DNA of 60,714 nt, taken from assembly GCA_002690915.1 (NCBI GenBank), contig NZGF01000042.1:1-60714 (forward strand). The letters are read 5' to 3'. Below are positions 1 to 60,714 of the stretch, piece by piece. The position numbers and the translations under genes are program-made. A model generated the notes under the pieces. The model was not told where the DNA came from, searched no databases, and worked only from the letters and a program-made list of their open reading frames with translations. Every line of letters begins with the position of its first letter. The first letter of the stretch is position 1. Source of the stretch: Crocinitomicaceae bacterium (GTDB lineage Bacteria; Bacteroidota; Bacteroidia; Flavobacteriales_D; Sanyastnellaceae).

Positions 1-61
1 CATCCAAGAAAATCTTTAAAAACGCGGGTGTTTACGCCCCTTTTTGGTCTTTAAACTGGGC
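1..61. other. Window-edge sequence before the adenosyltransferase gene
   Basis: No complete gene fits here. On the plus strand one frame (starting at base 3) stays open from the edge to a TAA at 63-65 and would encode a 20-residue C-terminus ending in WSLNWA. If real, it is the tail of a gene that begins outside the window and overlaps the convergent adenosyltransferase stop by four bases, an arrangement seen elsewhere in this window. A weak five-base-pair hairpin (26-39) followed by five T is also present and could instead be a terminator. Neither reading can be settled from 61 bases. Confidence 0.25.
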
Positions 62-616
62 TTAAGGCGCTGATTCCCATGGAATTTCCGGGGTATTGGT
101 CACCACATGTAGGTACCTACTCCACATGAAAAACAGATCGCTCAAGCGGTTCAAGTAGGCAATCAAGCCGTCCGGAGTGTCTTCGTCTCTTCCGAGAGCG
201 ATGACTCGACGTTCACCGCGTCTGCAGACTACTCGGCATTTGTGAGCAGCGACAATTGCGGGGTGCCCTCCGGGAAGAATGAACTGGCTCAAGGGGGGGA
301 GGGCTTCGTTTTTGGCATCCATCCAGGCTTCCATTTCGGCCACCCGTGTCTCCGGAATGGGCGGTAAGTGCTTCGCCATTTCGGAATCGATTGTGGCCAG
401 GTGGCTTCCCCAGGAGAACACATCGGACTGGATCACACGTAAGAATGCCGCGTCTTTGGATTCCGAAATGGCGGCGAAGGCACCCAACTCTCCGATGCAC
501 ACATTGAGCTCGTCCAATGTTCCATATGCCTCTATGCGCAGGTCATCCTTGCGTAACCGTTGGCCACCAAACAACGAAGTGGTGCCATCATCCCCTGTTC
601 GTGTGTAAATCCGCAT
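62..616 (-). CDS. Cob(I)alamin adenosyltransferase, PduO type
   Basis: Transfers the adenosyl group of ATP to cob(I)alamin to make adenosylcobalamin in the cytoplasm. The 184 residues match the usual length of the PduO/MMAB family. Visible family motifs are the N-terminal ATP-binding YTRTGDDGTTSL (4-15), EAYGTLDELN (29-38), FILPGG (112-117), the arginine-rich CRRGERR (131-137) and YLNRLSDLFF (154-163). It is divergent from the dCMP deaminase gene and has a simple ATG start. A likely client of the cofactor is methylmalonyl-CoA mutase, which is not in the window, although its partner epimerase is at 11632. Family assignment is firm; the physiological client is inferred. Confidence 0.95.
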   Translation of the reverse strand: MRIYTRTGDDGTTSLFGGQRLRKDDLRIEAYGTLDELNVCIGELGAFAAISESKDAAFLRVIQSDVFSWGSHLATIDSEMAKHLPPIPETRVAEMEAWMDAKNEALPPLSQFILPGGHPAIVAAHKCRVVCRRGERRVIALGRDEDTPDGLIAYLNRLSDLFFMWSRYLHVVTNTPEIPWESAP

Positions 617-663
617 TTTTGATTCTTTCGTACAAGCAAGCTACAACGCAACGGACAGACCCG

Positions 664-671
664 TACCTTTG
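664..671 (+). promoter_or_regulatory. Bacteroidota -7 box for the dCMP deaminase gene
   Basis: TACCTTTG matches the TAnnTTTG -7 consensus of Bacteroidota housekeeping promoters and lies 21 bases before the chosen TTG start. No clear -33 TTTG is visible. Confidence 0.5.
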
Positions 672-692
672 GAGGCGTAAATCACGACACTC

Positions 693-1157
693 TTGGAATC
701 GGTTTTGAATCATACTCCCGAAGCGGTCAAGCAGCTTCGTTACGACGAGGCATACATGCGCATGGCGGCCGAATGGGCTCGATTGTCGCATTGCATTCGG
801 AAGCAAGTAGGCGCCTTGATTGTCAAGGACCGCATGATCATTGCCGACGGGTTCAACGGGACACCTACAGGGTTTCCTAATGTGTGCGAGAACGAGGATG
901 GGGAAACGAATTGGTACGTCCTACATGCGGAGGCGAATGCCATTACCAAGTTGGCCAGATCCAACAATTCAGCCGTCGGTGCCACGCTGTACATTACGTT
1001 GTCTCCGTGCCGTGAGTGCTCAAAGCTGATTCACCAAGCGGGCATCAGCCGGGTTGTCTACCGCGATGAATATAAAGACCCCCAAGGACTTGAATTTTTG
1101 AAGCAGGCGGGTGTAGAGCTTGTTCACCTCGAACAACAGCGGAAGTTGAGGAGTTAA
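693..1157 (+). CDS. comEB: dCMP deaminase / ComEB-type cytidine deaminase
   Basis: Zinc hydrolase expected to deaminate dCMP to dUMP, feeding dTMP synthesis. The 154-residue protein has the zinc signature HAEAN (78-82, His ligand and catalytic Glu) and PCREC (105-109, two Cys ligands), plus the substrate-loop GFNGTPTG (53-60). The start is uncertain: the frame opens just after a TAA at 678-680 and the first usable codon is TTG at 693; a second TTG lies four codons on. An in-frame ATG occurs only inside the conserved region. The GGAGG at 671-675 is too far upstream to be a normal Shine-Dalgarno. The S41 protease gene follows after 7 bp, so the two are probably co-transcribed. Confidence 0.92.
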   Translation: MESVLNHTPEAVKQLRYDEAYMRMAAEWARLSHCIRKQVGALIVKDRMIIADGFNGTPTGFPNVCENEDGETNWYVLHAEANAITKLARSNNSAVGATLYITLSPCRECSKLIHQAGISRVVYRDEYKDPQGLEFLKQAGVELVHLEQQRKLRS

Positions 1158-1164
1158 TAGGAGG

Positions 1165-2805
1165 ATGAACGAAAACGGGAAATCACCAACGCCGTCTTGG
1201 CAGCCCTTGGCTTATGCCGTTATTTTGATTCTCGGGGTTTACATAGGCCTTCAGTCAGACGGTGGCGCCTCTAATGGCATGCACATGGTGGGGTCTCGCA
1301 GTGCGCTGAATGGTGTGCTCGATCGCGTAGAACAGACCTATGTTGATCCGGTGGTGCGACAGGAATTGGAGCAAGTTGCTCTCGACGCAGTTTTGGATAA
1401 ATTGGACCCGCACAGCTTGTTTATCAGCGCCGAAGAATTGGCGGCCATGGCCGAACCCATGGAGGGTAACTTTGAGGGAATCGGTGTCGAGTTCATTATC
1501 CAGCGGGATACGTTGATTGTGGTGGCGGCCATTCTAGGCGGCCCTTCAGAGAAAGCCGGATTGCGTGCCGGAGACCGCATTTTGACCGTTGATTCGGTTG
1601 CCATATCGGGCTCGAATCTTACCAACCAGCGGGTCATGGAATTGTTGAAAGGTCCTAGAAATACCACAGTTGTCGTTGGCTTGGATCGAGCGGATACGAT
1701 CAAACACGTATTGTTGCGTCGGGACCGCATTCCCATTCACAGTGTCGTGTGTGCGGAAAACTTGGACAATGAATGTGGTTACGTCAAAGTAATACGGTTC
1801 GCACAAAATACCGCTGAGGAATTCGAGCTGGCCATGGAAAAGCTTGCTGAGCAGGGGTTAAGCGAAGTGATTGTGGATTTGCGCGGCAACGGTGGGGGGT
1901 ATTTAAACGCCGTGGTGCCTATGGTGGAATCATTTTTGGAAGATGAAGACTTGGTTGTTTATACGGAAGGGGAGCATGTGCCTCGCCGAACCTACAAAGC
2001 GCGACGAAACGGCAGGTGGAAAGATTGGGACATTGCCGTTCTCGTAGATGAATCATCAGCTTCTGCTTCGGAGATTTTTGCCGGCGCCATCCAAGATCAC
2101 GACCGGGGTCCTGTAGTAGGCCGTCGAACGTTTGGTAAGGGACTGGTTCAAGAAGAATTTTCCATTTCTAACCTCGGCGCATTGCGCTTGACCGTGGCTC
2201 GGTTTTACACGCCCACTGGTCGCGCCATTCAGCGGCCGTATGGTGAAGGTGTCGACTACAGCGACGACTATTTCGCCCGGTATGAGCGGGGCGAGTTATT
2301 TCACCAAGACAGCGTTGCCACGGTCGATTCGTTGACCTACACTACGCCCGCCGGCAGAATAGTGCATGGGGCTGGAGGAATTACGCCGGATGTTTTTGTG
2401 GCGCTTGATACGATTCGATGGTCAGGGTACCTTTCGGACTTGAGTTGGAGTGGGACGCTTCGGGATGCTGCTTTTGCCTATGTCGATGCCAATCGTGAGG
2501 TGGCCGAGCGCCAGTTACAAGGGGCGGGTGATGGGTTGAAGAGTGAAGCGCTGCTGAACTTCCTAATCGAATATGCCCAAGCGGAAGGCATCCCACCTCC
2601 GGTCAAATGGACTTCAGAAGAACGCAGGGAATTGAGCAATCGCATGGCCGCACAGGTCATCCGCAACGGTGCAGGAGAGCAAGCTTATTACGCCTTTCTT
2701 GCTCAGAGAGATGACGCCGTTGAGCGCGCCGTATATTGGCTGAAAAACAAGTCGCGTATGGCCATCGTTGATGGTCGATTAACTTTGCTGCCAGAATCGC
2801 AATAA
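1165..2805 (+). CDS. S41 family C-terminal processing peptidase (Ctp/Prc type)
   Basis: Periplasmic serine protease expected to trim or degrade envelope proteins from the C-terminus. One N-terminal hydrophobic segment (about 14-30) acts as anchor or signal. A PDZ domain covers about 100-185 (GNFEGIGVEF, AGLRAGDRIL), and the S41 domain about 195-370 with DLRGNGGG (238-245), SASASE (298-303, containing the nucleophilic Ser) and TFGKG with the general-base Lys at 325. A C-terminal extension of about 150 residues follows, as is common in Bacteroidota homologues of 530-560 residues. The AGGAGG immediately before the ATG (1159-1164) has no spacer, so it may not act as a ribosome site. Confidence 0.93.
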   Translation: MNENGKSPTPSWQPLAYAVILILGVYIGLQSDGGASNGMHMVGSRSALNGVLDRVEQTYVDPVVRQELEQVALDAVLDKLDPHSLFISAEELAAMAEPMEGNFEGIGVEFIIQRDTLIVVAAILGGPSEKAGLRAGDRILTVDSVAISGSNLTNQRVMELLKGPRNTTVVVGLDRADTIKHVLLRRDRIPIHSVVCAENLDNECGYVKVIRFAQNTAEEFELAMEKLAEQGLSEVIVDLRGNGGGYLNAVVPMVESFLEDEDLVVYTEGEHVPRRTYKARRNGRWKDWDIAVLVDESSASASEIFAGAIQDHDRGPVVGRRTFGKGLVQEEFSISNLGALRLTVARFYTPTGRAIQRPYGEGVDYSDDYFARYERGELFHQDSVATVDSLTYTTPAGRIVHGAGGITPDVFVALDTIRWSGYLSDLSWSGTLRDAAFAYVDANREVAERQLQGAGDGLKSEALLNFLIEYAQAEGIPPPVKWTSEERRELSNRMAAQVIRNGAGEQAYYAFLAQRDDAVERAVYWLKNKSRMAIVDGRLTLLPESQ

Positions 2806-2826
2806 TTCATTAAATCACAACAAATC

Positions 2827-3432
2827 ATGGCTTTTGAACTCCCAACCTTGCCCTACGCATACGATGCATTGGAGCCACACATTGACGCGCGAACCATGGA
2901 AATTCACCATGGCAAGCACCACGCGGGTTATACCTCCAAGTTGAATGCTGCCATAGAAGGCACAGAGATGGAAGGTAAGGACATTGAAAGCCTGCTGTCT
3001 AATAACTCGGACAACGGCGCGGTTCGCAACAATGGCGGTGGATTCTACAACCACACCCTCTTTTGGAGCATCATGTCGCCCAACGGAGGGGGCACCCCTT
3101 CTGGTGACTTAGCAGCGGCCATTGATTCCGACCTCGGTGGATGGGATGCCTTTAAGCAATCTTTTGCTAGTGCAGCCGCCACTCGATTCGGTTCAGGCTG
3201 GGCCTGGGTGTGCGTGAAGGACGGTAAACTCGAAGTCTGTTCTTCTGCGAATCAAGACAACCCCTTAATGCCAGGCGTTGGATGTGGTGGAACGCCCATC
3301 ATGGGATTGGACGTCTGGGAACACGCATACTATTTGAACTACCAGAACCGCCGCCCAGACTACATTGCTGCCTTCTTCAATGTCATTGACTGGGACGCCG
3401 TGGGTCAGCGATACGCAGCTGCTCGCACGTGA
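2827..3432 (+). CDS. sodA: Superoxide dismutase, Fe/Mn family (probably Mn or cambialistic)
   Basis: Disproportionates superoxide to oxygen and hydrogen peroxide. The 201 residues carry the four metal ligands His27 (in MEIHHGKHH), His76 (in YNHTLFW), Asp162 and His166 (in DVWEHAYY). Gly at 71-72 before FYNH and Gln143 in ANQDNPL fit the manganese type rather than the iron type, in which the glutamine sits near position 70; metal choice is inferred from these residues only. The stop codon overlaps the GTG start of ispD (GTGA), so ispD translation is probably coupled. Presence of SOD agrees with an oxygen-exposed organism. Confidence 0.96.
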
Positions 3433-4106
3433 AGCGTTACTTAATTGTTGTTGCCGGCGGCACGGGGACGCGCATGGAGCAGCCCGTGGCGAAGCAATTT
3501 CTTCTTTTGGAGGGTCTGCCACTGATGTGGTGGACCCTTCGGCGTTTTCGTGCAGCGCTGCCCGACCTGCATGTGGTATTGGTGTTGCATGAAAGCTTGT
3601 TCGACACCTTTCGTTCGTTGGAATCTACGCACGGACCTGCCGGTGTGGATCAGCTCGTGTCTGGAGGTGCAGAACGGTGGCACTCGGTGGCCAATGGCCT
3701 TGCTGTGCTGCCTGAAGAGGGCGTCGTCGGGGTTCACGATGCGGTGCGTCCCTTTGTTTCAGAAGCAACCATTCTCCGTTGTTACGGTGCGGCCGCGGAA
3801 GCCGGCAGTGCCGTTCCTGTTGTCCCCGTTAAGGACAGCATCCGGGAGGTCCATGGAGCGGCTTCGCACGCGCTGATGCGCGATCGCTTGCGCGCAGTCC
3901 AGACGCCGCAGTGTTTCAATTTAGCCGGCTTGAAGGCCGCTTACGGCAGCGGTTATCGCCCGGAGTTCACGGACGATGCAAGTGTATTTGAGTTCGCGGG
4001 CCATCCGGTGCAGCTAGTTGGCGGGGACTTGGAGAACATCAAGATCACGACACCAGAGGATTTGCACGTCGCCCAGGCTTTTCTGAAGGAACAGCGAAAG
4101 GTTTAG
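3429..4106 (+). CDS. ispD: 2-C-methyl-D-erythritol 4-phosphate cytidylyltransferase
   Basis: Third enzyme of the non-mevalonate isoprenoid pathway: joins CTP and methylerythritol 4-phosphate to give CDP-methylerythritol. Family motifs are the nucleotide-binding [10 protein letters not shown] (7-16), KQF (22-24), GGAERWHSV (79-87), VHDAVRPF (102-109), QTPQCF (158-163), TDDASVFE (181-188) and [10 protein letters not shown] (203-212). At 225 residues it is of normal length. The start is GTG, sharing the four bases GTGA with the SOD stop. Its last four bases overlap the convergent CAAX-protease gene. No other MEP-pathway gene is adjacent. Confidence 0.96.
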
Positions 4107-5029
4107 TGAACGGGATGGTGACGGGACCAATGGCCGGTTTTCCGCACCCACCGAACGAGGTAGACCCCAACGGCGAGTGATACCGCTGCGAGGCCGTAAT
4201 CTGAAGCAGCCCATTCGGGCGCGGTGTTCATTTCTTTTGCGACCCACTCCGGTCCATAGATTGCGGCCATAAGGATGGCTCCAGCGTTGTTAAAGAAGTG
4301 AGCGGCGATGGCAGGCCACAAACTGTTGCTGTAGATCACGAGGTAGCCGAGGCCTGCACCGAGGACCATACGCGGAAGGAAGCCGTGGAATTGCAGGTGA
4401 ATAGCACTAAAAAGGAAAGCGGCCATCCATACGGCTGCGTGTACGTTGTTCGTCCACTTCGCTACCAACGGTTGGATCACCCCCCGAAAGGCGAACTCTT
4501 CACATACGGCAGGAAGCATGGCTACCGTCAACAGCGTTGCGGGAAACTGCCAAGCTGAATCGTACGTGAGCATGGATTGGGTGACCTCTGCCGCTAATTC
4601 TTCAAAGCGGTCTGCATTAGCTACCCAGCTTTCCGGAAGGGTTTGGAGCATCAGTCCATTCAATCGAAACGTTAAGTCAATGAGCGGTTGAGCGGCCCAT
4701 GCTAATCCCATACCGACGGCAATCCATGTGGCTTTGGGCCAATCCAATGAGAGGAAGGTCCGCCCGGTAAAAAGCTTGCTTGCTAACCATGCCATTACGC
4801 CGAACGATAGCACCTGGTTAACACCGTTGATGATGAGGTTGTAGACCTTTCCCTCGCTGGAAGTGGCGTCCGAGGCGAAGCCGATTGCCTGCTCCGTGGT
4901 GTGTCCGAAGACCGATGCCAATGCGGCCAATCCCATTCCCGAAGCAAGCCCCATGCCCATGAGGACCATGCAGAAAAAGAAGACCAGTTGCCCGAAAGGG
5001 TGCATGGTTTGAAATGCGGTTCGGATCAT
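4103..5029 (-). CDS. CPBP family intramembrane glutamic endopeptidase (CAAX-protease/Abi)
   Basis: Multi-pass membrane protein of the CAAX prenyl protease 2/Abi superfamily. In 308 residues it shows several hydrophobic spans and the family signature in order: EEFAFRG (177-183, catalytic Glu pair and Arg), a His in FSAIHLQFHG (211), and HFFNN (244-248). ATG at 5029 is preferred over an upstream in-frame start because the extra 19 residues are unconserved-looking and overlap the dusB upstream region. The substrate is unknown; bacterial members often sit next to bacteriocin genes, but nothing of the kind is here. It is convergent with ispD (4-bp overlap) and divergent from dusB. Confidence 0.88.
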   Translation of the reverse strand: MIRTAFQTMHPFGQLVFFFCMVLMGMGLASGMGLAALASVFGHTTEQAIGFASDATSSEGKVYNLIINGVNQVLSFGVMAWLASKLFTGRTFLSLDWPKATWIAVGMGLAWAAQPLIDLTFRLNGLMLQTLPESWVANADRFEELAAEVTQSMLTYDSAWQFPATLLTVAMLPAVCEEFAFRGVIQPLVAKWTNNVHAAVWMAAFLFSAIHLQFHGFLPRMVLGAGLGYLVIYSNSLWPAIAAHFFNNAGAILMAAIYGPEWVAKEMNTAPEWAASDYGLAAVSLAVGVYLVRWVRKTGHWSRHHPVH

Positions 5030-5041
5030 GGTGTAATTTTG
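5008..5041 (+). promoter_or_regulatory. Putative dusB promoter (TTTG-N22-TAATTTTG)
   Basis: A -33-like TTTG at 5008-5011 and a perfect -7 box TAATTTTG at 5034-5041 are separated by 22 bases, within the spacing reported for Flavobacteria. The predicted transcript would begin near 5047, about 54 bases before the GTG start. Confidence 0.45.
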
Positions 5042-5100
5042 TGTGGTGCTTTTGCGTGCAATTTCGCCGAAAAGACACAAAAGCAAAACAAAGCAAAGAC

Positions 5101-6090
5101 GTGGTACGTATTGGTGACATCGACATCGCGGAATTTCCCTTCTTGCTCGCTCCTATGGAGGACGTCAGTGATCCGCCGTTTCGTGCGCTTTGCAAGAAGT
5201 ATGGAGCGGATGTCATGTACACGGAATTTATCAGTTCGGAGGGACTGATTCGTGATGCCGCAAAGAGCCGGGCGAAGCTGGACATTTTCGAATACGAGCG
5301 TCCCATAGGAATCCAAATTTTTGGGAGCGAAATCGATTCGATGCGTCAAGCAGCAGCCATTACGGAGGAGGCGAATCCAGACATCATTGACATCAACTAC
5401 GGGTGTCCGGTGAAGAAGGTCGCGTGCCGCGGTGCGGGCGCGGGCATCTTGCAGGACATTCCGAAGATGGTCGCCATGACGAAGGAGATCGTCGACACCT
5501 GTACGCTACCAGTTACCGTCAAAACCCGTTTGGGCTGGGACGACGATAGCAAGTACATCGTTGAGGTTGCAGAGCGACTGCAAGATATTGGAATTCAGGC
5601 TATTAGTATCCATGGACGCACGCGCGCGCAGATGTACAAAGGCGAGGCGGATTGGTCTTTGATTGCTGAGGTCAAGAGCAACCCGCGGATGCACATCCCG
5701 GTCTTTGGCAATGGGGACATCGATTCGCCTCAAAAGGCCGTTGAGTATCGCAACCGGTTCGGAGTGGATGGAATCATGATTGGTCGGGCCAGCATTGGTG
5801 CGCCTTGGGTCTTCCGCGAGATGAAACATTACATGGCGACAGGTGAATTGCTTCCGGCACCGGGCATGTCCGAGCGGGTCGCAGCAGCTCGTGAGCATTT
5901 TGAAAAGGGTGTCGAATGGAAAGGCGAGCGCTTAGGCGTTGTAGAAATGCGCAGGCATTACGCCAACTATTTCAAAGGCCTCCGGGATTTCAAACAGCAC
6001 CGCCTGCAGTTGGTCACACTGGATGGCGTGGACGACATCCGGGCCAAACTGGACGAGCTGGAGACAATTCCTTTCGAGCCCGCGGTCTGA
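5101..6090 (+). CDS. dusB: tRNA-dihydrouridine synthase (DusB-like)
   Basis: FMN enzyme that reduces uridines of the tRNA D-loop to dihydrouridine using NADPH. With the GTG at 5101 as start the protein has 330 residues, the normal Dus length, and begins directly with the conserved barrel strand (IGDIDIAEFPFLLAPMEDVS). The FMN-site APMEDVSDPPFR is at about 17-28, the signature DINYGCPVKKV at 97-107 with the catalytic Cys at 102, and the IHGRTR motif follows. An ATG further upstream (5014) would add 29 residues of Cys/Phe-rich sequence lying within the predicted promoter, so it is rejected. It ends next to the convergent permease gene with no gap. Confidence 0.93.
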   Translation: MVRIGDIDIAEFPFLLAPMEDVSDPPFRALCKKYGADVMYTEFISSEGLIRDAAKSRAKLDIFEYERPIGIQIFGSEIDSMRQAAAITEEANPDIIDINYGCPVKKVACRGAGAGILQDIPKMVAMTKEIVDTCTLPVTVKTRLGWDDDSKYIVEVAERLQDIGIQAISIHGRTRAQMYKGEADWSLIAEVKSNPRMHIPVFGNGDIDSPQKAVEYRNRFGVDGIMIGRASIGAPWVFREMKHYMATGELLPAPGMSERVAAAREHFEKGVEWKGERLGVVEMRRHYANYFKGLRDFKQHRLQLVTLDGVDDIRAKLDELETIPFEPAV

Positions 6091-7341
6091 TTAAGCAGCC
6101 CCAAAACGGCGCACTAAGTTGCGGACCATCCAGCCGGAACCGATCCCACCAATCAATACCACGACGCCAAGCGTGCCCAACACATCAGTTGGCATGAGTT
6201 CGACCGGGTAGGCGGGGATGACTGAACCTTGCAGTTTGACCCATCCAAATTTTTGCTGTCCCTGGACCAGCGCGATGCCAACGGCCGTACCGGTCAAACC
6301 GCCCACTGCATTGATCATTACCCCCTGCCAGGCAAACACCTGCTCGAGTCGCCATCCGCTTAGTCCCATGGCATTGAGGACCTCGATATCTTGGCGTTTT
6401 TCGAGGAGCAACATGGTCAAAGATGCCATCACGTTGAAGGCAGCAACCACGAGGATGAAGCTCAGGATCACGAATGTTGCCCATTTTTCAGCTCGATTGG
6501 TTTGGGTGATGAGCGCGTTCTTTTCGGCGCGAGTGCGCACACGCCATTGCTCACCGGTGCCTTCAAGTGCCAATTGGATCGCGTGGGCAGTAGCCAATTC
6601 GTTTGCTTCCGGTGCCAAGCCCAGCTCGAAGCGGGTGACATATTCCGAGCGCTTGAACAAGGATCGAGCGAAGCTCAAGGGGGCCAAGGTGTACTTGCGG
6701 TCGATTTCGGCATTTACGGAGAAGACGTCGCAGGCGTAGGCCGATTCCGAATGAAAGGCCCGTTCCTTGAACCGGGTGAGCTTCCTGCCCCGAATGGGTG
6801 CGCGAAACTGCAAGGCGGGGAGCCCTTTCTCAGCATCCAGACTTCCAACGCCAAGCAAGTTGCGAACCCCGAGACCCAGGGCGACACAGGCTGCACCTTT
6901 TGCGAATTCGGATTTCCAAACTTGGCTTCTCAGGGTGGATTCGATGGGCGTAGCCATTAACATGGTGCTATCAAACCCGAGTACCGTTATCACTTGCGGC
7001 TGCGCACCGCCCCAGGCCACGACTGCCTCGTCTTCAATTACAGGAGCTGCACATTGTACCACGGGATTTGTGCTTCCAGGGCCAAAGTTCTCCATTACCC
7101 ACGCCCCGGCGCTATCGGGCACCACTGCACCTTCAGTGGGCACTATGGCCACCGGGGCATCGAGGGTTCCAAACAGCTCGGTGACGACAGATTCAATTCC
7201 ATTGAAGGCACTTAGAATGGCAATCATGGCGGCTGTGACGGCAGCGATAACGAACATGGAAATCCCCGAGATTAAATGCGTCAAGCTCCGGTTCCTGCGT
7301 GTCCAAGCGTAACGCCACGCGAGCCGAATCGGGAGTCGCAT
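6091..7341 (-). CDS. FtsX/LolC-LolE family ABC transporter permease
   Basis: Inner-membrane permease of the lipoprotein-releasing (LolCDE) superfamily. The 416-residue protein has the standard plan: one N-terminal membrane segment (about 22-45), a large periplasmic domain (about 46-270), then three segments (about 275-405), including the FtsX core around MLLLEKRQDIEVLNAMGL. It probably pairs with a LolD-like ATPase encoded elsewhere, to move lipoproteins from the inner membrane; the ATPase in this window at 29932 is LptB and not the partner. It follows rbfA by 4 bp in the same direction and likely belongs to one operon with rbfA and hflX. Confidence 0.88.
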   Translation of the reverse strand: MRLPIRLAWRYAWTRRNRSLTHLISGISMFVIAAVTAAMIAILSAFNGIESVVTELFGTLDAPVAIVPTEGAVVPDSAGAWVMENFGPGSTNPVVQCAAPVIEDEAVVAWGGAQPQVITVLGFDSTMLMATPIESTLRSQVWKSEFAKGAACVALGLGVRNLLGVGSLDAEKGLPALQFRAPIRGRKLTRFKERAFHSESAYACDVFSVNAEIDRKYTLAPLSFARSLFKRSEYVTRFELGLAPEANELATAHAIQLALEGTGEQWRVRTRAEKNALITQTNRAEKWATFVILSFILVVAAFNVMASLTMLLLEKRQDIEVLNAMGLSGWRLEQVFAWQGVMINAVGGLTGTAVGIALVQGQQKFGWVKLQGSVIPAYPVELMPTDVLGTLGVVVLIGGIGSGWMVRNLVRRFGAA

Positions 7342-7345
7342 GCCC

Positions 7346-7684
7346 TTAGTTTTTGAGGGCTTGATCGATGGCTTCGTAGTAATCGAGGCTATCGTCGAGG
7401 TAAAAATTCAACTCGGGAACGATCCGGACTTGTTTTCCGATTTTGGCGCCCAATTCCTTGCGAATCCGCCAGCCTTCCTGACGTACGGCCGCCAAGGCGA
7501 TTTGTTTATCTGGCACGGCCATGAAACTCAGGTATACCCTAGCCAGGCCCAAGTCGGGTGCCATGCGCACCTGTGTCACAGAGATGAACATGCCACCAAA
7601 CCACACACTGGTTTGGCGCTGGAAAATAACACTCAAATCGCGCCGAATAAGTTCGGCCACTTTCTCTTGTCGAATACCTGCCAT
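7346..7684 (-). CDS. rbfA: Ribosome-binding factor A
   Basis: Small KH-like protein that binds the 30S subunit during late maturation of 16S rRNA. It has 112 residues, normal for RbfA, opening with the conserved RQEKVAELIRRDLSVIF (5-21) and ending with the strand VRIVPELNFYLDDSLDY (about 85-101) before the last helix. The gene lies 17 bp after hflX and 4 bp before the LolC/E-type permease on the same strand. The rbfA-permease pairing is common in Bacteroidota. Confidence 0.95.
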   Translation of the reverse strand: MAGIRQEKVAELIRRDLSVIFQRQTSVWFGGMFISVTQVRMAPDLGLARVYLSFMAVPDKQIALAAVRQEGWRIRKELGAKIGKQVRIVPELNFYLDDSLDYYEAIDQALKN

Positions 7685-7701
7685 GGTCTAAAGGTCGGAA
7701 A

Positions 7702-8880
7702 CTAATACAAGAAATTGTGGTAGGGATATCGTTTGACGTGAATGGCCTTGACTGCTTCGAAGATCACTTCACGGAGTTCTTCCATGCCCCATTTTTCCTT
7801 GGCTGAGATGAAAATGACCTCGCGGTCGCCCCGTTCGAAGCGTTCACGGATGCCGTCCATTATGTCTTCTCGGGTTGACCCAAACGGCTCGACTTTGATG
7901 CGGTCTACTTTGTTGAAGACGATCATAGTGTGCTTGTCGTTGCTGCCAATTTCGGCCAGTGTGGCCTCGACTATGGCCAAGTGGTCTTCGAATTGCGGGT
8001 GGCTCACGTCCACAACGTGCAGCAGCAGATCGCTCTCCCTTGTTTCATCGAGGGTGGATTTGAAGCTTTCAATCAGTTGGTGGGGCAGCTTGCGGATAAA
8101 ACCAACCGTGTCGCTCACTAGGAACGGGAGGTTTTGGAGTACCACCTTTCGCACGGTGGTATCCAAGGTGGCGAAAAGCTTATTTTCCACAAACACATCG
8201 CTTTTGGACATCAGTGTCATCAGGGTGCTTTTGCCAGCATTGGTGTAGCCGACAAGCGCAACGCGAACGAGTGCGCCCCGGTTGCCGCGTTGGGTGGCCA
8301 TTTGCTTGTCAATGGCCGTTAGTTCTTTTTTGAGGTGGGCGATGCGGTCGCGGATGATACGGCGATCGGTTTCGATTTCTTTCTCTCCCGGGCCCTTCAT
8401 GCCGATGCCACCTTTTTGCTTCTGGAGGTGTGTCCACATGTTGGTCAGTCGAGGCAGCAGGTACTGGTATTGGGCCAGTTCAACTTGGGTCTTAGCATGT
8501 GCCGTGCGTGCGCGCTGCGCAAAAATATCCAAGATCAAATTCGGACGATCTAGGATTTTCCGCTCCGGAATTTCGCGTTCAATGTTCCGCAATTGCGTCG
8601 GCGTTAATTCGTCGTCGAAGATGAGAATATCAATGTCATGTTCCTCCACGTATTCTTTGATCTCCTGCAGCTTACCGCTCCCCACGAAAGTCCGCGTGTC
8701 CGGCCGCCCTAAGCTTTGAACGAAGGTTCGCTTCTTGATGGCGTCAGCGGTTGTTGCGAGAAAGGCGAGTTCTTCGAGGTGCTCAGCGACTTCTTCCCGG
8801 GTTTCCCGACCTTGAATAAGACCGATGAGCACACACGTTTCTGGCTCGAGGGCAGTGGAATGGAGCTTTTTTTCGAGCAT
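7702..8880 (-). CDS. hflX: GTPase HflX
   Basis: Ribosome-associated GTPase that splits or rescues 70S ribosomes under stress. The 392-residue protein has the N-terminal HflX domain with the glycine-rich linker GGIGMKGPGEKEIE (157-170), then the G domain: Walker A/G1 GYTNAGKST (211-219), G3 DTVGF (257-261) and G4 NKVD (322-325). The ATG shares one base with the stop of the upstream cytochrome c gene (TAATG), which indicates coupled translation. The Phe-rich end (PYHNFLY) is typical for Bacteroidota members. Confidence 0.96.
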   Translation of the reverse strand: MLEKKLHSTALEPETCVLIGLIQGRETREEVAEHLEELAFLATTADAIKKRTFVQSLGRPDTRTFVGSGKLQEIKEYVEEHDIDILIFDDELTPTQLRNIEREIPERKILDRPNLILDIFAQRARTAHAKTQVELAQYQYLLPRLTNMWTHLQKQKGGIGMKGPGEKEIETDRRIIRDRIAHLKKELTAIDKQMATQRGNRGALVRVALVGYTNAGKSTLMTLMSKSDVFVENKLFATLDTTVRKVVLQNLPFLVSDTVGFIRKLPHQLIESFKSTLDETRESDLLLHVVDVSHPQFEDHLAIVEATLAEIGSNDKHTMIVFNKVDRIKVEPFGSTREDIMDGIRERFERGDREVIFISAKEKWGMEELREVIFEAVKAIHVKRYPYHNFLY

Positions 8881-9224
8881 TACTTAAGTTCTCGGAAGGT
8901 CTCGATGTATTCGGCGATGCCGCGAATCGTTGCCGCGTCAAGGACCCCTTTTTGGGGGGGCATGGTGCCTTTGCCATAGGTGATTAATGCGATGCGGCTT
9001 TCCAAATCCAATGTGGATTGGCTAAGGTCGGGTGCCTTGGATGCCATGAGCCTGCCATCTGAACCGTGGCAAAGGGAGCACTTCATGGTGTATGCGCGTT
9101 TGATGCTGGCTTTTGAAGGGGGCTTTACGCTTGCGTTTTGCGCAGGAGTTTCCGATCCACCACACGCCGCAATTGTTAGAGCCAACACAGTGGCTACGGC
9201 GAAGATTTGCCATTCGCTTCGCAT
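8880..9224 (-). CDS. Lipoprotein c-type cytochrome (single heme)
   Basis: A 114-residue monoheme cytochrome c. The signal peptide ends in a lipobox, ALTIAAC, with Cys21 as the predicted lipidated residue, so the protein should be anchored in an envelope membrane facing the periplasm. The heme site is CSLCH (49-53) and Met88 in GKGTMPP is the likely sixth ligand. ATG at 9224 is chosen over an upstream codon because it overlaps the TGA of the upstream 40-codon gene (TGATG), and the stop overlaps hflX (TAATG), so three genes are chained. The electron partner is unknown. Confidence 0.88.
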   Translation of the reverse strand: MRSEWQIFAVATVLALTIAACGGSETPAQNASVKPPSKASIKRAYTMKCSLCHGSDGRLMASKAPDLSQSTLDLESRIALITYGKGTMPPQKGVLDAATIRGIAEYIETFRELK

Positions 9225-9346
9225 CAGAACCAGCTGCACGCTTCTAGGACTAGTCGGAAGGTCACGGGAAAACTCGCGACCAACAGCAGCATGAAAAGTG
9301 TCACCTTGAGCAATTCACTATGGATGTCTTGGAATCCAAATGTCAT
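9224..9346 (-). CDS. Small single-span membrane protein, 40 residues (unrecognised)
   Basis: An ATG at 9346 opens a 40-codon frame ending in a TGA that overlaps the cytochrome c start (TGATG). The translation begins MTFGFQDIHSELLK and then has one hydrophobic stretch (about 15-35, TLFMLLLVASFPVTFRLVL) before a short tail ending CSWF. A perfect -7 box (TATCTTTG) lies four bases before the ATG. The start/stop coupling, the promoter position and the membrane-protein character argue that it is translated. I do not recognise a family. It may assist the cytochrome c lipoprotein, or act mainly as a leader peptide coupling ribosomes to it; both are guesses. Confidence 0.6.
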   Translation of the reverse strand: MTFGFQDIHSELLKVTLFMLLLVASFPVTFRLVLEACSWF

Positions 9347-9350
9347 GGCT

Positions 9351-9358
9351 CAAAGATA
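9351..9358 (-). promoter_or_regulatory. -7 box before the 40-codon gene, cytochrome c and hflX
   Basis: TATCTTTG on the minus strand matches TAnnTTTG perfectly and ends only four bases before the ATG at 9346, so the transcript is predicted to start at or very near the start codon. It would drive at least the 40-codon gene, cytochrome c and hflX, and perhaps rbfA and the permease. Confidence 0.55.
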
Positions 9359-9373
9359 GCGCCGCGTGTGAGG

Positions 9374-10729
9374 TTAAACCACGCCTTGGTCAATCATCGC
9401 ATCGGCGACCTTGACAAAGCCGGCGATGTTCGCTCCCTTGACGTAATCCACGTAGCCTGAGGCATTGGCACCGTAGGTAACGCATTGCGTGTGGATGTCC
9501 TTCATGATGTTCAGTAAGCGTTCGTCGACTTCCTTGCGGGTCCAGTTCATGCGGAGGCTGTTTTGGGACATTTCCAGGCCGCTTGTCGCCACCCCGCCGG
9601 CGTTGGATGCCTTGCCAGGAGAGAAGAGCACCTTGGCCGATTGGAAAGCCTCAATGGCTTCTGGTGTCGACGGCATGTTTGCCCCTTCAGCTACGACTTG
9701 GCAGCCGTTGGCGATGAGTTGCTTCGCCTCGGCTTCGTTCAATTCGTTTTGAGTTGCGCATGGGAACGCTGCTTCACAGATTTCGTTCCAAGGGCGCTCA
9801 CCCGCGTGGAAGGTGGCTGTCGCGTGCGCCTCAGCGAATTCTGAAATTCGGCCACGGCGAGCATTCTTGAGGTCTTTAATCCAGTCGAGCTGCTCCGTTG
9901 ATAGCCCATTTGGCTCATGGACGTAACCGGAAGAATCCGACATCGTCACAACCTTTCCACCCATGTGGATGACCTTCTCCGCAGCGAATTGAGCAACATT
10001 ACCGGAACCGGAAATCACCACGCGCTTGCCTTCCAAAGTTTGGCCTTTGGTGTCGAGCATCTCGGCGGCGAAATACACCGTGCCGTACCCGGTCGCCTCT
10101 GGTCGGATCAAGGAGCCGCCCCAGTTGAGGCCTTTACCGGTCAACACCCCAGTAAATTCATTGCGCAAACGCTTGTATTGGCCGAACATGAAGCCTATTT
10201 CCCGGCCGCCCACGCCAATGTCACCCGCAGGGACGTCGGTGTTGGGGCCAATGTGACGGGCTAGCTCAGTCATGAAGCTCTGGCAAAAGCGCATTACTTC
10301 GTTATCCGATTTGCCTTTGGGATTGAAGTTGGATCCGCCTTTTCCGCCGCCCATAGGCAACGTCGTCAAGCTGTTTTTGAATACCTGTTCAAAGCCCAAA
10401 AACTTCAGCACACTCAGGTTGACGGTTGGGTGAAACCGCAAACCGCCCTTGTAAGGTCCAATGGCTGAATTGAATTCGACGCGGTAGCCTTTATTGACAT
10501 GCACTAGTCCTCTATCATCGGTCCAGGGCACACGGAACATGACGGTGCGTTCGGGTTCAACCATCCGTTCCAAGATGCGATGCTCCGTATACTTTGGGTG
10601 GTCAGCAATAAAGGGAATGACGGTCTCTGCAACTTCTTGCACCGCCTGAATGAACTCGGTCTCATTCGGATTTTGAGCAGTCACTTCGGCCATGAAGGCA
10701 AAAATCTGCTCGTGGTGAGGATTGGTCAT
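9374..10729 (-). CDS. gdhA: Glutamate dehydrogenase (NADP type)
   Basis: Interconverts glutamate with 2-oxoglutarate and ammonium. From the ATG at 10729 the protein has 451 residues, close to hexameric bacterial GdhA. The catalytic lysine is Lys130 in PMGGGKGGSNF; the substrate-binding GPYKGGLRFHP is at 91-101 and the dinucleotide fold has GSGNVAQFAAEKV. NADP preference is expected from the family but was not tested by residue analysis. A TTG one codon upstream is a less likely start. The promoter box lies within the end of the preceding SDR gene. Confidence 0.96.
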   Translation of the reverse strand: MTNPHHEQIFAFMAEVTAQNPNETEFIQAVQEVAETVIPFIADHPKYTEHRILERMVEPERTVMFRVPWTDDRGLVHVNKGYRVEFNSAIGPYKGGLRFHPTVNLSVLKFLGFEQVFKNSLTTLPMGGGKGGSNFNPKGKSDNEVMRFCQSFMTELARHIGPNTDVPAGDIGVGGREIGFMFGQYKRLRNEFTGVLTGKGLNWGGSLIRPEATGYGTVYFAAEMLDTKGQTLEGKRVVISGSGNVAQFAAEKVIHMGGKVVTMSDSSGYVHEPNGLSTEQLDWIKDLKNARRGRISEFAEAHATATFHAGERPWNEICEAAFPCATQNELNEAEAKQLIANGCQVVAEGANMPSTPEAIEAFQSAKVLFSPGKASNAGGVATSGLEMSQNSLRMNWTRKEVDERLLNIMKDIHTQCVTYGANASGYVDYVKGANIAGFVKVADAMIDQGVV

Positions 10730-10757
10730 CAACGTACCTATTAACGTTTAATCAAGG

Positions 10758-10765
10758 CAAAGCTA
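10758..10765 (-). promoter_or_regulatory. -7 box of gdhA
   Basis: TAGCTTTG on the minus strand, a perfect TAnnTTTG, lies 28 bases before the gdhA ATG. It falls next to the stop of the SDR gene (10768), so gdhA probably has its own promoter although it follows that gene. Confidence 0.5.
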
Positions 10766-10767
10766 AT

Positions 10768-11571
10768 TCACAGGGAAGAAGTTCTGCCACCGTCGACCGG
10801 TAAATTGATACCAGAAATGTAACTCGCTGAGGGCGAGGCTAAAAACGCAATTGCGCGGCCAACTTCTTCTGGCTCTCCGGTGCGCTTGAGAGGCACAGCC
10901 GCGGACATTTGGGCATGAATCTCGTCCGTTGACGCGTCCATTTTGTCAGCTTTGTTGGCAATTATCTGTTCGAGGCGAGCTGTGTTGGTGGCACCGGGCA
11001 AAACGTTGTTGACGGTGATGCCGTGAACTCCCACCTCGTTGGCCCATGTCTTAGCCCAATTAGCGACGGCTCCTCGTATGGTGTTGCTCACACCCAAGTT
11101 GGTCAAAGGTTGCTTTACGCTGGTGCTAATGACATTGATAATCCGGCCGTATCCCGCGTCTTTCATGCCAGTTAAAACAGCCTGCGCAAGCAGCTGATTG
11201 CAGATTAAATGCTGTTGAAACGTGTTGATGAAGGCGTCGACTTCGGCCTCGACGATGGGGCCGCCTGCCGGTCCACCTGTGTTGTTCACGAGGATGTGGA
11301 CTGGATGTTCGTTGACCACGGCTTCGATTGCCGCCTTTACTTCCTGCGGACGGCTGAAGTCGGCTTGCGCTGTCATGTGGCGTTCCGGTTGGGACAGGGA
11401 GCGACGCGCTTCTTCGAGACGCTCGGCGTTGCGTGCCAAGAGGGTCACCCGCGCTCCGAGCCCAGCTAAGTGTTGGGCTGCCGCCAGTCCGATGCCTTGG
11501 GTGGCTCCGCACACCACCGCGTGCTTTCCTTCCAGCCCCAGCGGCATCCAGGGGTTGTTCGTATCGGTCAT
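10768..11571 (-). CDS. SDR-family oxidoreductase lacking the usual Tyr/Lys pair
   Basis: A 267-residue Rossmann-fold protein of the short-chain dehydrogenase/reductase superfamily. The cofactor site is CGATQGIG (21-28) and NNTGG (96-100); the C-terminal SGINLPVDGG is typical. The catalytic Ser region is present (VISTS, 147-151), but the expected YxxxK is replaced by VSNTIR (161-166), so the proton-relay Tyr and Lys are absent. Close relatives with a similar SN-R motif are known to me as an atypical SDR subgroup; their substrates are unclear. It has a -7 box four bases before its ATG. Function should not be named beyond the fold. Confidence 0.85.
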   Translation of the reverse strand: MTDTNNPWMPLGLEGKHAVVCGATQGIGLAAAQHLAGLGARVTLLARNAERLEEARRSLSQPERHMTAQADFSRPQEVKAAIEAVVNEHPVHILVNNTGGPAGGPIVEAEVDAFINTFQQHLICNQLLAQAVLTGMKDAGYGRIINVISTSVKQPLTNLGVSNTIRGAVANWAKTWANEVGVHGITVNNVLPGATNTARLEQIIANKADKMDASTDEIHAQMSAAVPLKRTGEPEEVGRAIAFLASPSASYISGINLPVDGGRTSSL

Positions 11572-11575
11572 GCGA

Positions 11576-11583
11576 CGAAGGTA
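11576..11583 (-). promoter_or_regulatory. Variant -7 box (TACCTTCG) at the SDR gene
   Basis: Minus-strand TACCTTCG differs from TAnnTTTG at one base and ends four bases before the ATG of the SDR gene, again the geometry of a leaderless transcript. Confidence 0.4.
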
Positions 11584-11631
11584 GCTACTCCCCCGTCAAA
11601 TTGGCTGTATTTTTACGAGCAAACCCCGCCC

Positions 11632-12030
11632 ATGAAACGCATCGAACACATCGGAATCGCCGTCGCTGATTTGCAGGCAGCAGAACAGATTTTCACGGAC
11701 ATTTTGGGTGAATCGCCCTTCAAGCGGGAGCGCGTGGAGTCGGAAGGGGTTGAGGTGAGTTTTTTTCAAACGGGAGAGAGCAAGGTGGAACTGTTGGCCA
11801 GCACTTCGCCAGAGGGCCCAATTGGCCAGCACATTGACAAGCGTGGTGAAGGATTGCATCACTTGGCGTTTTTTGTGGATGACATCCGCTCGGAAATCAA
11901 TCGGCTGACGGGGTTGGGTTACCGGATCATCAGCGGCCCTAAGCAAGGTGCGGACAACAAGGAGATTGCCTTTTTGCATCCGGGTGATACGAACCGGGTC
12001 TTGGTGGAGCTCTGTGCAAACCGCGGATAA
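11632..12030 (+). CDS. mce: Methylmalonyl-CoA epimerase
   Basis: VOC-fold metal enzyme that interconverts the (R) and (S) epimers of methylmalonyl-CoA, needed for propionate or branched-chain residue breakdown via the B12-dependent mutase. The 132-residue protein begins MKRIEHIGIAV, with metal ligand His in HIGIAV, has KVELLA (Glu ligand), GLHHLAFFV (second His) and ends RVLVELC (second Glu), the four-ligand pattern of the family. The ATG at 11632 is chosen by homology; the frame is open further upstream into the divergent SDR gene. A near-consensus -7 box (TATTTTTA, 11608-11615) lies upstream. The mutase itself is outside the window. Confidence 0.94.
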   Translation: MKRIEHIGIAVADLQAAEQIFTDILGESPFKRERVESEGVEVSFFQTGESKVELLASTSPEGPIGQHIDKRGEGLHHLAFFVDDIRSEINRLTGLGYRIISGPKQGADNKEIAFLHPGDTNRVLVELCANRG

Positions 12031-12954
12031 TTACCAACGCTTCTTTTTGGCTCGACGCTTTTGCTTTTTCAATTGCTTTTGCCGGTCTTTCTTCATTTGA
12101 TCGCCAAAGAGGACCTCGCTAGGGCGGTCCTGAGAGGGCGGTTTAGCACAATCTGCGGGGGGCTTAGAGCGCAGGAGGTCCCACTGGAGGGTAAGGTTCC
12201 ACGGCTGGTAGCGGCCCTCGTACCGTTGTACACGGCCGTCCCCTTCCTCTGCCAAGGGAGCCAATTGCAACCCATCGTATGTGGCGTGCACACGGAGGTA
12301 CCGGCCGGAGCGCGTCCGCACCCCGAGTCCTGCCCCTAATTCCAATGCGACGCGGTCCGTTGAGGGAGCTGCTCGGGTGACGAACATGCTGTCTGGACCC
12401 GTCCGGCTGAATGTGCTTCCCCATTCCCGGTCCCACCCGATACCGAGCTGGGCTTCGAAGAAGAAGTCGGTTTTGATTTCGAAGGCCCGCTGGAGTCTGA
12501 AGGTCAATTCCGTGGTTACCAAGGAACGTGCGCTATCGAGCAGGGTGTTGGGCTGCAAAATGCTATCCGAATTGGCGACCAGCCCATCAAATTTGGAAGC
12601 CGAAGCATTGCGGGTTCCCTGCAGTTCAATGAACCATCGATCCCAAATGAGCGGTCTCTGGACGACGCCCCAGTATCCGATTCCCAAACGAAGTGCTTTG
12701 TTTCCGCTATGGCTCCACATTCCAGCGTGCAGGGTGTCAACAATGCCCGATGTGCGAATCGTTTGATAAACTGCTGGAATCGAATCGGGCCGGGCACTTA
12801 AGGCGTGGTAACCAATGGCGAACGTCCAGCCATTGTTACGAAGCATCGGGCTTTCGGCGTCAAACGGGGTGGACTGAGCATGCGTGTTGTTCAGCAAACC
12901 CGCAATGGCCCAAGCGGATACGAAAACCGCCGTCAGGCGCTTTGTGACTCCCAT
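12031..12954 (-). CDS. Predicted outer-membrane beta-barrel protein with polybasic tail
   Basis: I do not recognise a named family. The 307-residue protein starts with a signal peptide (about 1-27, ending THAQS). The rest is rich in alternating aromatic and polar strands (for example GWTFAIGYHAL, ALRLGIGYWG, FFFEAQLGIGW, ALELGAGLGV), suggesting a small barrel of the porin-like OMP class. The final 20 residues are almost entirely Lys, Arg and Gln and end KKKRW, so it lacks the usual terminal aromatic strand. Its start overlaps the end of the kynurenine monooxygenase gene by 22 bases, so the two are probably transcribed together; a functional link is not evident. Confidence 0.7.
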   Translation of the reverse strand: MGVTKRLTAVFVSAWAIAGLLNNTHAQSTPFDAESPMLRNNGWTFAIGYHALSARPDSIPAVYQTIRTSGIVDTLHAGMWSHSGNKALRLGIGYWGVVQRPLIWDRWFIELQGTRNASASKFDGLVANSDSILQPNTLLDSARSLVTTELTFRLQRAFEIKTDFFFEAQLGIGWDREWGSTFSRTGPDSMFVTRAAPSTDRVALELGAGLGVRTRSGRYLRVHATYDGLQLAPLAEEGDGRVQRYEGRYQPWNLTLQWDLLRSKPPADCAKPPSQDRPSEVLFGDQMKKDRQKQLKKQKRRAKKKRW

Positions 12955-14339
12955 GCGCTGAGGATGGATTCAAAGGTTTCAGGCCGGTCCCAGTCGTTTT
13001 CAATGCCTTCTTGGGCCAGAATTTTCTCCATGATTCGGTCTTGTCGCTGCCCGGCCTCCAGGGCTGCTTCGTAGGGCGTGTGGCTGAAGGTTACTTGCGA
13101 ATAGAGGGGCAGCCAACGTCCAGGGTAGTTCGTGGCCAACTTGGCTTCAATTTTCTTTCGAAGAAGGAACGCCGGATCACCCGTTTTATCTCGCATTTCG
13201 ATGTAGTTCCGTAAGGCGAGTTCGAGGATGGCATCACCGGAAGGCTTGCGTAACTCCGTATACCGCTGCATGGTATTCGCCCAATCTTGGGGAGATTCCA
13301 TGCTGTCCAGTAATTCACTCAAAACCGAACAGTCTTCCATGCCACTGTTCATGCCTTGGCCGTAAAACGGAACAATGGCGTGGGCGGCGTCTCCCATCAA
13401 ACAGGTGGCATCTCCGTGGTGCCAAGGGTAGCATTGGGTCATAACCAACGAGCTTGTCGGGTTGGCCAGCCATTGCGTGGCAAAATCTGGAATCAACGAC
13501 ACTACATCTGGAAAATGGGCGCTGAAGTAAGTTGTTACCGCCGCTTCTGTATCGAGCCCATCCAGCCCATTGGGACCTTCGTAAGGGGCGAATACGGTGC
13601 ACGTGAAGGTGCCATCCGGGTTGGGCAATCCCATCAACATAAACTCGCCTCGCGGCCAGATGTGCAGGGCGTCCTGCTCCATTTTGAATTGGCCATCGGC
13701 AGTGGGCCGCATCTCAATTTCTTTGTAACCGTGTGTTAAGTAGCGCTGCGCAAAATCAAAGCGGTCGGTCCGCATCAGCCTGTCCCGCACTGCACTAAAC
13801 GCACCGTCGGTTCCGAAGATTCGGTCAAATGCCTGCATGTACGGTTCGCCCCCCCCGATTTCCAGTGTCAATTGGTTCGCATTCAAATCAATGTCAACGC
13901 AGCGGTGGTTGAATCTGTAGGAAACGTACTCGTGCTTCTCCGATTCTTCCACCAACAACCGGTTGAGCAAGGCCCGTGAGACGGAGTAAATGCATTGGGG
14001 GTCGTTGAATTTTCCCTCTGCATCTGGCAGTCCGTAAAGTTGACGGGTGAGGGTGCCATCTGGCGCATGCATGGTGCGGTGCGTAATAGGTAATGCGATT
14101 TCGCGCACCGCTTGTGCGATTCCAGCCTTTTCAAGCGCGCGCCACCCGCGATCGCTCAAGGCGAGGTTGATGCTTCGGCCCCCTTTGTACTTTCCGGTTC
14201 GCGGATCGGGACGGCGCTCAAATACGTCGACGTGGTGCCCGCGCTGCGCCAGCATTAGCGCCCAAAGGCTTCCCACCAATCCGGCGCCTACTACGGCCAT
14301 TTTTTCCGGTGCCAAATTGTGTTTTGCAGGTGTGGACAT
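12933..14339 (-). CDS. kmo: Kynurenine 3-monooxygenase
   Basis: FAD enzyme that hydroxylates L-kynurenine using NADPH and oxygen, a step of tryptophan breakdown and of the oxygen-dependent route to NAD. The 468-residue protein shows the FAD dinucleotide motif VVGAGLVGS (16-24), the family-specific KGGRSINLALSDRG and the second FAD motif GDAAHAIVPFYGQGMNSGMEDC in the C-terminal half. A hydrophobic C-terminal membrane anchor, as in eukaryotic KMO, is not evident. No kynureninase or tryptophan dioxygenase gene is nearby. It lies 7 bp after the PLP-enzyme gene and 22 bases of its 3' end are shared with the outer-membrane protein gene. Confidence 0.93.
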   Translation of the reverse strand: MSTPAKHNLAPEKMAVVGAGLVGSLWALMLAQRGHHVDVFERRPDPRTGKYKGGRSINLALSDRGWRALEKAGIAQAVREIALPITHRTMHAPDGTLTRQLYGLPDAEGKFNDPQCIYSVSRALLNRLLVEESEKHEYVSYRFNHRCVDIDLNANQLTLEIGGGEPYMQAFDRIFGTDGAFSAVRDRLMRTDRFDFAQRYLTHGYKEIEMRPTADGQFKMEQDALHIWPRGEFMLMGLPNPDGTFTCTVFAPYEGPNGLDGLDTEAAVTTYFSAHFPDVVSLIPDFATQWLANPTSSLVMTQCYPWHHGDATCLMGDAAHAIVPFYGQGMNSGMEDCSVLSELLDSMESPQDWANTMQRYTELRKPSGDAILELALRNYIEMRDKTGDPAFLLRKKIEAKLATNYPGRWLPLYSQVTFSHTPYEAALEAGQRQDRIMEKILAQEGIENDWDRPETFESILSAWESQSA

Positions 14340-14346
14340 GCTGTGG

Positions 14347-15516
14347 TTAGTGAACGGTGGCTTCGATGGCTTGGTCTAAGTCTGCGATTAGGTCATCGGC
14401 ATCTTCAACGCCAACGCTTAACCGAACGAATCCATCGGAAATACCCAGTTTTGCTCGAATTTCTGCCGGTACACTTGCATGCGTCATGGCCGCCGGGTGT
14501 TCGATGAGCGATTCCACACCACCCAAAGATTCTGCGAGAGCAAATATTTTCGTGGCAGCTACGAGGTTTTTCGCTTGGTCCAAATTGTTGCCCTTGATTT
14601 CGAAGGCGATCATTCCGCCAAAATCATCCATTTGGCGAGCGGCAACAGCATGACCGGGATGGTCTTCAAAACCGGGCCAGTATACCTTTTCAATTTTGGG
14701 ATTGCCGCGCAACCAGTGGGCGACTTTTCGGCCGTTGTCGCAGCTGCGTTCCACGCGTAGGTGCAGCGTCTTCAATCCTCGCAAAACGAGGAAGGAGTCA
14801 AAGGGTTGGGCGATGGCACCGCAGTTGTTTTGCTGGGTTCGGAGTGGCGCATCCATCGCTTCATCCTTGGTGATAAGTGCACCCATCACGACATCGCTGT
14901 GGCCGCCGAGGTACTTCGTTACCGAGTGCATCACGATGTCTGCGCCATGTTCCAAAGGACGCTGCAACATAGGAGAGGCAAAGGTGTTATCCACTGCGAG
15001 TACGATACCGCGGGGCTTGGTAAGGTCTGCAATTGCACGGATGTCGGTGATTTGCATCAACGGATTGGTTGGACTCTCGAGCCAGACCAATTTCGTCTTG
15101 TCCGAAATGGCCGCTTCCACCAGGCTTGGTTCTTGGGTATCGACAAAATGGAACACAATGCCCATTGGCGCATGGTTGGTGCGGAAGAGCCGGGCAGTAC
15201 CGCCGTATAGGTCCTGTCCTGCGATGACCTCGTCCCCAGGTTTTAACGTCTTGAGCACCGTATCAATGGCGGCGAGCCCCGATGCAAAGGCCAATCCGTG
15301 GGTTCCACCTTCTAACTCTGCAAACGCCGTTTCGAGGGCTGCACGGGTCGGGTTGTGGCTCCGTGAATACTCCCAGCCTTTGTGCACACCAACGGCTTCC
15401 TGCACGTAGGTTGAGGTTTGGAATATGGGGGTCATGATGGCTCCGGTTGAAGGGTCCGGTTCAACCCCGGCATGCACAGCGCGAGTGCCTTTGCCCAATT
15501 TTTTCAAATCTTTCAT
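14347..15516 (-). CDS. Cystathionine gamma-synthase/gamma-lyase family PLP enzyme
   Basis: Cytosolic Cys/Met-metabolism enzyme of fold type I. The 389 residues include the N-terminal TRAVHAG (11-17), SRSHNPTR (51-58) for phosphate binding by the neighbouring subunit, the pyridoxal site SVTKYLGGHSD with Lys201 forming the Schiff base, and the C-terminal SLGGVESLIEHPAAMTH. Sequence inspection cannot separate gamma-synthase (methionine synthesis) from gamma-lyase (cysteine formation from cystathionine). The ATG overlaps the end of the upstream UPF0104 gene by four bases. Confidence 0.92.
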   Translation of the reverse strand: MKDLKKLGKGTRAVHAGVEPDPSTGAIMTPIFQTSTYVQEAVGVHKGWEYSRSHNPTRAALETAFAELEGGTHGLAFASGLAAIDTVLKTLKPGDEVIAGQDLYGGTARLFRTNHAPMGIVFHFVDTQEPSLVEAAISDKTKLVWLESPTNPLMQITDIRAIADLTKPRGIVLAVDNTFASPMLQRPLEHGADIVMHSVTKYLGGHSDVVMGALITKDEAMDAPLRTQQNNCGAIAQPFDSFLVLRGLKTLHLRVERSCDNGRKVAHWLRGNPKIEKVYWPGFEDHPGHAVAARQMDDFGGMIAFEIKGNNLDQAKNLVAATKIFALAESLGGVESLIEHPAAMTHASVPAEIRAKLGISDGFVRLSVGVEDADDLIADLDQAIEATVH

Positions 15517-16595
15517 TGTGCTCCAAAGTTACGTTCCTTTCGACGGGTTCGTACGAGCCAACCAGGCAATACAAAGGCCCCAGCGACGAGGTAGATGAAG
15601 TAAGTAAATGTTCGCCAAATGATGATTACCGCAACGATGTAGGCCAGCCCTGTCAAATCGGCGAGAAAAGCCGGTAAACCGAGTTCTGCGGCCCCTGAGG
15701 ACCCTGGTGTGGGGCTGATAGAAAGGATCAACCAAAGCACGAGTTGGCGGGCTATGATGACCGCGTGGTCGATGGAAGGGTAAAAAATCAGCAGCACCAT
15801 GTTCAAGGTAAGAAACCGCGCAGTCCAGCTCCAACAGGTCGCTAAAAACCCGCTAATCCAGTAGTGCCAGGATGCGTTTCGGATGTTTCGGGAAGCCTCG
15901 AGCAAGTCGCTTGACCAAGCGTTAATTCGATTGCTCCATCGCCGGAAGAGCCAAGTTGTTCGGACCTGCTGCAGCGCATTGTACGTTCCTTGCGGACGAA
16001 TGACCAACCCCAGCAAGATTGTGGTGGTCAAGGTGGCGATGAACGCATAGGCCACCCAGAAGAGCGAACCCCATGCGGCTGATTCGAATCCCTCGGGGAA
16101 AATCGAGTGTCCCCCTAAGGTCGCCAGCAAGAAAACAAAGGGCACCGCAATCAGGTAAAAGGCCTCATCCATCAGTGCCGTTGCAAACACCGTAGCAAGG
16201 CTTTTTCCCCATTTCATACCGTCGCGTTTCAGGATGACCACGGCCACTGCAGAACCACCTACAACGCTCGGGGTGAGGGCAGAGGACAACTCCCAGAGCA
16301 GAATGTTTGCGGTCGCCTGTCGCCAAGAAAATGATTGGAAGGCAAGGACGCGCAATCTAACTATGTAGCCAATGTCGCGAACGAGAACGCACGCGATGAC
16401 GCCAAGCAATGCTAAGGTTGAGCGCTGGGTCCATTCAAACTGCTGGAGCAAGGCCCAGGAGGTGGAGGCCTCTCCGGTTTGGGGGTCCGTCACTTCGTAG
16501 TGAGCGCCAAACCACACCACCGCTCCAGCTGCGATTGTGCCAACGAGCAAGGGGACAATCCATTGGGTCCATTTGAAGGGTGCGCCTTCCGCCAT
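15513..16595 (-). CDS. UPF0104/LPG-synthase transmembrane-domain family protein
   Basis: Multi-pass inner-membrane protein (360 residues) of the lysylphosphatidylglycerol synthase TM-region/YbhN group. It has about eight hydrophobic spans and the family hallmarks SALTPSVVGGSAVAV in the middle and SPTPGSSGAAELG near the C-terminus. Members are flippase- or glycolipid-related, but the substrate here is unknown; no soluble synthase domain is attached. ATG 16595 is preferred to a GTG two codons earlier. It overlaps the PLP-enzyme start by four bases (ATGA). A second, shorter member of the same superfamily lies at 20165. Confidence 0.85.
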   Translation of the reverse strand: MAEGAPFKWTQWIVPLLVGTIAAGAVVWFGAHYEVTDPQTGEASTSWALLQQFEWTQRSTLALLGVIACVLVRDIGYIVRLRVLAFQSFSWRQATANILLWELSSALTPSVVGGSAVAVVILKRDGMKWGKSLATVFATALMDEAFYLIAVPFVFLLATLGGHSIFPEGFESAAWGSLFWVAYAFIATLTTTILLGLVIRPQGTYNALQQVRTTWLFRRWSNRINAWSSDLLEASRNIRNASWHYWISGFLATCWSWTARFLTLNMVLLIFYPSIDHAVIIARQLVLWLILSISPTPGSSGAAELGLPAFLADLTGLAYIVAVIIIWRTFTYFIYLVAGAFVLPGWLVRTRRKERNFGAQ

Positions 16596-16615
16596 GCCCA
16601 CAAGTTACCTCGAAC

Positions 16616-17659
16616 TCAAGCGTAGGCGTGGCTGCCTTCTGAACAATTTTGGCACATGTCAAGGGCTGATCGATTTGAGAAAATTTGAGAACGAAACGCT
16701 TCATATTCTGAACTGAACCAGATTTCCTCGAACGATTGCGTGCTCACTTTTCCCATGGTGTAGTGGGCATCTTTATCAAAGCAGCATGGCACCACTCGTC
16801 CGTCCCACGTCATCACGCAGCCTTGCCACATACGCCAGCACTCGTCAGCTAGCGGATTTCGCAGTACCCATTCCCCGGCGGGTTTGCGGTCGTAGCGCCG
16901 CAACTCAGGGGCTTCAGTCAGCAAGGGATGTCCGTCTTTGGGCTGGTCAATTTGAGCAGTCTTGATGACCAGCTCATCGACGCCAATGCGCTGCGCGTGT
17001 GCTTTGAGGGTTTGAACCTCGTGTTCGTTGGGTCCTACCACCAAAAACTGCCAAACCAGGTGGGGCCCCTTGCCGCCGTTGCTGCGCCGTGCTTCCACCA
17101 TATTGCGCGTTCCTTCTAATACTTTATCCAGTTGCCCACCGACCCGGTAAGAGGCATAAGTGCCCTGGGTCATGCCGTCGATGCTGATGATAAGGCGGCT
17201 CAGTCCGGACTCCACGATTTCCTTGCACCGTTCCGGTCGTAAGAAATGAGCGTTGGTAGAAGTGGAGGTGTACAACCCGTGGGTCGCTCCAATACGCACC
17301 AATTCATTCATTTTTGGGTGGAGGTATGGCTCACCCTGGAAGTACAAATTCAAGTAAACAAGGTGGCGCCCAATCTCATCGAGTACGTGCTTTAGCGTTT
17401 CAACTTCCAGCATGCCTGTTGGTCGGGTGAAGGACCGCAGTCCCGACGGGCATTCAGGGCACCTCAGGTTGCATGAGGTCGTGGGCTCCACACTCAAACT
17501 CAACGGCCAAGAGCCTTGAGGCGTGGACTTGCCGCGCTTGTTCCGGTTGTAAACGCGGTAGGATTTTACGGCATTGGCTAAGCGGTGCCGGTCGAAGGGC
17601 TGTAGTCGTTTCCATCGGTCGCGAAAGGCTGCGCGGGTATTGCTCCATCCAAGGGCCAT
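16616..17659 (-). CDS. Radical SAM/SPASM-domain protein
   Basis: Iron-sulfur enzyme that cleaves S-adenosylmethionine. The 347-residue protein has the CxxxCxxC cluster site CNLRCPEC at 63-70 followed by PSGLRSF, and a C-terminal SPASM-like cysteine set (CWRMWQGC, VVPCCFD, CQNCSEG) that would hold auxiliary Fe-S clusters. Such proteins in Bacteroidota are often found near glycan or peptide-modification genes; no substrate is visible here. Start: an ATG at 17713 would overlap the divergent DUF3109 gene, whereas ATG 17659 lies three bases after a perfect -7 box, so 17659 is preferred. Function is unassigned beyond family. Confidence 0.85.
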   Translation of the reverse strand: MALGWSNTRAAFRDRWKRLQPFDRHRLANAVKSYRVYNRNKRGKSTPQGSWPLSLSVEPTTSCNLRCPECPSGLRSFTRPTGMLEVETLKHVLDEIGRHLVYLNLYFQGEPYLHPKMNELVRIGATHGLYTSTSTNAHFLRPERCKEIVESGLSRLIISIDGMTQGTYASYRVGGQLDKVLEGTRNMVEARRSNGGKGPHLVWQFLVVGPNEHEVQTLKAHAQRIGVDELVIKTAQIDQPKDGHPLLTEAPELRRYDRKPAGEWVLRNPLADECWRMWQGCVMTWDGRVVPCCFDKDAHYTMGKVSTQSFEEIWFSSEYEAFRSQIFSNRSALDMCQNCSEGSHAYA

Positions 17660-17662
17660 ACC

Positions 17663-17670
17663 CAAATATA
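17663..17670 (-). promoter_or_regulatory. -7 box of the radical SAM gene
   Basis: TATATTTG (minus strand), a perfect TAnnTTTG, ends three bases before the ATG at 17659. It lies inside the alternative longer reading frame and therefore decides the start. It also predicts a leaderless mRNA. Confidence 0.55.
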
Positions 17671-17691
17671 CTTCGGTTCGCCGTTCTCGAG

Positions 17692-17699
17692 TAATTTCG
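17692..17699 (+). promoter_or_regulatory. Variant -7 box (TAATTTCG) of the DUF3109 gene
   Basis: TAATTTCG ends four bases before the ATG at 17704. It is back to back with the minus-strand box of the radical SAM gene only 21 bases away, so the two divergent promoters overlap and may compete for RNA polymerase. Confidence 0.4.
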
Positions 17700-17703
17700 T
17701 CCC

Positions 17704-18276
17704 ATGATCGCATTGGACGACACGTTGATTTCAGAGGATGTATTTGACACGCTTTTCGCATGCGATCTAAAAGCCTGTAAAGGGGCCTGTTGCGTTGAGG
17801 GAGAAAGCGGTGCACCGTTGACAGATGAAGAAGTCGAACGGCTGGAAGAGGCGTTTCAAGTGGTCAAGGGCCAATTGCGACCCGAGGCCTTGGCCGTGAT
17901 TGATGAGGTCGGACTTTTTGAAGTGGATCAGGACGGCGAGTACGTTACGCCCATCATCGATGGACGCGAATGTGTGTATGCTACGTTTGACAAGGACGGA
18001 ACGGCCAAGTGCGCATTCGAAGCGGCCTGGCGTGAAGGCAAGTCGGATTGGCCGAAGCCCATTTCGTGCCATTTGTATCCGATTCGTTTAAAAGAATTGC
18101 AGGATTTTACCGCCTTGAATGTCCACCGTTGGCCCATTTGTGATGGTGCACGAACCTGTGGTGCGAAAGCCAACATTACTGTGCTGGACTTTTGTAAGAC
18201 CGCCCTGATTCGCCGGTTCGGTGAAGCTTGGTACGACGAGGCTCAGACTATTTGGAAAGCATGGAAATCCCAATAA
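17704..18276 (+). CDS. DUF3109 family cysteine-rich protein (YkgJ-like)
   Basis: A 190-residue cytosolic protein with a conserved set of cysteines: C20, C25, C29 and C30 near the N-terminus (FACDLKACKGACC), then single cysteines in GRECVY, KCAFE, ISCHLYPIR, WPICDG, RTCGAK and DFCK. This is the pattern of DUF3109/YkgJ-type proteins, which are thought to bind zinc or an iron-sulfur cluster; the function is unknown. It is divergently transcribed from the radical SAM gene, and the two are possibly functionally linked through cluster chemistry (inference only). Its last 16 bases overlap the OmpA-like gene. Confidence 0.85.
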   Translation: MIALDDTLISEDVFDTLFACDLKACKGACCVEGESGAPLTDEEVERLEEAFQVVKGQLRPEALAVIDEVGLFEVDQDGEYVTPIIDGRECVYATFDKDGTAKCAFEAAWREGKSDWPKPISCHLYPIRLKELQDFTALNVHRWPICDGARTCGAKANITVLDFCKTALIRRFGEAWYDEAQTIWKAWKSQ

Positions 18277-19742
18277 GTTTGAGGTTCTTTTTCCAAGTCG
18301 TGTCATGTGGGGTGGCACTCGGCTTAGGGCTGGTGGGCGATGGGCTTATTGCCCAACAGGTGGTGCCCTTGGATGCCTTGAATTCAACGAATGATGAGGT
18401 CTTGTTGGGTTGGGATGGTAGTTCACTGTTCTACCGAAGCATCCCGCGGACTTCTGATACTGAGAAGGCCGGGGCATGGTTTTTATCGCAGGGTCAAGAG
18501 TATATGGCATTACCGAAGAAGGGATGGGCGTCCTTCACCGATGGAAAGCCGATGAACCTGCGGGCGTGGAGTGCTGCGGACTGGCCAGGCATTGGTGAGG
18601 TTCAGCACGTCGCCGTTGATGCGGATCGTGGGGTGCTTGTAATGAGCGCATTACAACCGGCCGGGGATTTTGATTTGTTCATGGCTCAGCGTTCAGGAAG
18701 TGAATGGACGTCACCGTTGCCGCTTACTGGATTGAATACCACGGCGGATGAAGTTTTTCCAAATTTTGACAGTGGCGCATTGCTCTTTGCGTCCAACGGT
18801 CACCCGGGCTTGGGAGGGTTCGATATTTACCGTTCGGAACGCCGTTCGCATTATGCTGATTGCACACCGCTGCAGAAGGGAGTTAACACTGCAGGAGACG
18901 AGTTGGCAGCGGTTTCAGATGGATCGCCAGCGAGCCAAGGTTACTACGTCTCGGCGGTGCGCATGGGAGGACAGGGAGTGGACCTGTATTGGGTGGGAAC
19001 ATTTACCGAGGATAACGCTCGGGCGAAAAAGGAATTGGCTGTTGAGGTTGTGTACCGAAGAGTCCCCGTGGAGAGGGCTTTGTTTGAAATTCACGATCGT
19101 TCCGGGGTACTGTTGATGAGCGATGCAACCGATGGACAAGGACGCTTGGTGCTTGGTGCCGTGGAATTGGATGCGGCATTGGAGGTGAAGGTGAGTATGG
19201 AGTCGGGGAGGTCGATACCTGACGGTGCGGTTTGCCATGTCTACGAACTGTGTGGCCCTGCAGATTGCGGCGAAACCCATTGGCCTGGTTGGAGACGCGT
19301 GCGCAGTTATCGCATTGAGGGTGGAGCGGCATTTGTTTTTGATTTGCTGCCATTGGATGCTCTGGAGCGTTGGCCCCGGCCGTCGGGTCAAGACGCCGCG
19401 CTTTGGCGAGGCGATTTCCCTTCATGCAAAGTGAACTTTGCAACGGCAGAATTCACCCTGAGTAAAGCGGTGGAAATGCAGATCCTGCAGTGGTTAGAAG
19501 GCCTTAACTGGAGCGTAAATGGTGGTTATTTTGAGGTGCGGGGCTTTACTGATGCGCAAGGTGAGGTGGTACGCAACCAAGTGCTGAGTGAGCAGCGCGC
19601 TGAGGAAACCGCTCGCGTGCTGGTGCGTCTGGGTGTGAAGTCGTCGAGGATAAAATGGAGCGGTCACGGCGTAGCCTATGAAGGCACCACAGAAGCTGAT
19701 CAGCGGAGGGTGGAAGTCCGCTGGGTGGAGGCAGTTGAATGA
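18261..19742 (+). CDS. OmpA-family protein with PD40-like propeller region
   Basis: Envelope protein of 493 residues from ATG 18261. An N-terminal hydrophobic signal (about 8-32) precedes repeated beta-propeller-like motifs resembling PD40/WD40 (for example LLFASNGHPGLGGFDIYRSE). A short central region follows and then a C-terminal OmpA-like peptidoglycan-binding domain with GFTDAQGEVVRNQVLSEQRA (consensus GHTD..G....N..LS..RA, here with Phe for His) and DQRRVEV. In Bacteroidota this build is common among OmpA/PorE-like proteins that tie outer-membrane complexes to peptidoglycan. An upstream ATG in frame (18228) lies deep in the DUF3109 gene and would spoil the signal peptide. Confidence 0.82.
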   Translation: MEIPISLRFFFQVVSCGVALGLGLVGDGLIAQQVVPLDALNSTNDEVLLGWDGSSLFYRSIPRTSDTEKAGAWFLSQGQEYMALPKKGWASFTDGKPMNLRAWSAADWPGIGEVQHVAVDADRGVLVMSALQPAGDFDLFMAQRSGSEWTSPLPLTGLNTTADEVFPNFDSGALLFASNGHPGLGGFDIYRSERRSHYADCTPLQKGVNTAGDELAAVSDGSPASQGYYVSAVRMGGQGVDLYWVGTFTEDNARAKKELAVEVVYRRVPVERALFEIHDRSGVLLMSDATDGQGRLVLGAVELDAALEVKVSMESGRSIPDGAVCHVYELCGPADCGETHWPGWRRVRSYRIEGGAAFVFDLLPLDALERWPRPSGQDAALWRGDFPSCKVNFATAEFTLSKAVEMQILQWLEGLNWSVNGGYFEVRGFTDAQGEVVRNQVLSEQRAEETARVLVRLGVKSSRIKWSGHGVAYEGTTEADQRRVEVRWVEAVE

Positions 19743-19788
19743 CCGGTTAGATTTCCTTTCGCAAGGGCGAATCGCGGCAGTGAATTCG

Positions 19789-19796
19789 TACTTTTG
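19789..19796 (+). promoter_or_regulatory. -7 box of panD
   Basis: TACTTTTG, a perfect TAnnTTTG, ends five bases before the panD ATG, predicting a leaderless or nearly leaderless mRNA. No -33 TTTG is recognisable. Confidence 0.5.
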
Positions 19797-19801
19797 CGCC
19801 C

Positions 19802-20155
19802 ATGTTGGTTACCCTAATGCGATCAAAGCTGCACCGATTGACGGTGACGCAAGCGAATTTAAACTACATCGGTTCCATTACCTTGGATCCTGACTTGCTC
19901 GATGCAGCGGGATTGTATGAAGGGGAAAAGGTTCAAATCGTCAACACGAATAATGGCGAACGGTTTGAAACCTACACGATCGTAGGGGAACGCGGGTCTG
20001 GCCAGGTTTGCCTTAATGGCCCCGCAGCGCGCAAAGTGCAAGTGGGCGATATCATCATTGTTATTGCTTACAGCTTGATGACTCCAGAGGAGGCAGCAGC
20101 GCACAAACCAACCTTGGTCTTCCCAGATACACAAACCAATCGACTCATCCCGTAA
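19802..20155 (+). CDS. panD: Aspartate 1-decarboxylase (pyruvoyl enzyme)
   Basis: Makes beta-alanine from aspartate for pantothenate and CoA. The 117-residue proenzyme carries the self-cleavage site YIGSITLD with cleavage expected between Gly24 and Ser25, the Ser becoming the pyruvoyl group. [15 protein letters not shown] (8-22) and [10 protein letters not shown] are family-typical. The neighbouring panC is absent, but the UPF0104 and rfaE2 genes that follow within 10 bp and by overlap suggest a panD-led operon. Confidence 0.97.
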
Positions 20156-20164
20156 TTTGTGAGC

Positions 20165-21136
20165 ATGAAGGCCAAGCAAGTCCTCACTTATATAGTTTCC
20201 CTCGGCATCGGAGTGGTCCTGTTTTATGGTGCATTTTCATTCATTGATGACAAGGATGCCCTATGGGAGACGATGCGTTCAGTGCGATGGGAAGGGATTG
20301 CGGCCTCGTTTGTCATGGGCTACTTGGCCATTGTCAGCCGAGGTCTGCGGTGGGGTATTTTGCTTGAGCCGCTGGGGCGTAAGGCAGGCAAAGCTCGAAG
20401 CGTTCACGCCGTGGCCTTCGCGTATTTTGCTAATACGTTTGTTCCGCGCAGCGGTGAATTAGCGAGATGTGCAGCGCTGAACCAAACAGACGACATTCCG
20501 GTGGACGAATTATTCGGCACGGTGATCAGCGAACGCGTAATTGATTTTGCATTTCTGATGGTATTGACAGCTGCGGCCGTGATCGGGAACTTATCGGCAT
20601 TCATTCAGTTGCTCGACGGAGCCGTGCTGCCTGATCTGGGTAAGTTAGTCGCCATGGGCGCAGTTGCTTTGGGAGTTGCGGGCATCGGAGTGTGGAAGCG
20701 CAAAGTCCTGATGGCCTCGCCCATTGTCCAGCGGATGGCGGAGTTCCTCACAGGCGTTTGGAACGGGCTGAACAGTATCCGACATATGAATCAAAAAGGC
20801 CGATTCATAGCCCATACGTTTTTCATTTGGTCGATGTACTTTTTCATGGCCTGGGTCATCTTTAAGTCGTTCGAAGAGGTACAGGATATTACAGTCCTTC
20901 AGGCCCTCTTCATCATGGTGGCCGGAGGGTTTGGAATGGTCATACCTGCTCCCGGTGGCGTAGGTTCTTACCAATGGGCTGTCATGTCTGGATTCATGGC
21001 ATTGGGCTTCGGGAAGTCCCTTGGTCTAGCTGTAGCCAACATCATTTGGTTCACCCAGACTGCCATGATCGTTACCATGGGCGGTATCGCCTATATCTCC
21101 TTATTGGTCTACCGCTTGAGAAAAGACCGAGTATGA
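20165..21136 (+). CDS. UPF0104/LPG-synthase transmembrane-domain family protein (second copy)
   Basis: Inner-membrane protein of 323 residues with about eight hydrophobic spans. Family hallmarks are YLAIVSRGLRWGILLEPLG near the N-terminus, FANTFVPRSGELAR in the first half and MVIPAPGGVGSYQWAV towards the end, matching the conserved proline-glycine motif. It differs clearly from the member at 15513. ATG 20165 is chosen over a GTG two codons earlier. It lies 9 bp after panD and shares ATGA with rfaE2, so the three are probably one transcript. Proximity to a heptose-activating enzyme hints at a role in envelope glycolipid transport (inference). Confidence 0.86.
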   Translation: MKAKQVLTYIVSLGIGVVLFYGAFSFIDDKDALWETMRSVRWEGIAASFVMGYLAIVSRGLRWGILLEPLGRKAGKARSVHAVAFAYFANTFVPRSGELARCAALNQTDDIPVDELFGTVISERVIDFAFLMVLTAAAVIGNLSAFIQLLDGAVLPDLGKLVAMGAVALGVAGIGVWKRKVLMASPIVQRMAEFLTGVWNGLNSIRHMNQKGRFIAHTFFIWSMYFFMAWVIFKSFEEVQDITVLQALFIMVAGGFGMVIPAPGGVGSYQWAVMSGFMALGFGKSLGLAVANIIWFTQTAMIVTMGGIAYISLLVYRLRKDRV

Positions 21137-21609
21137 CCAATCAAGAGAAATCACAGATAGATGCGTGGCGGTCAGCTGGTCAGTCCATTGTCTTTACCAA
21201 CGGCGTGTTCGACATCTTGCATGCTGGGCACGTCACCTATTTGACAGCCGCGAAGGCTTTGGGCGATAAGTTGGTTGTAGGTCTGAATTCAGATGCGAGC
21301 GTTCGGATGCTCGACAAAGGCCCGGAACGCCCTATCAATGAAGCTTCCGATCGCAAAATGGTGTTAGAAGCCATTCAGGTTATTGATGCCGTGATTGTGT
21401 TTGAGGCTCAAACGCCTGAGGACTTGATCACGGACGTACAGCCAGACGTCTTGGTCAAAGGGGGTGATTACAATTCCGAGGCTCGAACGGGTGAAGTAGG
21501 CTTCATTGTGGGTTCGGAGGAGGTTCGTGGGCGCGGAGGGCGCGTTGTGGTGATTCCGCTATTGCCCGGACGCTCCACGACGAATATCATAAAAAAAAGC
21601 CGATCGTAG
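21133..21609 (+). CDS. rfaE2: D-glycero-beta-D-manno-heptose 1-phosphate adenylyltransferase
   Basis: Nucleotidyltransferase that activates heptose 1-phosphate with ATP to ADP-heptose for the LPS core. The 158-residue protein corresponds to the C-terminal half of HldE. The HxGH motif is in TNGVFDILHAGHVTYL, with SDRKMVLEAI, LVKGGDY and the C-terminal RSTTNIIKK as further signatures. The kinase half is not fused and not adjacent. The ATG overlaps the stop of the UPF0104 gene (ATGA). The gene runs directly into a strong terminator. Confidence 0.92.
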   Translation: MTNQEKSQIDAWRSAGQSIVFTNGVFDILHAGHVTYLTAAKALGDKLVVGLNSDASVRMLDKGPERPINEASDRKMVLEAIQVIDAVIVFEAQTPEDLITDVQPDVLVKGGDYNSEARTGEVGFIVGSEEVRGRGGRVVVIPLLPGRSTTNIIKKSRS

Positions 21610-21624
21610 TGACCGGCTTTTTTT
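21592..21624. terminator. Bidirectional rho-independent terminator between rfaE2 and accC
   Basis: The inverted repeat AAGCCG...CGGCTT with an intervening loop is flanked by eight A on the left and seven T on the right, so it can end both the plus-strand panD-rfaE2 transcript and the minus-strand accBC transcript. It overlaps the last codons of rfaE2. Confidence 0.85.
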
Positions 21625-21642
21625 GTGTTGGATGGACGAAAA

Positions 21643-22977
21643 TCAAACGTCTTCCTCTTCCATGAATTTAGTTGTGAAATCCCCGCTTTTAAAACGGTCG
21701 TGGCGCATGAGGCGCTGATGAAATGGGATGGTCGTTTTGACGCCCTCAATGACATACTCGTCTAGTGCTCGTTGCATCTTCAGAATGGCTTCTTCCCGGG
21801 TTTGTGCGACAACGATGAGTTTTGAAATCATCGAATCGTAGAACGGAGGGATTTGATAACCTGAGTACACGTGTGTATCCAACCTCACGCCGTGTCCGCC
21901 GGGGGCGTGGTAATCGGTGATTCGACCGGGGCACGGCGCGAAATTCCGGTCAGGGTCTTCGGCGTTGATGCGGCATTGAATGGCGTGCATCTGAGGGTAG
22001 TAGTTCTTTCCGCTGATGTTCTCACCGGCAGCCAATTTGATTTGCTCCTTAATGAGGTCGTAATTCACCACTTCTTCTGTGATCGTATGCTCCACTTGTA
22101 TCCGAGTGTTCATTTCCATAAAGTAGAAATCACGGTTGGCATCTACCAAGAATTCAACCGTTCCCACGCCCTCATACTTCACGGCCTCTGCAGCTTTAAT
22201 TGCGGCGTCCCCCATCTTTTTGCGCAGTGCGTCCGTCATGTAAGGTGAAGGGGTCTCTTCGACCAACTTCTGGTGGCGGCGTTGGATGGAACAATCGCGC
22301 TCGGATAGGTGGCAAGCTTTGCCGCGTTGATCGGCAGCAACTTGAATCTCAATGTGACGAGGTTCGACCACAAATTTCTCCATGTACATGCCGTCGTTGC
22401 CAAAAGCAGCTCCGGCTTCTCGACGGGTGGAATCCCATCCTTCGGCCAAGCCTTCATCGTCATGACACACCTGCATGCCCTTCCCTCCTCCACCGGCAGT
22501 CGCCTTGAGCATGACCGGGTATCCGATTTCATTAGCGATTTCCGTGGCCTCTTCCAAGCTTTCCAAGATGCCTTCGTTACCGGGAATCGTCGGAACGCCT
22601 GCGGCCTTCATGGTAGCTTTTGCAGAAGCCTTATCGCCCATGGCTTCAATCATCCCGGGACTGGCACCGATGAATTTGATATTATTCTCACTACAGATGC
22701 GGGAGAACTCCGCGTTTTCCGAGAGGAAGCCATAGCCCGGATGAATGGCATCCGCGTTGGTGATTTCGGCAGCCGCGATGATCTTAGGAATGGCGAGGTA
22801 GGAATCCACGCTTTTAGGCGGGCCAATGCAGACGGCTTCGTCGGCGAAGCGCACGTGCAGGCTGTCTGCATCCGCCGTGGAGTAAACCGCTACGGTTTTG
22901 ATGCCCATTTCCTTGCAGGTACGAATCACACGCAGGGCAATTTCCCCGCGGTTGGCAATCAGGATTTTCTTAAACAT
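21643..22977 (-). CDS. accC: Acetyl-CoA carboxylase, biotin carboxylase subunit
   Basis: ATP-grasp enzyme that carboxylates the biotin on AccB in the first step of fatty-acid synthesis. The 444 residues have the typical N-terminus [20 protein letters not shown], the ATP-binding glycine loop [23 protein letters not shown], the catalytic [11 protein letters not shown] and the C-terminal [19 protein letters not shown]. Length equals that of E. coli AccC. It follows accB by 12 bp. The carboxyltransferase subunits are not in the window. Confidence 0.97.
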
Positions 22978-22989
22978 AGCAGGGGATGT

Positions 22990-23493
22990 TTACGAAGGGT
23001 CCACCAATAACAGTGGCTGGTCGTATTCGACCGGACTGTTGTCATCGACCAATATCTTGACGATTTTACCGGTGACTTCTGATTCGATTTCGTTGAAGAG
23101 TTTCATGGCTTCGATGACGCACAAAACGTCGCCATTCTTAATGGTATTACCGACTTCAACAAATGGATCTTTGTCGGGTGATGAGCGTCGGTAGAACGTA
23201 CCAATCATGGGTGACTTAACCGTGATGTAGTTGTCTTCGTCAGTGTTGGCTTTGGGTGCCTCTGGTGCCGCCTCTGGAGTGACAGCCGGGGTAGCAGCAA
23301 GAGCCATAGTAGCTACCGGTCCTTGAGGTATGGCGGCCACAGGAACGGAGACTTGATTGATCGCTTCTGCACCCTTCTTTTTCGGCATTTCGGACTTGAT
23401 GGTAATCTTGAAGTCCTTCTTCTCAATCTCAACTTCGGTTACACCGGCTTTTGCGATGAACTTGATCAGGTCTTGAATTTCAGAAATGTCCAT
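22990..23493 (-). CDS. accB: Biotin carboxyl carrier protein of acetyl-CoA carboxylase
   Basis: Carrier subunit of 167 residues. The N-terminal helix region (1-35) is followed by an Ala/Pro-rich linker (about 45-85) and the biotinyl domain (about 88-165) with the modification site EAMKLFNEIE; the biotinylated residue is Lys131. YRRSSPDKDPFVEVG is the typical thumb-loop segment. It has its own promoter box at 23514 and leads accC. Confidence 0.97.
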   Translation of the reverse strand: MDISEIQDLIKFIAKAGVTEVEIEKKDFKITIKSEMPKKKGAEAINQVSVPVAAIPQGPVATMALAATPAVTPEAAPEAPKANTDEDNYITVKSPMIGTFYRRSSPDKDPFVEVGNTIKNGDVLCVIEAMKLFNEIESEVTGKIVKILVDDNSPVEYDQPLLLVDPS

Positions 23494-23513
23494 GGTTATG
23501 ACAATTTAAAGGC

Positions 23514-23521
23514 CAAAGGTA
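23514..23521 (-). promoter_or_regulatory. -7 box of accB-accC
   Basis: TACCTTTG on the minus strand in the 71-bp gap between fabH and accB, 20 bases before the accB ATG. A perfect TAnnTTTG. Confidence 0.5.
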
Positions 23522-23564
23522 GGCAGTTTTAATTGGTCTCCTTTCGAGCAAGGGATCGTTTGTT

Positions 23565-24548
23565 TCAGCTATTGTAAGCCCATTGGAGGTACACCGCCCC
23601 CCATGTGAAGCCTCCACCAAAAGCGGCTAGGATGATATTGTCACCGGCTTTGAGCTGATGCTCCCAATCGCGGAGGCAGAGTGGAATGGTGGCTGCGGTG
23701 GTATTGCCGTATTTCTGTATGTTAATCATCACCTTTTCGGCAGGAAGGCCCATTCGGCGTTGGGTGGCATCGATAATGCGCAAATTGGCCTGGTGTGGAA
23801 CCAACCACGCCACATCTTCCGGGGCAAGGTTATTCCGCTGCATAATGTCATAGCTCACATCGGCCATACCTTTCACAGCAGCTTTGAAAACCGGCTGACC
23901 GTCCTGCGTGATGTAGTGTTCTTTGGCGTCGACGGTTTCGTGCGTAGGAGGGTTGAGTGACCCACCTGCTTTTTGTCGCAGGAAGCTCGCTCCAGTTCCA
24001 TCCACGTGGAGTTTATGGTCTATGATCCCATGCCCCTCAGAGGGTTCGAGCATTACGGCCGCTGCGCCGTCACCGAACAAAATGCACGTGGTACGGTCAG
24101 TGTAGTCGATGATGGAGCTCATTTTGTCGGCACCGACAATAACCACTTTTTTGTATTGTCCGCTTTCTATGAATTTGGCACCTGTAGTGAGGGCAAAAAT
24201 GAATCCAGAGCATGCCGCGCTCAAATCGTATCCCCACGAATTCACCGCTCCAACCTTGTCGGCGATGAGGTTGGCGGTCGCGGGGAAGTGCATGTCGGCG
24301 GTAACTGTGGCGCAGATGATCAGGTCCACCTCGGTGGCGTCGATTCCGCGCTTCTCCAACAACGCTTTCACCGCCTCGGCACCCATATCCGAGGTGGCCT
24401 TGGTTGGATCCTTGAGGATGCGACGTTCTTGAATTCCAGTGCGGGAACGAATCCACTCGTCGTTGGTGTCAACCATCTTTTCCAAGTCGGCATTGGTCAA
24501 GACGTCATCGGGCAAGTATCCAGCTACAGCAGTAATGGCAGCGCGCAT
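23565..24548 (-). CDS. fabH: Beta-ketoacyl-ACP synthase III
   Basis: Condenses acyl-CoA with malonyl-ACP to start fatty-acid chains. The 327-residue thiolase-fold protein has the catalytic triad Cys113 (DLSAACSGF), His252 (PHQANLRI) and Asn282 (KYGNTTAATIP). NDEWIRSRTGIQERR near the N-terminus is the usual CoA-site signature. In many bacteria plsX stands between rpmF and fabH; here it does not. A terminator and a promoter separate fabH from rpmF. Confidence 0.96.
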   Translation of the reverse strand: MRAAITAVAGYLPDDVLTNADLEKMVDTNDEWIRSRTGIQERRILKDPTKATSDMGAEAVKALLEKRGIDATEVDLIICATVTADMHFPATANLIADKVGAVNSWGYDLSAACSGFIFALTTGAKFIESGQYKKVVIVGADKMSSIIDYTDRTTCILFGDGAAAVMLEPSEGHGIIDHKLHVDGTGASFLRQKAGGSLNPPTHETVDAKEHYITQDGQPVFKAAVKGMADVSYDIMQRNNLAPEDVAWLVPHQANLRIIDATQRRMGLPAEKVMINIQKYGNTTAATIPLCLRDWEHQLKAGDNIILAAFGGGFTWGAVYLQWAYNS

Positions 24549-24577
24549 GTGCTATTGATTTTGATTCGAATAGCCGC

Positions 24578-24585
24578 CAAAGATA
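24578..24585 (-). promoter_or_regulatory. -7 box of fabH
   Basis: TATCTTTG (minus strand), perfect TAnnTTTG, 29 bases before the fabH ATG. It lies downstream of the rpmF terminator, so fabH should be an independent transcript start. Confidence 0.55.
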
Positions 24586-24652
24586 GCGGGTGGATTCATG
24601 CGAAAAAGGGCTTTTTTTCCCAGAATCCCGATTGTAATGTGGAAGAATGACA

Positions 24653-24680
24653 CAAAAAAGGAGGCCATGAGCCTCCTTCT
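24653..24680 (-). terminator. Terminator after rpmF
   Basis: An eight-base-pair stem (AAGGAGGC with GCCTCCTT, five-base loop, 24658-24678) is followed on the minus strand by six T. It lies 50 bp past the rpmF stop. The rest of the 180-bp gap between fabH and rpmF holds only the fabH promoter; I see no gene in it. Confidence 0.8.
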
Positions 24681-24728
24681 TAGTTGTTTTGCCCGCGAGC
24701 GGACATTACTGTAATTTAATCGTACGGG

Positions 24729-24917
24729 TTAGGCTTCCGCCTTCTCCATCACCACTTTGCCTTTGTAGTACAGCTTTCCTTCGTGCCAATGGGCGCGGTG
24801 GAAGAGGTGGGGTTGGCCAGTGGTTGGGCATGCAGCCACCTGGGGGGCTGTTAATGCGTCGTGCGCTCGACGCTTGCGCGTTCGTGCCTTGCTTTGGCGT
24901 CGTTTAGGATGTGCCAT
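24729..24917 (-). CDS. rpmF: 50S ribosomal protein L32
   Basis: Basic ribosomal protein of 62 residues, starting [20 protein letters not shown], the standard L32 beginning. The middle [20 protein letters not shown] keeps only one of the four zinc-ribbon cysteines, as in many Bacteroidota L32 proteins. It follows the DUF177 gene by 7 bp; the DUF177-rpmF pair is conserved across bacteria. Confidence 0.97.
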
Positions 24918-24924
24918 GTTGGTA

Positions 24925-25470
24925 TTATTTCAAGTCTTTCAATGCATTCCAACGCGGGTCAATTCCATCGTTCTCATCTGTTCCCCCATCGTCCGATGAC
25001 CCATCCGGATCGGACGACGGTTTTCCGCCTCCATTCAAATACGCTGTCATAGCAGGGTCGCATTGGTCTTCAGATGTGTGCAGTCTGCGCGAGGGCAGGT
25101 GCAAGTGCATCCACTCGAAAATGGGCTGACTGAGATCCAGTTCATGGCATTCAGGGCCCAATGTCCAAATCTCTTCTTCTGTATTCGTTGACTCGCCGAG
25201 CTGGACAACCAGACGCTCATCGAAAGAAAGTGGGATTTGAATATTTCCAAGGCAACGGTCGCATGGAAGGGTTGCAGCGCCGTTGAAGCGCACAATGCAA
25301 TCCATTTTAGAACCGAGCTTGTCAATGGTCACTTCTGCTTCACCGCTGATTTGATCGGTTTCAGAAGAGGGAAAAGATTCAAAGAACAACGAATCCACCT
25401 CCATTTGGAAGTCATGTTGACCGGGCTTGAGTCCCACGAAAGGGATACGAAAGGGTGCCAAGTGATCCAC
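24925..25470 (-). CDS. DUF177 (YceD-like) protein
   Basis: Family linked to 23S rRNA or L32 accumulation; it is nearly always next to rpmF. From the GTG at 25470 the protein has 181 residues and begins [21 protein letters not shown], as family members do. A Cys pair region ([17 protein letters not shown]) is typical, and the C-terminus is acidic and Gly/Asp-rich. The frame is open for 26 further codons upstream, but these lie across the predicted promoter, so GTG 25470 is the better start; AGGAGG stands two bases before it. Confidence 0.88.
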
Positions 25471-25492
25471 AACCTCCTCATTTTGGGGAGTG

Positions 25493-25524
25493 CAAAGGTA
25501 GTCACAACAACTCGATTGAACAAA
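25493..25524 (-). promoter_or_regulatory. DUF177-rpmF promoter (TTTG-N20-TACCTTTG)
   Basis: On the minus strand a TTTG (-33, 25524-25521) and a perfect -7 box TACCTTTG (25500-25493) are separated by 20 bases, the best two-part promoter match in the window. Transcription should start near 25488, inside the alternative long frame of DUF177, and so supports the GTG start. Confidence 0.65.
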
Positions 25525-25562
25525 TTTGATTTCGCAGCCAATTTGCAAACGACTGAAATCTG

Positions 25563-26630
25563 TTAGTAGCTCTCTTTCCTCTTGGGTTGAGCAATCTCGA
25601 GGGGGTTTGCTGTCAACTCCCGGTAATCTATCCGGTTGAATCGGATGTCCCGCGCCATGTAGATCGCAGCGCGCAACGAATCGGGGCTTGCAATGCCTTG
25701 CCCAGCAATGTCAAACCCCGTCCCATGGTCTGGGCTGGTTCTTACGATGGGCAACCCGGCCGTAAAATTTACGCCGTTTCCAAAGCTCAGAGCCTTGAAT
25801 GGTCCAAGTCCTTGGTCGTGGTACATGGCGAGTACGCCGTCAAATTGCCGGTGCGTTCCGGCACCGAAGAATCCATCCGCAGGGTAGGGGCCCATGACAA
25901 ACTTGCCTTCGGCGCTAAGCGCCTTGATTGCAGGAGCAATGATGCGCTTTTCTTCGTCGCCCATGAGCCCATTGTCGCTGGCATGGGGATTCAGGCCGAG
26001 TACTGCGATACGGGGTTGTGTAATTCCGAAATCCCGCAGCAGAGAATCGTGCATCAACCGCGTTTTGGCCATGATTAAATCCGGATTGAGCAAGGTGGAC
26101 ACATCTTTGAGGGCGACATGACCTGTGCACATACCGACACGGAGATCCCCAGAAACGAGCAGCATGAGTACCTCTTCAACATTGGCAAAGTCCGCCAGGT
26201 ATTCTGTGTGTCCAGGGTGTTTGAATGCTCCTTGCCGCATGGCCTCCTTATGTATGGGGAGCGTGACCAATACATCAACTTTAGTGCTCGCCAGGTCGTT
26301 AACCACTGTTTCCAATGCGTTCATCGCGAAGTCACCTGCAGCGCCACTCACCTGACCCCACTGGATGTCCCACGGTTCCTCCTGTATGTTCACCACGTTA
26401 ACCTGGTCTGGCTTCGCTTTGTCCGCACCTTCCACAACAGACCACTTGACTTCCGGCTCACCTGCCCTTTCGAGGGCGGCTTCAATCAGGTTGCTGGTGC
26501 CATAGAATACGGGCTTTGCTTCCCGGAACATCCGATTGTCTTGAAACGCCTTGACGAGGATTTCGGCGCCAATCCCGTTAGGGTCGCCGCAACTGAATCC
26601 GATGGTTGTTGGTTTTTTTTTGGAAGCCAT
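25563..26630 (-). CDS. pdxA: 4-hydroxythreonine-4-phosphate dehydrogenase
   Basis: NAD-dependent enzyme of pyridoxal phosphate synthesis (DXP-dependent route). From ATG 26630 it has 355 residues beginning MASKKKPTTIGFSCGDPNGIG, the expected PdxA start. Metal-binding histidines occur in LPIHKEAM/PGHTEYLADF, LNPHASDNG and YHDQGLGPFKAL, and RTSPDHGTGFDIAG closes the active site. The longer open frame upstream runs into the divergent T9SS gene and is rejected. A near-consensus -7 box (TAACTTTA, 26647-26640) lies nine bases before the ATG. Confidence 0.95.
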   Translation of the reverse strand: MASKKKPTTIGFSCGDPNGIGAEILVKAFQDNRMFREAKPVFYGTSNLIEAALERAGEPEVKWSVVEGADKAKPDQVNVVNIQEEPWDIQWGQVSGAAGDFAMNALETVVNDLASTKVDVLVTLPIHKEAMRQGAFKHPGHTEYLADFANVEEVLMLLVSGDLRVGMCTGHVALKDVSTLLNPDLIMAKTRLMHDSLLRDFGITQPRIAVLGLNPHASDNGLMGDEEKRIIAPAIKALSAEGKFVMGPYPADGFFGAGTHRQFDGVLAMYHDQGLGPFKALSFGNGVNFTAGLPIVRTSPDHGTGFDIAGQGIASPDSLRAAIYMARDIRFNRIDYRELTANPLEIAQPKRKESY

Positions 26631-26674
26631 TCGAGGGCGTAAAGTTAACGGTTGGCCTCCTTGTCCTAACTTGC

Positions 26675-29356
26675 ATGAAGATGGTTTTTCAACGGTTTTT
26701 CGCGCGGTCAATTCTGCTGGTGTTGCCCCTTGTTTTTTGGGTGTCATCAGCCCACGCAACCCACAACCGGGCCGGTGAGATTACCTATACCCACGTGGAG
26801 GGATTGACCTACGAAATCCTCATCACAACCTACACCAAAACCAGTGCGCCGGCCGATCGACCCTGGCTGTATTTGTATTGGGGGGATGAGGTAGATGAGC
26901 CCATCGATAGCCTCGAGCGGGAAATCGTCCAATTGCTGCCCGATGACATCCAAATCAATCGCTACCGCGGAAACCACACGTACGGAGGACCGGGAATTTT
27001 TGAAATCCGTGTGGAGGACCCCAACCGGAACCAAGGCGTGCTCAATATCCCGGGTTCTGTCGACGTCCCGTTCTCCATTAGTACGTTATTGATCATCGAT
27101 CCCCTCGCTGGGCACAACAACTCGGTGCAGCTTTTGAATCCCGCGCAACAAAACGCTTGCCTCTTTCAGCAATGGATTCACAATCCTGGCGCCCATGACC
27201 CCGATGGTGACTTGCTTACGTACGACCTCGTCCCCTGCCGGGGATTCGATTCGGACATCATTCCAAATTATGTACCCCCAGATGAGGTGAGTCCTGAAGA
27301 CGACAGTTTCACCATTGATGCTGATAATGGCGACGTCGTCTGGGAAGTTCCGCAGATTGCGGGCATTTATAATTTGGCCCTGCGCATTCAAGAATGGAGG
27401 GATGTGGAGGGGGTGCTCATCAAGGTAGGCGAGGTGGTGCGTGACATGCAAATCACCGTGGAGTCGTGTACGAATCAGCCGCCCGAAATTGCCAACATCC
27501 CCGATACCTGTGTGGTGGCCGGGAGCTTCCTTTCTTTCTTGGTGAATGCTTCTGATCCGGATGGAGACAGCGTGGACTTGGATGCGATAGGAGGCCCACT
27601 TTCTGAGGTTGAGAACCCGGCTAATTTTTCCGATCTCGGTGCCGGAATCGGCCAGTTTGTATGGTCTCCTGAGTGCACAGAGGTTCGTGAAGCACCCTAC
27701 CAAGTTGTGGTGCGAGCGGAAGATAATAGTGGACAAGTGCAATTGATGGATTTGGAGACCTTTCAAATTCGTGTGGTGGCACCCGCCGCTGAAATGACAG
27801 CGGCAGAACCCGTTGGAAATGCGATTCTCTTGGAATGGAATGCGCACGAATGTACCGGAGAGTTGCCCGGCTGGAAGTCCTCCACAGGCCACTACCACGT
27901 CTACCGCAGGGTAGATTCTCTGGACTGGACGCCCAATGCGTGTGAGACGGGCATCCCCGACTCTTATGGCTTCACCTTCCTCGGGACGGTCGAGGGGTTG
28001 GACAACACAGTGTACATCGACGAGGACTTGCTCTCGTTTGGTGCCACATACTGTTACCGTGTGGTTACGGAGTGGCCGGGCAGCGGTGAGTCAATGGCGA
28101 GCAACGAGGTCTGCGCTACGATTCGGAAGGATGTCCCCGTCATCACCCGGGCATCCATCGAAGCGACGGATGAGGTGAACGGAGCTGTGGATCTGCGGTG
28201 GTCGCCACCCACCGATGCAGACACCGTGGTCTTTCCCGGTCCTTACCGGTACCGGGTTTTAGGCAGTGCAGTGGGCTCGGTATCCATGGAGGTATTGCAC
28301 GAGACGGCTCCGGGTCCGTACCTCAACGCACCGGACACAGCGTGGCTCCTCGAAGGCGTGGATACCCAAAACCTAAGCTGGGTCTTCAGGGTGGAATGCG
28401 TAAGTTCTGCTGGGGAAATGGGTGTGTCTGCCCCTGCTGAGACCCCTTGGTTGGCGCTGGAGCCCAACGACAACGCCTTGACGTTGACCGTATCCGGGGC
28501 CTTTCCTTGGTGGGTCGATGCCTACGATATCTACCGAGAAGGCGATGCAGGCTTTGACTGGCTTGCGACCACGAGCGAGCCGACCTTTACCGATACGGGG
28601 CTGGTTAACAATCGCGCGTACTGCTACCGCGTCGAAACGGTTGGGCATTACGACGGGGATGCTCTGCCCGGACCGCTCTTGAATTGGAGCCAGCGAGCCT
28701 GCGCGAAGCCGTTCGATTACACCCCGCCATGCCCGCCTGACTTTGCGATGGAACCGGATTGCGTCGAGGAGCAAAACAATCTGGCATGGAGCAACATCGC
28801 CGGGTGTGCTGACGATGTTATGGCGTACCAATTGTACTGGGCTCCAACGCTCATTGACACGTTGCGGCCGGTCGAAATTTTCAGCGATCCCACACAATTG
28901 ACCTACACCTGGAACGAGGAAGGTGAGCGTGGGACCATCGCTGGCTGTTTTGCCGTGACCGCGTTGGATAGCTTGCAATCCGGACCGGACGGAGCGCTGC
29001 GTCGAAACGAAAGCGCACTCAGCGACACGCTGTGTGCGGACAATTGTCCGTTTTACTTTTTGCCCAATGTGTTCACGCCCAACCTCGACCAGGTGAACGA
29101 TACCTTCCAGGCTTTTCCATGGAAATTCATCGACTCCTTGGAAGTGCGGATCTTCAACCGCCTGGGCGAGGAGGTTTACCAGACGAACGATCCTGACGTC
29201 AACTGGAACGGCATGCACAAAGAAGGACGGATGTGCGCTGACGGCGTTTACTACTACACCGCTCGGGTGTGGACGATTCGGCTCGTGGGCTTGGTAGAAG
29301 AGCGGTTCAGTGGTGAACTTCACTTAATGGGAGGTGTTGGACCACTAAGCGAATAA
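26675..29356 (+). CDS. Large secreted protein with gliding-motility/T9SS type B C-terminal domain
   Basis: An 893-residue exported protein. A signal peptide (about 1-28, ending SSAHA) is followed by an N-terminal region starting THNRAGEITY that is common in this Bacteroidota group. Then come Ig/cadherin-like repeats (HDPDGDLLTYDLVPC, SDPDGDSVDLDAIGG) and several fibronectin-III-like segments (AILLEWNAHECTG, AVDLRWSPP). The last 90 or so residues form the CHU_C-type domain (FLPNVFTPNLDQVNDTF, VRIFNRLGEEVYQ, WNGMHKEGRMCADGVYYY), a type IX secretion sorting signal for surface attachment. ATG 26675 gives a clean signal peptide. The ligand or adhesive role is unknown. It sits between pdxA and ribE. 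Confidence 0.88.
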   Translation: MKMVFQRFFARSILLVLPLVFWVSSAHATHNRAGEITYTHVEGLTYEILITTYTKTSAPADRPWLYLYWGDEVDEPIDSLEREIVQLLPDDIQINRYRGNHTYGGPGIFEIRVEDPNRNQGVLNIPGSVDVPFSISTLLIIDPLAGHNNSVQLLNPAQQNACLFQQWIHNPGAHDPDGDLLTYDLVPCRGFDSDIIPNYVPPDEVSPEDDSFTIDADNGDVVWEVPQIAGIYNLALRIQEWRDVEGVLIKVGEVVRDMQITVESCTNQPPEIANIPDTCVVAGSFLSFLVNASDPDGDSVDLDAIGGPLSEVENPANFSDLGAGIGQFVWSPECTEVREAPYQVVVRAEDNSGQVQLMDLETFQIRVVAPAAEMTAAEPVGNAILLEWNAHECTGELPGWKSSTGHYHVYRRVDSLDWTPNACETGIPDSYGFTFLGTVEGLDNTVYIDEDLLSFGATYCYRVVTEWPGSGESMASNEVCATIRKDVPVITRASIEATDEVNGAVDLRWSPPTDADTVVFPGPYRYRVLGSAVGSVSMEVLHETAPGPYLNAPDTAWLLEGVDTQNLSWVFRVECVSSAGEMGVSAPAETPWLALEPNDNALTLTVSGAFPWWVDAYDIYREGDAGFDWLATTSEPTFTDTGLVNNRAYCYRVETVGHYDGDALPGPLLNWSQRACAKPFDYTPPCPPDFAMEPDCVEEQNNLAWSNIAGCADDVMAYQLYWAPTLIDTLRPVEIFSDPTQLTYTWNEEGERGTIAGCFAVTALDSLQSGPDGALRRNESALSDTLCADNCPFYFLPNVFTPNLDQVNDTFQAFPWKFIDSLEVRIFNRLGEEVYQTNDPDVNWNGMHKEGRMCADGVYYYTARVWTIRLVGLVEERFSGELHLMGGVGPLSE

Positions 29357-29357
29357 T

Positions 29358-29954
29358 ATGTTTACAGGAATCATTGAGCAGAACGGCCGGATTGAAAACG
29401 TGGCGCACGAAGGGACAAACGTGCACTTCACAGTATCCGCACAGTTTGCAAGCGAGTTGCAGGTCGACCAGAGCGTGGCGCACGATGGAGTGTGCCTCAC
29501 GGTCGTGAAATTGTTTCAAGGGTCGTACGTGGTGACTGCTATCCAGGAGACCATGGAGCGAACGAGCTTGGGCCAGTGGAAAGAAGGCAGTGTGGTCAAC
29601 TTGGAGCGTTGCACACAACTGGGGGGACGCCTCGACGGGCATCTCGTGCAGGGCCACGTTGATACTACCGCGATACTGCATCATGTTCAGGACGAGGGCG
29701 GCAGTTGGGTGGTGGAGTTTACCCATGAAGCTCACCCCGAATTTGTCACAGTTCCGAAAGGCTCCATTACGGTCAATGGGATCAGCCTGACCGTAGTGGA
29801 TTCCAAGCCCGAAGGGTTCAGCGTGGCCATCATTCCCTACACCTGGGAGCACACCAACCTCCGCATGCTCGAGGCGGGTGACCGGGTCAATTTGGAATTC
29901 GATGTGATCGGGAAGTACGTTGCCCGAGTGCTCAGTCAGCAAGGACGGATTTAG
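29358..29954 (+). CDS. ribE: Riboflavin synthase, alpha chain
   Basis: Dismutates two 6,7-dimethyl-8-ribityllumazine molecules into riboflavin. The 198-residue protein contains two lumazine-binding repeats: the N-terminal [13 protein letters not shown] with [12 protein letters not shown], and the C-terminal GHVDTTA with [14 protein letters not shown] and [10 protein letters not shown]. It starts one base after the stop of the T9SS cargo gene, so there is no room for an FMN riboswitch and it is probably read from that transcript. Its 3' end overlaps the convergent lptB by 23 bases. Confidence 0.96.
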
Positions 29955-30696
29955 GGCGAAGCACGAAGTTTTGCCCAAGGTACACGCGCCTGACTTGTTC
30001 GTCCGAGGCCAACTCTTCTGCGGTGCCGTGCTTCAGGATACGGCCTTCAAATAGCAAATAGGCTCGGTCGGTGATGTGTAGAGTCTCCTGTACGTTGTGA
30101 TCGGTGATGAGAATTCCGATGCGGCGCACGCGTAGTTTTTCCACGATGCGCTGGATGTCCTCTACGGCGATCGGATCTACACCGGCGAATGGTTCGTCGA
30201 GCAGGATGAACTGAGGATCCGTTGCCAATGCCCGAGCGATTTCCGTTCTTCGGCGTTCGCCTCCGCTTAGCACGTCGCCATTGGATTTACGCACCTTTTC
30301 CAATCCGAATTCTCGGATCAACTCCTCCAACCGCTCTTTTTGCTCCGACTTGGACAAGGATTGCAATTCGAGGATGGCCATGATATTGTCTTCCACCGTG
30401 AGTTTCCGGAAGACCGAAGCTTCCTGCGGCAGGTACCCGATGCCCATGCGCCCTCGCTTGTACATTGGGAGGTCCGTGACTTCTTGGCCGTTGACGTAGA
30501 CATGCCCCTCATCTGGTTGCACCAGGCCGACCACGGCGTAAAAGCTGGTTGTTTTGCCCGCACCGTTAGGCCCGAGCAATCCCACGACCTCGCCGGGGTT
30601 GACTTCAAGGGAGACCCCGTCGACTACCCGGCGTTTACCGTATTGCTTGACCAATCCTTCCGCGCGAAGGGTAGCAGGGGTAGCGGGTTTTTTCAT
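29932..30696 (-). CDS. lptB: LPS export ABC transporter ATP-binding protein LptB
   Basis: ATPase that powers extraction of lipopolysaccharide from the inner membrane with LptFG. The 254-residue protein has Walker [15 protein letters not shown], the Q-loop [17 protein letters not shown], the signature [15 protein letters not shown], Walker [16 protein letters not shown] and the H-loop [23 protein letters not shown] and [11 protein letters not shown] are LptB-specific. A near -7 box (TAATTTAG) lies four bases before its ATG. LptF/G are not in the window. Confidence 0.95.
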
Positions 30697-30722
30697 GGGT
30701 CTAAATTAAGGGCACTACCGTA

Positions 30723-33200
30723 TCAAATACCTACAGAGAATCCAATTCGAATGCCCCGGCTGGCTGGATCCGACAAGCGCAAATCGGAGCGCCACACCCC
30801 ATCAACGCGCAAAACGCCAAAGATGTTTTCCAAGCCGACGCTGTACTCGGTGTAGGTTCCGTTCAGTCCTGTGGTTTCTTCTGGCAGTTCCAGCAGGGCT
30901 TCGTGCCGCACGTCCCAGCTGCCTGCGATGCTTTTTACGCCCACGACCTCGCGCAGTTCGAGTCGGCGAATCAAGGGAAGGTGGTTGAATAGGATGCCTT
31001 CTCCGTGCCACTCGACATTGGCACTGACCCATTGGTCTGTTACCTGCTCGAACAGGCGAAGCATGTTGAAAGCTTCTTCCGTCATGAAAAATGTTCCGCT
31101 TGCCGGCACTACCTCCATCAAGGGGAAAGGTGCCGTTCCGAAATATTTTCCTGCGATCGCGAGCCATTCCAATTGCCCCCACCAACCAAGGCGGATTTCA
31201 TCGTAAGCTTCCAACGTGCACCGGGTGTAGTTGTATTGAGATCCCATGACGTTGGGCATGGCCCAGGTAATGGTAGCGTCTAGCACCGGCCACTCTGTCC
31301 CCAAGCTGCGCCGAACGAATTCCCCCCCTACGAATTGTTCTCCTTTGGCGAACCGAAGGGCACCTGTTGCTTCGGTGGTGATCAAGCGTTCGATGGGCAA
31401 TCCCGTCTCAGGGTTGAGAAAATTCCATTCGCCACGCATGCCGACTCGGCGGTGCCGCCATTCGAAAAACGCTGTGAATCCGGTGCCGAATTCGTGCGTA
31501 ATTGACGCCTCGCTCCTGAAGACTTCCGACAGCAGGTTGACGCTATCTGTGCGCAGCGCTGAGGTAAACGCCTCGCCTTGCTCCAACAAGCCTACCATAC
31601 CGAATTGCTCGATGTCGTGTTTGATTTCAAAAAAAGCCTCTGTTCTCGGCGTCTTACGGAAGATCAGATCGGACGCTACGCCGGCTTTCCACCGTTGGTC
31701 GTAGGTGCCGTAGGCCAAGAAAACCGAAGGCATGAACCGGGTGCTAAAGGCATTGGAGGTTTGAAGGTCCAAACGGAAGCGGTTGCCTTCAGTGGGGTTT
31801 TGGGTGTACGCGGACCACCATGCACCTATTTCAAGAGGCCCCGCCAGCACAAACCCGGAGCCAAGGAAGTACCCCGCGCCCTTGACGAACCGCCACTGCG
31901 GCAGGGACATGACGGAGTCGGTCATCTCGAAAATACCGGATTCGATATCCAACAGTGGCACCGTCCGCATGCGGTCCCACTCGGCATCGGTTCGCCGGAT
32001 GGCGAGCGAATCAAAGGTCATATTGCGGCCCTTAGCGAGTGCTGTATCCTGAACGGCTTCAGACCAACGTTGGTCCGAGATGGAGCTCTTACGACGGAGG
32101 TAGGCCCCAAATGTTCGATTGGCGATGCTCATATCGAACACCACCGAATCGGCGTCGAGCATCCATCGGTTTTCGCCGTTGTCTCCAGGAATGAGCCGGT
32201 ACGATTGGGACCACTCCATGCCCCGAACAAAATTGATGTTCGCGGACGGGCTCAATTGGGCATCCACACGCGCCAAAGCCAGGGTTAATGTATCCACCCA
32301 GAGTTCTCCTTCGAAAGTCATTTCGCCCTTGCGTCGAGGTAGAAACGCCATGTGAAAAGTCCTGCGGTCGTTGAAATCCAAGGTATCGAGGATGTAGAAC
32401 CGGTAATGAGCATTGGCCCGGTCGTGCAGCGGTGAGGTGAACATCCGGTCGAGCATCAACAATTGGTTGTCGTAAAGGTTGATTTCCGGAAATCGGCCAT
32501 TCATGGCAGCGGCAGACAGATCCCCGCCTGAACCGAAATCACCACTGACCTGGGAAGCGAGCACATGGGTGGTTTTCCGCTTGGGACGCGATTGCCATTC
32601 CTCTTCCGCGATAATTTCCCCTAACATCACGGGCAATGCGCTTCGGTTATCGTTGTGGTGCATGTAATCAAACACGAATCCAAACGCTCCCCAGTACCAC
32701 GCATCTGCTTGGTCCTCTTCAATGTCATTAAAGTCGACCTCAATGCGGCTGTGGATGCGCTGCCAACCGGCGGGCAATGTGGCGGGGTTATTGGAAGGTT
32801 TTGCGTCGATGATGCGCTGTATGAGGGGCTTTGCCGGATTTTCTTCTTTTCTATTGGGTCGTACTTCCGCTGCCCCAAGGTCAAAAGCTCTCGGTTCCAA
32901 GCTGACGTTAATTTGCTGGGAAATACCGCGGACGACAGTAAAGCTTTGGGAAGCAAATCCCAAAAACGTCACCGAGAGGCGTCCCGGACGATCTATTGTT
33001 GTAAGGGTGTACCGGCCTTGGACGTCCGTCATGGTTCCGTTTTCACCCGATCCAAGGACCACGCTGACATACGGCAGCGCTTGGCCAGTTACGGCGTCGA
33101 ACACCCTGCCTTTGACCTCTGTAATCTGCGCAGAACTCACGACCACGGATAACGCCACAGCAGCAAAAGCCAATGCCAAGCGGGGAGCGGGGTTATGCAT
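30723..33200 (-). CDS. DUF5686 outer-membrane protein with CarboxypepD-reg-like domain
   Basis: An 825-residue envelope protein. After a signal peptide (about 1-27) comes a carboxypeptidase-regulatory-like beta-sandwich (about 28-110: VKGRVFDAVTGQALPYVSV, GTMTDVQGRYTL), the plug-adjacent domain also found in TonB-dependent receptors. The remainder is the DUF5686 region, beginning ENPAKPLIQRIIDAKPSNNP, and is predicted to be a large beta-barrel ending RIGFSVGI. No TonB box is evident. Function is unknown; homologues are widespread in Bacteroidota. ATG 33200 is chosen because it gives a clean signal peptide; it overlaps the tatC stop by eight bases. Confidence 0.86.
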   Translation of the reverse strand: MHNPAPRLALAFAAVALSVVVSSAQITEVKGRVFDAVTGQALPYVSVVLGSGENGTMTDVQGRYTLTTIDRPGRLSVTFLGFASQSFTVVRGISQQINVSLEPRAFDLGAAEVRPNRKEENPAKPLIQRIIDAKPSNNPATLPAGWQRIHSRIEVDFNDIEEDQADAWYWGAFGFVFDYMHHNDNRSALPVMLGEIIAEEEWQSRPKRKTTHVLASQVSGDFGSGGDLSAAAMNGRFPEINLYDNQLLMLDRMFTSPLHDRANAHYRFYILDTLDFNDRRTFHMAFLPRRKGEMTFEGELWVDTLTLALARVDAQLSPSANINFVRGMEWSQSYRLIPGDNGENRWMLDADSVVFDMSIANRTFGAYLRRKSSISDQRWSEAVQDTALAKGRNMTFDSLAIRRTDAEWDRMRTVPLLDIESGIFEMTDSVMSLPQWRFVKGAGYFLGSGFVLAGPLEIGAWWSAYTQNPTEGNRFRLDLQTSNAFSTRFMPSVFLAYGTYDQRWKAGVASDLIFRKTPRTEAFFEIKHDIEQFGMVGLLEQGEAFTSALRTDSVNLLSEVFRSEASITHEFGTGFTAFFEWRHRRVGMRGEWNFLNPETGLPIERLITTEATGALRFAKGEQFVGGEFVRRSLGTEWPVLDATITWAMPNVMGSQYNYTRCTLEAYDEIRLGWWGQLEWLAIAGKYFGTAPFPLMEVVPASGTFFMTEEAFNMLRLFEQVTDQWVSANVEWHGEGILFNHLPLIRRLELREVVGVKSIAGSWDVRHEALLELPEETTGLNGTYTEYSVGLENIFGVLRVDGVWRSDLRLSDPASRGIRIGFSVGI

Positions 33201-34020
33201 TTTCCCTTTTACGGTAGACACGCTTCGCGATGAGAATGCTGAGCTCATACAGCACGAGCACGGGCAGGGAAACCAACACTTGACTGGTCACGTCCGGTGG
33301 GGTGATCAAGGCGGACAAAATGAGAATGGCGACCAGCGCATGCCGTCGGTAAGTTTTCAAGAGGCTCGGCGTGATGAGTCCTGCTCGGCTCAGAAAGTAG
33401 ACCACCACCGGCAGTTGAAATACCAGTCCGGAGGCTAGTGTGATCGAGGCGACCGTCTTCATGTAGGACATCACGGAAATCCTCGACTGGACATCCCCTA
33501 GCTCGTAGTTCCCGAGGAACTGCAGCGACAGCGGTGCGATCACGTAGTAGCCGAAGCCCACGCCCAAAAAGAACAGGATGGATGAACTAAAACCAATTCC
33601 CCGTGCTGATTGCCTCTCACGCTCTTTTAGTGCAGGCCTAATGAACAACCAGCCTTGCCAAAACACCAAGGGGAAGGCTGCGATGAATCCGGCGATGGCA
33701 GACACCAAAATATGCGTTGTAAAATTTCCGAGCATGGTGGTGTTGATCAGCTCGTAATTGATGCTGTCAACGCACAAGGCTCCTCCAGCTCCTATCCACT
33801 CGGAGAGTTGGCACCAAGCGCGAAAAGTGATAAAATCCACGTGACGCGGCCCAAACAACACGACGTCGAACAACCAGTCTTTGGCCAAGAACAAGCCAAT
33901 GCCCCCGATGACGATAAAAAACGCCGCATAGAAGAGGCGCTTTCGCAATTCTTCCAGGTGGTCCAGGAAGCCCATTTCAATATCCTGTGTGGGCTGGTCG
34001 TCTGGTTGATCCAATGGCAT
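33193..34020 (-). CDS. tatC: Sec-independent protein translocase subunit TatC
   Basis: Core receptor of the twin-arginine translocase, which exports folded proteins. The 275-residue protein has about six membrane spans. It begins with a short acidic extension (MPLDQPDDQPTQDIE) before the standard MGFLDHLEELRKRLF start; the periplasmic insert after the first span (VDFITFRAWCQLSEWIG) is typical for Bacteroidota. FQLPVVVYFLSRAGLITP is the conserved later motif. TatA is not adjacent. A -7 box sits four bases before the ATG. Confidence 0.95.
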   Translation of the reverse strand: MPLDQPDDQPTQDIEMGFLDHLEELRKRLFYAAFFIVIGGIGLFLAKDWLFDVVLFGPRHVDFITFRAWCQLSEWIGAGGALCVDSINYELINTTMLGNFTTHILVSAIAGFIAAFPLVFWQGWLFIRPALKERERQSARGIGFSSSILFFLGVGFGYYVIAPLSLQFLGNYELGDVQSRISVMSYMKTVASITLASGLVFQLPVVVYFLSRAGLITPSLLKTYRRHALVAILILSALITPPDVTSQVLVSLPVLVLYELSILIAKRVYRKRENA

Positions 34021-34024
34021 TGAA

Positions 34025-34032
34025 CAAAATTA
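34025..34032 (-). promoter_or_regulatory. -7 box of tatC
   Basis: TAATTTTG (minus strand) is a perfect TAnnTTTG ending four bases before the tatC ATG: leaderless geometry. Confidence 0.5.
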
Positions 34033-34035
34033 GCC

Positions 34036-34986
34036 CTAAATGATCCCTTCTTTAATTAGATCGTGCAGGTGAACCATTCCCGCATATTCACTGCCTTTGG
34101 TCACAATAAGCTGTGAAATGGCGTGCTGTTCCATGACCTGCAAGGCATGTACGGCCAGGTGTTTTGATTCCAGTGTTTTAGGATTAGCTGACATAAGTGC
34201 CGACGCGGAAGTATGTTCCTGCTCAGGAGCTTCTAGGTGACGGCGCAAGTCGCCATCGGTTATGATGCCAACGATACGTTTAGAGTCCATTACTGCTGTT
34301 GCGCCGCAGCGGCCTTGGCTTATTTGCAGTACCACTTCGGATAGAGGTGAGTCCGGTTGAACTCGGGGCGCGCGTGCCGAATCGAGCAGATCCCCAATTC
34401 GAGTGTAAAGCCGTTTGCCTAGTGCGCCCCCTGGGTGCATTTCAGCAAAGTCTTCTGCTTTGAATCCTCGGGCCTCCATCAAGCAGGTCGCCAACGCATC
34501 CCCCATGGCCATCTGCGCTGCTGTGCTTGATGTTGGCGCCAAATCCAAGGGACAGGCTTCTTTCGAAACAGTGGTGTCGAGGATGAAATCTGCGTGCTGG
34601 GCAAGGTGTGAAGAGCAGTTACCGACCATACCAATCAAAGGAATGGAGCGGCTCTTGATTAGAGGAGTGAGGGCTTTGATTTCGGGTGAGTTCCCACTTT
34701 TGGAAATGCACATCACGGCATCATCGCTCTGTATCAATCCGAGGTCGCCATGGATGGCATCTGCCGCGTGCATGAAGATTGCTGGGGTTCCGGTGGAATT
34801 GAACGTTGCGACTAGCTTTTGTGCGATGATGGCACTTTTACCGATACCAGTCATGATGACCCGACCATCCATTCGAAGGATCAGTTGGCCAACGGCTTCA
34901 AAGGATTCATCCAATTGTTTCACCAAATGCGCGATCGCTTGGCTTTCGAGTTCAATGGTGTGGGTTGCCCGTTCTATCCAATTCAT
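34036..34986 (-). CDS. kdsD: D-arabinose 5-phosphate isomerase (KpsF/GutQ family)
   Basis: Converts ribulose 5-phosphate to arabinose 5-phosphate, the first step towards KDO of LPS. From ATG 34986 the protein has 316 residues: a SIS sugar-isomerase domain (about 35-170, with MTGIGKSAIIAQKLVATFNSTG and ISKSGNSPEIKAL) followed by a pair of CBS domains (about 200-316, VVLQISQGRCGATAVMD, GIITDGDLRRHLE). The HPGGALGKRL motif joins them. An upstream open stretch of 43 codons is rejected: it holds the likely promoter. KDO synthesis agrees with lptB and rfaE2 elsewhere in the window. Confidence 0.94.
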   Translation of the reverse strand: MNWIERATHTIELESQAIAHLVKQLDESFEAVGQLILRMDGRVIMTGIGKSAIIAQKLVATFNSTGTPAIFMHAADAIHGDLGLIQSDDAVMCISKSGNSPEIKALTPLIKSRSIPLIGMVGNCSSHLAQHADFILDTTVSKEACPLDLAPTSSTAAQMAMGDALATCLMEARGFKAEDFAEMHPGGALGKRLYTRIGDLLDSARAPRVQPDSPLSEVVLQISQGRCGATAVMDSKRIVGIITDGDLRRHLEAPEQEHTSASALMSANPKTLESKHLAVHALQVMEQHAISQLIVTKGSEYAGMVHLHDLIKEGII

Positions 34987-35078
34987 AACATGCCAGAGTG
35001 AAAAAACCGTGAATTTCAGCTTCTCAATCGTGGGTTTCACGTCGAGTGAGCGACAAAACACCTTATCTTTAGTTAGCG

Positions 35079-35086
35079 CAAAGCTA
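35079..35086 (-). promoter_or_regulatory. -7 box of kdsD
   Basis: TAGCTTTG on the minus strand, a perfect TAnnTTTG, lies 92 bases before the kdsD ATG. A near match on the plus strand, TATCTTTA (35064-35071), could serve the divergent recQ. The 140-bp region between the two genes holds no other feature I can see. Confidence 0.4.
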
Positions 35087-35126
35087 CGCTTTTCGCCCGG
35101 CTTGACCGGAACCAAACGTCTGATTG

Positions 35127-37325
35127 ATGAGTACCGTAGAACTGATGCCCGCCGAGGCGCTCAAGCATTTTTTTGGATTCGATGAGTTCAAGGGAGAGCA
35201 GGAGCAAGTGGTGAAGTGTGTGCTAGAGGGGAGTGATGCATTTGTCATCATGCCGACAGGGGGCGGAAAGTCGATGTGCTATCAATTGCCGGCGTTGATG
35301 ATGGAGGGAACGGCTATCGTAGTGTCCCCACTTATCGCTTTGATGAAAAATCAAGTGGATGCCATCCGCGGGCACCATGAAGGCGATTCCATAGCGCACT
35401 TCCTCAATTCTAGTTTAACAAAAGCCGAAGCAGTCCAAGTACGAGAAGATGTCAGCACCGGTTTGACCAAGTTGCTTTACGTCGCACCGGAAAGCCTTAC
35501 CAAAGAGGATAACATCAACTTCTTGCGCAGCGTCCGAATCAGTTTTGTGGCGGTAGATGAGGCGCACTGTATTTCCGAATGGGGCCATGATTTCCGTCCG
35601 GAATACCGCCGCATACGGACCATTGTGAATCAAATAGCTGAAGTACCCATTATCGCACTTACAGCAACAGCAACACCCAAGGTCCAAGCTGATATCCAGA
35701 AAAATTTGGGCATGAATGACGCCCGGTTGTTTAAGGCTTCCTTCAACCGCGAGAACTTGTTCTACGAAGTTCGGCCCAAGAAAGATGCGCTAAAGCAGAT
35801 CGTTCGGCATGCAAAGACGAACGTTGGCAAAAGCGGCATCGTCTATTGCTTGAGCCGAAAGAAGGTGGAACAAATTGCTGAGGTTTTGCGCGTGAATGGA
35901 ATAAAGGCCTTAGGGTACCATGCGGGCATGGACGCGAACCAACGAAGTCACATACAGGATCAATTCTTGATGCAGGACGTTGATGTCATTGTGGCGACCA
36001 TTGCATTTGGTATGGGCATTGACAAACCAGACGTTCGGTATGTCATTCACTACGACATGCCTAAATCCTTGGAGAGTTACTATCAGGAAACTGGACGTGC
36101 AGGACGGGACGGCGGTGAAGGCTATTGCATTGCTTTTTACAGCCACCGGGACATCGAAAAACTGGAAAAGTTCCTGCAAGGAAAGCCACTTGCCGAACAG
36201 GAAATAGGAGCTCAGCTCCTGCAAGAGGTCATGGCTTATGCTGAGACGTCCATGAGTCGTCGAAAGTTCTTGCTCCACTACTTTGGAGAGGCTTACGACG
36301 AAGTCAACGGTCCTGGGGCACAGAATTGTGACAACATGGCGAACCCGCCCAAATTGCGGGACGGCCAAGAAGAAATCCACTTGATTCTGAGTGCAATTCT
36401 CGAGCACAAGCAAACGTTTCGGGCACCCTTCTATACGGGTATGCTCTGCGGTCATGAGAACCGCGAAATCCAAGACTACAAAGGCACCACCAGTTCGTTC
36501 TGGAAACGGGGTCAGGAACACGATGAAAAGCACTGGAATGGAATCATTCGGCAAATGCTGGTCCTCGGATTTTTGCGAAAGGAGATTGAAACGTTTGGCG
36601 TTTTGAAGATTACGGACCGCGGCATGGGATTCTTGACCAGTCCCAAACCGGCAATGGTTGCGAAAGAACGGGATTACTCTGATGTCGATGCCATGGACAG
36701 CATGAGCCAGACGCGCTCTAGCCAAGGTGGCGCTGCCGATGTGAAATTGCGTGATATGCTGAAGGCATTGCGCAAGGAGGTAGCCGATGCGGAATCACTT
36801 CCTCCATACGTCATCTTACAAGACATCAGTCTCGATGAGATGGCCATTCATTATCCGCTTGACGAAGACGAGCTCCTTCGCATTACCGGTGTTGGCTCCG
36901 GCAAGGCAAAGAAATACGGGACTCCTTTTTTGGAGTTGATTGCTGATTACGTCAAGGAGGAGGGTATTGACCGGGCAAAGGATTTGTTGGTGCGGTCGAC
37001 CAGTGCGCGCTCCTCGTCAAAAGTTCACATCATTCAGCGCATCGACCGTCAGATTGAATTGGCTGACATCGCGCGGGACCTCAATTTACCCCTAGAGGAC
37101 GTGCTGAATGAGATAGAGAACATTGTCTCGGCGGGTACCAAGGTTAACTTGGATTACATCATCGGCAAGACCTTGGATGAAGAGAGTCTGGAGGAATTGT
37201 TTGATTTCCTTAAGGAAAGTGAGGATGAGGGGACTGCGGAATTGATAGCCGAGTGGAACGACGTGTACAGCGAAGAGGAACTGCGGATGGCCCGCATCAA
37301 ATTCCTGAGCGAATACGCAAACTGA
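35127..37325 (+). CDS. recQ: ATP-dependent DNA helicase RecQ
   Basis: 3'-5' helicase of the RecFOR repair route. From ATG 35127 it has 732 residues: Walker A MPTGGGKSMCYQ (42-53), DEAH box VDEAHCISEWGHDFRP (143-158), motif VI ETGRAGRDG (321-329), then the RQC region, an HRDC domain (about 540-600, YVILQDISLDEMA) and a final HTH-like segment of about 100 residues (IELADIARDLNLPLEDVLNEIE). The RQC zinc site is degenerate: SRRK at 377-380 replaces CRR, and only Cys401 of the four cysteines remains (NCDNM). I recall similar loss in other Bacteroidota RecQ proteins. Confidence 0.95.
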   Translation: MSTVELMPAEALKHFFGFDEFKGEQEQVVKCVLEGSDAFVIMPTGGGKSMCYQLPALMMEGTAIVVSPLIALMKNQVDAIRGHHEGDSIAHFLNSSLTKAEAVQVREDVSTGLTKLLYVAPESLTKEDNINFLRSVRISFVAVDEAHCISEWGHDFRPEYRRIRTIVNQIAEVPIIALTATATPKVQADIQKNLGMNDARLFKASFNRENLFYEVRPKKDALKQIVRHAKTNVGKSGIVYCLSRKKVEQIAEVLRVNGIKALGYHAGMDANQRSHIQDQFLMQDVDVIVATIAFGMGIDKPDVRYVIHYDMPKSLESYYQETGRAGRDGGEGYCIAFYSHRDIEKLEKFLQGKPLAEQEIGAQLLQEVMAYAETSMSRRKFLLHYFGEAYDEVNGPGAQNCDNMANPPKLRDGQEEIHLILSAILEHKQTFRAPFYTGMLCGHENREIQDYKGTTSSFWKRGQEHDEKHWNGIIRQMLVLGFLRKEIETFGVLKITDRGMGFLTSPKPAMVAKERDYSDVDAMDSMSQTRSSQGGAADVKLRDMLKALRKEVADAESLPPYVILQDISLDEMAIHYPLDEDELLRITGVGSGKAKKYGTPFLELIADYVKEEGIDRAKDLLVRSTSARSSSKVHIIQRIDRQIELADIARDLNLPLEDVLNEIENIVSAGTKVNLDYIIGKTLDEESLEELFDFLKESEDEGTAELIAEWNDVYSEEELRMARIKFLSEYAN

Positions 37326-37330
37326 GTCGA

Positions 37331-37717
37331 CTAAGGATACAGGTCGTTCCAAGAACGAATAATTAAGCGCGCTGATGCCAAGAGCATGAATATGCCGAAT
37401 ACCAATCTGACCACGGAAGGATTGATGCGAAGGGACCACTTGCTCCCTAGCCAAGCGCCCAGAACAAACGTCATGGCCAAAACTCCAGCATACTCCAATT
37501 GAATCTGGCCTGCTTTGTAATAACTAATAACTGCGAGGATACCAATGGGCGGGATCATCATCGCTAAAGAAGTGCCCTGAGCCATGTGTTGATTCAGTCC
37601 CAACCCGAGAACCAGAGCAGGAACGATAATCATTCCGCCTCCAATGCCAACGAATCCACTGGCAATGCCAGCAAGGAGTCCGATGCAGAGCAATAGAAAG
37701 AGTGTTTGGATATCCAT
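37331..37717 (-). CDS. Short TauE/SafE-type membrane protein (half-size)
   Basis: A 128-residue protein with about four membrane spans. The N-terminus FLLLCIGLLAGIASGFVGIGGGMIIVPAL carries the glycine-rich motif of the TauE/SafE (DUF81) permease family, usually about 250 residues with two such halves. Only the first half is present and the gene is compact, with its own start and stop, so it is either a true half-size form that dimerises or a remnant. Substrate unknown; the family is associated with sulfite or organosulfonate export. It lies 3 bp after the large propeller/barrel gene. Confidence 0.82.
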   Translation of the reverse strand: MDIQTLFLLLCIGLLAGIASGFVGIGGGMIIVPALVLGLGLNQHMAQGTSLAMMIPPIGILAVISYYKAGQIQLEYAGVLAMTFVLGAWLGSKWSLRINPSVVRLVFGIFMLLASARLIIRSWNDLYP

Positions 37718-37720
37718 AGC

Positions 37721-40700
37721 TTAGAAATCGAGTTGAAGAGAAAGGTTGAAAATACGGTCTTGCCAGCGCCCGTCATCTACGCCCCAGCTCCAATCGGCGC
37801 GCAGCCAATACCCCAACACCTTGCCCCGAAATCCGAAGCCCGTGCCCCAGATAACAGGCTCACGGTTGTTATCGATGGTGACTGTGATGGGGTTTTGTGT
37901 CACGGTCACTTGATTGAACGTATTGGCATTGTCATAAGGGTGTTTGCCATTCCAGGCCGAACCCACGTCAAAGAATCCCACGCATTGGAGGGTTCGCAGT
38001 AATTCGGTGTCAACCGCTCGTGAACTGAAAGTGCTCCAAATCGGAATGCGCAATTCGCTGTTGAAGAGTGCCATGTGTGAGCCGTTTCGTGCATTGGCGT
38101 TGAATCCTCGGAGCGGTGCAAGGCGAGTTTGGTACGCATAATTGATGCTTGGATCAATGGGAGATTCTGTATTGGCAATCAGCGACAACGTATTGTCGAC
38201 ACCCCCTACCATGTGCAGCAGGCGTTGTTTGCCGATGGACCAATCAGCTGCCAGTCGGTTAGCCCAAATCACATTCCGCCACAGCGGCTTGTACGTACGA
38301 ACGTCGAATCCAACGGTTCCAAAGGTGGACTCCGGTGCATTGGGATTGATGAAATACTCCGCCCAAATTCGGTAGCGCATTCCTTCGGGGATGTTGATCA
38401 TCCGTTCTCTGGTGTTGTCGAATACGTAGGCAACCAAGGCACCTGCTTGCCCTGCGAATTGGGTGGATTTGGTCAGGTTGAACGCATCCGTCGACAAGGG
38501 GGTGATGCGGTCGAGCCGGCAGACGCCTTGCAGGCGAATGCTGCGTACTTCATCCAAGGCGTATTTCCATTGACGGCGGAGTATATGAATGTGGGTGCGC
38601 ACGAAGGTTTGGTTGTTTTCAATGCCTTGTGTCACCCCTTGACGTTCAATCATCCAGGTCCTGTCCCACCTTCCTGTCAGATCAGAATAAGCAAACAAAT
38701 ACCTGCTATTTTCGAGAGATCCGGCCAATCGAAAACCTGCCGTGAACCTCCGGTTTTCGAATAAATCGGCGATGGAGATTTGGGATAATCCACCCAGGCC
38801 GGGTTGCACAGCTATGTTGCCACTGTACGCTTGATAAAAGGTAGACCCAAAGGAGTTGTCCAATTGACCCGTGATGGATTCGATGGCGTAATTCAGGCGA
38901 TAGTTTCGGGGTTTGGGCAATTTGAAAGGCACCCACTCTTCAAGTCTGCCTTCTGCATTTTCATTTATTACTTGGGGTTCTGTTTCTTCATTGTCGGAGT
39001 TTGACCACGGCCCAAAGGTGTAATTGCGAAAATCGGCTTCGGTCGGCCCCGGTGTCCAGTTCCAGTCCAATTGAACGTCTGAGGCCTCAACTGCATCGGC
39101 ACTGCCCGGAGCGATGTCTTGCCAATCTTCTTTGTTTTCGGTCGTTTCCACCCAGAATGGATGCCCGGTCAGCAGGTGAGAAAATCCGGAGGCACTGCGC
39201 GAGGGGATCCATTGGAAATGCGAAGCGGGCTGTTCCAATTTTGCAGCCAGTCTTTGCTGCGTGAACCATCGGTAATGGATGGTGGTGTCGATGTACGCCA
39301 CAGCGCTATCGCGCCATGAGGTCCACCGCTCTTGAGAGCCGTCTTCCAGTTCCACTAAGAATGTCACGTGTTCGTCGGATTGCAGCTGAGGGAAGCGTTC
39401 ATCCCGCTGTGGTGTTTTAACCCAATGGATGAGCTGAGGCTCGTCATCTGTCCATTGCAACGCAAACAAGTCTTGGTTGGGGTTAACCGGTTCACCAAAT
39501 ACGAATTCTCTCTCTAGATTGGCGGTAGGGCGATTGGAAGCGAACCAGATGGTGCTGCCGTCCTCACTGAAAATAGGGTTTAAGTCGTCGTACGGATCGC
39601 TCCACAAGGCGGTGTGGTTGTTCCCTAGAATTTGATACCGATACAAGTCTGACTGCCCGTCTTTGACTCCGCTCCAAACCATGGATAAGCCATCCGGCGC
39701 GTAGGACATTGATAAGATTTTGTCAATCCGAAAGACCTCCTTTTCGACCGATTCAAACGATGTCAGGTCCACAGAATAAATCAGGTTGCGCGAGCCCTGT
39801 TCGAGTGCATAGGTGAGAACATTACCATTCGGATGCCAAGCCATTGCGGGTAGCGTGCGGTCTTGGATGCGGTCAATTTTGTGGCCGTGGCGTCCTACAC
39901 GCCGCACGTCGCCAGTGCTGCGGTTTCCCACCCAGACCTCCAATTGCCCTCTTTCATCACGTGCCCATGCGTACTGGTTGCCATCTGGATGCACCGTCAG
40001 TGCTCGGAATTCAACATTGGGTTGGACTGGGAGGTGAAGTAATCCGGTGTTATGCCGAGCCTTTCGCAGGTCCCTTCGCGTGGCCAAGGCGGGGAACTGA
40101 TCATCGGGTCCGGCGGTATCCATGTGGTAACGGCTCGCCTCCTCCAACAGCAAAGTGAGATTCATGCCGGTAGCGTATTGAAGGCCTTTTTCGAGGTTGC
40201 TCGAAACCCTCACCATGTAAAGGGTATTTGATATTACGGCTTCACCAAACACATCGGCGATGTACTTCCACACTCCGTGGCCGACCCAACGGGCTTTTTC
40301 TCCGGTCGTCCTGTGCGCATTGGTGATTTCCCCGCAGCGAGCGGCGTCCCAAACGTGCAGTGCCGCTTCGGCCGACCAAGGTTGGGCGACATAGCTGTGC
40401 AGGCCTGCTTTGAACCAATCCGGAAAAGAGATGCCTGTTGTCGATGAGCGGAGCGCTTCTTGCCAATTGCCACCGTATAGTATTTGGTTGAAAAGCAGGC
40501 TGGACAAGCTTCTTTTGATGTCCTCCTCCGTATGTTTCCAGATGCCGTCGGCGTACACGAATAGCTTGGAGCCGACAAGGGTGGCGGTTCCGCCTATGTT
40601 TTGGGCATTCAGCTGGCCGCTGCCGATATTCGATTGACGGAATTCAGCTTGTTTGTTGTACACGAGAATCTGGACGGTTCCCTCAATGCTGCGATCGTAA

Positions 40701-40951
40701 AGCCCTTCAACCGCTTCAATCCAACCTTTGATTTCTGAAGTGATGCGGTTAGCGTATGCCTTTCCCCCCTGGTAGTAGTAAACCTCCGCCCGTGAGGTAG
40801 GAAGATACTGCCATTCGAAGGTTCGGTGCTGAACACGGTTCTTGCCAAACTCCATGTTAGACCCGTCATAGAACTGGCCCGACGCCATGCTAGTCGCACA
40901 GGCCATGAGTGCGCTAGAAATGAACCGTATGAAATAGCTTTGCCGCAGCAT
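37721..40951 (-). CDS. Large exported beta-propeller protein with C-terminal Omp85-like barrel
   Basis: A 1076-residue outer-membrane protein. Signal peptide 1 to about 25 (ending SMASGQ). A peptidase-MA-like region (about 30-290) follows, then TolB/PD40 propeller repeats (about 310-530: VHPDGNQYAWARDERGQ, SEDGSTIWFASNRP), a linker, and a C-terminal beta-barrel resembling the Omp85/bacterial surface antigen family (RGFNANARNGSHMALFNSEL, WSWGVDDGRWQDRIFNLSLQLDF) with the terminal Phe expected of Bam-inserted proteins. Peptidase activity is doubtful: no HExxH is seen. Function unknown; proteins of this build are typical of Bacteroidota. ATG 40951 lies six bases after a variant -7 box. Confidence 0.82.
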   Translation of the reverse strand: MLRQSYFIRFISSALMACATSMASGQFYDGSNMEFGKNRVQHRTFEWQYLPTSRAEVYYYQGGKAYANRITSEIKGWIEAVEGLYDRSIEGTVQILVYNKQAEFRQSNIGSGQLNAQNIGGTATLVGSKLFVYADGIWKHTEEDIKRSLSSLLFNQILYGGNWQEALRSSTTGISFPDWFKAGLHSYVAQPWSAEAALHVWDAARCGEITNAHRTTGEKARWVGHGVWKYIADVFGEAVISNTLYMVRVSSNLEKGLQYATGMNLTLLLEEASRYHMDTAGPDDQFPALATRRDLRKARHNTGLLHLPVQPNVEFRALTVHPDGNQYAWARDERGQLEVWVGNRSTGDVRRVGRHGHKIDRIQDRTLPAMAWHPNGNVLTYALEQGSRNLIYSVDLTSFESVEKEVFRIDKILSMSYAPDGLSMVWSGVKDGQSDLYRYQILGNNHTALWSDPYDDLNPIFSEDGSTIWFASNRPTANLEREFVFGEPVNPNQDLFALQWTDDEPQLIHWVKTPQRDERFPQLQSDEHVTFLVELEDGSQERWTSWRDSAVAYIDTTIHYRWFTQQRLAAKLEQPASHFQWIPSRSASGFSHLLTGHPFWVETTENKEDWQDIAPGSADAVEASDVQLDWNWTPGPTEADFRNYTFGPWSNSDNEETEPQVINENAEGRLEEWVPFKLPKPRNYRLNYAIESITGQLDNSFGSTFYQAYSGNIAVQPGLGGLSQISIADLFENRRFTAGFRLAGSLENSRYLFAYSDLTGRWDRTWMIERQGVTQGIENNQTFVRTHIHILRRQWKYALDEVRSIRLQGVCRLDRITPLSTDAFNLTKSTQFAGQAGALVAYVFDNTRERMINIPEGMRYRIWAEYFINPNAPESTFGTVGFDVRTYKPLWRNVIWANRLAADWSIGKQRLLHMVGGVDNTLSLIANTESPIDPSINYAYQTRLAPLRGFNANARNGSHMALFNSELRIPIWSTFSSRAVDTELLRTLQCVGFFDVGSAWNGKHPYDNANTFNQVTVTQNPITVTIDNNREPVIWGTGFGFRGKVLGYWLRADWSWGVDDGRWQDRIFNLSLQLDF

Positions 40952-40957
40952 TCCATT

Positions 40958-40965
40958 CGAAGTTA
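40958..40965 (-). promoter_or_regulatory. Variant -7 box (TAACTTCG) of the propeller/barrel gene
   Basis: TAACTTCG (minus strand) ends six bases before the ATG at 40951 within the 21-bp gap to the divergent MBL-fold gene. One mismatch to TAnnTTTG. Confidence 0.35.
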
Positions 40966-40972
40966 CACCGAG

Positions 40973-41638
40973 ATGATAGAACTCCACACCTTCACGTTCA
41001 ACACGTTTTCAGAGCAGACTTATCTTATTGACCACGGAAACGGAGAGGCGACGGTAGTTGATCCGGGAATGAGCAATACCAACGAGCACGAAACGTTTGC
41101 AAATTTTTGCTCCGACAGGTCGCTGAAGCCCGTCCAATTGGTATTGACTCACGCCCACTTGGACCACGTTCAGGGGGCAGGATGGGTGCACGAAAAGTGG
41201 GGGTTGACGCCGCGGTTGCACCCCTTGGATCGGGCGACGTACGAAGCAGCCCCCCTGTCAGCCATGGTTTACGGTGTCCTCATGGATTTCCTTCCTCCAC
41301 TGGGTCCCGAATTGAAGGCCGATGAACCGATCCGTTGCGGCGAGGAAGAATTGGAAATTCGATTCACGCCGGGCCACGCTCCTGGTCACGTCGTTTTCGT
41401 ATACACTCCGGGCAAATGGGTCATAGGTGGAGACGTCTTGTTTCAACGGAGCATCGGTCGAACGGATCTCCCTGGAAGCCACGCCCCGGATTTGGTACGC
41501 AGCATTGAGCAGCAGCTGTATACGTTACCGGACGATTTCGAAGTGTGGCCGGGACATGGCCCGTCGACCATAATTGGGGAAGAGAAAGCCGCGAACCCCT
41601 TCGTCAATGCTGCCGGAACGGGGATGCTACAGGCCTAA
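40973..41638 (+). CDS. MBL-fold metallo-hydrolase (glyoxalase II-like)
   Basis: Cytosolic two-metal hydrolase of 221 residues. The metal motif is THAHLDHVQG (HxHxDH), with later ligands in TPGHAPGHV, GGDVLF and GHGPST. This matches the hydroxyacylglutathione hydrolase-like branch of the superfamily, but the C-terminal substrate domain of true glyoxalase II is absent, so a thioester or related substrate is only suggested. ATG 40973 begins the conserved first strand IELHTFTFNTFSEQTYLID. It is divergent from the large outer-membrane gene, with 21 bp between starts. Confidence 0.9.
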   Translation: MIELHTFTFNTFSEQTYLIDHGNGEATVVDPGMSNTNEHETFANFCSDRSLKPVQLVLTHAHLDHVQGAGWVHEKWGLTPRLHPLDRATYEAAPLSAMVYGVLMDFLPPLGPELKADEPIRCGEEELEIRFTPGHAPGHVVFVYTPGKWVIGGDVLFQRSIGRTDLPGSHAPDLVRSIEQQLYTLPDDFEVWPGHGPSTIIGEEKAANPFVNAAGTGMLQA

Positions 41639-41653
41639 ATGAGATAGCGTGCG

Positions 41654-42733
41654 TTAACCGAGCTCCGGGGTATCAAGCTGAATGTTTCGCCTTTCAGCTT
41701 CTGCATCGAGGTTCACGAGTTCGAACGAGAAGGAAGTGCCTTCATTAAGTAAGGACTGCACTTGGATGGATTGGCCGTGGGCTTCGATGATGTGCTTAAC
41801 AATGGCTAAGCCCAATCCCGAGCCACCGGCATGGCGGGAGCGGCTTTTGTCGACGCGATAGAAGCGTTCGTAAATGCGGCTAAGGTCCTCATTGGAGATG
41901 CCGATGCCGTTGTCCTCGACCGTGATTTGAACGGTTTCGCCCTCGGCTTCGAGGCGCAAGGTGCTTTGACCGCCTTCCTTGCCGTAGTGGATGGAATTGA
42001 CGAGCAGGTTGGTGAGGACTTGGCGAATTTGGACAGGACCACACAAGACGTGGAGGCTCTCCATCCCGGGTTCGGGCAATTCGAGTCGAACGTCGATGCC
42101 CATTTTTTGCGCCTTGGCTTCAACGCCGTCGATGGCCTCCTTGCACGTATCAATGATGTTGCACGGCGCGAGGGTTAGGGCCAGGCTGTCCGACTCCAAC
42201 TTGGTGATTGTATCCAAATCTTCAATCAACTCGGTCATGCGGCTGACGTTGTTGTCGGCCTTCTCCAAGAACCGTCGGACCAGTTCTTCATCTTTGAGGT
42301 CGGATTCAATGAGCGTCAAGATGAAGCCTTGAATGTTAAACAGGGGTGTTTTGAGCTCGTGGGCGAGGTTGCCGATGAATTCTTTTCGGAACGAATCCTT
42401 AGCCTCGAGTGACTTGATGTCGGCGATTTGGCTGTTGGCCCACACCAGTATGTCATCAAGGGACTGCTGTTCGAGCTGGCCCTCCTCCGCGCTGGAAGAT
42501 TGGGTGATGGCTTCGGACAGGTCCTTAACCCTCCGCTGAAGTAGTTTTTTGACCGACCATTCAATGATCAACATGCTCAACGTTTCCGTGAGCAGCGCTG
42601 CGAGAATGGCCAACGCCCAGAGGTGCATGGCGTCCAACGCCCGCAACAACAATAACGTTGATACACCCGCCAACACGGCGAGCAGAGGCGAAGTTTTATT
42701 CGCCAGTTCTCTTGGGGTCGAATCCGGGCTCAC
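41654..42733 (-). CDS. Sensor histidine kinase (PhoR-like)
   Basis: Membrane sensor kinase of 359 residues. Two hydrophobic spans (17-31, 38-58) are separated by only a few residues, so there is almost no periplasmic sensor loop. A HAMP- or PAS-like linker follows, then the dimerisation/phosphoacceptor helix GNLAHELKTPL with His125, the N box LLVNSIHYG, G1 VEDNGIGIS and G2 GGSGLGLAIVKHIIEAHG. The absence of a periplasmic domain fits PhoR-type kinases that sense through the Pst transporter. Its start overlaps the response regulator stop (ATGA). Phosphate sensing is inferred from this plan and from the upstream Pho-box-like repeats. Confidence 0.9.
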   Translation of the reverse strand: MSPDSTPRELANKTSPLLAVLAGVSTLLLLRALDAMHLWALAILAALLTETLSMLIIEWSVKKLLQRRVKDLSEAITQSSSAEEGQLEQQSLDDILVWANSQIADIKSLEAKDSFRKEFIGNLAHELKTPLFNIQGFILTLIESDLKDEELVRRFLEKADNNVSRMTELIEDLDTITKLESDSLALTLAPCNIIDTCKEAIDGVEAKAQKMGIDVRLELPEPGMESLHVLCGPVQIRQVLTNLLVNSIHYGKEGGQSTLRLEAEGETVQITVEDNGIGISNEDLSRIYERFYRVDKSRSRHAGGSGLGLAIVKHIIEAHGQSIQVQSLLNEGTSFSFELVNLDAEAERRNIQLDTPELG

Positions 42734-43407
42734 TTGCCAAATTTATACCCGACACCCTTTACCGTGGTGAACAGGCCATCTCCGAGTTTGCTTCGGAGCT
42801 TTCTAATGTGCACATCGATGGTGCGGTCGCCTACAACCACGTCATTGCCCCATACCGCGGAAAGGATGGCTTCTCGCTTGAAAACCTTGCCCGGTTCTGA
42901 CCAAAGTAGGTTGAGCAACTCAAATTCCTTTTTGGGCAAGGCTAGCTCTTTTCCTTGCACCAACACGGTGAACCGTTCAAGGTCGATTGCAACACCGAAG
43001 CGCTCATCGGGCAGCGAGGTCTTATCTGAACGTGATCGACGCAACAAGGCTTTTACCCGGCTGACGATTACTTTGGGCTTAACTGGTTTGGTGATGTAGT
43101 CGTCGCCCCCGGCATCGAAACCGGCCACCTGGCTGTAATCTTCGCCTCGAGCAGTTAGGAATGCAATGATGGTGTGGGAGAGTTTGGAGTCGGACCGGAT
43201 GATGTTGCAAACTTCCATGCCGTCCATCTCCGGCATCATCACATCAAGGATGATGAGGTCGGGGTTGACGCTGCGGGCCATTTCGATGCCTTGCTTGCCA
43301 TTTTTAGCAGTGAAGACGTCATACCCTGCCTGGCGCAAATTGTAACCGATTAACTCGAGGATGTCCGGTTCGTCGTCTACCAGAAGGATTTTCTTGTTCA
43401 TGTTCAT
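42730..43407 (-). CDS. Response regulator, OmpR/PhoB family
   Basis: Cytosolic regulator of 225 residues. Receiver domain (3-120): acidic pair DD (11-12), phospho-acceptor Asp55 in LIILDVMMPEMDG, Thr85 (LTARGED) and Lys107 (ITKPVKP). The C-terminal winged-helix DNA-binding domain (about 128-225) includes LPKKEFELLNLLW, VVVGDRTIDVHIRKLRSKLG and the end TVKGVGYKFG, as in PhoB. Translation is coupled to the kinase. Two in-frame ATGs begin the gene (43407, 43401). It is probably the PhoB-like partner and may control itself through the repeats at 43447. Confidence 0.93.
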   Translation of the reverse strand: MNMNKKILLVDDEPDILELIGYNLRQAGYDVFTAKNGKQGIEMARSVNPDLIILDVMMPEMDGMEVCNIIRSDSKLSHTIIAFLTARGEDYSQVAGFDAGGDDYITKPVKPKVIVSRVKALLRRSRSDKTSLPDERFGVAIDLERFTVLVQGKELALPKKEFELLNLLWSEPGKVFKREAILSAVWGNDVVVGDRTIDVHIRKLRSKLGDGLFTTVKGVGYKFGK

Positions 43408-43446
43408 GATTCAGGACATAAAAGTGTTGCCAATTCCATTCCTCAC

Positions 43447-43473
43447 TGTGAACTCAATGTAAAGGAATTGTGA
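43447..43473 (-). promoter_or_regulatory. Three 11-bp-spaced PhoB-like half-sites before the two-component operon
   Basis: On the minus strand TCACA, TTACA and TCACA recur at exactly 11-base spacing (plus-strand TGTGA 43447, TGTAA 43458, TGTGA 43469). The outer one is preceded by CTG, giving CTGTCACA, close to the PhoB half-site CTGTCAT. They occupy the 73-bp gap between the regulator gene and the VOC gene, 40-66 bases before the regulator ATG, the position expected for an activator replacing a -33 box. Confidence 0.55.
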
Positions 43474-43480
43474 CAGAATG

Positions 43481-44557
43481 TTAGTCCTTCAGGCGGCTGA
43501 AGCGCAGCGCTTTGAGCATCCATCGGGGCAGTGTTTCGTCCGCTCCGCGTTTCTGGACGTCTAAGAAGAGCCCCCATTTTTCAATAATCGGGACCTTGTA
43601 GACTTCAATCATTTCAAGCCAGCATTCGTCTGGGTCGTCGATGTAGGTGCAGTGCACCTTGGTCTCGCCCATTCCAATGGCATCCGACGTATCGCAACGG
43701 AAGCCAAACCCTTTATTGTCTAAGGCGACTCCCAAATCCGCCATGCCGCGAACGTCGAAGCCGAGGTGGGCAAACCCGATGTCGCACCAAATCCGGTCTT
43801 TAAAAATAAACGCCCCCTTTCGGTCAATGGCTTGCACCAATTCGATGTAGGTGCGTCCCGTCAACTTTCCGAAGCCGCCTGCTCCGGGAGCGGATTGCGT
43901 CAATCGGACCCGGCGGAACGATTCAGCACCGTGGGACATGCCGTCCCAATCGGCTTGCGTTCCCGTGGAGTCGTACAGCACTTGGTCAAACCCCAGCACA
44001 TCGGCGTACAGTTTCAGCGCCGCTTCTATGTCCGACACCCCAATGGTGCAGCCCATAACACCCCCGGACGGGTGACCGTTATTTTCGAACCAATCGTCGG
44101 CTTCCAGCACCTGGAATCGGTTGCCGTCGGGATCCTTCAGATAGAAGGTTGCAGCGCCCCAGGGCGTTTTGCCCAGCGCTTGGTCGCAGGCATCGCCCGC
44201 AATGGAAAGGGCATGAGCGTGCATCTTTTGGATGTCCCGGGTTTTCATCTGAACCGCGGTGATCCCGAGATCGCCTGGTGCGATTTCCCAGCCTGCCGGC
44301 ACCGGTTCGAACGAGTTGGCGCGCAGCACCTCGAAGGCGCAACCACCTTGCAAGTTCATGACCATGCTCGCACGTTTGGTGATTGTCTCACCACGGGTAT
44401 GGCTGTCCATCAATGGGGCCTCTTGAATGGAATCGAAAAAAGGAATGTCCATGCCGAACAGCCGCCGGAAAAACTTCAAAGAGTGGTCCATGTCCGAGGT
44501 CGCAACACCGATGTGCTGCATGCCTTGGATGCGGTAATCAAGGGAAGAATTACTCAT
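43481..44557 (-). CDS. Double VOC-domain protein
   Basis: A 358-residue cytosolic protein with two vicinal-oxygen-chelate domains (four beta-alpha-beta modules). Module 1 starts MQHIGVATSDMDHSLKFFRRL, module 3 starts GCTIGVSDIEAALKLYADVL, and module 4 contains FAHLGFDVRGM and CWLEMIEVYK. Likely metal ligands are His16, the His in FAHLGF and the Glu in LEMIEV. The second domain keeps a complete-looking ligand set on its C-terminal side, while the equivalent His of module 3 is replaced by Thr. The length resembles 4-hydroxyphenylpyruvate dioxygenase, but its C-terminal signatures are missing. Substrate unknown. Its start overlaps the acyltransferase stop (ATGA). Confidence 0.8.
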   Translation of the reverse strand: MSNSSLDYRIQGMQHIGVATSDMDHSLKFFRRLFGMDIPFFDSIQEAPLMDSHTRGETITKRASMVMNLQGGCAFEVLRANSFEPVPAGWEIAPGDLGITAVQMKTRDIQKMHAHALSIAGDACDQALGKTPWGAATFYLKDPDGNRFQVLEADDWFENNGHPSGGVMGCTIGVSDIEAALKLYADVLGFDQVLYDSTGTQADWDGMSHGAESFRRVRLTQSAPGAGGFGKLTGRTYIELVQAIDRKGAFIFKDRIWCDIGFAHLGFDVRGMADLGVALDNKGFGFRCDTSDAIGMGETKVHCTYIDDPDECWLEMIEVYKVPIIEKWGLFLDVQKRGADETLPRWMLKALRFSRLKD

Positions 44558-45879
44558 GCGTTTAGGTGGGTTTTGACCGTAGCGATGTACGCAGACCAGG
44601 CCGCGGCTTGTGTGGGATCAGAGTAGACATTTTGGGCGCGGCGTTTGCCATTCCAATCGAGGTACAGGCCATACCACCATCCGGCAAATCGGCTGCCAAT
44701 CAGATTGAATACGTATGCGGCGAGAACCGGCCAGCCGCCCCATTCGCCGGATGCTAGTCGCGCCATGGGCCAAGCGAGGATGAAGAGGTAGATGGGGAAC
44801 AGGAACATTCCCACCGAAACCTTAAACGTGCTGGTGAAGCATGGGTCTTTGACCCGCTTTTTGGCTTGCGCTCCGATAAATTTGGCGAAGGGGTAGGCGC
44901 ATGCGCCGCCGATTACGGCAAGTGGAGCGAGTGGCCATAGCCACCAAGGCATGCGACGCAGTTGGTCGGGGCTTTGTCCTAAGTCCTCCGGACGCGCACT
45001 TGCCATGACGTCGGCAGCTACGGCATTCGCGTGGGCATTTTCAATGGCCGTAAGGGCCTCTTCGTCCAACGATTGAAAGCCTCGGATTTCGTCGCGAGTG
45101 GCGATCCAATCTTCTGCTTCGGTCGTTCGCGCGGCTTGAACATAGGGGAGTAATACGTCGTAATGCGATTCGGGTTGAATGTTGACTAGTAATTTGTCCA
45201 TCGCGTCTTTGAGGCGTTCAAGCAGAGGTCCAGGAGGGATTGCTCCGGTGGATGGATCAATTAGGTCGTCAAGACTGACCGCAGGGCCTACGCGGTAACT
45301 CAACCGCCGCCGGAAGTCAGTCATTTGCTCATAATCGATTCCGACGGGCACTAGTTTGAGCCGCTTCAATTCTGGGTTCAGTTTGATCGCGCTGTTGACC
45401 ATATCTACAACTCCTCTGCGCAGTGGACGGAGGGTTTTGACAGCTCTGTGGTTTCCTTCCGGAAACAAGCCGACCGTTGCGCCTATGTTCAATCGTTCGG
45501 CACAGATTTCAAAAATACGCTGGTTCCGTTCCCGAGCATTGGCTAGCTTATCCCTTTGCCTGAAAATCGGCATTTGATTGAATGCGAACAGCAAGGCACG
45601 TGTCATTTTTTGGTAGAAAACATCCGCACGGGTGAGGAAGTGGATCTGGTTGGGGATAAGCATCGCACTTTGGACAATAGCGTCCATCAATCCGTTTTGG
45701 TGATTGCCTACGATGATGGTAGGCTCATCCTGCTCAGGCAGGTTTTGCAATCCTTCTACACACTCAATGCGGTGAAATCGATTGAATCCAGATTGGACCA
45801 ATTGTACGGCCATGCCGTAGCCGATGTGACGTCGGTGGATGGGCGGTTCTACGAATGATTTGTCTCTTTTTTTCGCCAC
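44554..45879 (-). CDS. PlsC-type 1-acyl-glycerol-3-phosphate acyltransferase family protein
   Basis: Membrane-associated acyltransferase of 441 residues. The catalytic motif NHQNGLMD (NHxxxxxD form) and the glycerophosphate motif LFPEGNHR identify the PlsC/LPLAT family. Unlike the classical 240-residue PlsC it carries a long C-terminal part with two or three hydrophobic spans (LWPLAPLAVIGGACAY, VGMFLFPIYLFILAW). This longer form is common in Bacteroidota, and its acceptor lipid is unproven. The start is GTG (45879). It overlaps the VOC gene by four bases. Confidence 0.87.
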   Translation of the reverse strand: MAKKRDKSFVEPPIHRRHIGYGMAVQLVQSGFNRFHRIECVEGLQNLPEQDEPTIIVGNHQNGLMDAIVQSAMLIPNQIHFLTRADVFYQKMTRALLFAFNQMPIFRQRDKLANARERNQRIFEICAERLNIGATVGLFPEGNHRAVKTLRPLRRGVVDMVNSAIKLNPELKRLKLVPVGIDYEQMTDFRRRLSYRVGPAVSLDDLIDPSTGAIPPGPLLERLKDAMDKLLVNIQPESHYDVLLPYVQAARTTEAEDWIATRDEIRGFQSLDEEALTAIENAHANAVAADVMASARPEDLGQSPDQLRRMPWWLWPLAPLAVIGGACAYPFAKFIGAQAKKRVKDPCFTSTFKVSVGMFLFPIYLFILAWPMARLASGEWGGWPVLAAYVFNLIGSRFAGWWYGLYLDWNGKRRAQNVYSDPTQAAAWSAYIATVKTHLNA

Positions 45880-45891
45880 GGTGGATGGGTA

Positions 45892-48381
45892 TTAGTCTCG
45901 CAGTTGCGCTCCAGTTGCTTTGACGATACCATCTAGAATGCGTTGGACGCTTTGTTCAATGCGCTCTTCGTTCAAAGTTTTCTCCTCATCTTGTAAGATC
46001 AAGGAAACTGCATATGAAAAGTAGCCCGGTTCCAATTTGTCGCCTTCATAAACATCAAACAGCCCCACCCGCTTTAATAGCTTTTTTTCTGCTTTCATGG
46101 CCGCATCTCGAACAGCGCCAAATGGGATGCCTTTCTTAAGTACCAGGGAGAGGTCGCGGCGTACGTATGGGAATTTAGCGAGTTCTTTCACCTTGACGCG
46201 AGATCGGCCTGAGATTTTGGTCAATGTCCGCACCGCCAAGTCTGCCCAGAAGACGTCCTGCTTGACTCCATGAGCGCTCGCCACGGAGGAACGAACCTCG
46301 CCAATGCGACCAATGATTTGGCCTTGGCAGCTCAATTCGATGCCTTCGCTGATTAGGGCGGTTTGAAGGCTCGACTCTTTCAGGGATGCTGGGGAAATGC
46401 CAAGCGATGTGAGCAGGTTGTAGACTTCGGTTTTGAGGTGGTACGCGTTGACGACTCGGCTGGCGTTATTCCAGTTTTCGGGCGAAGCGGTACCGGTCAT
46501 AAACACTGCGAGCCGTTCGGTTTCTTCATAACGCTGTGCAGCGTTTTCGGATGCAGCACCGGCGTTTTGTCGGTGTTGGTAAACCTTTCCTAATTCAAAT
46601 AGCCGAAGGTTTGGGCGCTGGTGATTTGTATTTCGAACGATTGCTTCAAGCCCTTGGAAAAGCAACGATTGTCGCATCACCCCCAGGTCCGAACTGAGGG
46701 GGTTCATGAGCGTGATTTGGCGAGAAAGATCCCAGCCGTCTCCATTTTCGCCGAGGTCTTGCGTGTAGCTGGCCCGCGTCATGCTGTTGTTCATCATTTC
46801 TTGGAAGCCTCGGCTAACCAGGAAATTGGCGGCCTGCAGTCGGAAAGCTTCTGCGGGCACACCGGCTTGATGTTCAGCGGTTGAAACGAGCCGCTGGGGC
46901 AATGGAATCTTATCGAAACCATATATGCGAAGGATTTCTTCTACGACATCTGCAGGGCGGGTCACATCGTGACGGTATGCTGGTACGTGCAAGACGAGTG
47001 TGTTGTCGTCGTCGCTTATGACCTTGATGTCGAGGTCCTTGAGGATGGCGTGGACCGCGTCCTTTTCCAAAGATATCCCAATGAGTTGGTGCATTTGATC
47101 CCATTCCAAGGCTACAGGGTGTCCTTCGGGTGATTTGCCAGCCGCTGCATCGTGCATAGCTGTTGCTGTGCCTCCGGCCCATTCTGTGATGAGCTCCGCA
47201 GCTCGGGCAAGTGCGGTTTCCAGCATTTCGGGATCGACCCCTCGTTCAAATCTGAACGAGGCATCGGTGGATAAGCCGTGTCGCTTGGCCATTTTTCTCG
47301 TCACAACGGGGTTGAAGAAGGCCGACTCGAGGAACACCCGTGTCGTCGACTCGGAGACTCCGCTGGAGTTGCCTCCGAACACTCCGGCCAAGCACATGGG
47401 GTTGTTGGAGTCTGCGATGACCTGGTCGTCTGTGTGCAGGGTTCGTTCCTCTCCATCCAATGTAGTCAACGTTTCTCCGGCTCGAGGATGCCGCACAATT
47501 ACCGTACCCCCTTCGATTGCGTCCGCGTCGAAGGCATGCAAGGGCTGGCCCAATTCGTGCAAGACATAATTGGTGGCATCAACTACGTTGTTTTGCGGAT
47601 TCACTCCGATGGCTCGGAGGCGCTGCTGAATCGAATCGGGGGATGGCTCAACGCGAACCCCTTCAATCAACAGTCCCAGGTATTTGGAGCACCCTTCGCT
47701 GGATTCAATTGACAACTTAAAAGATCCATTTTCAACGGGCAAAGGCGCGGAGTTGGGCGTCTTGACAGCGCCGACGGATTCTTGAATTCCTTCAACCGTC
47801 TCATGGAGCAATCCAGCCCGCAGGTCTCGAGCGACGCCAAAATGGCTCATTCCGTCGGTTCGATTGGGGGTCAGCCCGATTTCGAGTATTGCATCTGATT
47901 CAAGGTTGTAAACGGAAGCGACAGGCGTACCCGCGGTCCATTTCTCATCCAGTTCGATGATGCCTTCGTGGGAATGCCCAATGCCGATTTCGTCTTCTGC
48001 ACAAATCATTCCCATGCTGACTTCACCTCGGATTTTTCCCTTTTTTATGGCGAAAGAATCACCTTGAATCGGGTGCAACGTAGTCCCAACGGTAGCAACC
48101 ACAACCCGCAATCCACGGCGGGCATTCTTGGCGCCACAGACAATAGGCAAGGGTTCGTCAGTACCAATATTCACTTCGCATACTTGCAGCCGATCGGCAT
48201 TCGGGTGCGGACCGCACGCCGTGATTTCTCCGACAACCAATCCCTTCAATCCACCCGGAACGCTGTCAACGGTTTCCACACCTTCTACTTCCAACCCTGT
48301 CGCGGTGAGTACAGCCGCTGCATCTTCCACAGAAGTTGCAGTAGGAAGCAGTTCGGTGAGCCAGTTGAACGAGATTTTCAT
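45892..48381 (-). CDS. pheT: Phenylalanyl-tRNA synthetase beta subunit
   Basis: Structural and editing subunit of PheRS. From ATG 48381 it has 829 residues and begins MKISFNWLTELLP. In order: EMAP-type tRNA-binding domain (about 39-150, VGEITACGPHPNADRLQVCEV), B3/B4 editing region, B5 domain (IGISLEKDAVHAILKDLDI), the catalytic-like core (ELGKVYQHRQ) and the C-terminal FDX-ACB anticodon-binding domain (KELAKFPYVRRDLSLVL). The upstream open frame of 46 codons is rejected, since a perfect -7 box lies in it. pheS is at 50203 on the other strand, so the two subunits are not in one operon. Confidence 0.96.
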   Translation of the reverse strand: MKISFNWLTELLPTATSVEDAAAVLTATGLEVEGVETVDSVPGGLKGLVVGEITACGPHPNADRLQVCEVNIGTDEPLPIVCGAKNARRGLRVVVATVGTTLHPIQGDSFAIKKGKIRGEVSMGMICAEDEIGIGHSHEGIIELDEKWTAGTPVASVYNLESDAILEIGLTPNRTDGMSHFGVARDLRAGLLHETVEGIQESVGAVKTPNSAPLPVENGSFKLSIESSEGCSKYLGLLIEGVRVEPSPDSIQQRLRAIGVNPQNNVVDATNYVLHELGQPLHAFDADAIEGGTVIVRHPRAGETLTTLDGEERTLHTDDQVIADSNNPMCLAGVFGGNSSGVSESTTRVFLESAFFNPVVTRKMAKRHGLSTDASFRFERGVDPEMLETALARAAELITEWAGGTATAMHDAAAGKSPEGHPVALEWDQMHQLIGISLEKDAVHAILKDLDIKVISDDDNTLVLHVPAYRHDVTRPADVVEEILRIYGFDKIPLPQRLVSTAEHQAGVPAEAFRLQAANFLVSRGFQEMMNNSMTRASYTQDLGENGDGWDLSRQITLMNPLSSDLGVMRQSLLFQGLEAIVRNTNHQRPNLRLFELGKVYQHRQNAGAASENAAQRYEETERLAVFMTGTASPENWNNASRVVNAYHLKTEVYNLLTSLGISPASLKESSLQTALISEGIELSCQGQIIGRIGEVRSSVASAHGVKQDVFWADLAVRTLTKISGRSRVKVKELAKFPYVRRDLSLVLKKGIPFGAVRDAAMKAEKKLLKRVGLFDVYEGDKLEPGYFSYAVSLILQDEEKTLNEERIEQSVQRILDGIVKATGAQLRD

Positions 48382-48401
48382 CGGGAGGTGATTGGTATGC
48401 G

Positions 48402-48409
48402 CAAAGTTA
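48402..48409 (-). promoter_or_regulatory. -7 box of pheT (proximal)
   Basis: TAACTTTG (minus strand), perfect TAnnTTTG, 20 bases before the pheT ATG. It supports ATG 48381 as start. Confidence 0.5.
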
Positions 48410-48464
48410 GCAGGAGCGGACGTCCTGACCATGGCATTGCCCCTTCTTTTGATAGAATCAGGCG

Positions 48465-48472
48465 CAAAAGTA
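48465..48472 (-). promoter_or_regulatory. -7 box of pheT (distal candidate)
   Basis: TACTTTTG (minus strand), perfect TAnnTTTG, about 83 bases before the pheT ATG. It overlaps the -33 element of the divergent tRNA-Pro promoter, so the two could interfere. Confidence 0.35.
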
Positions 48473-48503
48473 TTCGGCCAAAAAAGAAAGTTGAGTACCT
48501 TCG
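48473..48503 (+). promoter_or_regulatory. tRNA-Pro promoter (TTCG-N19-TACCTTCG)
   Basis: TTCG (48473-48476) and TACCTTCG (48496-48503) are separated by 19 bases, the canonical Bacteroidota spacing; each has one mismatch (C for T) to TTTG and TAnnTTTG. Transcription should start around 48509, leaving a leader of about 23 bases before the tRNA. Confidence 0.45.
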
Positions 48504-48531
48504 CCGTCCCTAGCGCCAAGCGTTCGGGAAT

Positions 48532-48604
48532 CGGGATGTAGCTCAGTTGGTAGAGTACGCGTCTGGGGGACGTGTGGTCGCTGGTTCAAGTCCAGTCATC
48601 CCGA
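48532..48604 (+). tRNA. tRNA-Pro, anticodon GGG
   Basis: A 73-base cloverleaf with all stems: acceptor CGGGATG/CATCCCG, U8-A9, D stem GCTC/GAGT, anticodon stem CGCGT/ACGTG with loop CTGGGGG (anticodon GGG, purine 37), T stem GCTGG/CCAGT with loop TTCAAGT, discriminator A73. A C1-G72 end pair with A73 is characteristic of bacterial proline tRNA. The 3' CCA is not encoded (the next bases are CAC), so it must be added post-transcriptionally. Confidence 0.95.
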
Positions 48605-48611
48605 CACCAAA

Positions 48612-48638
48612 GCCCGGGGCCAATGCCTCGGGTTTTTT
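48612..48638 (+). terminator. Terminator after tRNA-Pro
   Basis: Stem CCCGGGGC with GCCTCGGG (one G-T pair), loop CAAT, followed by six T. It separates the tRNA transcript from the hypothetical gene starting at 48659. Confidence 0.85.
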
Positions 48639-48658
48639 GTACGTAGGAACCTTTAAAC

Positions 48659-49003
48659 ATGGATTATGCTTTCGAAAAAGAATGGATTAAACTGGAGCGC
48701 CTCATGGAGGAACGCTTTGGCGAACCTCCGGATTTGACGACCATGATTTTTACCGTAGGCCTTCAAGAATGTGGACAGGGTTTTAAGAAATTCAAGAAAG
48801 ACGAGAAATTGGAGGTGATGCACGTTGGTGTGTGCACCTTGCTCGAGCCACTTGGCTTTTATAAGTCCTTAGGTATGGATAACGATGGGTGGCCACATTT
48901 TGAGCGCACGGCTGAAATCCCTGCAGTTTCCAAGATGGAGCAGGAATTGCTCATGAAGCGAGCTTTAGTAGAATACTTTGCAGCTTGGATTGCTGGCGAC
49001 TGA
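48659..49003 (+). CDS. Small conserved-looking cytosolic protein (unknown)
   Basis: I recognise no named domain. The 114-residue protein is acidic-basic mixed with no signal peptide or membrane span. It contains MIFTVGLQECGQGFKKFKKDEK and MHVGVCTLLEPLGFY, which read like a folded helical protein; I have an impression of similar small proteins in other Bacteroidota. It follows the tRNA-Pro terminator and converges on a lipoprotein gene 10 bp away. Confidence 0.75.
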   Translation: MDYAFEKEWIKLERLMEERFGEPPDLTTMIFTVGLQECGQGFKKFKKDEKLEVMHVGVCTLLEPLGFYKSLGMDNDGWPHFERTAEIPAVSKMEQELLMKRALVEYFAAWIAGD

Positions 49004-49013
49004 TTGGCAGCGT

Positions 49014-49391
49014 TTACTCAATGTAAACGGTGGCATCATTGGTCCTCTCCTCCTCAATTTTGATTAGTCCCGTGCCAAAGAGGGCAGCTTTGGATGCTTC
49101 GATGTCGAGCACCGCAAAACCGGCTTGCCCTTCGACATAAAATTCTGAGAAGTTGAAGCTCACTTGGCCGGCAGCGTTCGAGACTGCGGTTGTATCAAAA
49201 CGCGGTTCTCCAACGAAATCTTGGTCCACAGATCCGAAAGCATACAACCGAACGGTCGCTCCTTGAACGGGCGCACCCAGGTCGTTCAGGACAACGACAT
49301 TTGCAATGGTCTCTTCCACTTCATGACAGCTGGAGAGGCTTAAAACAGCACTTAGCGCTATTACACCGAGGGAAAGGGAAACATTTCGCAT
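49014..49391 (-). CDS. Small lipoprotein with carboxypeptidase-regulatory-like fold
   Basis: A 125-residue lipoprotein: signal peptide with lipobox LSLSSC, Cys22 predicted as lipidated. The mature part (VVVLNDLGAPVQGATVRLYA, SNAAGQVSFNFSEFYV) looks like a single beta-sandwich of the CarboxypepD-reg type. Function unknown. ATG 49391 is chosen for the clean signal; the open frame continues upstream into the divergent isomerase gene. Confidence 0.8.
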   Translation of the reverse strand: MRNVSLSLGVIALSAVLSLSSCHEVEETIANVVVLNDLGAPVQGATVRLYAFGSVDQDFVGEPRFDTTAVSNAAGQVSFNFSEFYVEGQAGFAVLDIEASKAALFGTGLIKIEEERTNDATVYIE

Positions 49392-49400
49392 GAGGTCGTC

Positions 49401-49408
49401 TAACTTTG
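49401..49408 (+). promoter_or_regulatory. -7 box of the peptidyl-prolyl isomerase gene
   Basis: TAACTTTG, perfect TAnnTTTG, 37 bases before the ATG at 49446. A second partial box TATCTTCA lies at 49431-49438. The gene probably shares this transcript with pheS. Confidence 0.5.
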
Positions 49409-49445
49409 CAGGCTTAGGTTGAACTCCAAATATCTTCAAAAAGTC

Positions 49446-50201
49446 ATGAATTTCAATAAGTCATTGCATTATATCGTTGCGGCTTTAGCAATCGTCGTGG
49501 GATTTGGGCTAGCAGGCTGCGGTGAATCTGCACCTGCGGACGGCGAAAAAATGGGTGCGCAAGCGCCGGTTGGGGAAGCAGAAGATTTGCGTCAAGTGCT
49601 CGTTAAAACAGAATTCGGTGACATGGTGGTGGAATTATCCAACCAGACACCACAGCACCGAGACAACTTTATAGAATTGGTTGAAAACGGTTTCTACGAC
49701 AGCTTGTTGTTTCACCGCGTGATGAACGAATTCATGATTCAAGGTGGCGATCCGGTGAGCCGGACGGCATCACTCTCCACTCCTCTCGGCTCAGGAGGTC
49801 CAGGGTATCAGGTTCCCGGTGAGATTACCACGGATCTGCTTCACTTTAAAGGTGCCTTAGCCGCTGCAAGGCAGGGCGATGCCGTGAATCCTGAGCGCAA
49901 AAGCTCAGGAAGCCAATTCTACTTGGTGCATGGTCGGCAATACTCCAAGGAAGAAATATTGACCATCGAGGCACGCAATTTCGGTCCGGGTGTGGATGCG
50001 GGAGAGCCATTCAAGTACACCGAAGAAGCAATTGAACGCTACATGACGGACGGCGGCACCCCGTTTTTGGATAATAACTACACCGTTTTTGGATATGTAG
50101 TAGAAGGTTTGAACATCATAGATTCTGTGGCTGCTGTTCCCACGGGTGCGGGCAACCGTCCACGAAGCGATGTGCGCATGGCGATTGAGGTAATTCGATA
50201 G
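49446..50201 (+). CDS. Cyclophilin-type peptidyl-prolyl isomerase lipoprotein
   Basis: Envelope foldase of 251 residues. The lipobox GLAGC places the lipidated Cys at 25. The cyclophilin domain (about 50-250) has VLVKTEFGDMVVELSNQTPQ, the catalytic-region FHRVMNEFMIQGGDP, GALAAARQG, SGSQFYLVHG and a C-terminal FGYVVEGLNIIDSV. An insert between these motifs (about 160-200, YSKEEILTIEARNFGPG) is usual in Bacteroidota members. It is followed by pheS after one base, a puzzling pairing, so the two are co-transcribed. Confidence 0.93.
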   Translation: MNFNKSLHYIVAALAIVVGFGLAGCGESAPADGEKMGAQAPVGEAEDLRQVLVKTEFGDMVVELSNQTPQHRDNFIELVENGFYDSLLFHRVMNEFMIQGGDPVSRTASLSTPLGSGGPGYQVPGEITTDLLHFKGALAAARQGDAVNPERKSSGSQFYLVHGRQYSKEEILTIEARNFGPGVDAGEPFKYTEEAIERYMTDGGTPFLDNNYTVFGYVVEGLNIIDSVAAVPTGAGNRPRSDVRMAIEVIR

Positions 50202-50202
50202 G

Positions 50203-51231
50203 ATGGGATTGAAGGAACAATTGGCTCAGTGGACAGCAGAAGTTGGAGCTGTTGAGTTCAACACCGCAGATGAGGTGGAGGCTTTTCGCATCCAATGGTT
50301 GGGTCGGAAAGGGAAAATGAAGGATGTTATGGCCGACTTCAAGGCGGCTCCGAATGATCAGAAGCGAGAGTTGGGAAAGCTCATCAATGAGTTCAAACAG
50401 TTGGTCGAGCAGCGTGTGGCGGAAGGGGCTAAAAGTCAAATCCAAGCTAGCAGCGATGACGCTCCTCAATTCGATTGGACGCGGCCCGACGGGGGCATTC
50501 CAGTCGGGGCCCACCATCCCTTGAGCGTGGTCCGACGAGACATCATTGGTATCCTCGAACGCATGGGGTTTGTAGTGTCCGAGGGACCGGAAATCGAAGA
50601 CGACTGGCACGTGTTCAGCGGTTTGAATTTCCCAGAAGAACATCCGGCACGCGATATGCAAGACACATTCTTCGTGGACCGAAACCCTGACATGTTGCTT
50701 CGGACGCACACCTCGTCCGTGCAGGTGCGGGAAATGGAAAAGCGCGAACCACCGATGCGCATCATCATGCCGGGTCGCGTTTTCCGCAATGAGGCCATAA
50801 GCGCTCGTGCGCACTGCATGTTTCATCAGATTGAAGGATTGTACATCGATAAGGGCGTATCGTTTGCTGATTTGAAGCAGACCTTATTGCGTTTCGCTCA
50901 AGAGTTCTTCGGTGCCGACACCAAAATCCGCCTCCGGCCTTCCTACTTTCCGTTTACTGAGCCCAGCGCGGAGGTGGATGTTTACTGGGGTTTGGAGACC
51001 GAGGTGGACAAGCGCATCACCAAAGGCACCGGGTGGCTAGAAATCTTGGGATGTGGCATGGTAGACCCTGCGGTCCTCGAAGCTTCGGGCATCGACTCTC
51101 GGGAGTATTCCGGGTTTGCCTTTGGCATGGGAGTGGAGCGTATCACCATGTTGAAATACCAAATTGGCGACCTGCGCGCATTCTTCGAAAGCGATATGCG
51201 GTTCTTAGAGCAGTTCCAAGGCCAGCGTTAG
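50203..51231 (+). CDS. pheS: Phenylalanyl-tRNA synthetase alpha subunit
   Basis: Catalytic subunit of PheRS, charging tRNA-Phe. The 342-residue protein has the N-terminal coiled-coil (about 1-85), then class II motif 1 (HPLSVVRRDIIGILERMGF), motif 2 (RVFRNEAISARAHCMFHQIEG) and motif 3 (GFAFGMGVERITMLKY). Length matches bacterial PheS. The ATG lies one base after the isomerase stop. Its partner pheT is 1.8 kb upstream on the opposite strand with its own promoter. Confidence 0.97.
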   Translation: MGLKEQLAQWTAEVGAVEFNTADEVEAFRIQWLGRKGKMKDVMADFKAAPNDQKRELGKLINEFKQLVEQRVAEGAKSQIQASSDDAPQFDWTRPDGGIPVGAHHPLSVVRRDIIGILERMGFVVSEGPEIEDDWHVFSGLNFPEEHPARDMQDTFFVDRNPDMLLRTHTSSVQVREMEKREPPMRIIMPGRVFRNEAISARAHCMFHQIEGLYIDKGVSFADLKQTLLRFAQEFFGADTKIRLRPSYFPFTEPSAEVDVYWGLETEVDKRITKGTGWLEILGCGMVDPAVLEASGIDSREYSGFAFGMGVERITMLKYQIGDLRAFFESDMRFLEQFQGQR

Positions 51232-51241
51232 CCCCGCAACT

Positions 51242-53077
51242 TCAGATGTAAGGTAAGGTCAAGGTGAGTCGTTCCTCGAGAGGGGAAAGCCGCTCAATGT
51301 TGATTTTGCCTGTAAGCGTGCGCAACTGGGCGTGCAGCTCATTCCAGCGCGAAGATGCCAATGCATCCTTCCCATAGAACAGTCCTTCAAATGCCTTGGA
51401 AGCTCCGGTGTGCTGACTGTCCAGTTGAAGAATCCAATGAGATTTGGCAGTGGCCTCTACATCCAATGCAATGGGTCGGTCCTCCGCTGTGATGTCAACA
51501 AGCCCTCTAAGTAGGTTGCGCAATACGACCCGCACTTCGGGACCGATGCTGAATTGAACATCCTCTTTGATATTGAACTGAATGCGGTTCTGCAGATCGG
51601 CGTCCAGCTCGTTTAAAAAGGCCTGAATTGATTGAGACCGCGCGTCACCGTCGCCGGTTTGGATGAATTCACCGTTTGGCATCAAGCTGCTCGTACTTAA
51701 TTCGACATCGGTCTTAGATGGGCTTGAAGAGGCGCTGGGTAGTCGGTCTGCGGGTACCAAGGAGCGCAGGCGGATGATTCGCCGGCGCTCTTTGTGAAGG
51801 GCTGAACGGAGGGAGCGCTGTTGACGCGCGAACGCAATGACGCCGATAGCTAGTATTCCAGCAATCCACGGCCAGCCGGTTGAGCGGTAAGGAGAAGCCT
51901 GGGCGCGTTCGAGTTCGAATGCAGCAATGTCAAACGGGTCTATTACAGGAAGTACTTGTTCTTCGAATTGTCTGCGTTCTCTTCCTCTGGATTGCGACTG
52001 CTCGGCCAATCGTTCTGAGTGGATTTCGTCCAATTCGATGAATGCTTGCAAGGCTTCGGCGTGATTGCCTCGGTTTTTTTCGAATAAGCCTTTTTGGCGC
52101 AGAGCTTCAGCAAGCAAGGTAATATCGTTGGCTTCCCGAGCCGATTTGATGGCTTCATGGTAGCCAATCAAGGCATCGATGGGCCGGTGCGCGAATTGCG
52201 CACTGTTGGCCGTTCGGAGGTGCGCTACAGCCATGCGATCGGCATCTTCAGGCGATGTCTCCTGCAAGATGGTTTGTGCCCATTGCAGCGCAGCCATGTG
52301 CAACCCCTGCATGGAGAGCACAAGATGGATTTGTTCTCGAAATCCTTGGGCAACGGGCAGGGATAGAAAGGCGACTTCGTACTCAAATTGATCGTGGAGT
52401 GAGTCCGCGGGTGTCAGGCCTTGCACGCCTTCAATTTGGATGAGCGAACTGATCCAATCCGCCCGAAGGTCATGGGCTTGCTCTGGGCAGAGGCGTATGC
52501 ACTCGGTATATTGAGCGCGGGCCTTTTCCCAATGGCCTCCTGTGAACCACAGGTCGGCAAGTTTAGAATTCAATTGGGTACAGCCCGGATTGAGGTCCAA
52601 TTCTCGCTCAACGAGCTCAATCGCTCTGTCTTCGTAATGCAGTTGCAACCACAGGTCTGCGGCTTGCACCACAATCCGTTTTCGCATTTCGGCTTCGCAG
52701 GCGAGAAAGCCGTGTTGGGCCCGTGCGAGTGAAGCCAATGCCAGATCAGGGTTGTTGCTGTCCGTGTAGATCTGTGCGATTCCCACACTTGCTCTTGCCT
52801 GCTGACAGGGGTCAAATGTTCGTTCCACGGCTCCACGGTACATGGATAATGCAGCGACCGGTTTATTGAGTTCGAGCAATGAATCTCCGCGGTTGAGCAT
52901 CAAGTCGGCCTCTTCCGTTGACAGTTCGTTCGACGTGGCTTGCGCTTTCCCCTCTTGGGCTGCGCATGGAAGAATTGCGCCAGACCAGACCCATGCAACG
53001 ACCAGCGCCGATAGCATCCGTTTCCGTTTCTGCGCGGTAGAGCGGAAACAGTTCGAAAAGGAGGGTCTGCGCATCAT
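51242..53077 (-). CDS. TPR protein with single membrane span and decayed kinase-like C-terminus
   Basis: A 611-residue envelope protein. After an N-terminal signal region (about 21-40) come several tetratricopeptide-like repeats (about 55-350), a membrane span (about 400-417) and a basic coiled stretch. The last 110 residues resemble the ATPase domain of histidine kinases: VRVVLRNLLRGLVD (515-528) recalls an N box, and GKINIERLSPLEERLTLTLPY recalls the final strand, but the DxGxG and GxGxG boxes are missing and no H box is seen. So it is probably not an active kinase. In Bacteroidota, TPR-TM-HATPase sensors are common. ATG 53074 or 53017 are alternative starts. Confidence 0.75.
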   Translation of the reverse strand: MMRRPSFSNCFRSTAQKRKRMLSALVVAWVWSGAILPCAAQEGKAQATSNELSTEEADLMLNRGDSLLELNKPVAALSMYRGAVERTFDPCQQARASVGIAQIYTDSNNPDLALASLARAQHGFLACEAEMRKRIVVQAADLWLQLHYEDRAIELVERELDLNPGCTQLNSKLADLWFTGGHWEKARAQYTECIRLCPEQAHDLRADWISSLIQIEGVQGLTPADSLHDQFEYEVAFLSLPVAQGFREQIHLVLSMQGLHMAALQWAQTILQETSPEDADRMAVAHLRTANSAQFAHRPIDALIGYHEAIKSAREANDITLLAEALRQKGLFEKNRGNHAEALQAFIELDEIHSERLAEQSQSRGRERRQFEEQVLPVIDPFDIAAFELERAQASPYRSTGWPWIAGILAIGVIAFARQQRSLRSALHKERRRIIRLRSLVPADRLPSASSSPSKTDVELSTSSLMPNGEFIQTGDGDARSQSIQAFLNELDADLQNRIQFNIKEDVQFSIGPEVRVVLRNLLRGLVDITAEDRPIALDVEATAKSHWILQLDSQHTGASKAFEGLFYGKDALASSRWNELHAQLRTLTGKINIERLSPLEERLTLTLPYI

Positions 53078-53166
53078 GGAACCAAACTAAGCGCTGGCCT
53101 GACCACATCGCTAAAGCACCTCCCAAATTGTTCACACGATCGGGAGCATAACCAAGACCATCGGAA

Positions 53167-54177
53167 TCAATCGTTCCAAACGACGTCGAGCACCGTGCTT
53201 CCGACAGCTTCGAGGGTTGTGGTACTGATGATGGACAGGTTGTCTGCATGGGTGTGATGAAATGGACCATAACCCATTGGGAGCACTTGAACCTGGTAAT
53301 GAACGATGTTGGCCGACGGGATTCCGGCAAACTCAGAGACGAACAAATTGTCGTCAATGGTCTCGGGTGTAACATCCCGTTTGAAATAGTCTCCATATCC
53401 CAGACGCTCGGCGGACGCCCAGAGTCGCTTGACCACCATTGGCGCATAGGCCATGGAGGTGCCTTCTTTGTTGAATACCGCTCCCTTGGCCCCTACCATG
53501 TCAAGGAGGATACCGTATTTGGCCTGGTATCCAACGCGGTGCGGTTGATTGGCCCAGTATTGGCTGCCAAGGCACCAGGTTAGGGCGGAGTTTTGGTTCT
53601 TCTCACCCCATTCGGGTGTACCGTAATCTTCCGCATCAAAAAAGACGATATCGACGCCGACATCAATGGTGGAATCCCCTCCAAGAAGGCGGGCAATTTC
53701 TAGTAATACACCCACGCCTGACCCGCCGTCGTTGGCTCCATCGATGGGCTCGCGCATGCGCAAAGTGTCTTTGTCTGCAAAGGGCCGTGTATCCCAGTGA
53801 GCGAAAAGCAAGATGCGCTCTCGGTTCTCTGGGCGATACTGGCCGATGACGTTTCGGATTCGTAGAATAGTGCCGTCGTAAGCCCGAACCAATCCAGGCT
53901 GTTCGATGACTTCGGCTCCATGCCGGGTTAATTCGCTGGAGAGCCAATCCCCGCAGGCGACGTGCTCAGGGGTGTTGGGAACACGCGGTCCGAATTCCAC
54001 CTGTTGGGCAATGTATGCGTAGGCTGAATCCGCATTGAACCGCGGAGCATTGATGTGAGTCTTTTCAACTGCATCTGTTCCTGGTGTTGAGCGTGGAGAA
54101 GTCGGTTCGTTGCCGCAACGTGCAAGGGAGAATGCTACTGATGCAATGACGAATACGGATATCAATCGCGTTCCCAT
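53167..54177 (-). CDS. M28-family zinc lipoprotein, glutaminyl-peptide cyclotransferase-like
   Basis: A 336-residue lipoprotein (lipobox SLARC, Cys21). The M28 fold shows zinc-site residues His127 and Asp129 (FAHWDTRPFAD), Asp150 (DGANDGGSG) and Glu183 (DAEDYG), with late His residues in FHHTHADNLS. The HWDTRPFAD motif and the FHHTHADN end match bacterial glutaminyl cyclases, which form N-terminal pyroglutamate, better than aminopeptidases; that choice is inference. Its start overlaps the cysS stop by 16 bases. Confidence 0.85.
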   Translation of the reverse strand: MGTRLISVFVIASVAFSLARCGNEPTSPRSTPGTDAVEKTHINAPRFNADSAYAYIAQQVEFGPRVPNTPEHVACGDWLSSELTRHGAEVIEQPGLVRAYDGTILRIRNVIGQYRPENRERILLFAHWDTRPFADKDTLRMREPIDGANDGGSGVGVLLEIARLLGGDSTIDVGVDIVFFDAEDYGTPEWGEKNQNSALTWCLGSQYWANQPHRVGYQAKYGILLDMVGAKGAVFNKEGTSMAYAPMVVKRLWASAERLGYGDYFKRDVTPETIDDNLFVSEFAGIPSANIVHYQVQVLPMGYGPFHHTHADNLSIISTTTLEAVGSTVLDVVWND

Positions 54178-55652
54178 GTGCTTCCTTCTTTGCTGTCCTT
54201 GATGGAAATACTCAATGCCCCGAGGGCATCACGAATGGCATCGGCCGTGCCCCAGTCCTTATTGATTTTTGCGTTTCCGCGTAATTCTACTAAGAGGTCG
54301 AGCAGTGCGCCGGATTCGCCTTCACTTTCACCGGTTGTTCCGTCTTCCCGAACCAATCCGAGCACCTCGGAAACATAGCCATTGAAGAGCATCACCAAAG
54401 CTGCCTTTTGCGTCTCATCAACGGCAATTCGATCGGACGCTATGCTATTGATGAGTTTGACGGCATCGAACAACACGCTAATTAAAATGGGGGTGTTGAA
54501 ATCGTCGCCCATGGCCTCGCTGCACCTTTTGGACAAGGCGGCAACATCCACGTCAGGATTCGGTAAATCCATGGCCGTGGGCAACATTTCCAGAGCGCTC
54601 ATGGCATTCATCAAGCGATCCAACCCTTTCTCTGCGGCCTGAAGGGCTTCATTGGAGAAATCCAGGGTGGACGCGTAGTGGCCCTGAAGCATGAAAAACC
54701 GCACGGTCATGGGTGAATATCCCCGTTCGAGCAAGGCGTGGTTTCCGGAGATTAACTCTTCTGGGGTAAAGCCGTTCCCTTCTGATTTGGCCATTTTGCG
54801 GCCGTTTACGGTCAGCATATTGCCGTGCATCCAATACCGAACAGAATGTGCTTCGCCGGTGGCGCAAGTGTTCTGGGCGATTTCGCATTCGTGGTGAGGG
54901 AACTTCAAATCCATTCCTCCCCCGTGGATGTCAAACTGGGTTCCAAGGTACTTGGTGCTCATCACCGAGCATTCAAGGTGCCACCCTGGGAAACCCTCGC
55001 TCCACGGCGAAGGCCATTTCATTAAGTGCGAGGCATCGGCCTTCTTCCACAGGGCGAAATCCAAGGGGTCACTTTTCTCATTTTGTCCGTCGAGCAATCG
55101 CGAATTGTTGATGAGGTCGTCGATTTTGCGTCCGGAGAGGGCACCATAGTCGTGGTCTTCGTTGTATTTGCGAACATTGAAGTAGACGCTGCCGTTGGAT
55201 TCGTAAGCGTACCCGCGGTCGAGGATGGCTTTAACCATTTCGATTTGCTCGACAATGTGTCCAGTGGCGCTGGGCTCTATGGAAGGCGACTTCATGTTGA
55301 AGACGCGCATCACGTCCTGAAAATCATTCGTGTACTTCTGCACAATTTCCATCGGCTCGAGGTTTTCGAGCCGTGCTTTCTTGCCAATTTTATCCTCCCC
55401 ATCGTCGGAATCGCCGGTTAAGTGTCCCACGTCCGTTATGTTTCGGACGTACCGAACTTGGTAGCCGAGAAACGTGAGGTAACGGTACACGACGTCAAAC
55501 GTCAGGAACGTTCGGACATTGCCGAGGTGTACGTTGCTGTATACCGTTGGGCCACAAACATACATACCGACGTAGGGTGCATTCAGCGGAGTAAATAACT
55601 CCTTTTTGCGGGTCAAGCTATTCTGAATGTACAGCGGGGGGAACTTGGCCAT
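54162..55652 (-). CDS. cysS: Cysteinyl-tRNA synthetase
   Basis: Class I synthetase of 496 residues from ATG 55652, which begins the expected MAKFPPLYIQNSLTRKK. The HIGH motif is HLGN (42-45) after the zinc Cys33 in VCGPTVYSN; other zinc ligands are in WHLECSVMS and HHECEIAQN. KMSKS is KMAKS. The DALR anticodon-binding domain is at the C-terminus. Fourteen codons further upstream are open but unlike the family. It is co-directional and overlapping with the M28 gene. Confidence 0.97.
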   Translation of the reverse strand: MAKFPPLYIQNSLTRKKELFTPLNAPYVGMYVCGPTVYSNVHLGNVRTFLTFDVVYRYLTFLGYQVRYVRNITDVGHLTGDSDDGEDKIGKKARLENLEPMEIVQKYTNDFQDVMRVFNMKSPSIEPSATGHIVEQIEMVKAILDRGYAYESNGSVYFNVRKYNEDHDYGALSGRKIDDLINNSRLLDGQNEKSDPLDFALWKKADASHLMKWPSPWSEGFPGWHLECSVMSTKYLGTQFDIHGGGMDLKFPHHECEIAQNTCATGEAHSVRYWMHGNMLTVNGRKMAKSEGNGFTPEELISGNHALLERGYSPMTVRFFMLQGHYASTLDFSNEALQAAEKGLDRLMNAMSALEMLPTAMDLPNPDVDVAALSKRCSEAMGDDFNTPILISVLFDAVKLINSIASDRIAVDETQKAALVMLFNGYVSEVLGLVREDGTTGESEGESGALLDLLVELRGNAKINKDWGTADAIRDALGALSISIKDSKEGSTWERD

Positions 55653-55742
55653 GTGGATTCTTTTTTTAGCGCTCGCGTGTTTCGAACAGCGCAATTACAA
55701 AGAAAAGGCATCCACTGCTATTCGGCGATGACGATGCGCGAA

Positions 55743-56702
55743 TCAGTGCACAGCCGTTTGTGTCTTTTTTTCGATAGCGAGGAGCATGGTCGTCGTCATC
55801 TCCGGCAGAAGAACCTTCGGCTTCCATCCCCAATCTGCTTGAGCTGCTGTATCCTCGATGCTCTCTGGCCAACTTTCGGCAATGCCCTGTCGGTGGTCTG
55901 GTTGGTAGTGCACTTGAAAATTGGGCAGGTGTTGTTGGATGCTTTTGGCCACCTCGCTCGGTGTAAAGCTCATTGCTCCAAGGTTGTAAGATGTGCGGAC
56001 TCGAATCTGGTTCGCAGGGACCCTCATTAATTCTAAGGTGGCGCGAACGGCGTCATCCATATACATCATTGGCAAAGCCTGATCAGCCCGTAAGAAGCAC
56101 GTGTAAGCCTCACCTGCATTGGCAGCTTGGTAAATCTCCACCGCGTAATCCGTGGTACCCCCACCTGGCGCAGAGCGGTGGCCAATTAAACCGGGGTAGC
56201 GGATGCTACGCACGTCGACTCCGTATTTTTCATGGTAATAGCGGCACCAATATTCGCCAGCCTGTTTGCTTATACCATACACCGTAGTCGGGTCGAGAAG
56301 TGCATCTTGTGGTACCGATTTTTTGATCGTTTGTGGACCAAATACAGCAATGGAACTTGGCCAGAAAACCCGGTCGATCCATCCTTCTTTTGCTGCTTCG
56401 AGGACATGCAGCAAGGATTGCATGTTCAAGTCCCATGCGGCTATGGGGTTTTTCTCACCCGTGGCGCTCAACATGGCGGCCAGGTGATATACCGCATGGT
56501 ACCGGCCTTCCTCCAAGACTGTACTCATGGAGTCTTCATCCGTTGCATCTAGGTGCAGAAAGCGGCTTCGCATGACGCCTTCATCATTGGGAACCCGGAT
56601 ATCGGAGACGTCCACTTCTTCCACACCGTATTGGGTTTGGAGTGCGAGCACCAGTTCGATGCCCAATTGTCCAGCAGCTCCGATAACTAGGATTTTGGCC
56701 AT
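55743..56702 (-). CDS. NAD-dependent L-threonine 3-dehydrogenase (SDR type)
   Basis: Extended short-chain dehydrogenase of 319 residues from ATG 56702. It oxidises L-threonine to 2-amino-3-ketobutyrate in the family. The NAD site is GAAGQLG (8-14); the catalytic YGISKQAGEYW contains Tyr and Lys. The signature RYPGLIGHRSAPGGGTTDYA is specific for the SDR-type threonine dehydrogenases. The partner 2-amino-3-ketobutyrate ligase is not in the window. A variant -7 box lies seven bases before the ATG. Confidence 0.9.
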   Translation of the reverse strand: MAKILVIGAAGQLGIELVLALQTQYGVEEVDVSDIRVPNDEGVMRSRFLHLDATDEDSMSTVLEEGRYHAVYHLAAMLSATGEKNPIAAWDLNMQSLLHVLEAAKEGWIDRVFWPSSIAVFGPQTIKKSVPQDALLDPTTVYGISKQAGEYWCRYYHEKYGVDVRSIRYPGLIGHRSAPGGGTTDYAVEIYQAANAGEAYTCFLRADQALPMMYMDDAVRATLELMRVPANQIRVRTSYNLGAMSFTPSEVAKSIQQHLPNFQVHYQPDHRQGIAESWPESIEDTAAQADWGWKPKVLLPEMTTTMLLAIEKKTQTAVH

Positions 56703-56709
56703 GTTCCCA

Positions 56710-56717
56710 CGAAGGTA
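56710..56717 (-). promoter_or_regulatory. Variant -7 box (TACCTTCG) of the threonine dehydrogenase gene
   Basis: Minus-strand TACCTTCG, one mismatch to TAnnTTTG, ends seven bases before the ATG at 56702. Confidence 0.35.
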
Positions 56718-56795
56718 ATGCACCCCTATTCAATTTGATTGAACGAATGGCGCGTACACCTGCTATTTTTACCGGGATGTTCAAAAATTCTATTT

Positions 56796-58025
56796 ATGCA
56801 AACCGCTGATTACGCCTACGATCTTCCTGAATCAGCCATCGCTATCCATCCGGTGACGCCCCGCTCGGGCGCGCGTCTTCTAACGTGGCGGCAAGGCGAA
56901 GTTGCCACGCATCAGCGATTTACCGACTTGCCAGTGGTGTTGCCCCAAGGCACGCAATTGTGGGTAAATAACACCCGCGTGATACGGGCGCGATTGCTGT
57001 TGCAAAAGCCCACCGGCGGACGGTTGGAAGTGTTCTTGCTTGAGCCGCACGAAAGGTCGATGGAACAAGCCTTAGCTTCGACCCAAGCGGTAGTTTGGAA
57101 ATGCATGGTTAGGGGAGGAAAACGATGGACTGCGGGTGAGGCTGGACTGCAGGTGGAAGACACTGCCGGAAAGTGGGAGATCGCTGCGAAGCGAGTAGGC
57201 ATGGATGAAGGAGTGCGGTTCATCGAATTGCGGTGGACGCATCGATCCGCTGCAACCGGTGATGTGCGAAAAGCGAGTTTTGCCGAACTATTGGAGGCTA
57301 TGGGCAAGATGCCGCTTCCGCCGTACATGCATCGTCCAGCGCAAGAGCAGGATGCGGAGGATTACCAAACGGTATATGCCGAAGTGCCTGGATCGGTGGC
57401 TGCACCTACTGCAGGCTTGCACTTTGATGCTCTTTTGATGGCGGACTTGAGCACAAGCACGTCATTGCACCACGTCACACTGCATGTGGGCGCTGGGACG
57501 TTCAAACCCCTCGGTGAAGGGGACGTGACAGATCACGTCATGCATGGCGAACATTGTTCGGTTTCCTTTGATGCCATCCAAGCCCTTGCCGCGGAGGGTG
57601 TTCATCGGGTGTCAACGGGGACGACCAGCTTGCGGACCTTGGAAAGCTTGTACTGGCTCGCCATCAAGTGGAAGGAGACGGGTGAACAGCCAGTTGAACT
57701 GTACCAGTGGGAATGGCGTCATGAACTCGGTGATGCGGCCGAGCACTTGGGGTGGACGATGGAAACGGCTATGCAATGGTGCGTCAACGCCTTGGACGGG
57801 GCCGACTGGCATTTCAGAACGTCGGTCATGATGGTACCGCCATACCGCATCCGCTCGGTGCAAGGGCTCATCACCAATTTTCACCTGCCTAACAGCACGT
57901 TGCTTTGCCTTGTGGCCTCAGCCATTGGCGACGACTGGCGATCGATTTACGACCGCGCTCTTGCGGAAGGGTTTCGCTTCCTCAGCTATGGCGACGGAAG
58001 CTACCTCGAATGGGACCCGCGGTGA
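56796..58025 (+). CDS. queA: S-adenosylmethionine:tRNA ribosyltransferase-isomerase
   Basis: Transfers and isomerises the ribosyl part of SAM to preQ1 at the wobble base of GUN-decoding tRNAs, making epoxyqueuosine. From ATG 56796 the protein has 409 residues. Motifs: YDLPESAIAIHP at the N-terminus, LWVNNTRVIRARL, VPGSVAAPTAGLHFD, LHVGAGTFKPL, HGEHCSV, STGTTSLRTLES and the C-terminal ITNFHLPNSTL. It is longer than the E. coli enzyme (356) owing to inserts after GEQPVELYQWEW. A weak -7 box TATTTTTA (56764) lies upstream, and a strong terminator follows. Confidence 0.94.
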   Translation: MQTADYAYDLPESAIAIHPVTPRSGARLLTWRQGEVATHQRFTDLPVVLPQGTQLWVNNTRVIRARLLLQKPTGGRLEVFLLEPHERSMEQALASTQAVVWKCMVRGGKRWTAGEAGLQVEDTAGKWEIAAKRVGMDEGVRFIELRWTHRSAATGDVRKASFAELLEAMGKMPLPPYMHRPAQEQDAEDYQTVYAEVPGSVAAPTAGLHFDALLMADLSTSTSLHHVTLHVGAGTFKPLGEGDVTDHVMHGEHCSVSFDAIQALAAEGVHRVSTGTTSLRTLESLYWLAIKWKETGEQPVELYQWEWRHELGDAAEHLGWTMETAMQWCVNALDGADWHFRTSVMMVPPYRIRSVQGLITNFHLPNSTLLCLVASAIGDDWRSIYDRALAEGFRFLSYGDGSYLEWDPR

Positions 58026-58032
58026 TCGGGAA

Positions 58033-58062
58033 CAAAAAAGCCCGCTGTGGAGCGGGCTTTTT
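58033..58062. terminator. Bidirectional terminator between queA and the PpiC-type foldase gene
   Basis: Perfect inverted repeat AAAGCCCGCT/AGCGGGCTTT with loop GTGG, preceded by A and followed by T runs, able to terminate both convergent genes. Confidence 0.9.
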
Positions 58063-58082
58063 AATGCGGTCGTGATGGCCGC

Positions 58083-60137
58083 TTAGTTTCGGTTGTCTTC
58101 TAAGCCAGCTGCGTCCATCATGGCATTCGAGATGCGGATGGTTGCTGCGCCACGTGCACGTGACAACAAAGTCGTTTGTTCCGTCAGGTAATCAGACTTA
58201 GCCGCTGCGTCGGTGCTCGAAGTGGGTGCGATAACCCATACGCCGTTGTTGCCTACGATGGGAGCTGAAACGTTTCCGACAGGAATGGCGAAGGCCATGC
58301 CAACCACATCGGGTTCTGGCAACGAGCCTGCTCCGCTGACGGTGGGAAATTTCAATGCAATGTTTGTAGCGCTCGCAACTGAGGAGCCCACCGCTGTGGC
58401 GATTTCTTCCATAGAACCGGTGGCCATGCGCTCAATGTAAAGTTGGCCTTTGGCTTCCTTCACAGCGCCGGTTCGCATTTCGTTTTCGACGTATTCGAAC
58501 AACGGAGCTCCCTCTTCCGTGATGCGGTCGAGGTAGCCTACGACATAATTCTTGTCCACGAGAATGGGATTCGAAACCTCTCCAGCTTCAGCACCGTAGG
58601 CCCAAGCAACAAGCTCGGTAGCGTTGCGCAGACCGGAAACAGATTGGGCATTGCGGAGCACGTCAGTGGCAGAGTTTGTAGCGTAGCCAGCGTCTCCAGC
58701 AGATTGCATAAAGGTTTCACGCGACGTCGCTTGAATAGCGAATTCGCTCGCTGCTCCGTAGGACTCTCGGGCCGTTGCAGGGGAGGGCTCAATAACACGT
58801 TCAATGAGTGCTACACGCACTTGTTCAACCGCGTCAGTGTGTTCCATGACTTCAATTAAGTGAACGCCAAAGGAGGTTTTCACAGCTTCGATGCTCCCAG
58901 GCTTGTTTTCAAAACAGAAGTTCTCGAAGGGCGCGACCATGCGTCCGCGCGGGAACATGTCATAAAATCCACCCTTGGACTTGGAACCTGGATCTTCGCT
59001 GAAGCGTTCAGCCAAGTCATCGAAAGAGGCGCCTCTGCGCAACGCTCGCTTGAGGCTGTCGGCACGTTTCATCAAAACGGCCATTTCTTCTGCATTCTCC
59101 GCATTGTCCGCCTTGAGCAAGATGTGGCGGCACGCGGCACTATCGGGCTCGCTGAAAAACTCCATTACCTTGGCCAAGCGATAGCTTGTCTTTTTCAGGT
59201 AAGGACCGATGAGGTCGCCTTCTTTCGCGTCGAAGAAGGTTGCTTCATTTACGTCGGTCTCCACATCGCTCTTGCGCAGTACGGTCGCTGTGAATGGCGC
59301 TTCGTTTTCGTTAGAAACGAACAAGCTGTCACTGGCTTCGGTGTTTTCCCACACGGTCTTGATCGTGTTTAAATCTTCTTCGATCAGCGCAGCATCTTTC
59401 GCAGACGCTTGCAGTGGAATTCGCGCAAACGTGATGTTACGTCCTGCGTTTTGCTTGAATTGGGCTTCGTCTTTGTGGGCCTTATAATAGGCTTTTACAT
59501 CACCATCCGTCACCTCGACTTCGGTCTCGTCAATTGAACTGAAGGATTTGAAGACATAGTTGAAGGTTACCTTACGGTTGGTGCCTGCGTGGTCGTATTT
59601 GCCTTCGAGTGAATTCGAATATATGCCAGATACCACGAGGTTGTCGTACTTCTCACGCACGCGCTTTGCCCCAATTAGGCGTTTGTACGACATGAAATCG
59701 GCGATGCCTCGGTCGGTACCCAACATTGCATCAAAATTCTGTTGCCAGAACCCTTTGGTTTCAGCATTTGAGTAAAACGCACGGTTCATATAAGGCGAGA
59801 AGACTGTTCCAAACAGCATTTCTTCGTACTCCTCGTCGCTTACGGTCAATCCCAAATCGGAAAAGTCGTCTCCAAGTACAATCGAAGTGGTAATGTCATT
59901 CCACACTTCTTCCGTTAGCTGATCACCGCTGAATCCCAGTTGACGACGCTCTTGAACTTCCATCTGGTACTGCGCACCGGATACGGCCACCCCGTTTACT
60001 TCGCCGACATCGCGGCTTCCGTTTTGGCTAAACAAAGCCATCACGGCATCATAGGGAACCAAAAACCCGACCATGCCGATGCCGATCATCACAATCAGCA
60101 AGCCTTGTCGGTTTCGAATTTGTTGAATCATTGACAT
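58083..60137 (-). CDS. PpiD/SurA-like peptidyl-prolyl isomerase
   Basis: Periplasmic foldase anchored in the inner membrane, 684 residues. An N-terminal span (about 13-33, LLIVMIGIGMVGFLVPY) is followed by a SurA_N-like chaperone region (about 40-330), a parvulin PpiC domain (about 335-440) with ACRHILLKAD, FDDLAERFSEDPGSKSKGG and FGVHLIEVMEHT, and a long C-terminal chaperone region. It acts on newly exported outer-membrane proteins in the family. The gene ends just before the shared terminator. A variant -7 box lies 26 bases before its ATG. Confidence 0.93.
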   Translation of the reverse strand: MSMIQQIRNRQGLLIVMIGIGMVGFLVPYDAVMALFSQNGSRDVGEVNGVAVSGAQYQMEVQERRQLGFSGDQLTEEVWNDITTSIVLGDDFSDLGLTVSDEEYEEMLFGTVFSPYMNRAFYSNAETKGFWQQNFDAMLGTDRGIADFMSYKRLIGAKRVREKYDNLVVSGIYSNSLEGKYDHAGTNRKVTFNYVFKSFSSIDETEVEVTDGDVKAYYKAHKDEAQFKQNAGRNITFARIPLQASAKDAALIEEDLNTIKTVWENTEASDSLFVSNENEAPFTATVLRKSDVETDVNEATFFDAKEGDLIGPYLKKTSYRLAKVMEFFSEPDSAACRHILLKADNAENAEEMAVLMKRADSLKRALRRGASFDDLAERFSEDPGSKSKGGFYDMFPRGRMVAPFENFCFENKPGSIEAVKTSFGVHLIEVMEHTDAVEQVRVALIERVIEPSPATARESYGAASEFAIQATSRETFMQSAGDAGYATNSATDVLRNAQSVSGLRNATELVAWAYGAEAGEVSNPILVDKNYVVGYLDRITEEGAPLFEYVENEMRTGAVKEAKGQLYIERMATGSMEEIATAVGSSVASATNIALKFPTVSGAGSLPEPDVVGMAFAIPVGNVSAPIVGNNGVWVIAPTSSTDAAAKSDYLTEQTTLLSRARGAATIRISNAMMDAAGLEDNRN

Positions 60138-60163
60138 GATAAACGGGTCTAATTTTAGGTTTG

Positions 60164-60171
60164 CGAAGATA
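60164..60171 (-). promoter_or_regulatory. Variant -7 box (TATCTTCG) of the PpiD-like gene
   Basis: Minus-strand TATCTTCG, one mismatch to TAnnTTTG, 26 bases before the ATG. The rest of the 114-bp gap to the GldE/CorC gene holds no feature I can see. Confidence 0.35.
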
Positions 60172-60251
60172 AGGGAAATCCTATAGCTCCGCGCGTTTTT
60201 ACGTCTCGAACCTTCTTCAACGGGAAACCCGTCGCTGAGGTTTCAATTGTT

Positions 60252-60714
60252 CTAATCAGAAATCACATGCAAAATCACGGTTTGGACCTTATTACCGCTC
60301 ACTTCCTCCACCTCGATATTGAATCCGTCGAGGGCAAGTGTGTATCCGGCTTCGGGGATGTCTTCTGTATAGTGAATCACGAGTCCGCCGAGCGTTTCGT
60401 AGGCGTCATTCAACGGCAGCCGAATCCCGAATTGCCCGTTTAGGTCTTCCACATCGAGCCGCGCGGAGAATCGCCATTTTCCGGCTTCAAGAGCCTCTTC
60501 GATAAGCTCCTCTTTATCATGCTCGTCCTCGATGTCGCCAATCAATTGTTCCATAATGTCCTCCATCGTCAAGATGCCTGACGTGCCTCCGAATTCGTCC
60601 ACGACAATGGCCAAGTGCCGCTTCCGCTGCTTGAACCGCTTGAGCACGTCATCGGCGGGCATGGGTTCGGGCACGACAAAAGTAGGATGCAGGATTGCCT
60701 TTATGGATTTGGGG
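60252..60714 (-). CDS. CBS/CorC_HlyC-domain protein, C-terminal part (GldE/CorC type, cut by window edge)
   Basis: The frame is open through to base 714 of the last kilobase, so only the C-terminal 153 residues or so are present; the start lies outside. The fragment contains the end of a CBS pair (AILHPTFVVPEPMPADDVL, RHLAIVVDEFGGTSGILTMED) and the CorC/HlyC transporter-associated domain (GQFGIRLPLNDAYETLGGLVI). Proteins of this type in Bacteroidota include the gliding protein GldE and CorC-like magnesium/cobalt efflux proteins; without the membrane domain the choice cannot be made. Confidence 0.9.
   Translation of the reverse strand, partial: PKSIKAILHPTFVVPEPMPADDVLKRFKQRKRHLAIVVDEFGGTSGILTMEDIMEQLIGDIEDEHDKEELIEEALEAGKWRFSARLDVEDLNGQFGIRLPLNDAYETLGGLVIHYTEDIPEAGYTLALDGFNIEVEEVSGNKVQTVILHVISD

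Follow-up and report, generated by a model that had tools for sequence, protein, structure and literature searches.

Seven genes in the window (the whole stretch of 60,714 nucleotides that was analyzed) are probably transcribed from promoters whose -7 element immediately precedes the start codon. These promoters would be recognized by the primary sigma factor and would give mRNAs that are leaderless or carry a leader of one or two nucleotides, as a regular and conserved architecture of the lineage. We assign this reading a probability of roughly 0.88. It is supported computationally by a box-to-start distance which peaks at 4 nt, the published distance between this box and the transcription start site, and which recurs genome-wide, in frame and with conservation gene by gene. 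All seven TAnnTT(T/C)G boxes that the initial annotation had placed 3-6 nt before start codons were found at their coordinates and distances.

Five of the boxes lie on the minus strand. The box TATCTTTG (9358-9351) is located 4 nt before ATG 9346 of a 40-codon open reading frame (9224..9346), which had been taken for a gene. The box and its spacing were confirmed, but the reading frame is an in-frame remnant, with an internal deletion, of a gene for a membrane protein of about 148 amino acids; a Pfam profile search assigned its product to no family. The intact membrane protein follows gdhA in all six relatives read (L081-L086), and in each of them TATCTTTG stands 4 nt before its ATG. The box TACCTTCG (11583-11576) precedes by 4 nt ATG 11571 of a predicted leaderless short-chain dehydrogenase/reductase (SDR) gene (10768..11571; PF13561/PF00106). 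The box TATATTTG (17670-17663) is found 3 nt before ATG 17659 of a radical SAM/SPASM gene (16616..17659; PF04055, PF13186), also predicted to be leaderless. This gene is divergent from a DUF3109 gene on the plus strand (17704..18276; PF11307), and the two start codons are 44 nt apart. The DUF3109 gene, again a leaderless candidate, carries TAATTTCG (17692-17699) 4 nt before its ATG 17704. On the same strand TACTTTTG (19789-19796) lies 5 nt before ATG 19802 of panD, encoding aspartate decarboxylase (19802..20155; PF02261), for which a leaderless mRNA or a 1-nt leader is predicted. The two remaining minus-strand boxes are TAATTTTG (34032-34025), 4 nt before ATG 34020 of the putatively leaderless tatC (33193..34020; PF00902), and TAACTTCG (40965-40958), 6 nt before ATG 40951 of a PD40 propeller gene of 1076 amino acids (37721..40951; PF07676) with a predicted leader of 1-2 nt. 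In the latter case ATG 40951 is the in-frame start codon, while ATG 40956 opens a different frame. The strict box also occurs 14-92 nt before other genes of the window, for example 28 nt before gdhA. Both architectures thus stand side by side, as had been proposed.

These starts were compared with those called by a custom script which uses a hexamer score and contains no term for promoters or ribosome binding sites; it is not a published gene finder. This composition-only caller agreed with five of the seven starts proposed earlier and picked other in-frame starts for panD and the radical SAM gene, instead of ATG 19802 and ATG 17659. In one rival reading the true starts lie further downstream, with the boxes serving ordinary short leaders and the starts misread, and the two disagreements fit it. 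The spacing of 3 nt in front of the radical SAM gene points the same way and counts against our reading, since the published distance of 4-5 nt would place the transcription start inside the AUG. On the other hand, Pfam profile position 1 coincides with residue 1 in both PanD and the DUF3109 protein. Near called starts the ATG of box-N4-ATG was in frame in 54 of 54 cases (11 genomes examined, ten with any), and in relatives the ATG behind the box is conserved while the codons after it vary. Misread starts are consequently very improbable as a general explanation. Individual misreadings may occur: 3 of the 17 called genes with a distance of 4 nt, and 4 of the 28 at 3-7 nt, were given GTG starts, and some of these may be wrong since the whole-genome excess of GTG behind the box is small.

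The genome-wide count of box-to-start distances against shuffled sequence, suggested in the initial annotation, was carried out on 447 kb of the same genome, window included. From 363 called genes 330 were kept; those with a score below 15 or near the end of a stretch (150 nt upstream, 60 nt downstream) were dropped. Seventeen genes had a distance of 4 nt between the end of the box and the start, 4 had 5 nt, 3 had 6 nt and 4 had 7 nt; none fell at 0-3 nt and one at 8-12 nt. Dinucleotide shuffling (300 rounds) gave a mean of 0.17 genes at 4 nt and a maximum of 3, and the reversed box was absent at 0-12 nt from all 330 genes. Without prior choice of a motif, TAnnTTTG and TAnnTTCG were the two commonest gapped words at positions -12 to -5 (10 and 7 of 330 genes). 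Over the whole genome, box-N4/5-ATG occurred 166 times and box-N10/11-ATG 58 times. The main control was this box at a spacing of N10-11; the reversed-pattern search was set aside for that role because it alters codon context. The box is short and AT-rich, and the 58 matches at N10-11 demonstrate that chance occurrences before an ATG are common. Nevertheless, 17 genes against 0.17 expected, 166 matches against 58, and the conservation described below leave a negligible probability that the boxes are chance matches selected by a reader seeking them. A chance origin was rejected by the position control, the reversed box, the shuffles and the spacer control, and the genome-wide count refutes it.

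The boxes match the TAnnTTTG element of sigma-ABfr promoters, in accordance with the two commonest gapped words given above. In Flavobacterium this -7 box occupies -12 to -5 with 4 or 5 nt to the transcription start (excerpt of PMC6847099), and the same position is given for F. psychrophilum (excerpt of PMC9723704). Reading the seven genes as leaderless or as having a 1-2-nt leader relies on this Flavobacterium spacing. The distance from box to start site is thus taken from other Bacteroidota, whereas the box, its spacing, frame, ATG preference, conservation and divergent gaps are documented here. Among strict boxes up to 60 nt upstream of a start, 28 of 72 in the sample of this genome and 19 of 35 in the relative G033 fell at 4-7 nt. 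Leadered genes with the box 13-100 nt upstream numbered 53, and the TTCG form made up 23% of them and is hence common here. No convincing -33 element (TTTG) emerged from the upstream profile of the boxes in this genome. Among 82 cases, 7 have a TTG starting 16 nt upstream of the box, against 0-3 at each other offset. The -33 element is weak in Flavobacterium, too (excerpt of PMC6847099). An A-rich element near -11/-10 was considered for the leadered genes; start-adjacent boxes occupy those very bases, which precludes a comparison between the classes.

A motif with constant spacing to the start codon might also be a translation signal in the mRNA, the more so in Bacteroidota that lack Shine-Dalgarno signals. 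However, the identical box precedes the 53 leadered genes at 13-100 nt and matches the sigma-ABfr box. Furthermore, some relatives carry TAnnTTGC at the position of the strict box, at DUF3109 and other loci (counted by eye), and TAnnTTGY is another published promoter class (excerpt of PMC9723704). A translation signal therefore has only a slight probability, about that of misread starts.

Conservation was followed gene by gene. Loci whose start was uncovered or misplaced by the script were omitted from the tallies (L277 for the propeller gene; L100, L133 and L146 for the SDR gene), and the DUF3109-centred loci, which are syntenic and not independent, were used for conservation only and not for rates. 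The SDR gene has the strict box at 4 nt in all eight nearest relatives (L081-L088). Upstream of the radical SAM gene the spacing of 3 nt, together with the ATG corresponding to 17659, is retained in all seven relatives L081-L087, and it is 5 nt in L088. At 14 of 22 near DUF3109 loci (L081-L101, L146) a strict box lies 4-5 nt before ATG or GTG; the other eight are without a strict box and have variant boxes at about the same position. For panD the box is found at 4-5 nt in 18 of the 19 loci that cover the start. Of the 20 genus relatives in which the start of the propeller gene is covered, 19 share its 6-nt spacing, as does G023 from another genus, and the 6-nt box is absent from all seven more distant relatives (L292-L298). 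For tatC, 12 of 20 genus relatives have the box at 4 nt and one at 6 nt, and seven lack it. The absences at tatC, the propeller gene and DUF3109 count against the preferred reading.

The losses at tatC fit an explanation in which the boxes are real but minor -7 elements and the proteins come mainly from leadered mRNAs, made from upstream promoters or by read-through. The sequence upstream of tatC in these relatives resembles the end of a preceding co-directional gene, so that tatC may also be co-transcribed, and additional promoters may exist further upstream. Yet a merely additive box would not be expected to hold its spacing to the start codon constant or to show such a bias for ATG, and short divergent gaps offer scant room for other promoters. 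We consider this explanation unlikely, although the least so of the alternatives. Start-adjacent boxes in short divergent gaps leave little space for a leader. Of the 16 divergent pairs with a gap below 80 nt in our sample of this genome, 12 had a box 3-7 nt before the start of one partner or both, and three of them had it before both starts. The pattern was TAnnTTYG or TAnnTTGC with an in-frame ATG or GTG no more than 75 nt from the start that the script had called. The controls gave 0 of 16 for the reversed box, 0 of 16 for a box at 8-12 nt and 1 of 16 at 13-17 nt. In G033 the signal was weaker, with 6 of 12 pairs at 3-7 nt, 2 of 12 at 8-12 nt and 5 of 12 at 13-17 nt.

The enrichment of box-ATG is strong in the genus and family of this organism and patchy elsewhere. 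In 22 genus genomes ATG followed the box 3682 times at N4-5 and 1163 times at N10-11; the values for GTG were only 845 and 660. Leaderless bacterial genes prefer ATG to GTG, and the same preference is seen behind the box. From a set of 296 genomes the tally took all 73 of the class, all of f35 (9) and f40 (6), and f34 (7) and f28 (6), which were chosen by eye; the remaining 195 were left out. By our own arithmetic from tallied sums and genome sizes, the genus has an absolute excess of about 52 per Mb, compared with 42 for the other members of the family, 19 for the other members of the order and 11 for f17; the seven f34 genomes stay below 1. Ratios of N4-5 to N10-11 vary with GC content, GC-rich genomes having a low background, and values of 1.0-1.2 resemble background; the six f28 genomes pooled to 1.21, yet the gene sample of G258 (f28) held no such gene, with one box in 94 genes. 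The gene-based spacing peak of G044 and G025 was broad or weak. In DUF3109-centred loci of Saprospiraceae type, none of 56 boxes lay at 3-7 nt.

According to the preferred reading, the boxes would act as -7 elements of primary-sigma promoters of the sigma-ABfr type. At a spacing of 4 nt RNA polymerase would begin with base 1 of the start codon, and at 3, 5 or 6 nt no more than one or two bases away. Translation would then start on a 5'-terminal or near-terminal AUG without upstream contacts, probably by way of initiator tRNA/IF2 with 30S or 70S ribosomes, and start-fused promoters would be used alongside ordinary leadered ones. More tentatively, leaderless initiation could be a main route for genes of this family that have their own promoter, selected for compact divergent pairs and possibly accompanied by a weakening of the anti-Shine-Dalgarno sequence, the family moving from leadered initiation without Shine-Dalgarno sequences to leaderless initiation. 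About half of the strict-box promoters of G033 are start-adjacent, and UCUCC replaces CCUCC at the anti-Shine-Dalgarno 3' end of 16S rRNA in the one genus member read. We regard this wider proposal as possible but doubtful.

How translation starts without Shine-Dalgarno sequences in Bacteroidota is of interest because leaderless mRNAs were judged too rare in model species to explain it. A lineage with many start-fused promoters would offer conserved natural sets of predicted leaderless and leadered genes for testing, and in its genomes the promoter box could help to annotate start codons. What was concluded from Flavobacterium and Bacteroides may not hold for the whole phylum.

Leaderless translation in this phylum had been called little described. 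This holds as a tendency, since leaderless or very short leaders are published as rare, but they are not absent: leaderless mRNAs make up 5.5% of 890 mapped mRNAs in F. psychrophilum (excerpt of PMC9723704), and about 3.7% of 5' UTRs are shorter than 10 nt in Bacteroides thetaiotaomicron (PMC7366714). Both species share with the present case the phylum, the TAnnTTTG box and a 5'-terminal or nearly 5'-terminal start codon. They differ in the share: here 28 of 72 boxes lie at 4-7 nt, and in G033 19 of 35, values that are predicted from DNA and not strictly comparable with the mapped 5.5% and 3.7%. F. johnsoniae, with its Kozak-like leadered initiation, resembles this lineage in the lack of Shine-Dalgarno sequences, the box and the presence of leadered genes, and leaders exceed 10 nt in 87% of its predicted transcripts with a probable promoter (excerpt of PMC6847099). 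A survey of leaderless genes, which considered Pribnow-like signals only and itself states this limit, found them in 1 of 37 Bacteroidetes/Chlorobi genomes (PMC3160421). The leaderless genes of Actinobacteria and Deinococcus-Thermus likewise have a promoter box close to the start in many genes; unlike here, these boxes are of the Pribnow type (PMC3160421). Compared with the published Bacteroidota maps, the novelty is the scale on which start-fused promoters are predicted.

Start-adjacent promoter boxes had been proposed in the initial annotation for seven genes of the window, and all seven copies of the -7 element TAnnTT(T/C)G (the strict box) were confirmed 3-6 nt upstream of the start codons. 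The genes encode an SDR (PF13561), a radical SAM/SPASM protein (PF04055, PF13186), DUF3109 (PF11307), PanD (PF02261), TatC (PF00902) and a PD40 propeller protein (PF07676); a Pfam search assigned no family to the 40-codon ORF. The strict box was also found 14-92 nt upstream of other window genes. Thus, leadered and start-adjacent layouts coexist, as had been suggested. Two additional candidate leaderless boxes were absent from the original list: TAACTTGC (26667-26674, forward strand), 6 nt upstream of the ATG at 26681, and TAAATTTG (42738-42745, reverse strand), 4 nt upstream of a GTG at 42733, an uncertain start.

The box-to-start distance was determined for 330 genes of the draft genome containing the window (2.39 Mb, 84.9% complete). 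These genes were retained from 20 stretches (386 kb) plus the window, about 19% of the genome, and were called with our own gene caller from coding potential alone. The strict consensus, which overlooks weaker boxes, occurred at 4 nt in 17 genes, at 5, 6 and 7 nt in 4, 3 and 4 genes, at 0-3 nt in none and at 8-12 nt in a single gene. Farther out, from about 19 nt upstream of the start, came another, broad group. The reversed box was not found at 0-12 nt in these genes. The proposed count against shuffled sequence bore out the enrichment: when the 60 bases upstream were dinucleotide-shuffled, 0.17 boxes were expected at 4 nt (maximum 3 in 300 rounds) versus the 17 observed, and 10.1 versus 70 at distances 0-52. 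Without preselection, the top gapped words at -12 to -5 were TAnnTTTG (10) and TAnnTTCG (7). Across the whole genome, box-N4-ATG occurred 118 times versus 38 for the reversed pattern, box-N3-6-ATG 243 versus 139 times, and box-N4/5-ATG 166 times versus 58 for the control spacing N10/11.

All 54 box-N4-ATG matches located no more than 60 nt from a called start had their ATG in frame (11 genomes examined, ten with any such match). An expectation of one in three is too lenient here, because every called start itself adds an in-frame start codon. Downstream of the box, ATG is favoured over GTG: the 22 genus genomes together showed ATG 3682 times at N4-5 versus 1163 at N10-11, but GTG only 845 versus 660 times.

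Divergent gene pairs with gaps below 80 nt were searched for TAnnTTYG or TAnnTTGC. In the own-genome sample, 12 of 16 such pairs had at least one side with a box 3-7 nt upstream of an in-frame start, and in 3 both sides had one. The controls yielded 0/16 for the reversed box, 0/16 at 8-12 nt and 1/16 at 13-17 nt. One positive pair is radical SAM/DUF3109, with start codons 44 nt apart. In genome G033, 4 of 12 pairs had such a box on both sides (gaps 31-52 nt), but 5/12 also had a one-sided box at 13-17 nt; in G001, of the same genus as the window's genome, only 2/7 short pairs had a start-adjacent box.

The start-adjacent boxes are predicted to be promoters of leaderless mRNAs. For Flavobacterium johnsoniae, the available part of PMC6847099 gives 4 or 5 nt between box and mapped start site. 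With this spacing, transcription from a box that ends 4 nt before ATG would start at the A of AUG, and translation would begin on the 5'-terminal AUG. Background on bacterial initiation, including the introduction of PMC10783764, suggests a route via IF2, with 30S or 70S ribosomes. As a separate observation, the 16S rRNA 3' end of L331 (G014, same genus) reads GGCTGGATTATCTCCTTT, with UCUCC for CCUCC in the anti-Shine-Dalgarno core; the 16S pattern matched one of 22 genus genomes searched. TATCTCC was also found in L319 (G052).

Conservation was followed gene by gene; the closest named genomes for DUF3109 are metagenome assemblies (L081-L087, mostly labelled Flavobacteriales, 80-95% protein identity). 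The SDR box stood at 4 nt in 8/8 nearest relatives, and TAnnTTGC at 4 nt, judged by eye, in 10 of 11 listed loci of the remoter group L089-L101 (SDR start misplaced in L100). Radical SAM spacing was 3 nt in 7/7 loci (L081-L087) and 5 nt in L088; panD had its box at 4-5 nt in 18/19 loci, to 70% identity. Of the 22 near DUF3109 loci, 14 had the strict box at 4-5 nt, with GTG starts in the set at 60-64% identity, and the other 8 had variants such as TAAATTGC, TAAATTGG and TAAATTCA at about the same place. Among 58 remoter loci five had it at 4-5 nt (L106, L108, L109, L113, L138), a Bacteroidales genome included; in Mesonia it lay at 19 nt. Of 20 genus loci that include the propeller start, 19 had the box at 6 nt, as did G023 from a different genus; it was missing from 7/7 further loci, one of which (L297) had TAAATTGC 4 nt upstream of an ATG. 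Among 20 genus loci of tatC the box was at 4 nt in 12, at 6 nt in one and absent in 7; two loci from another family of the order had TATTTTTG at 4 nt. The leadered gdhA box stayed at 26-36 nt where found. Consequently, each gene tends to retain its own spacing, leaderless or leadered alike.

In L089-L101, TAnnTTGC replaced TAnnTTYG at about 4 nt upstream of several neighbouring genes (SDR, radical SAM, DUF3109). TAnnTTGC fits TAnnTTGY, which mapping in Flavobacterium psychrophilum placed at -12 to -5 as a promoter class of its own (PMC9723704, in part). Possibly this represents a promoter-class switch with spacing retained; the class seems to change and the position apparently stays.

The 40-codon gene (9224-9346, reverse strand), flanked by gdhA and a cytochrome c gene, does have its box 4 nt upstream. 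At the corresponding place after gdhA, L081-L086 contain a membrane-protein-like ORF of about 148 aa, with the box 4 nt upstream of the ATG in 6/6. The window ORF agrees with it in the first and last residues, and an in-frame deletion has removed the middle. The window ORF is thus a remnant, but its predicted promoter is an old leaderless one. In the nearby gdhA leader (about 10730-10765, reverse strand), an ACGT...ACGT element, e.g. ACGTTAATAGGTACGTTG and ACGTCAATCGAAACGTCA, was noted. Retained in L081-L101, to about 73% protein identity, it is possibly an operator or RNA element.

Other genomes were sampled mostly at contig beginnings. Of strict boxes within 60 nt, 28/72 lay at 4-7 nt in the own genome and 19/35 in G033. 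The share at 4-5 nt was 21/72 in the own genome, 10/39 in G172, 5/19 in G129, 4/14 in G193, 4/24 in G001, 4/31 in G044, 3/28 in G025, 1/14 in G199 and 0/1 in G258. In named DUF3109-centred loci, which are syntenic and biased, boxes at 3-7 nt among those within 100 nt numbered 35/68 in the nearest group, 23/50 in the next, and 7/47, 7/72 and 0/56 in Flavobacteriaceae-, Bacteroidales- and Saprospiraceae-type loci. The ATG ratio N4-5/N10-11 was 3.17 for the pooled genus (22 genomes, 2.41-5.13), 2.32 for the family's other genera (15 genomes, 1.52-9.26) and 1.46 for the order's other families (23 genomes). It reached at least 2 in 8/73 class-sample genomes, whose largest family (f17) pooled to 1.20. 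Further values were 2.84 in f35 of another class (9 genomes), 1.45 in f40 (6), 1.21 in f28 (6 genomes chosen by eye) and 1.01 in f34 (7 genomes chosen by eye); ratios near 1.0-1.2 look like background. These ratios and shares show an architecture strong in this lineage, patchy across the phylum and also occurring elsewhere. Three genomes of the family's other genera had a still higher N4/5 excess over N10/11: G033 (176 vs 19), G029 (237 vs 31) and G023 (188 vs 32).

Among the matches listed in a literature search, with subscription papers and preprints outside its scope, no title or abstract beginning described a leaderless-promoter-rich Bacteroidota lineage. Of 37 Bacteroidetes/Chlorobi genomes, one had leaderless genes in a survey restricted to Pribnow-type boxes, which stated that non-Pribnow promoters would escape detection (PMC3160421, in part); StartLink describes AT-rich non-SD sites in FCB genomes (PMC9581028, in part). 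Leaderless mRNAs are already known in bacteria and, at a low level, in Bacteroidota. They account for 5.5% of 890 genes in F. psychrophilum (PMC9723704, in part), leaders under 10 nt make up about 3.7% in Bacteroides thetaiotaomicron (PMC7366714), and 87% exceed 10 nt in F. johnsoniae (PMC6847099, in part); these percentages are RNA measurements, whereas our shares are box positions in sequence, and the two are not strictly comparable.
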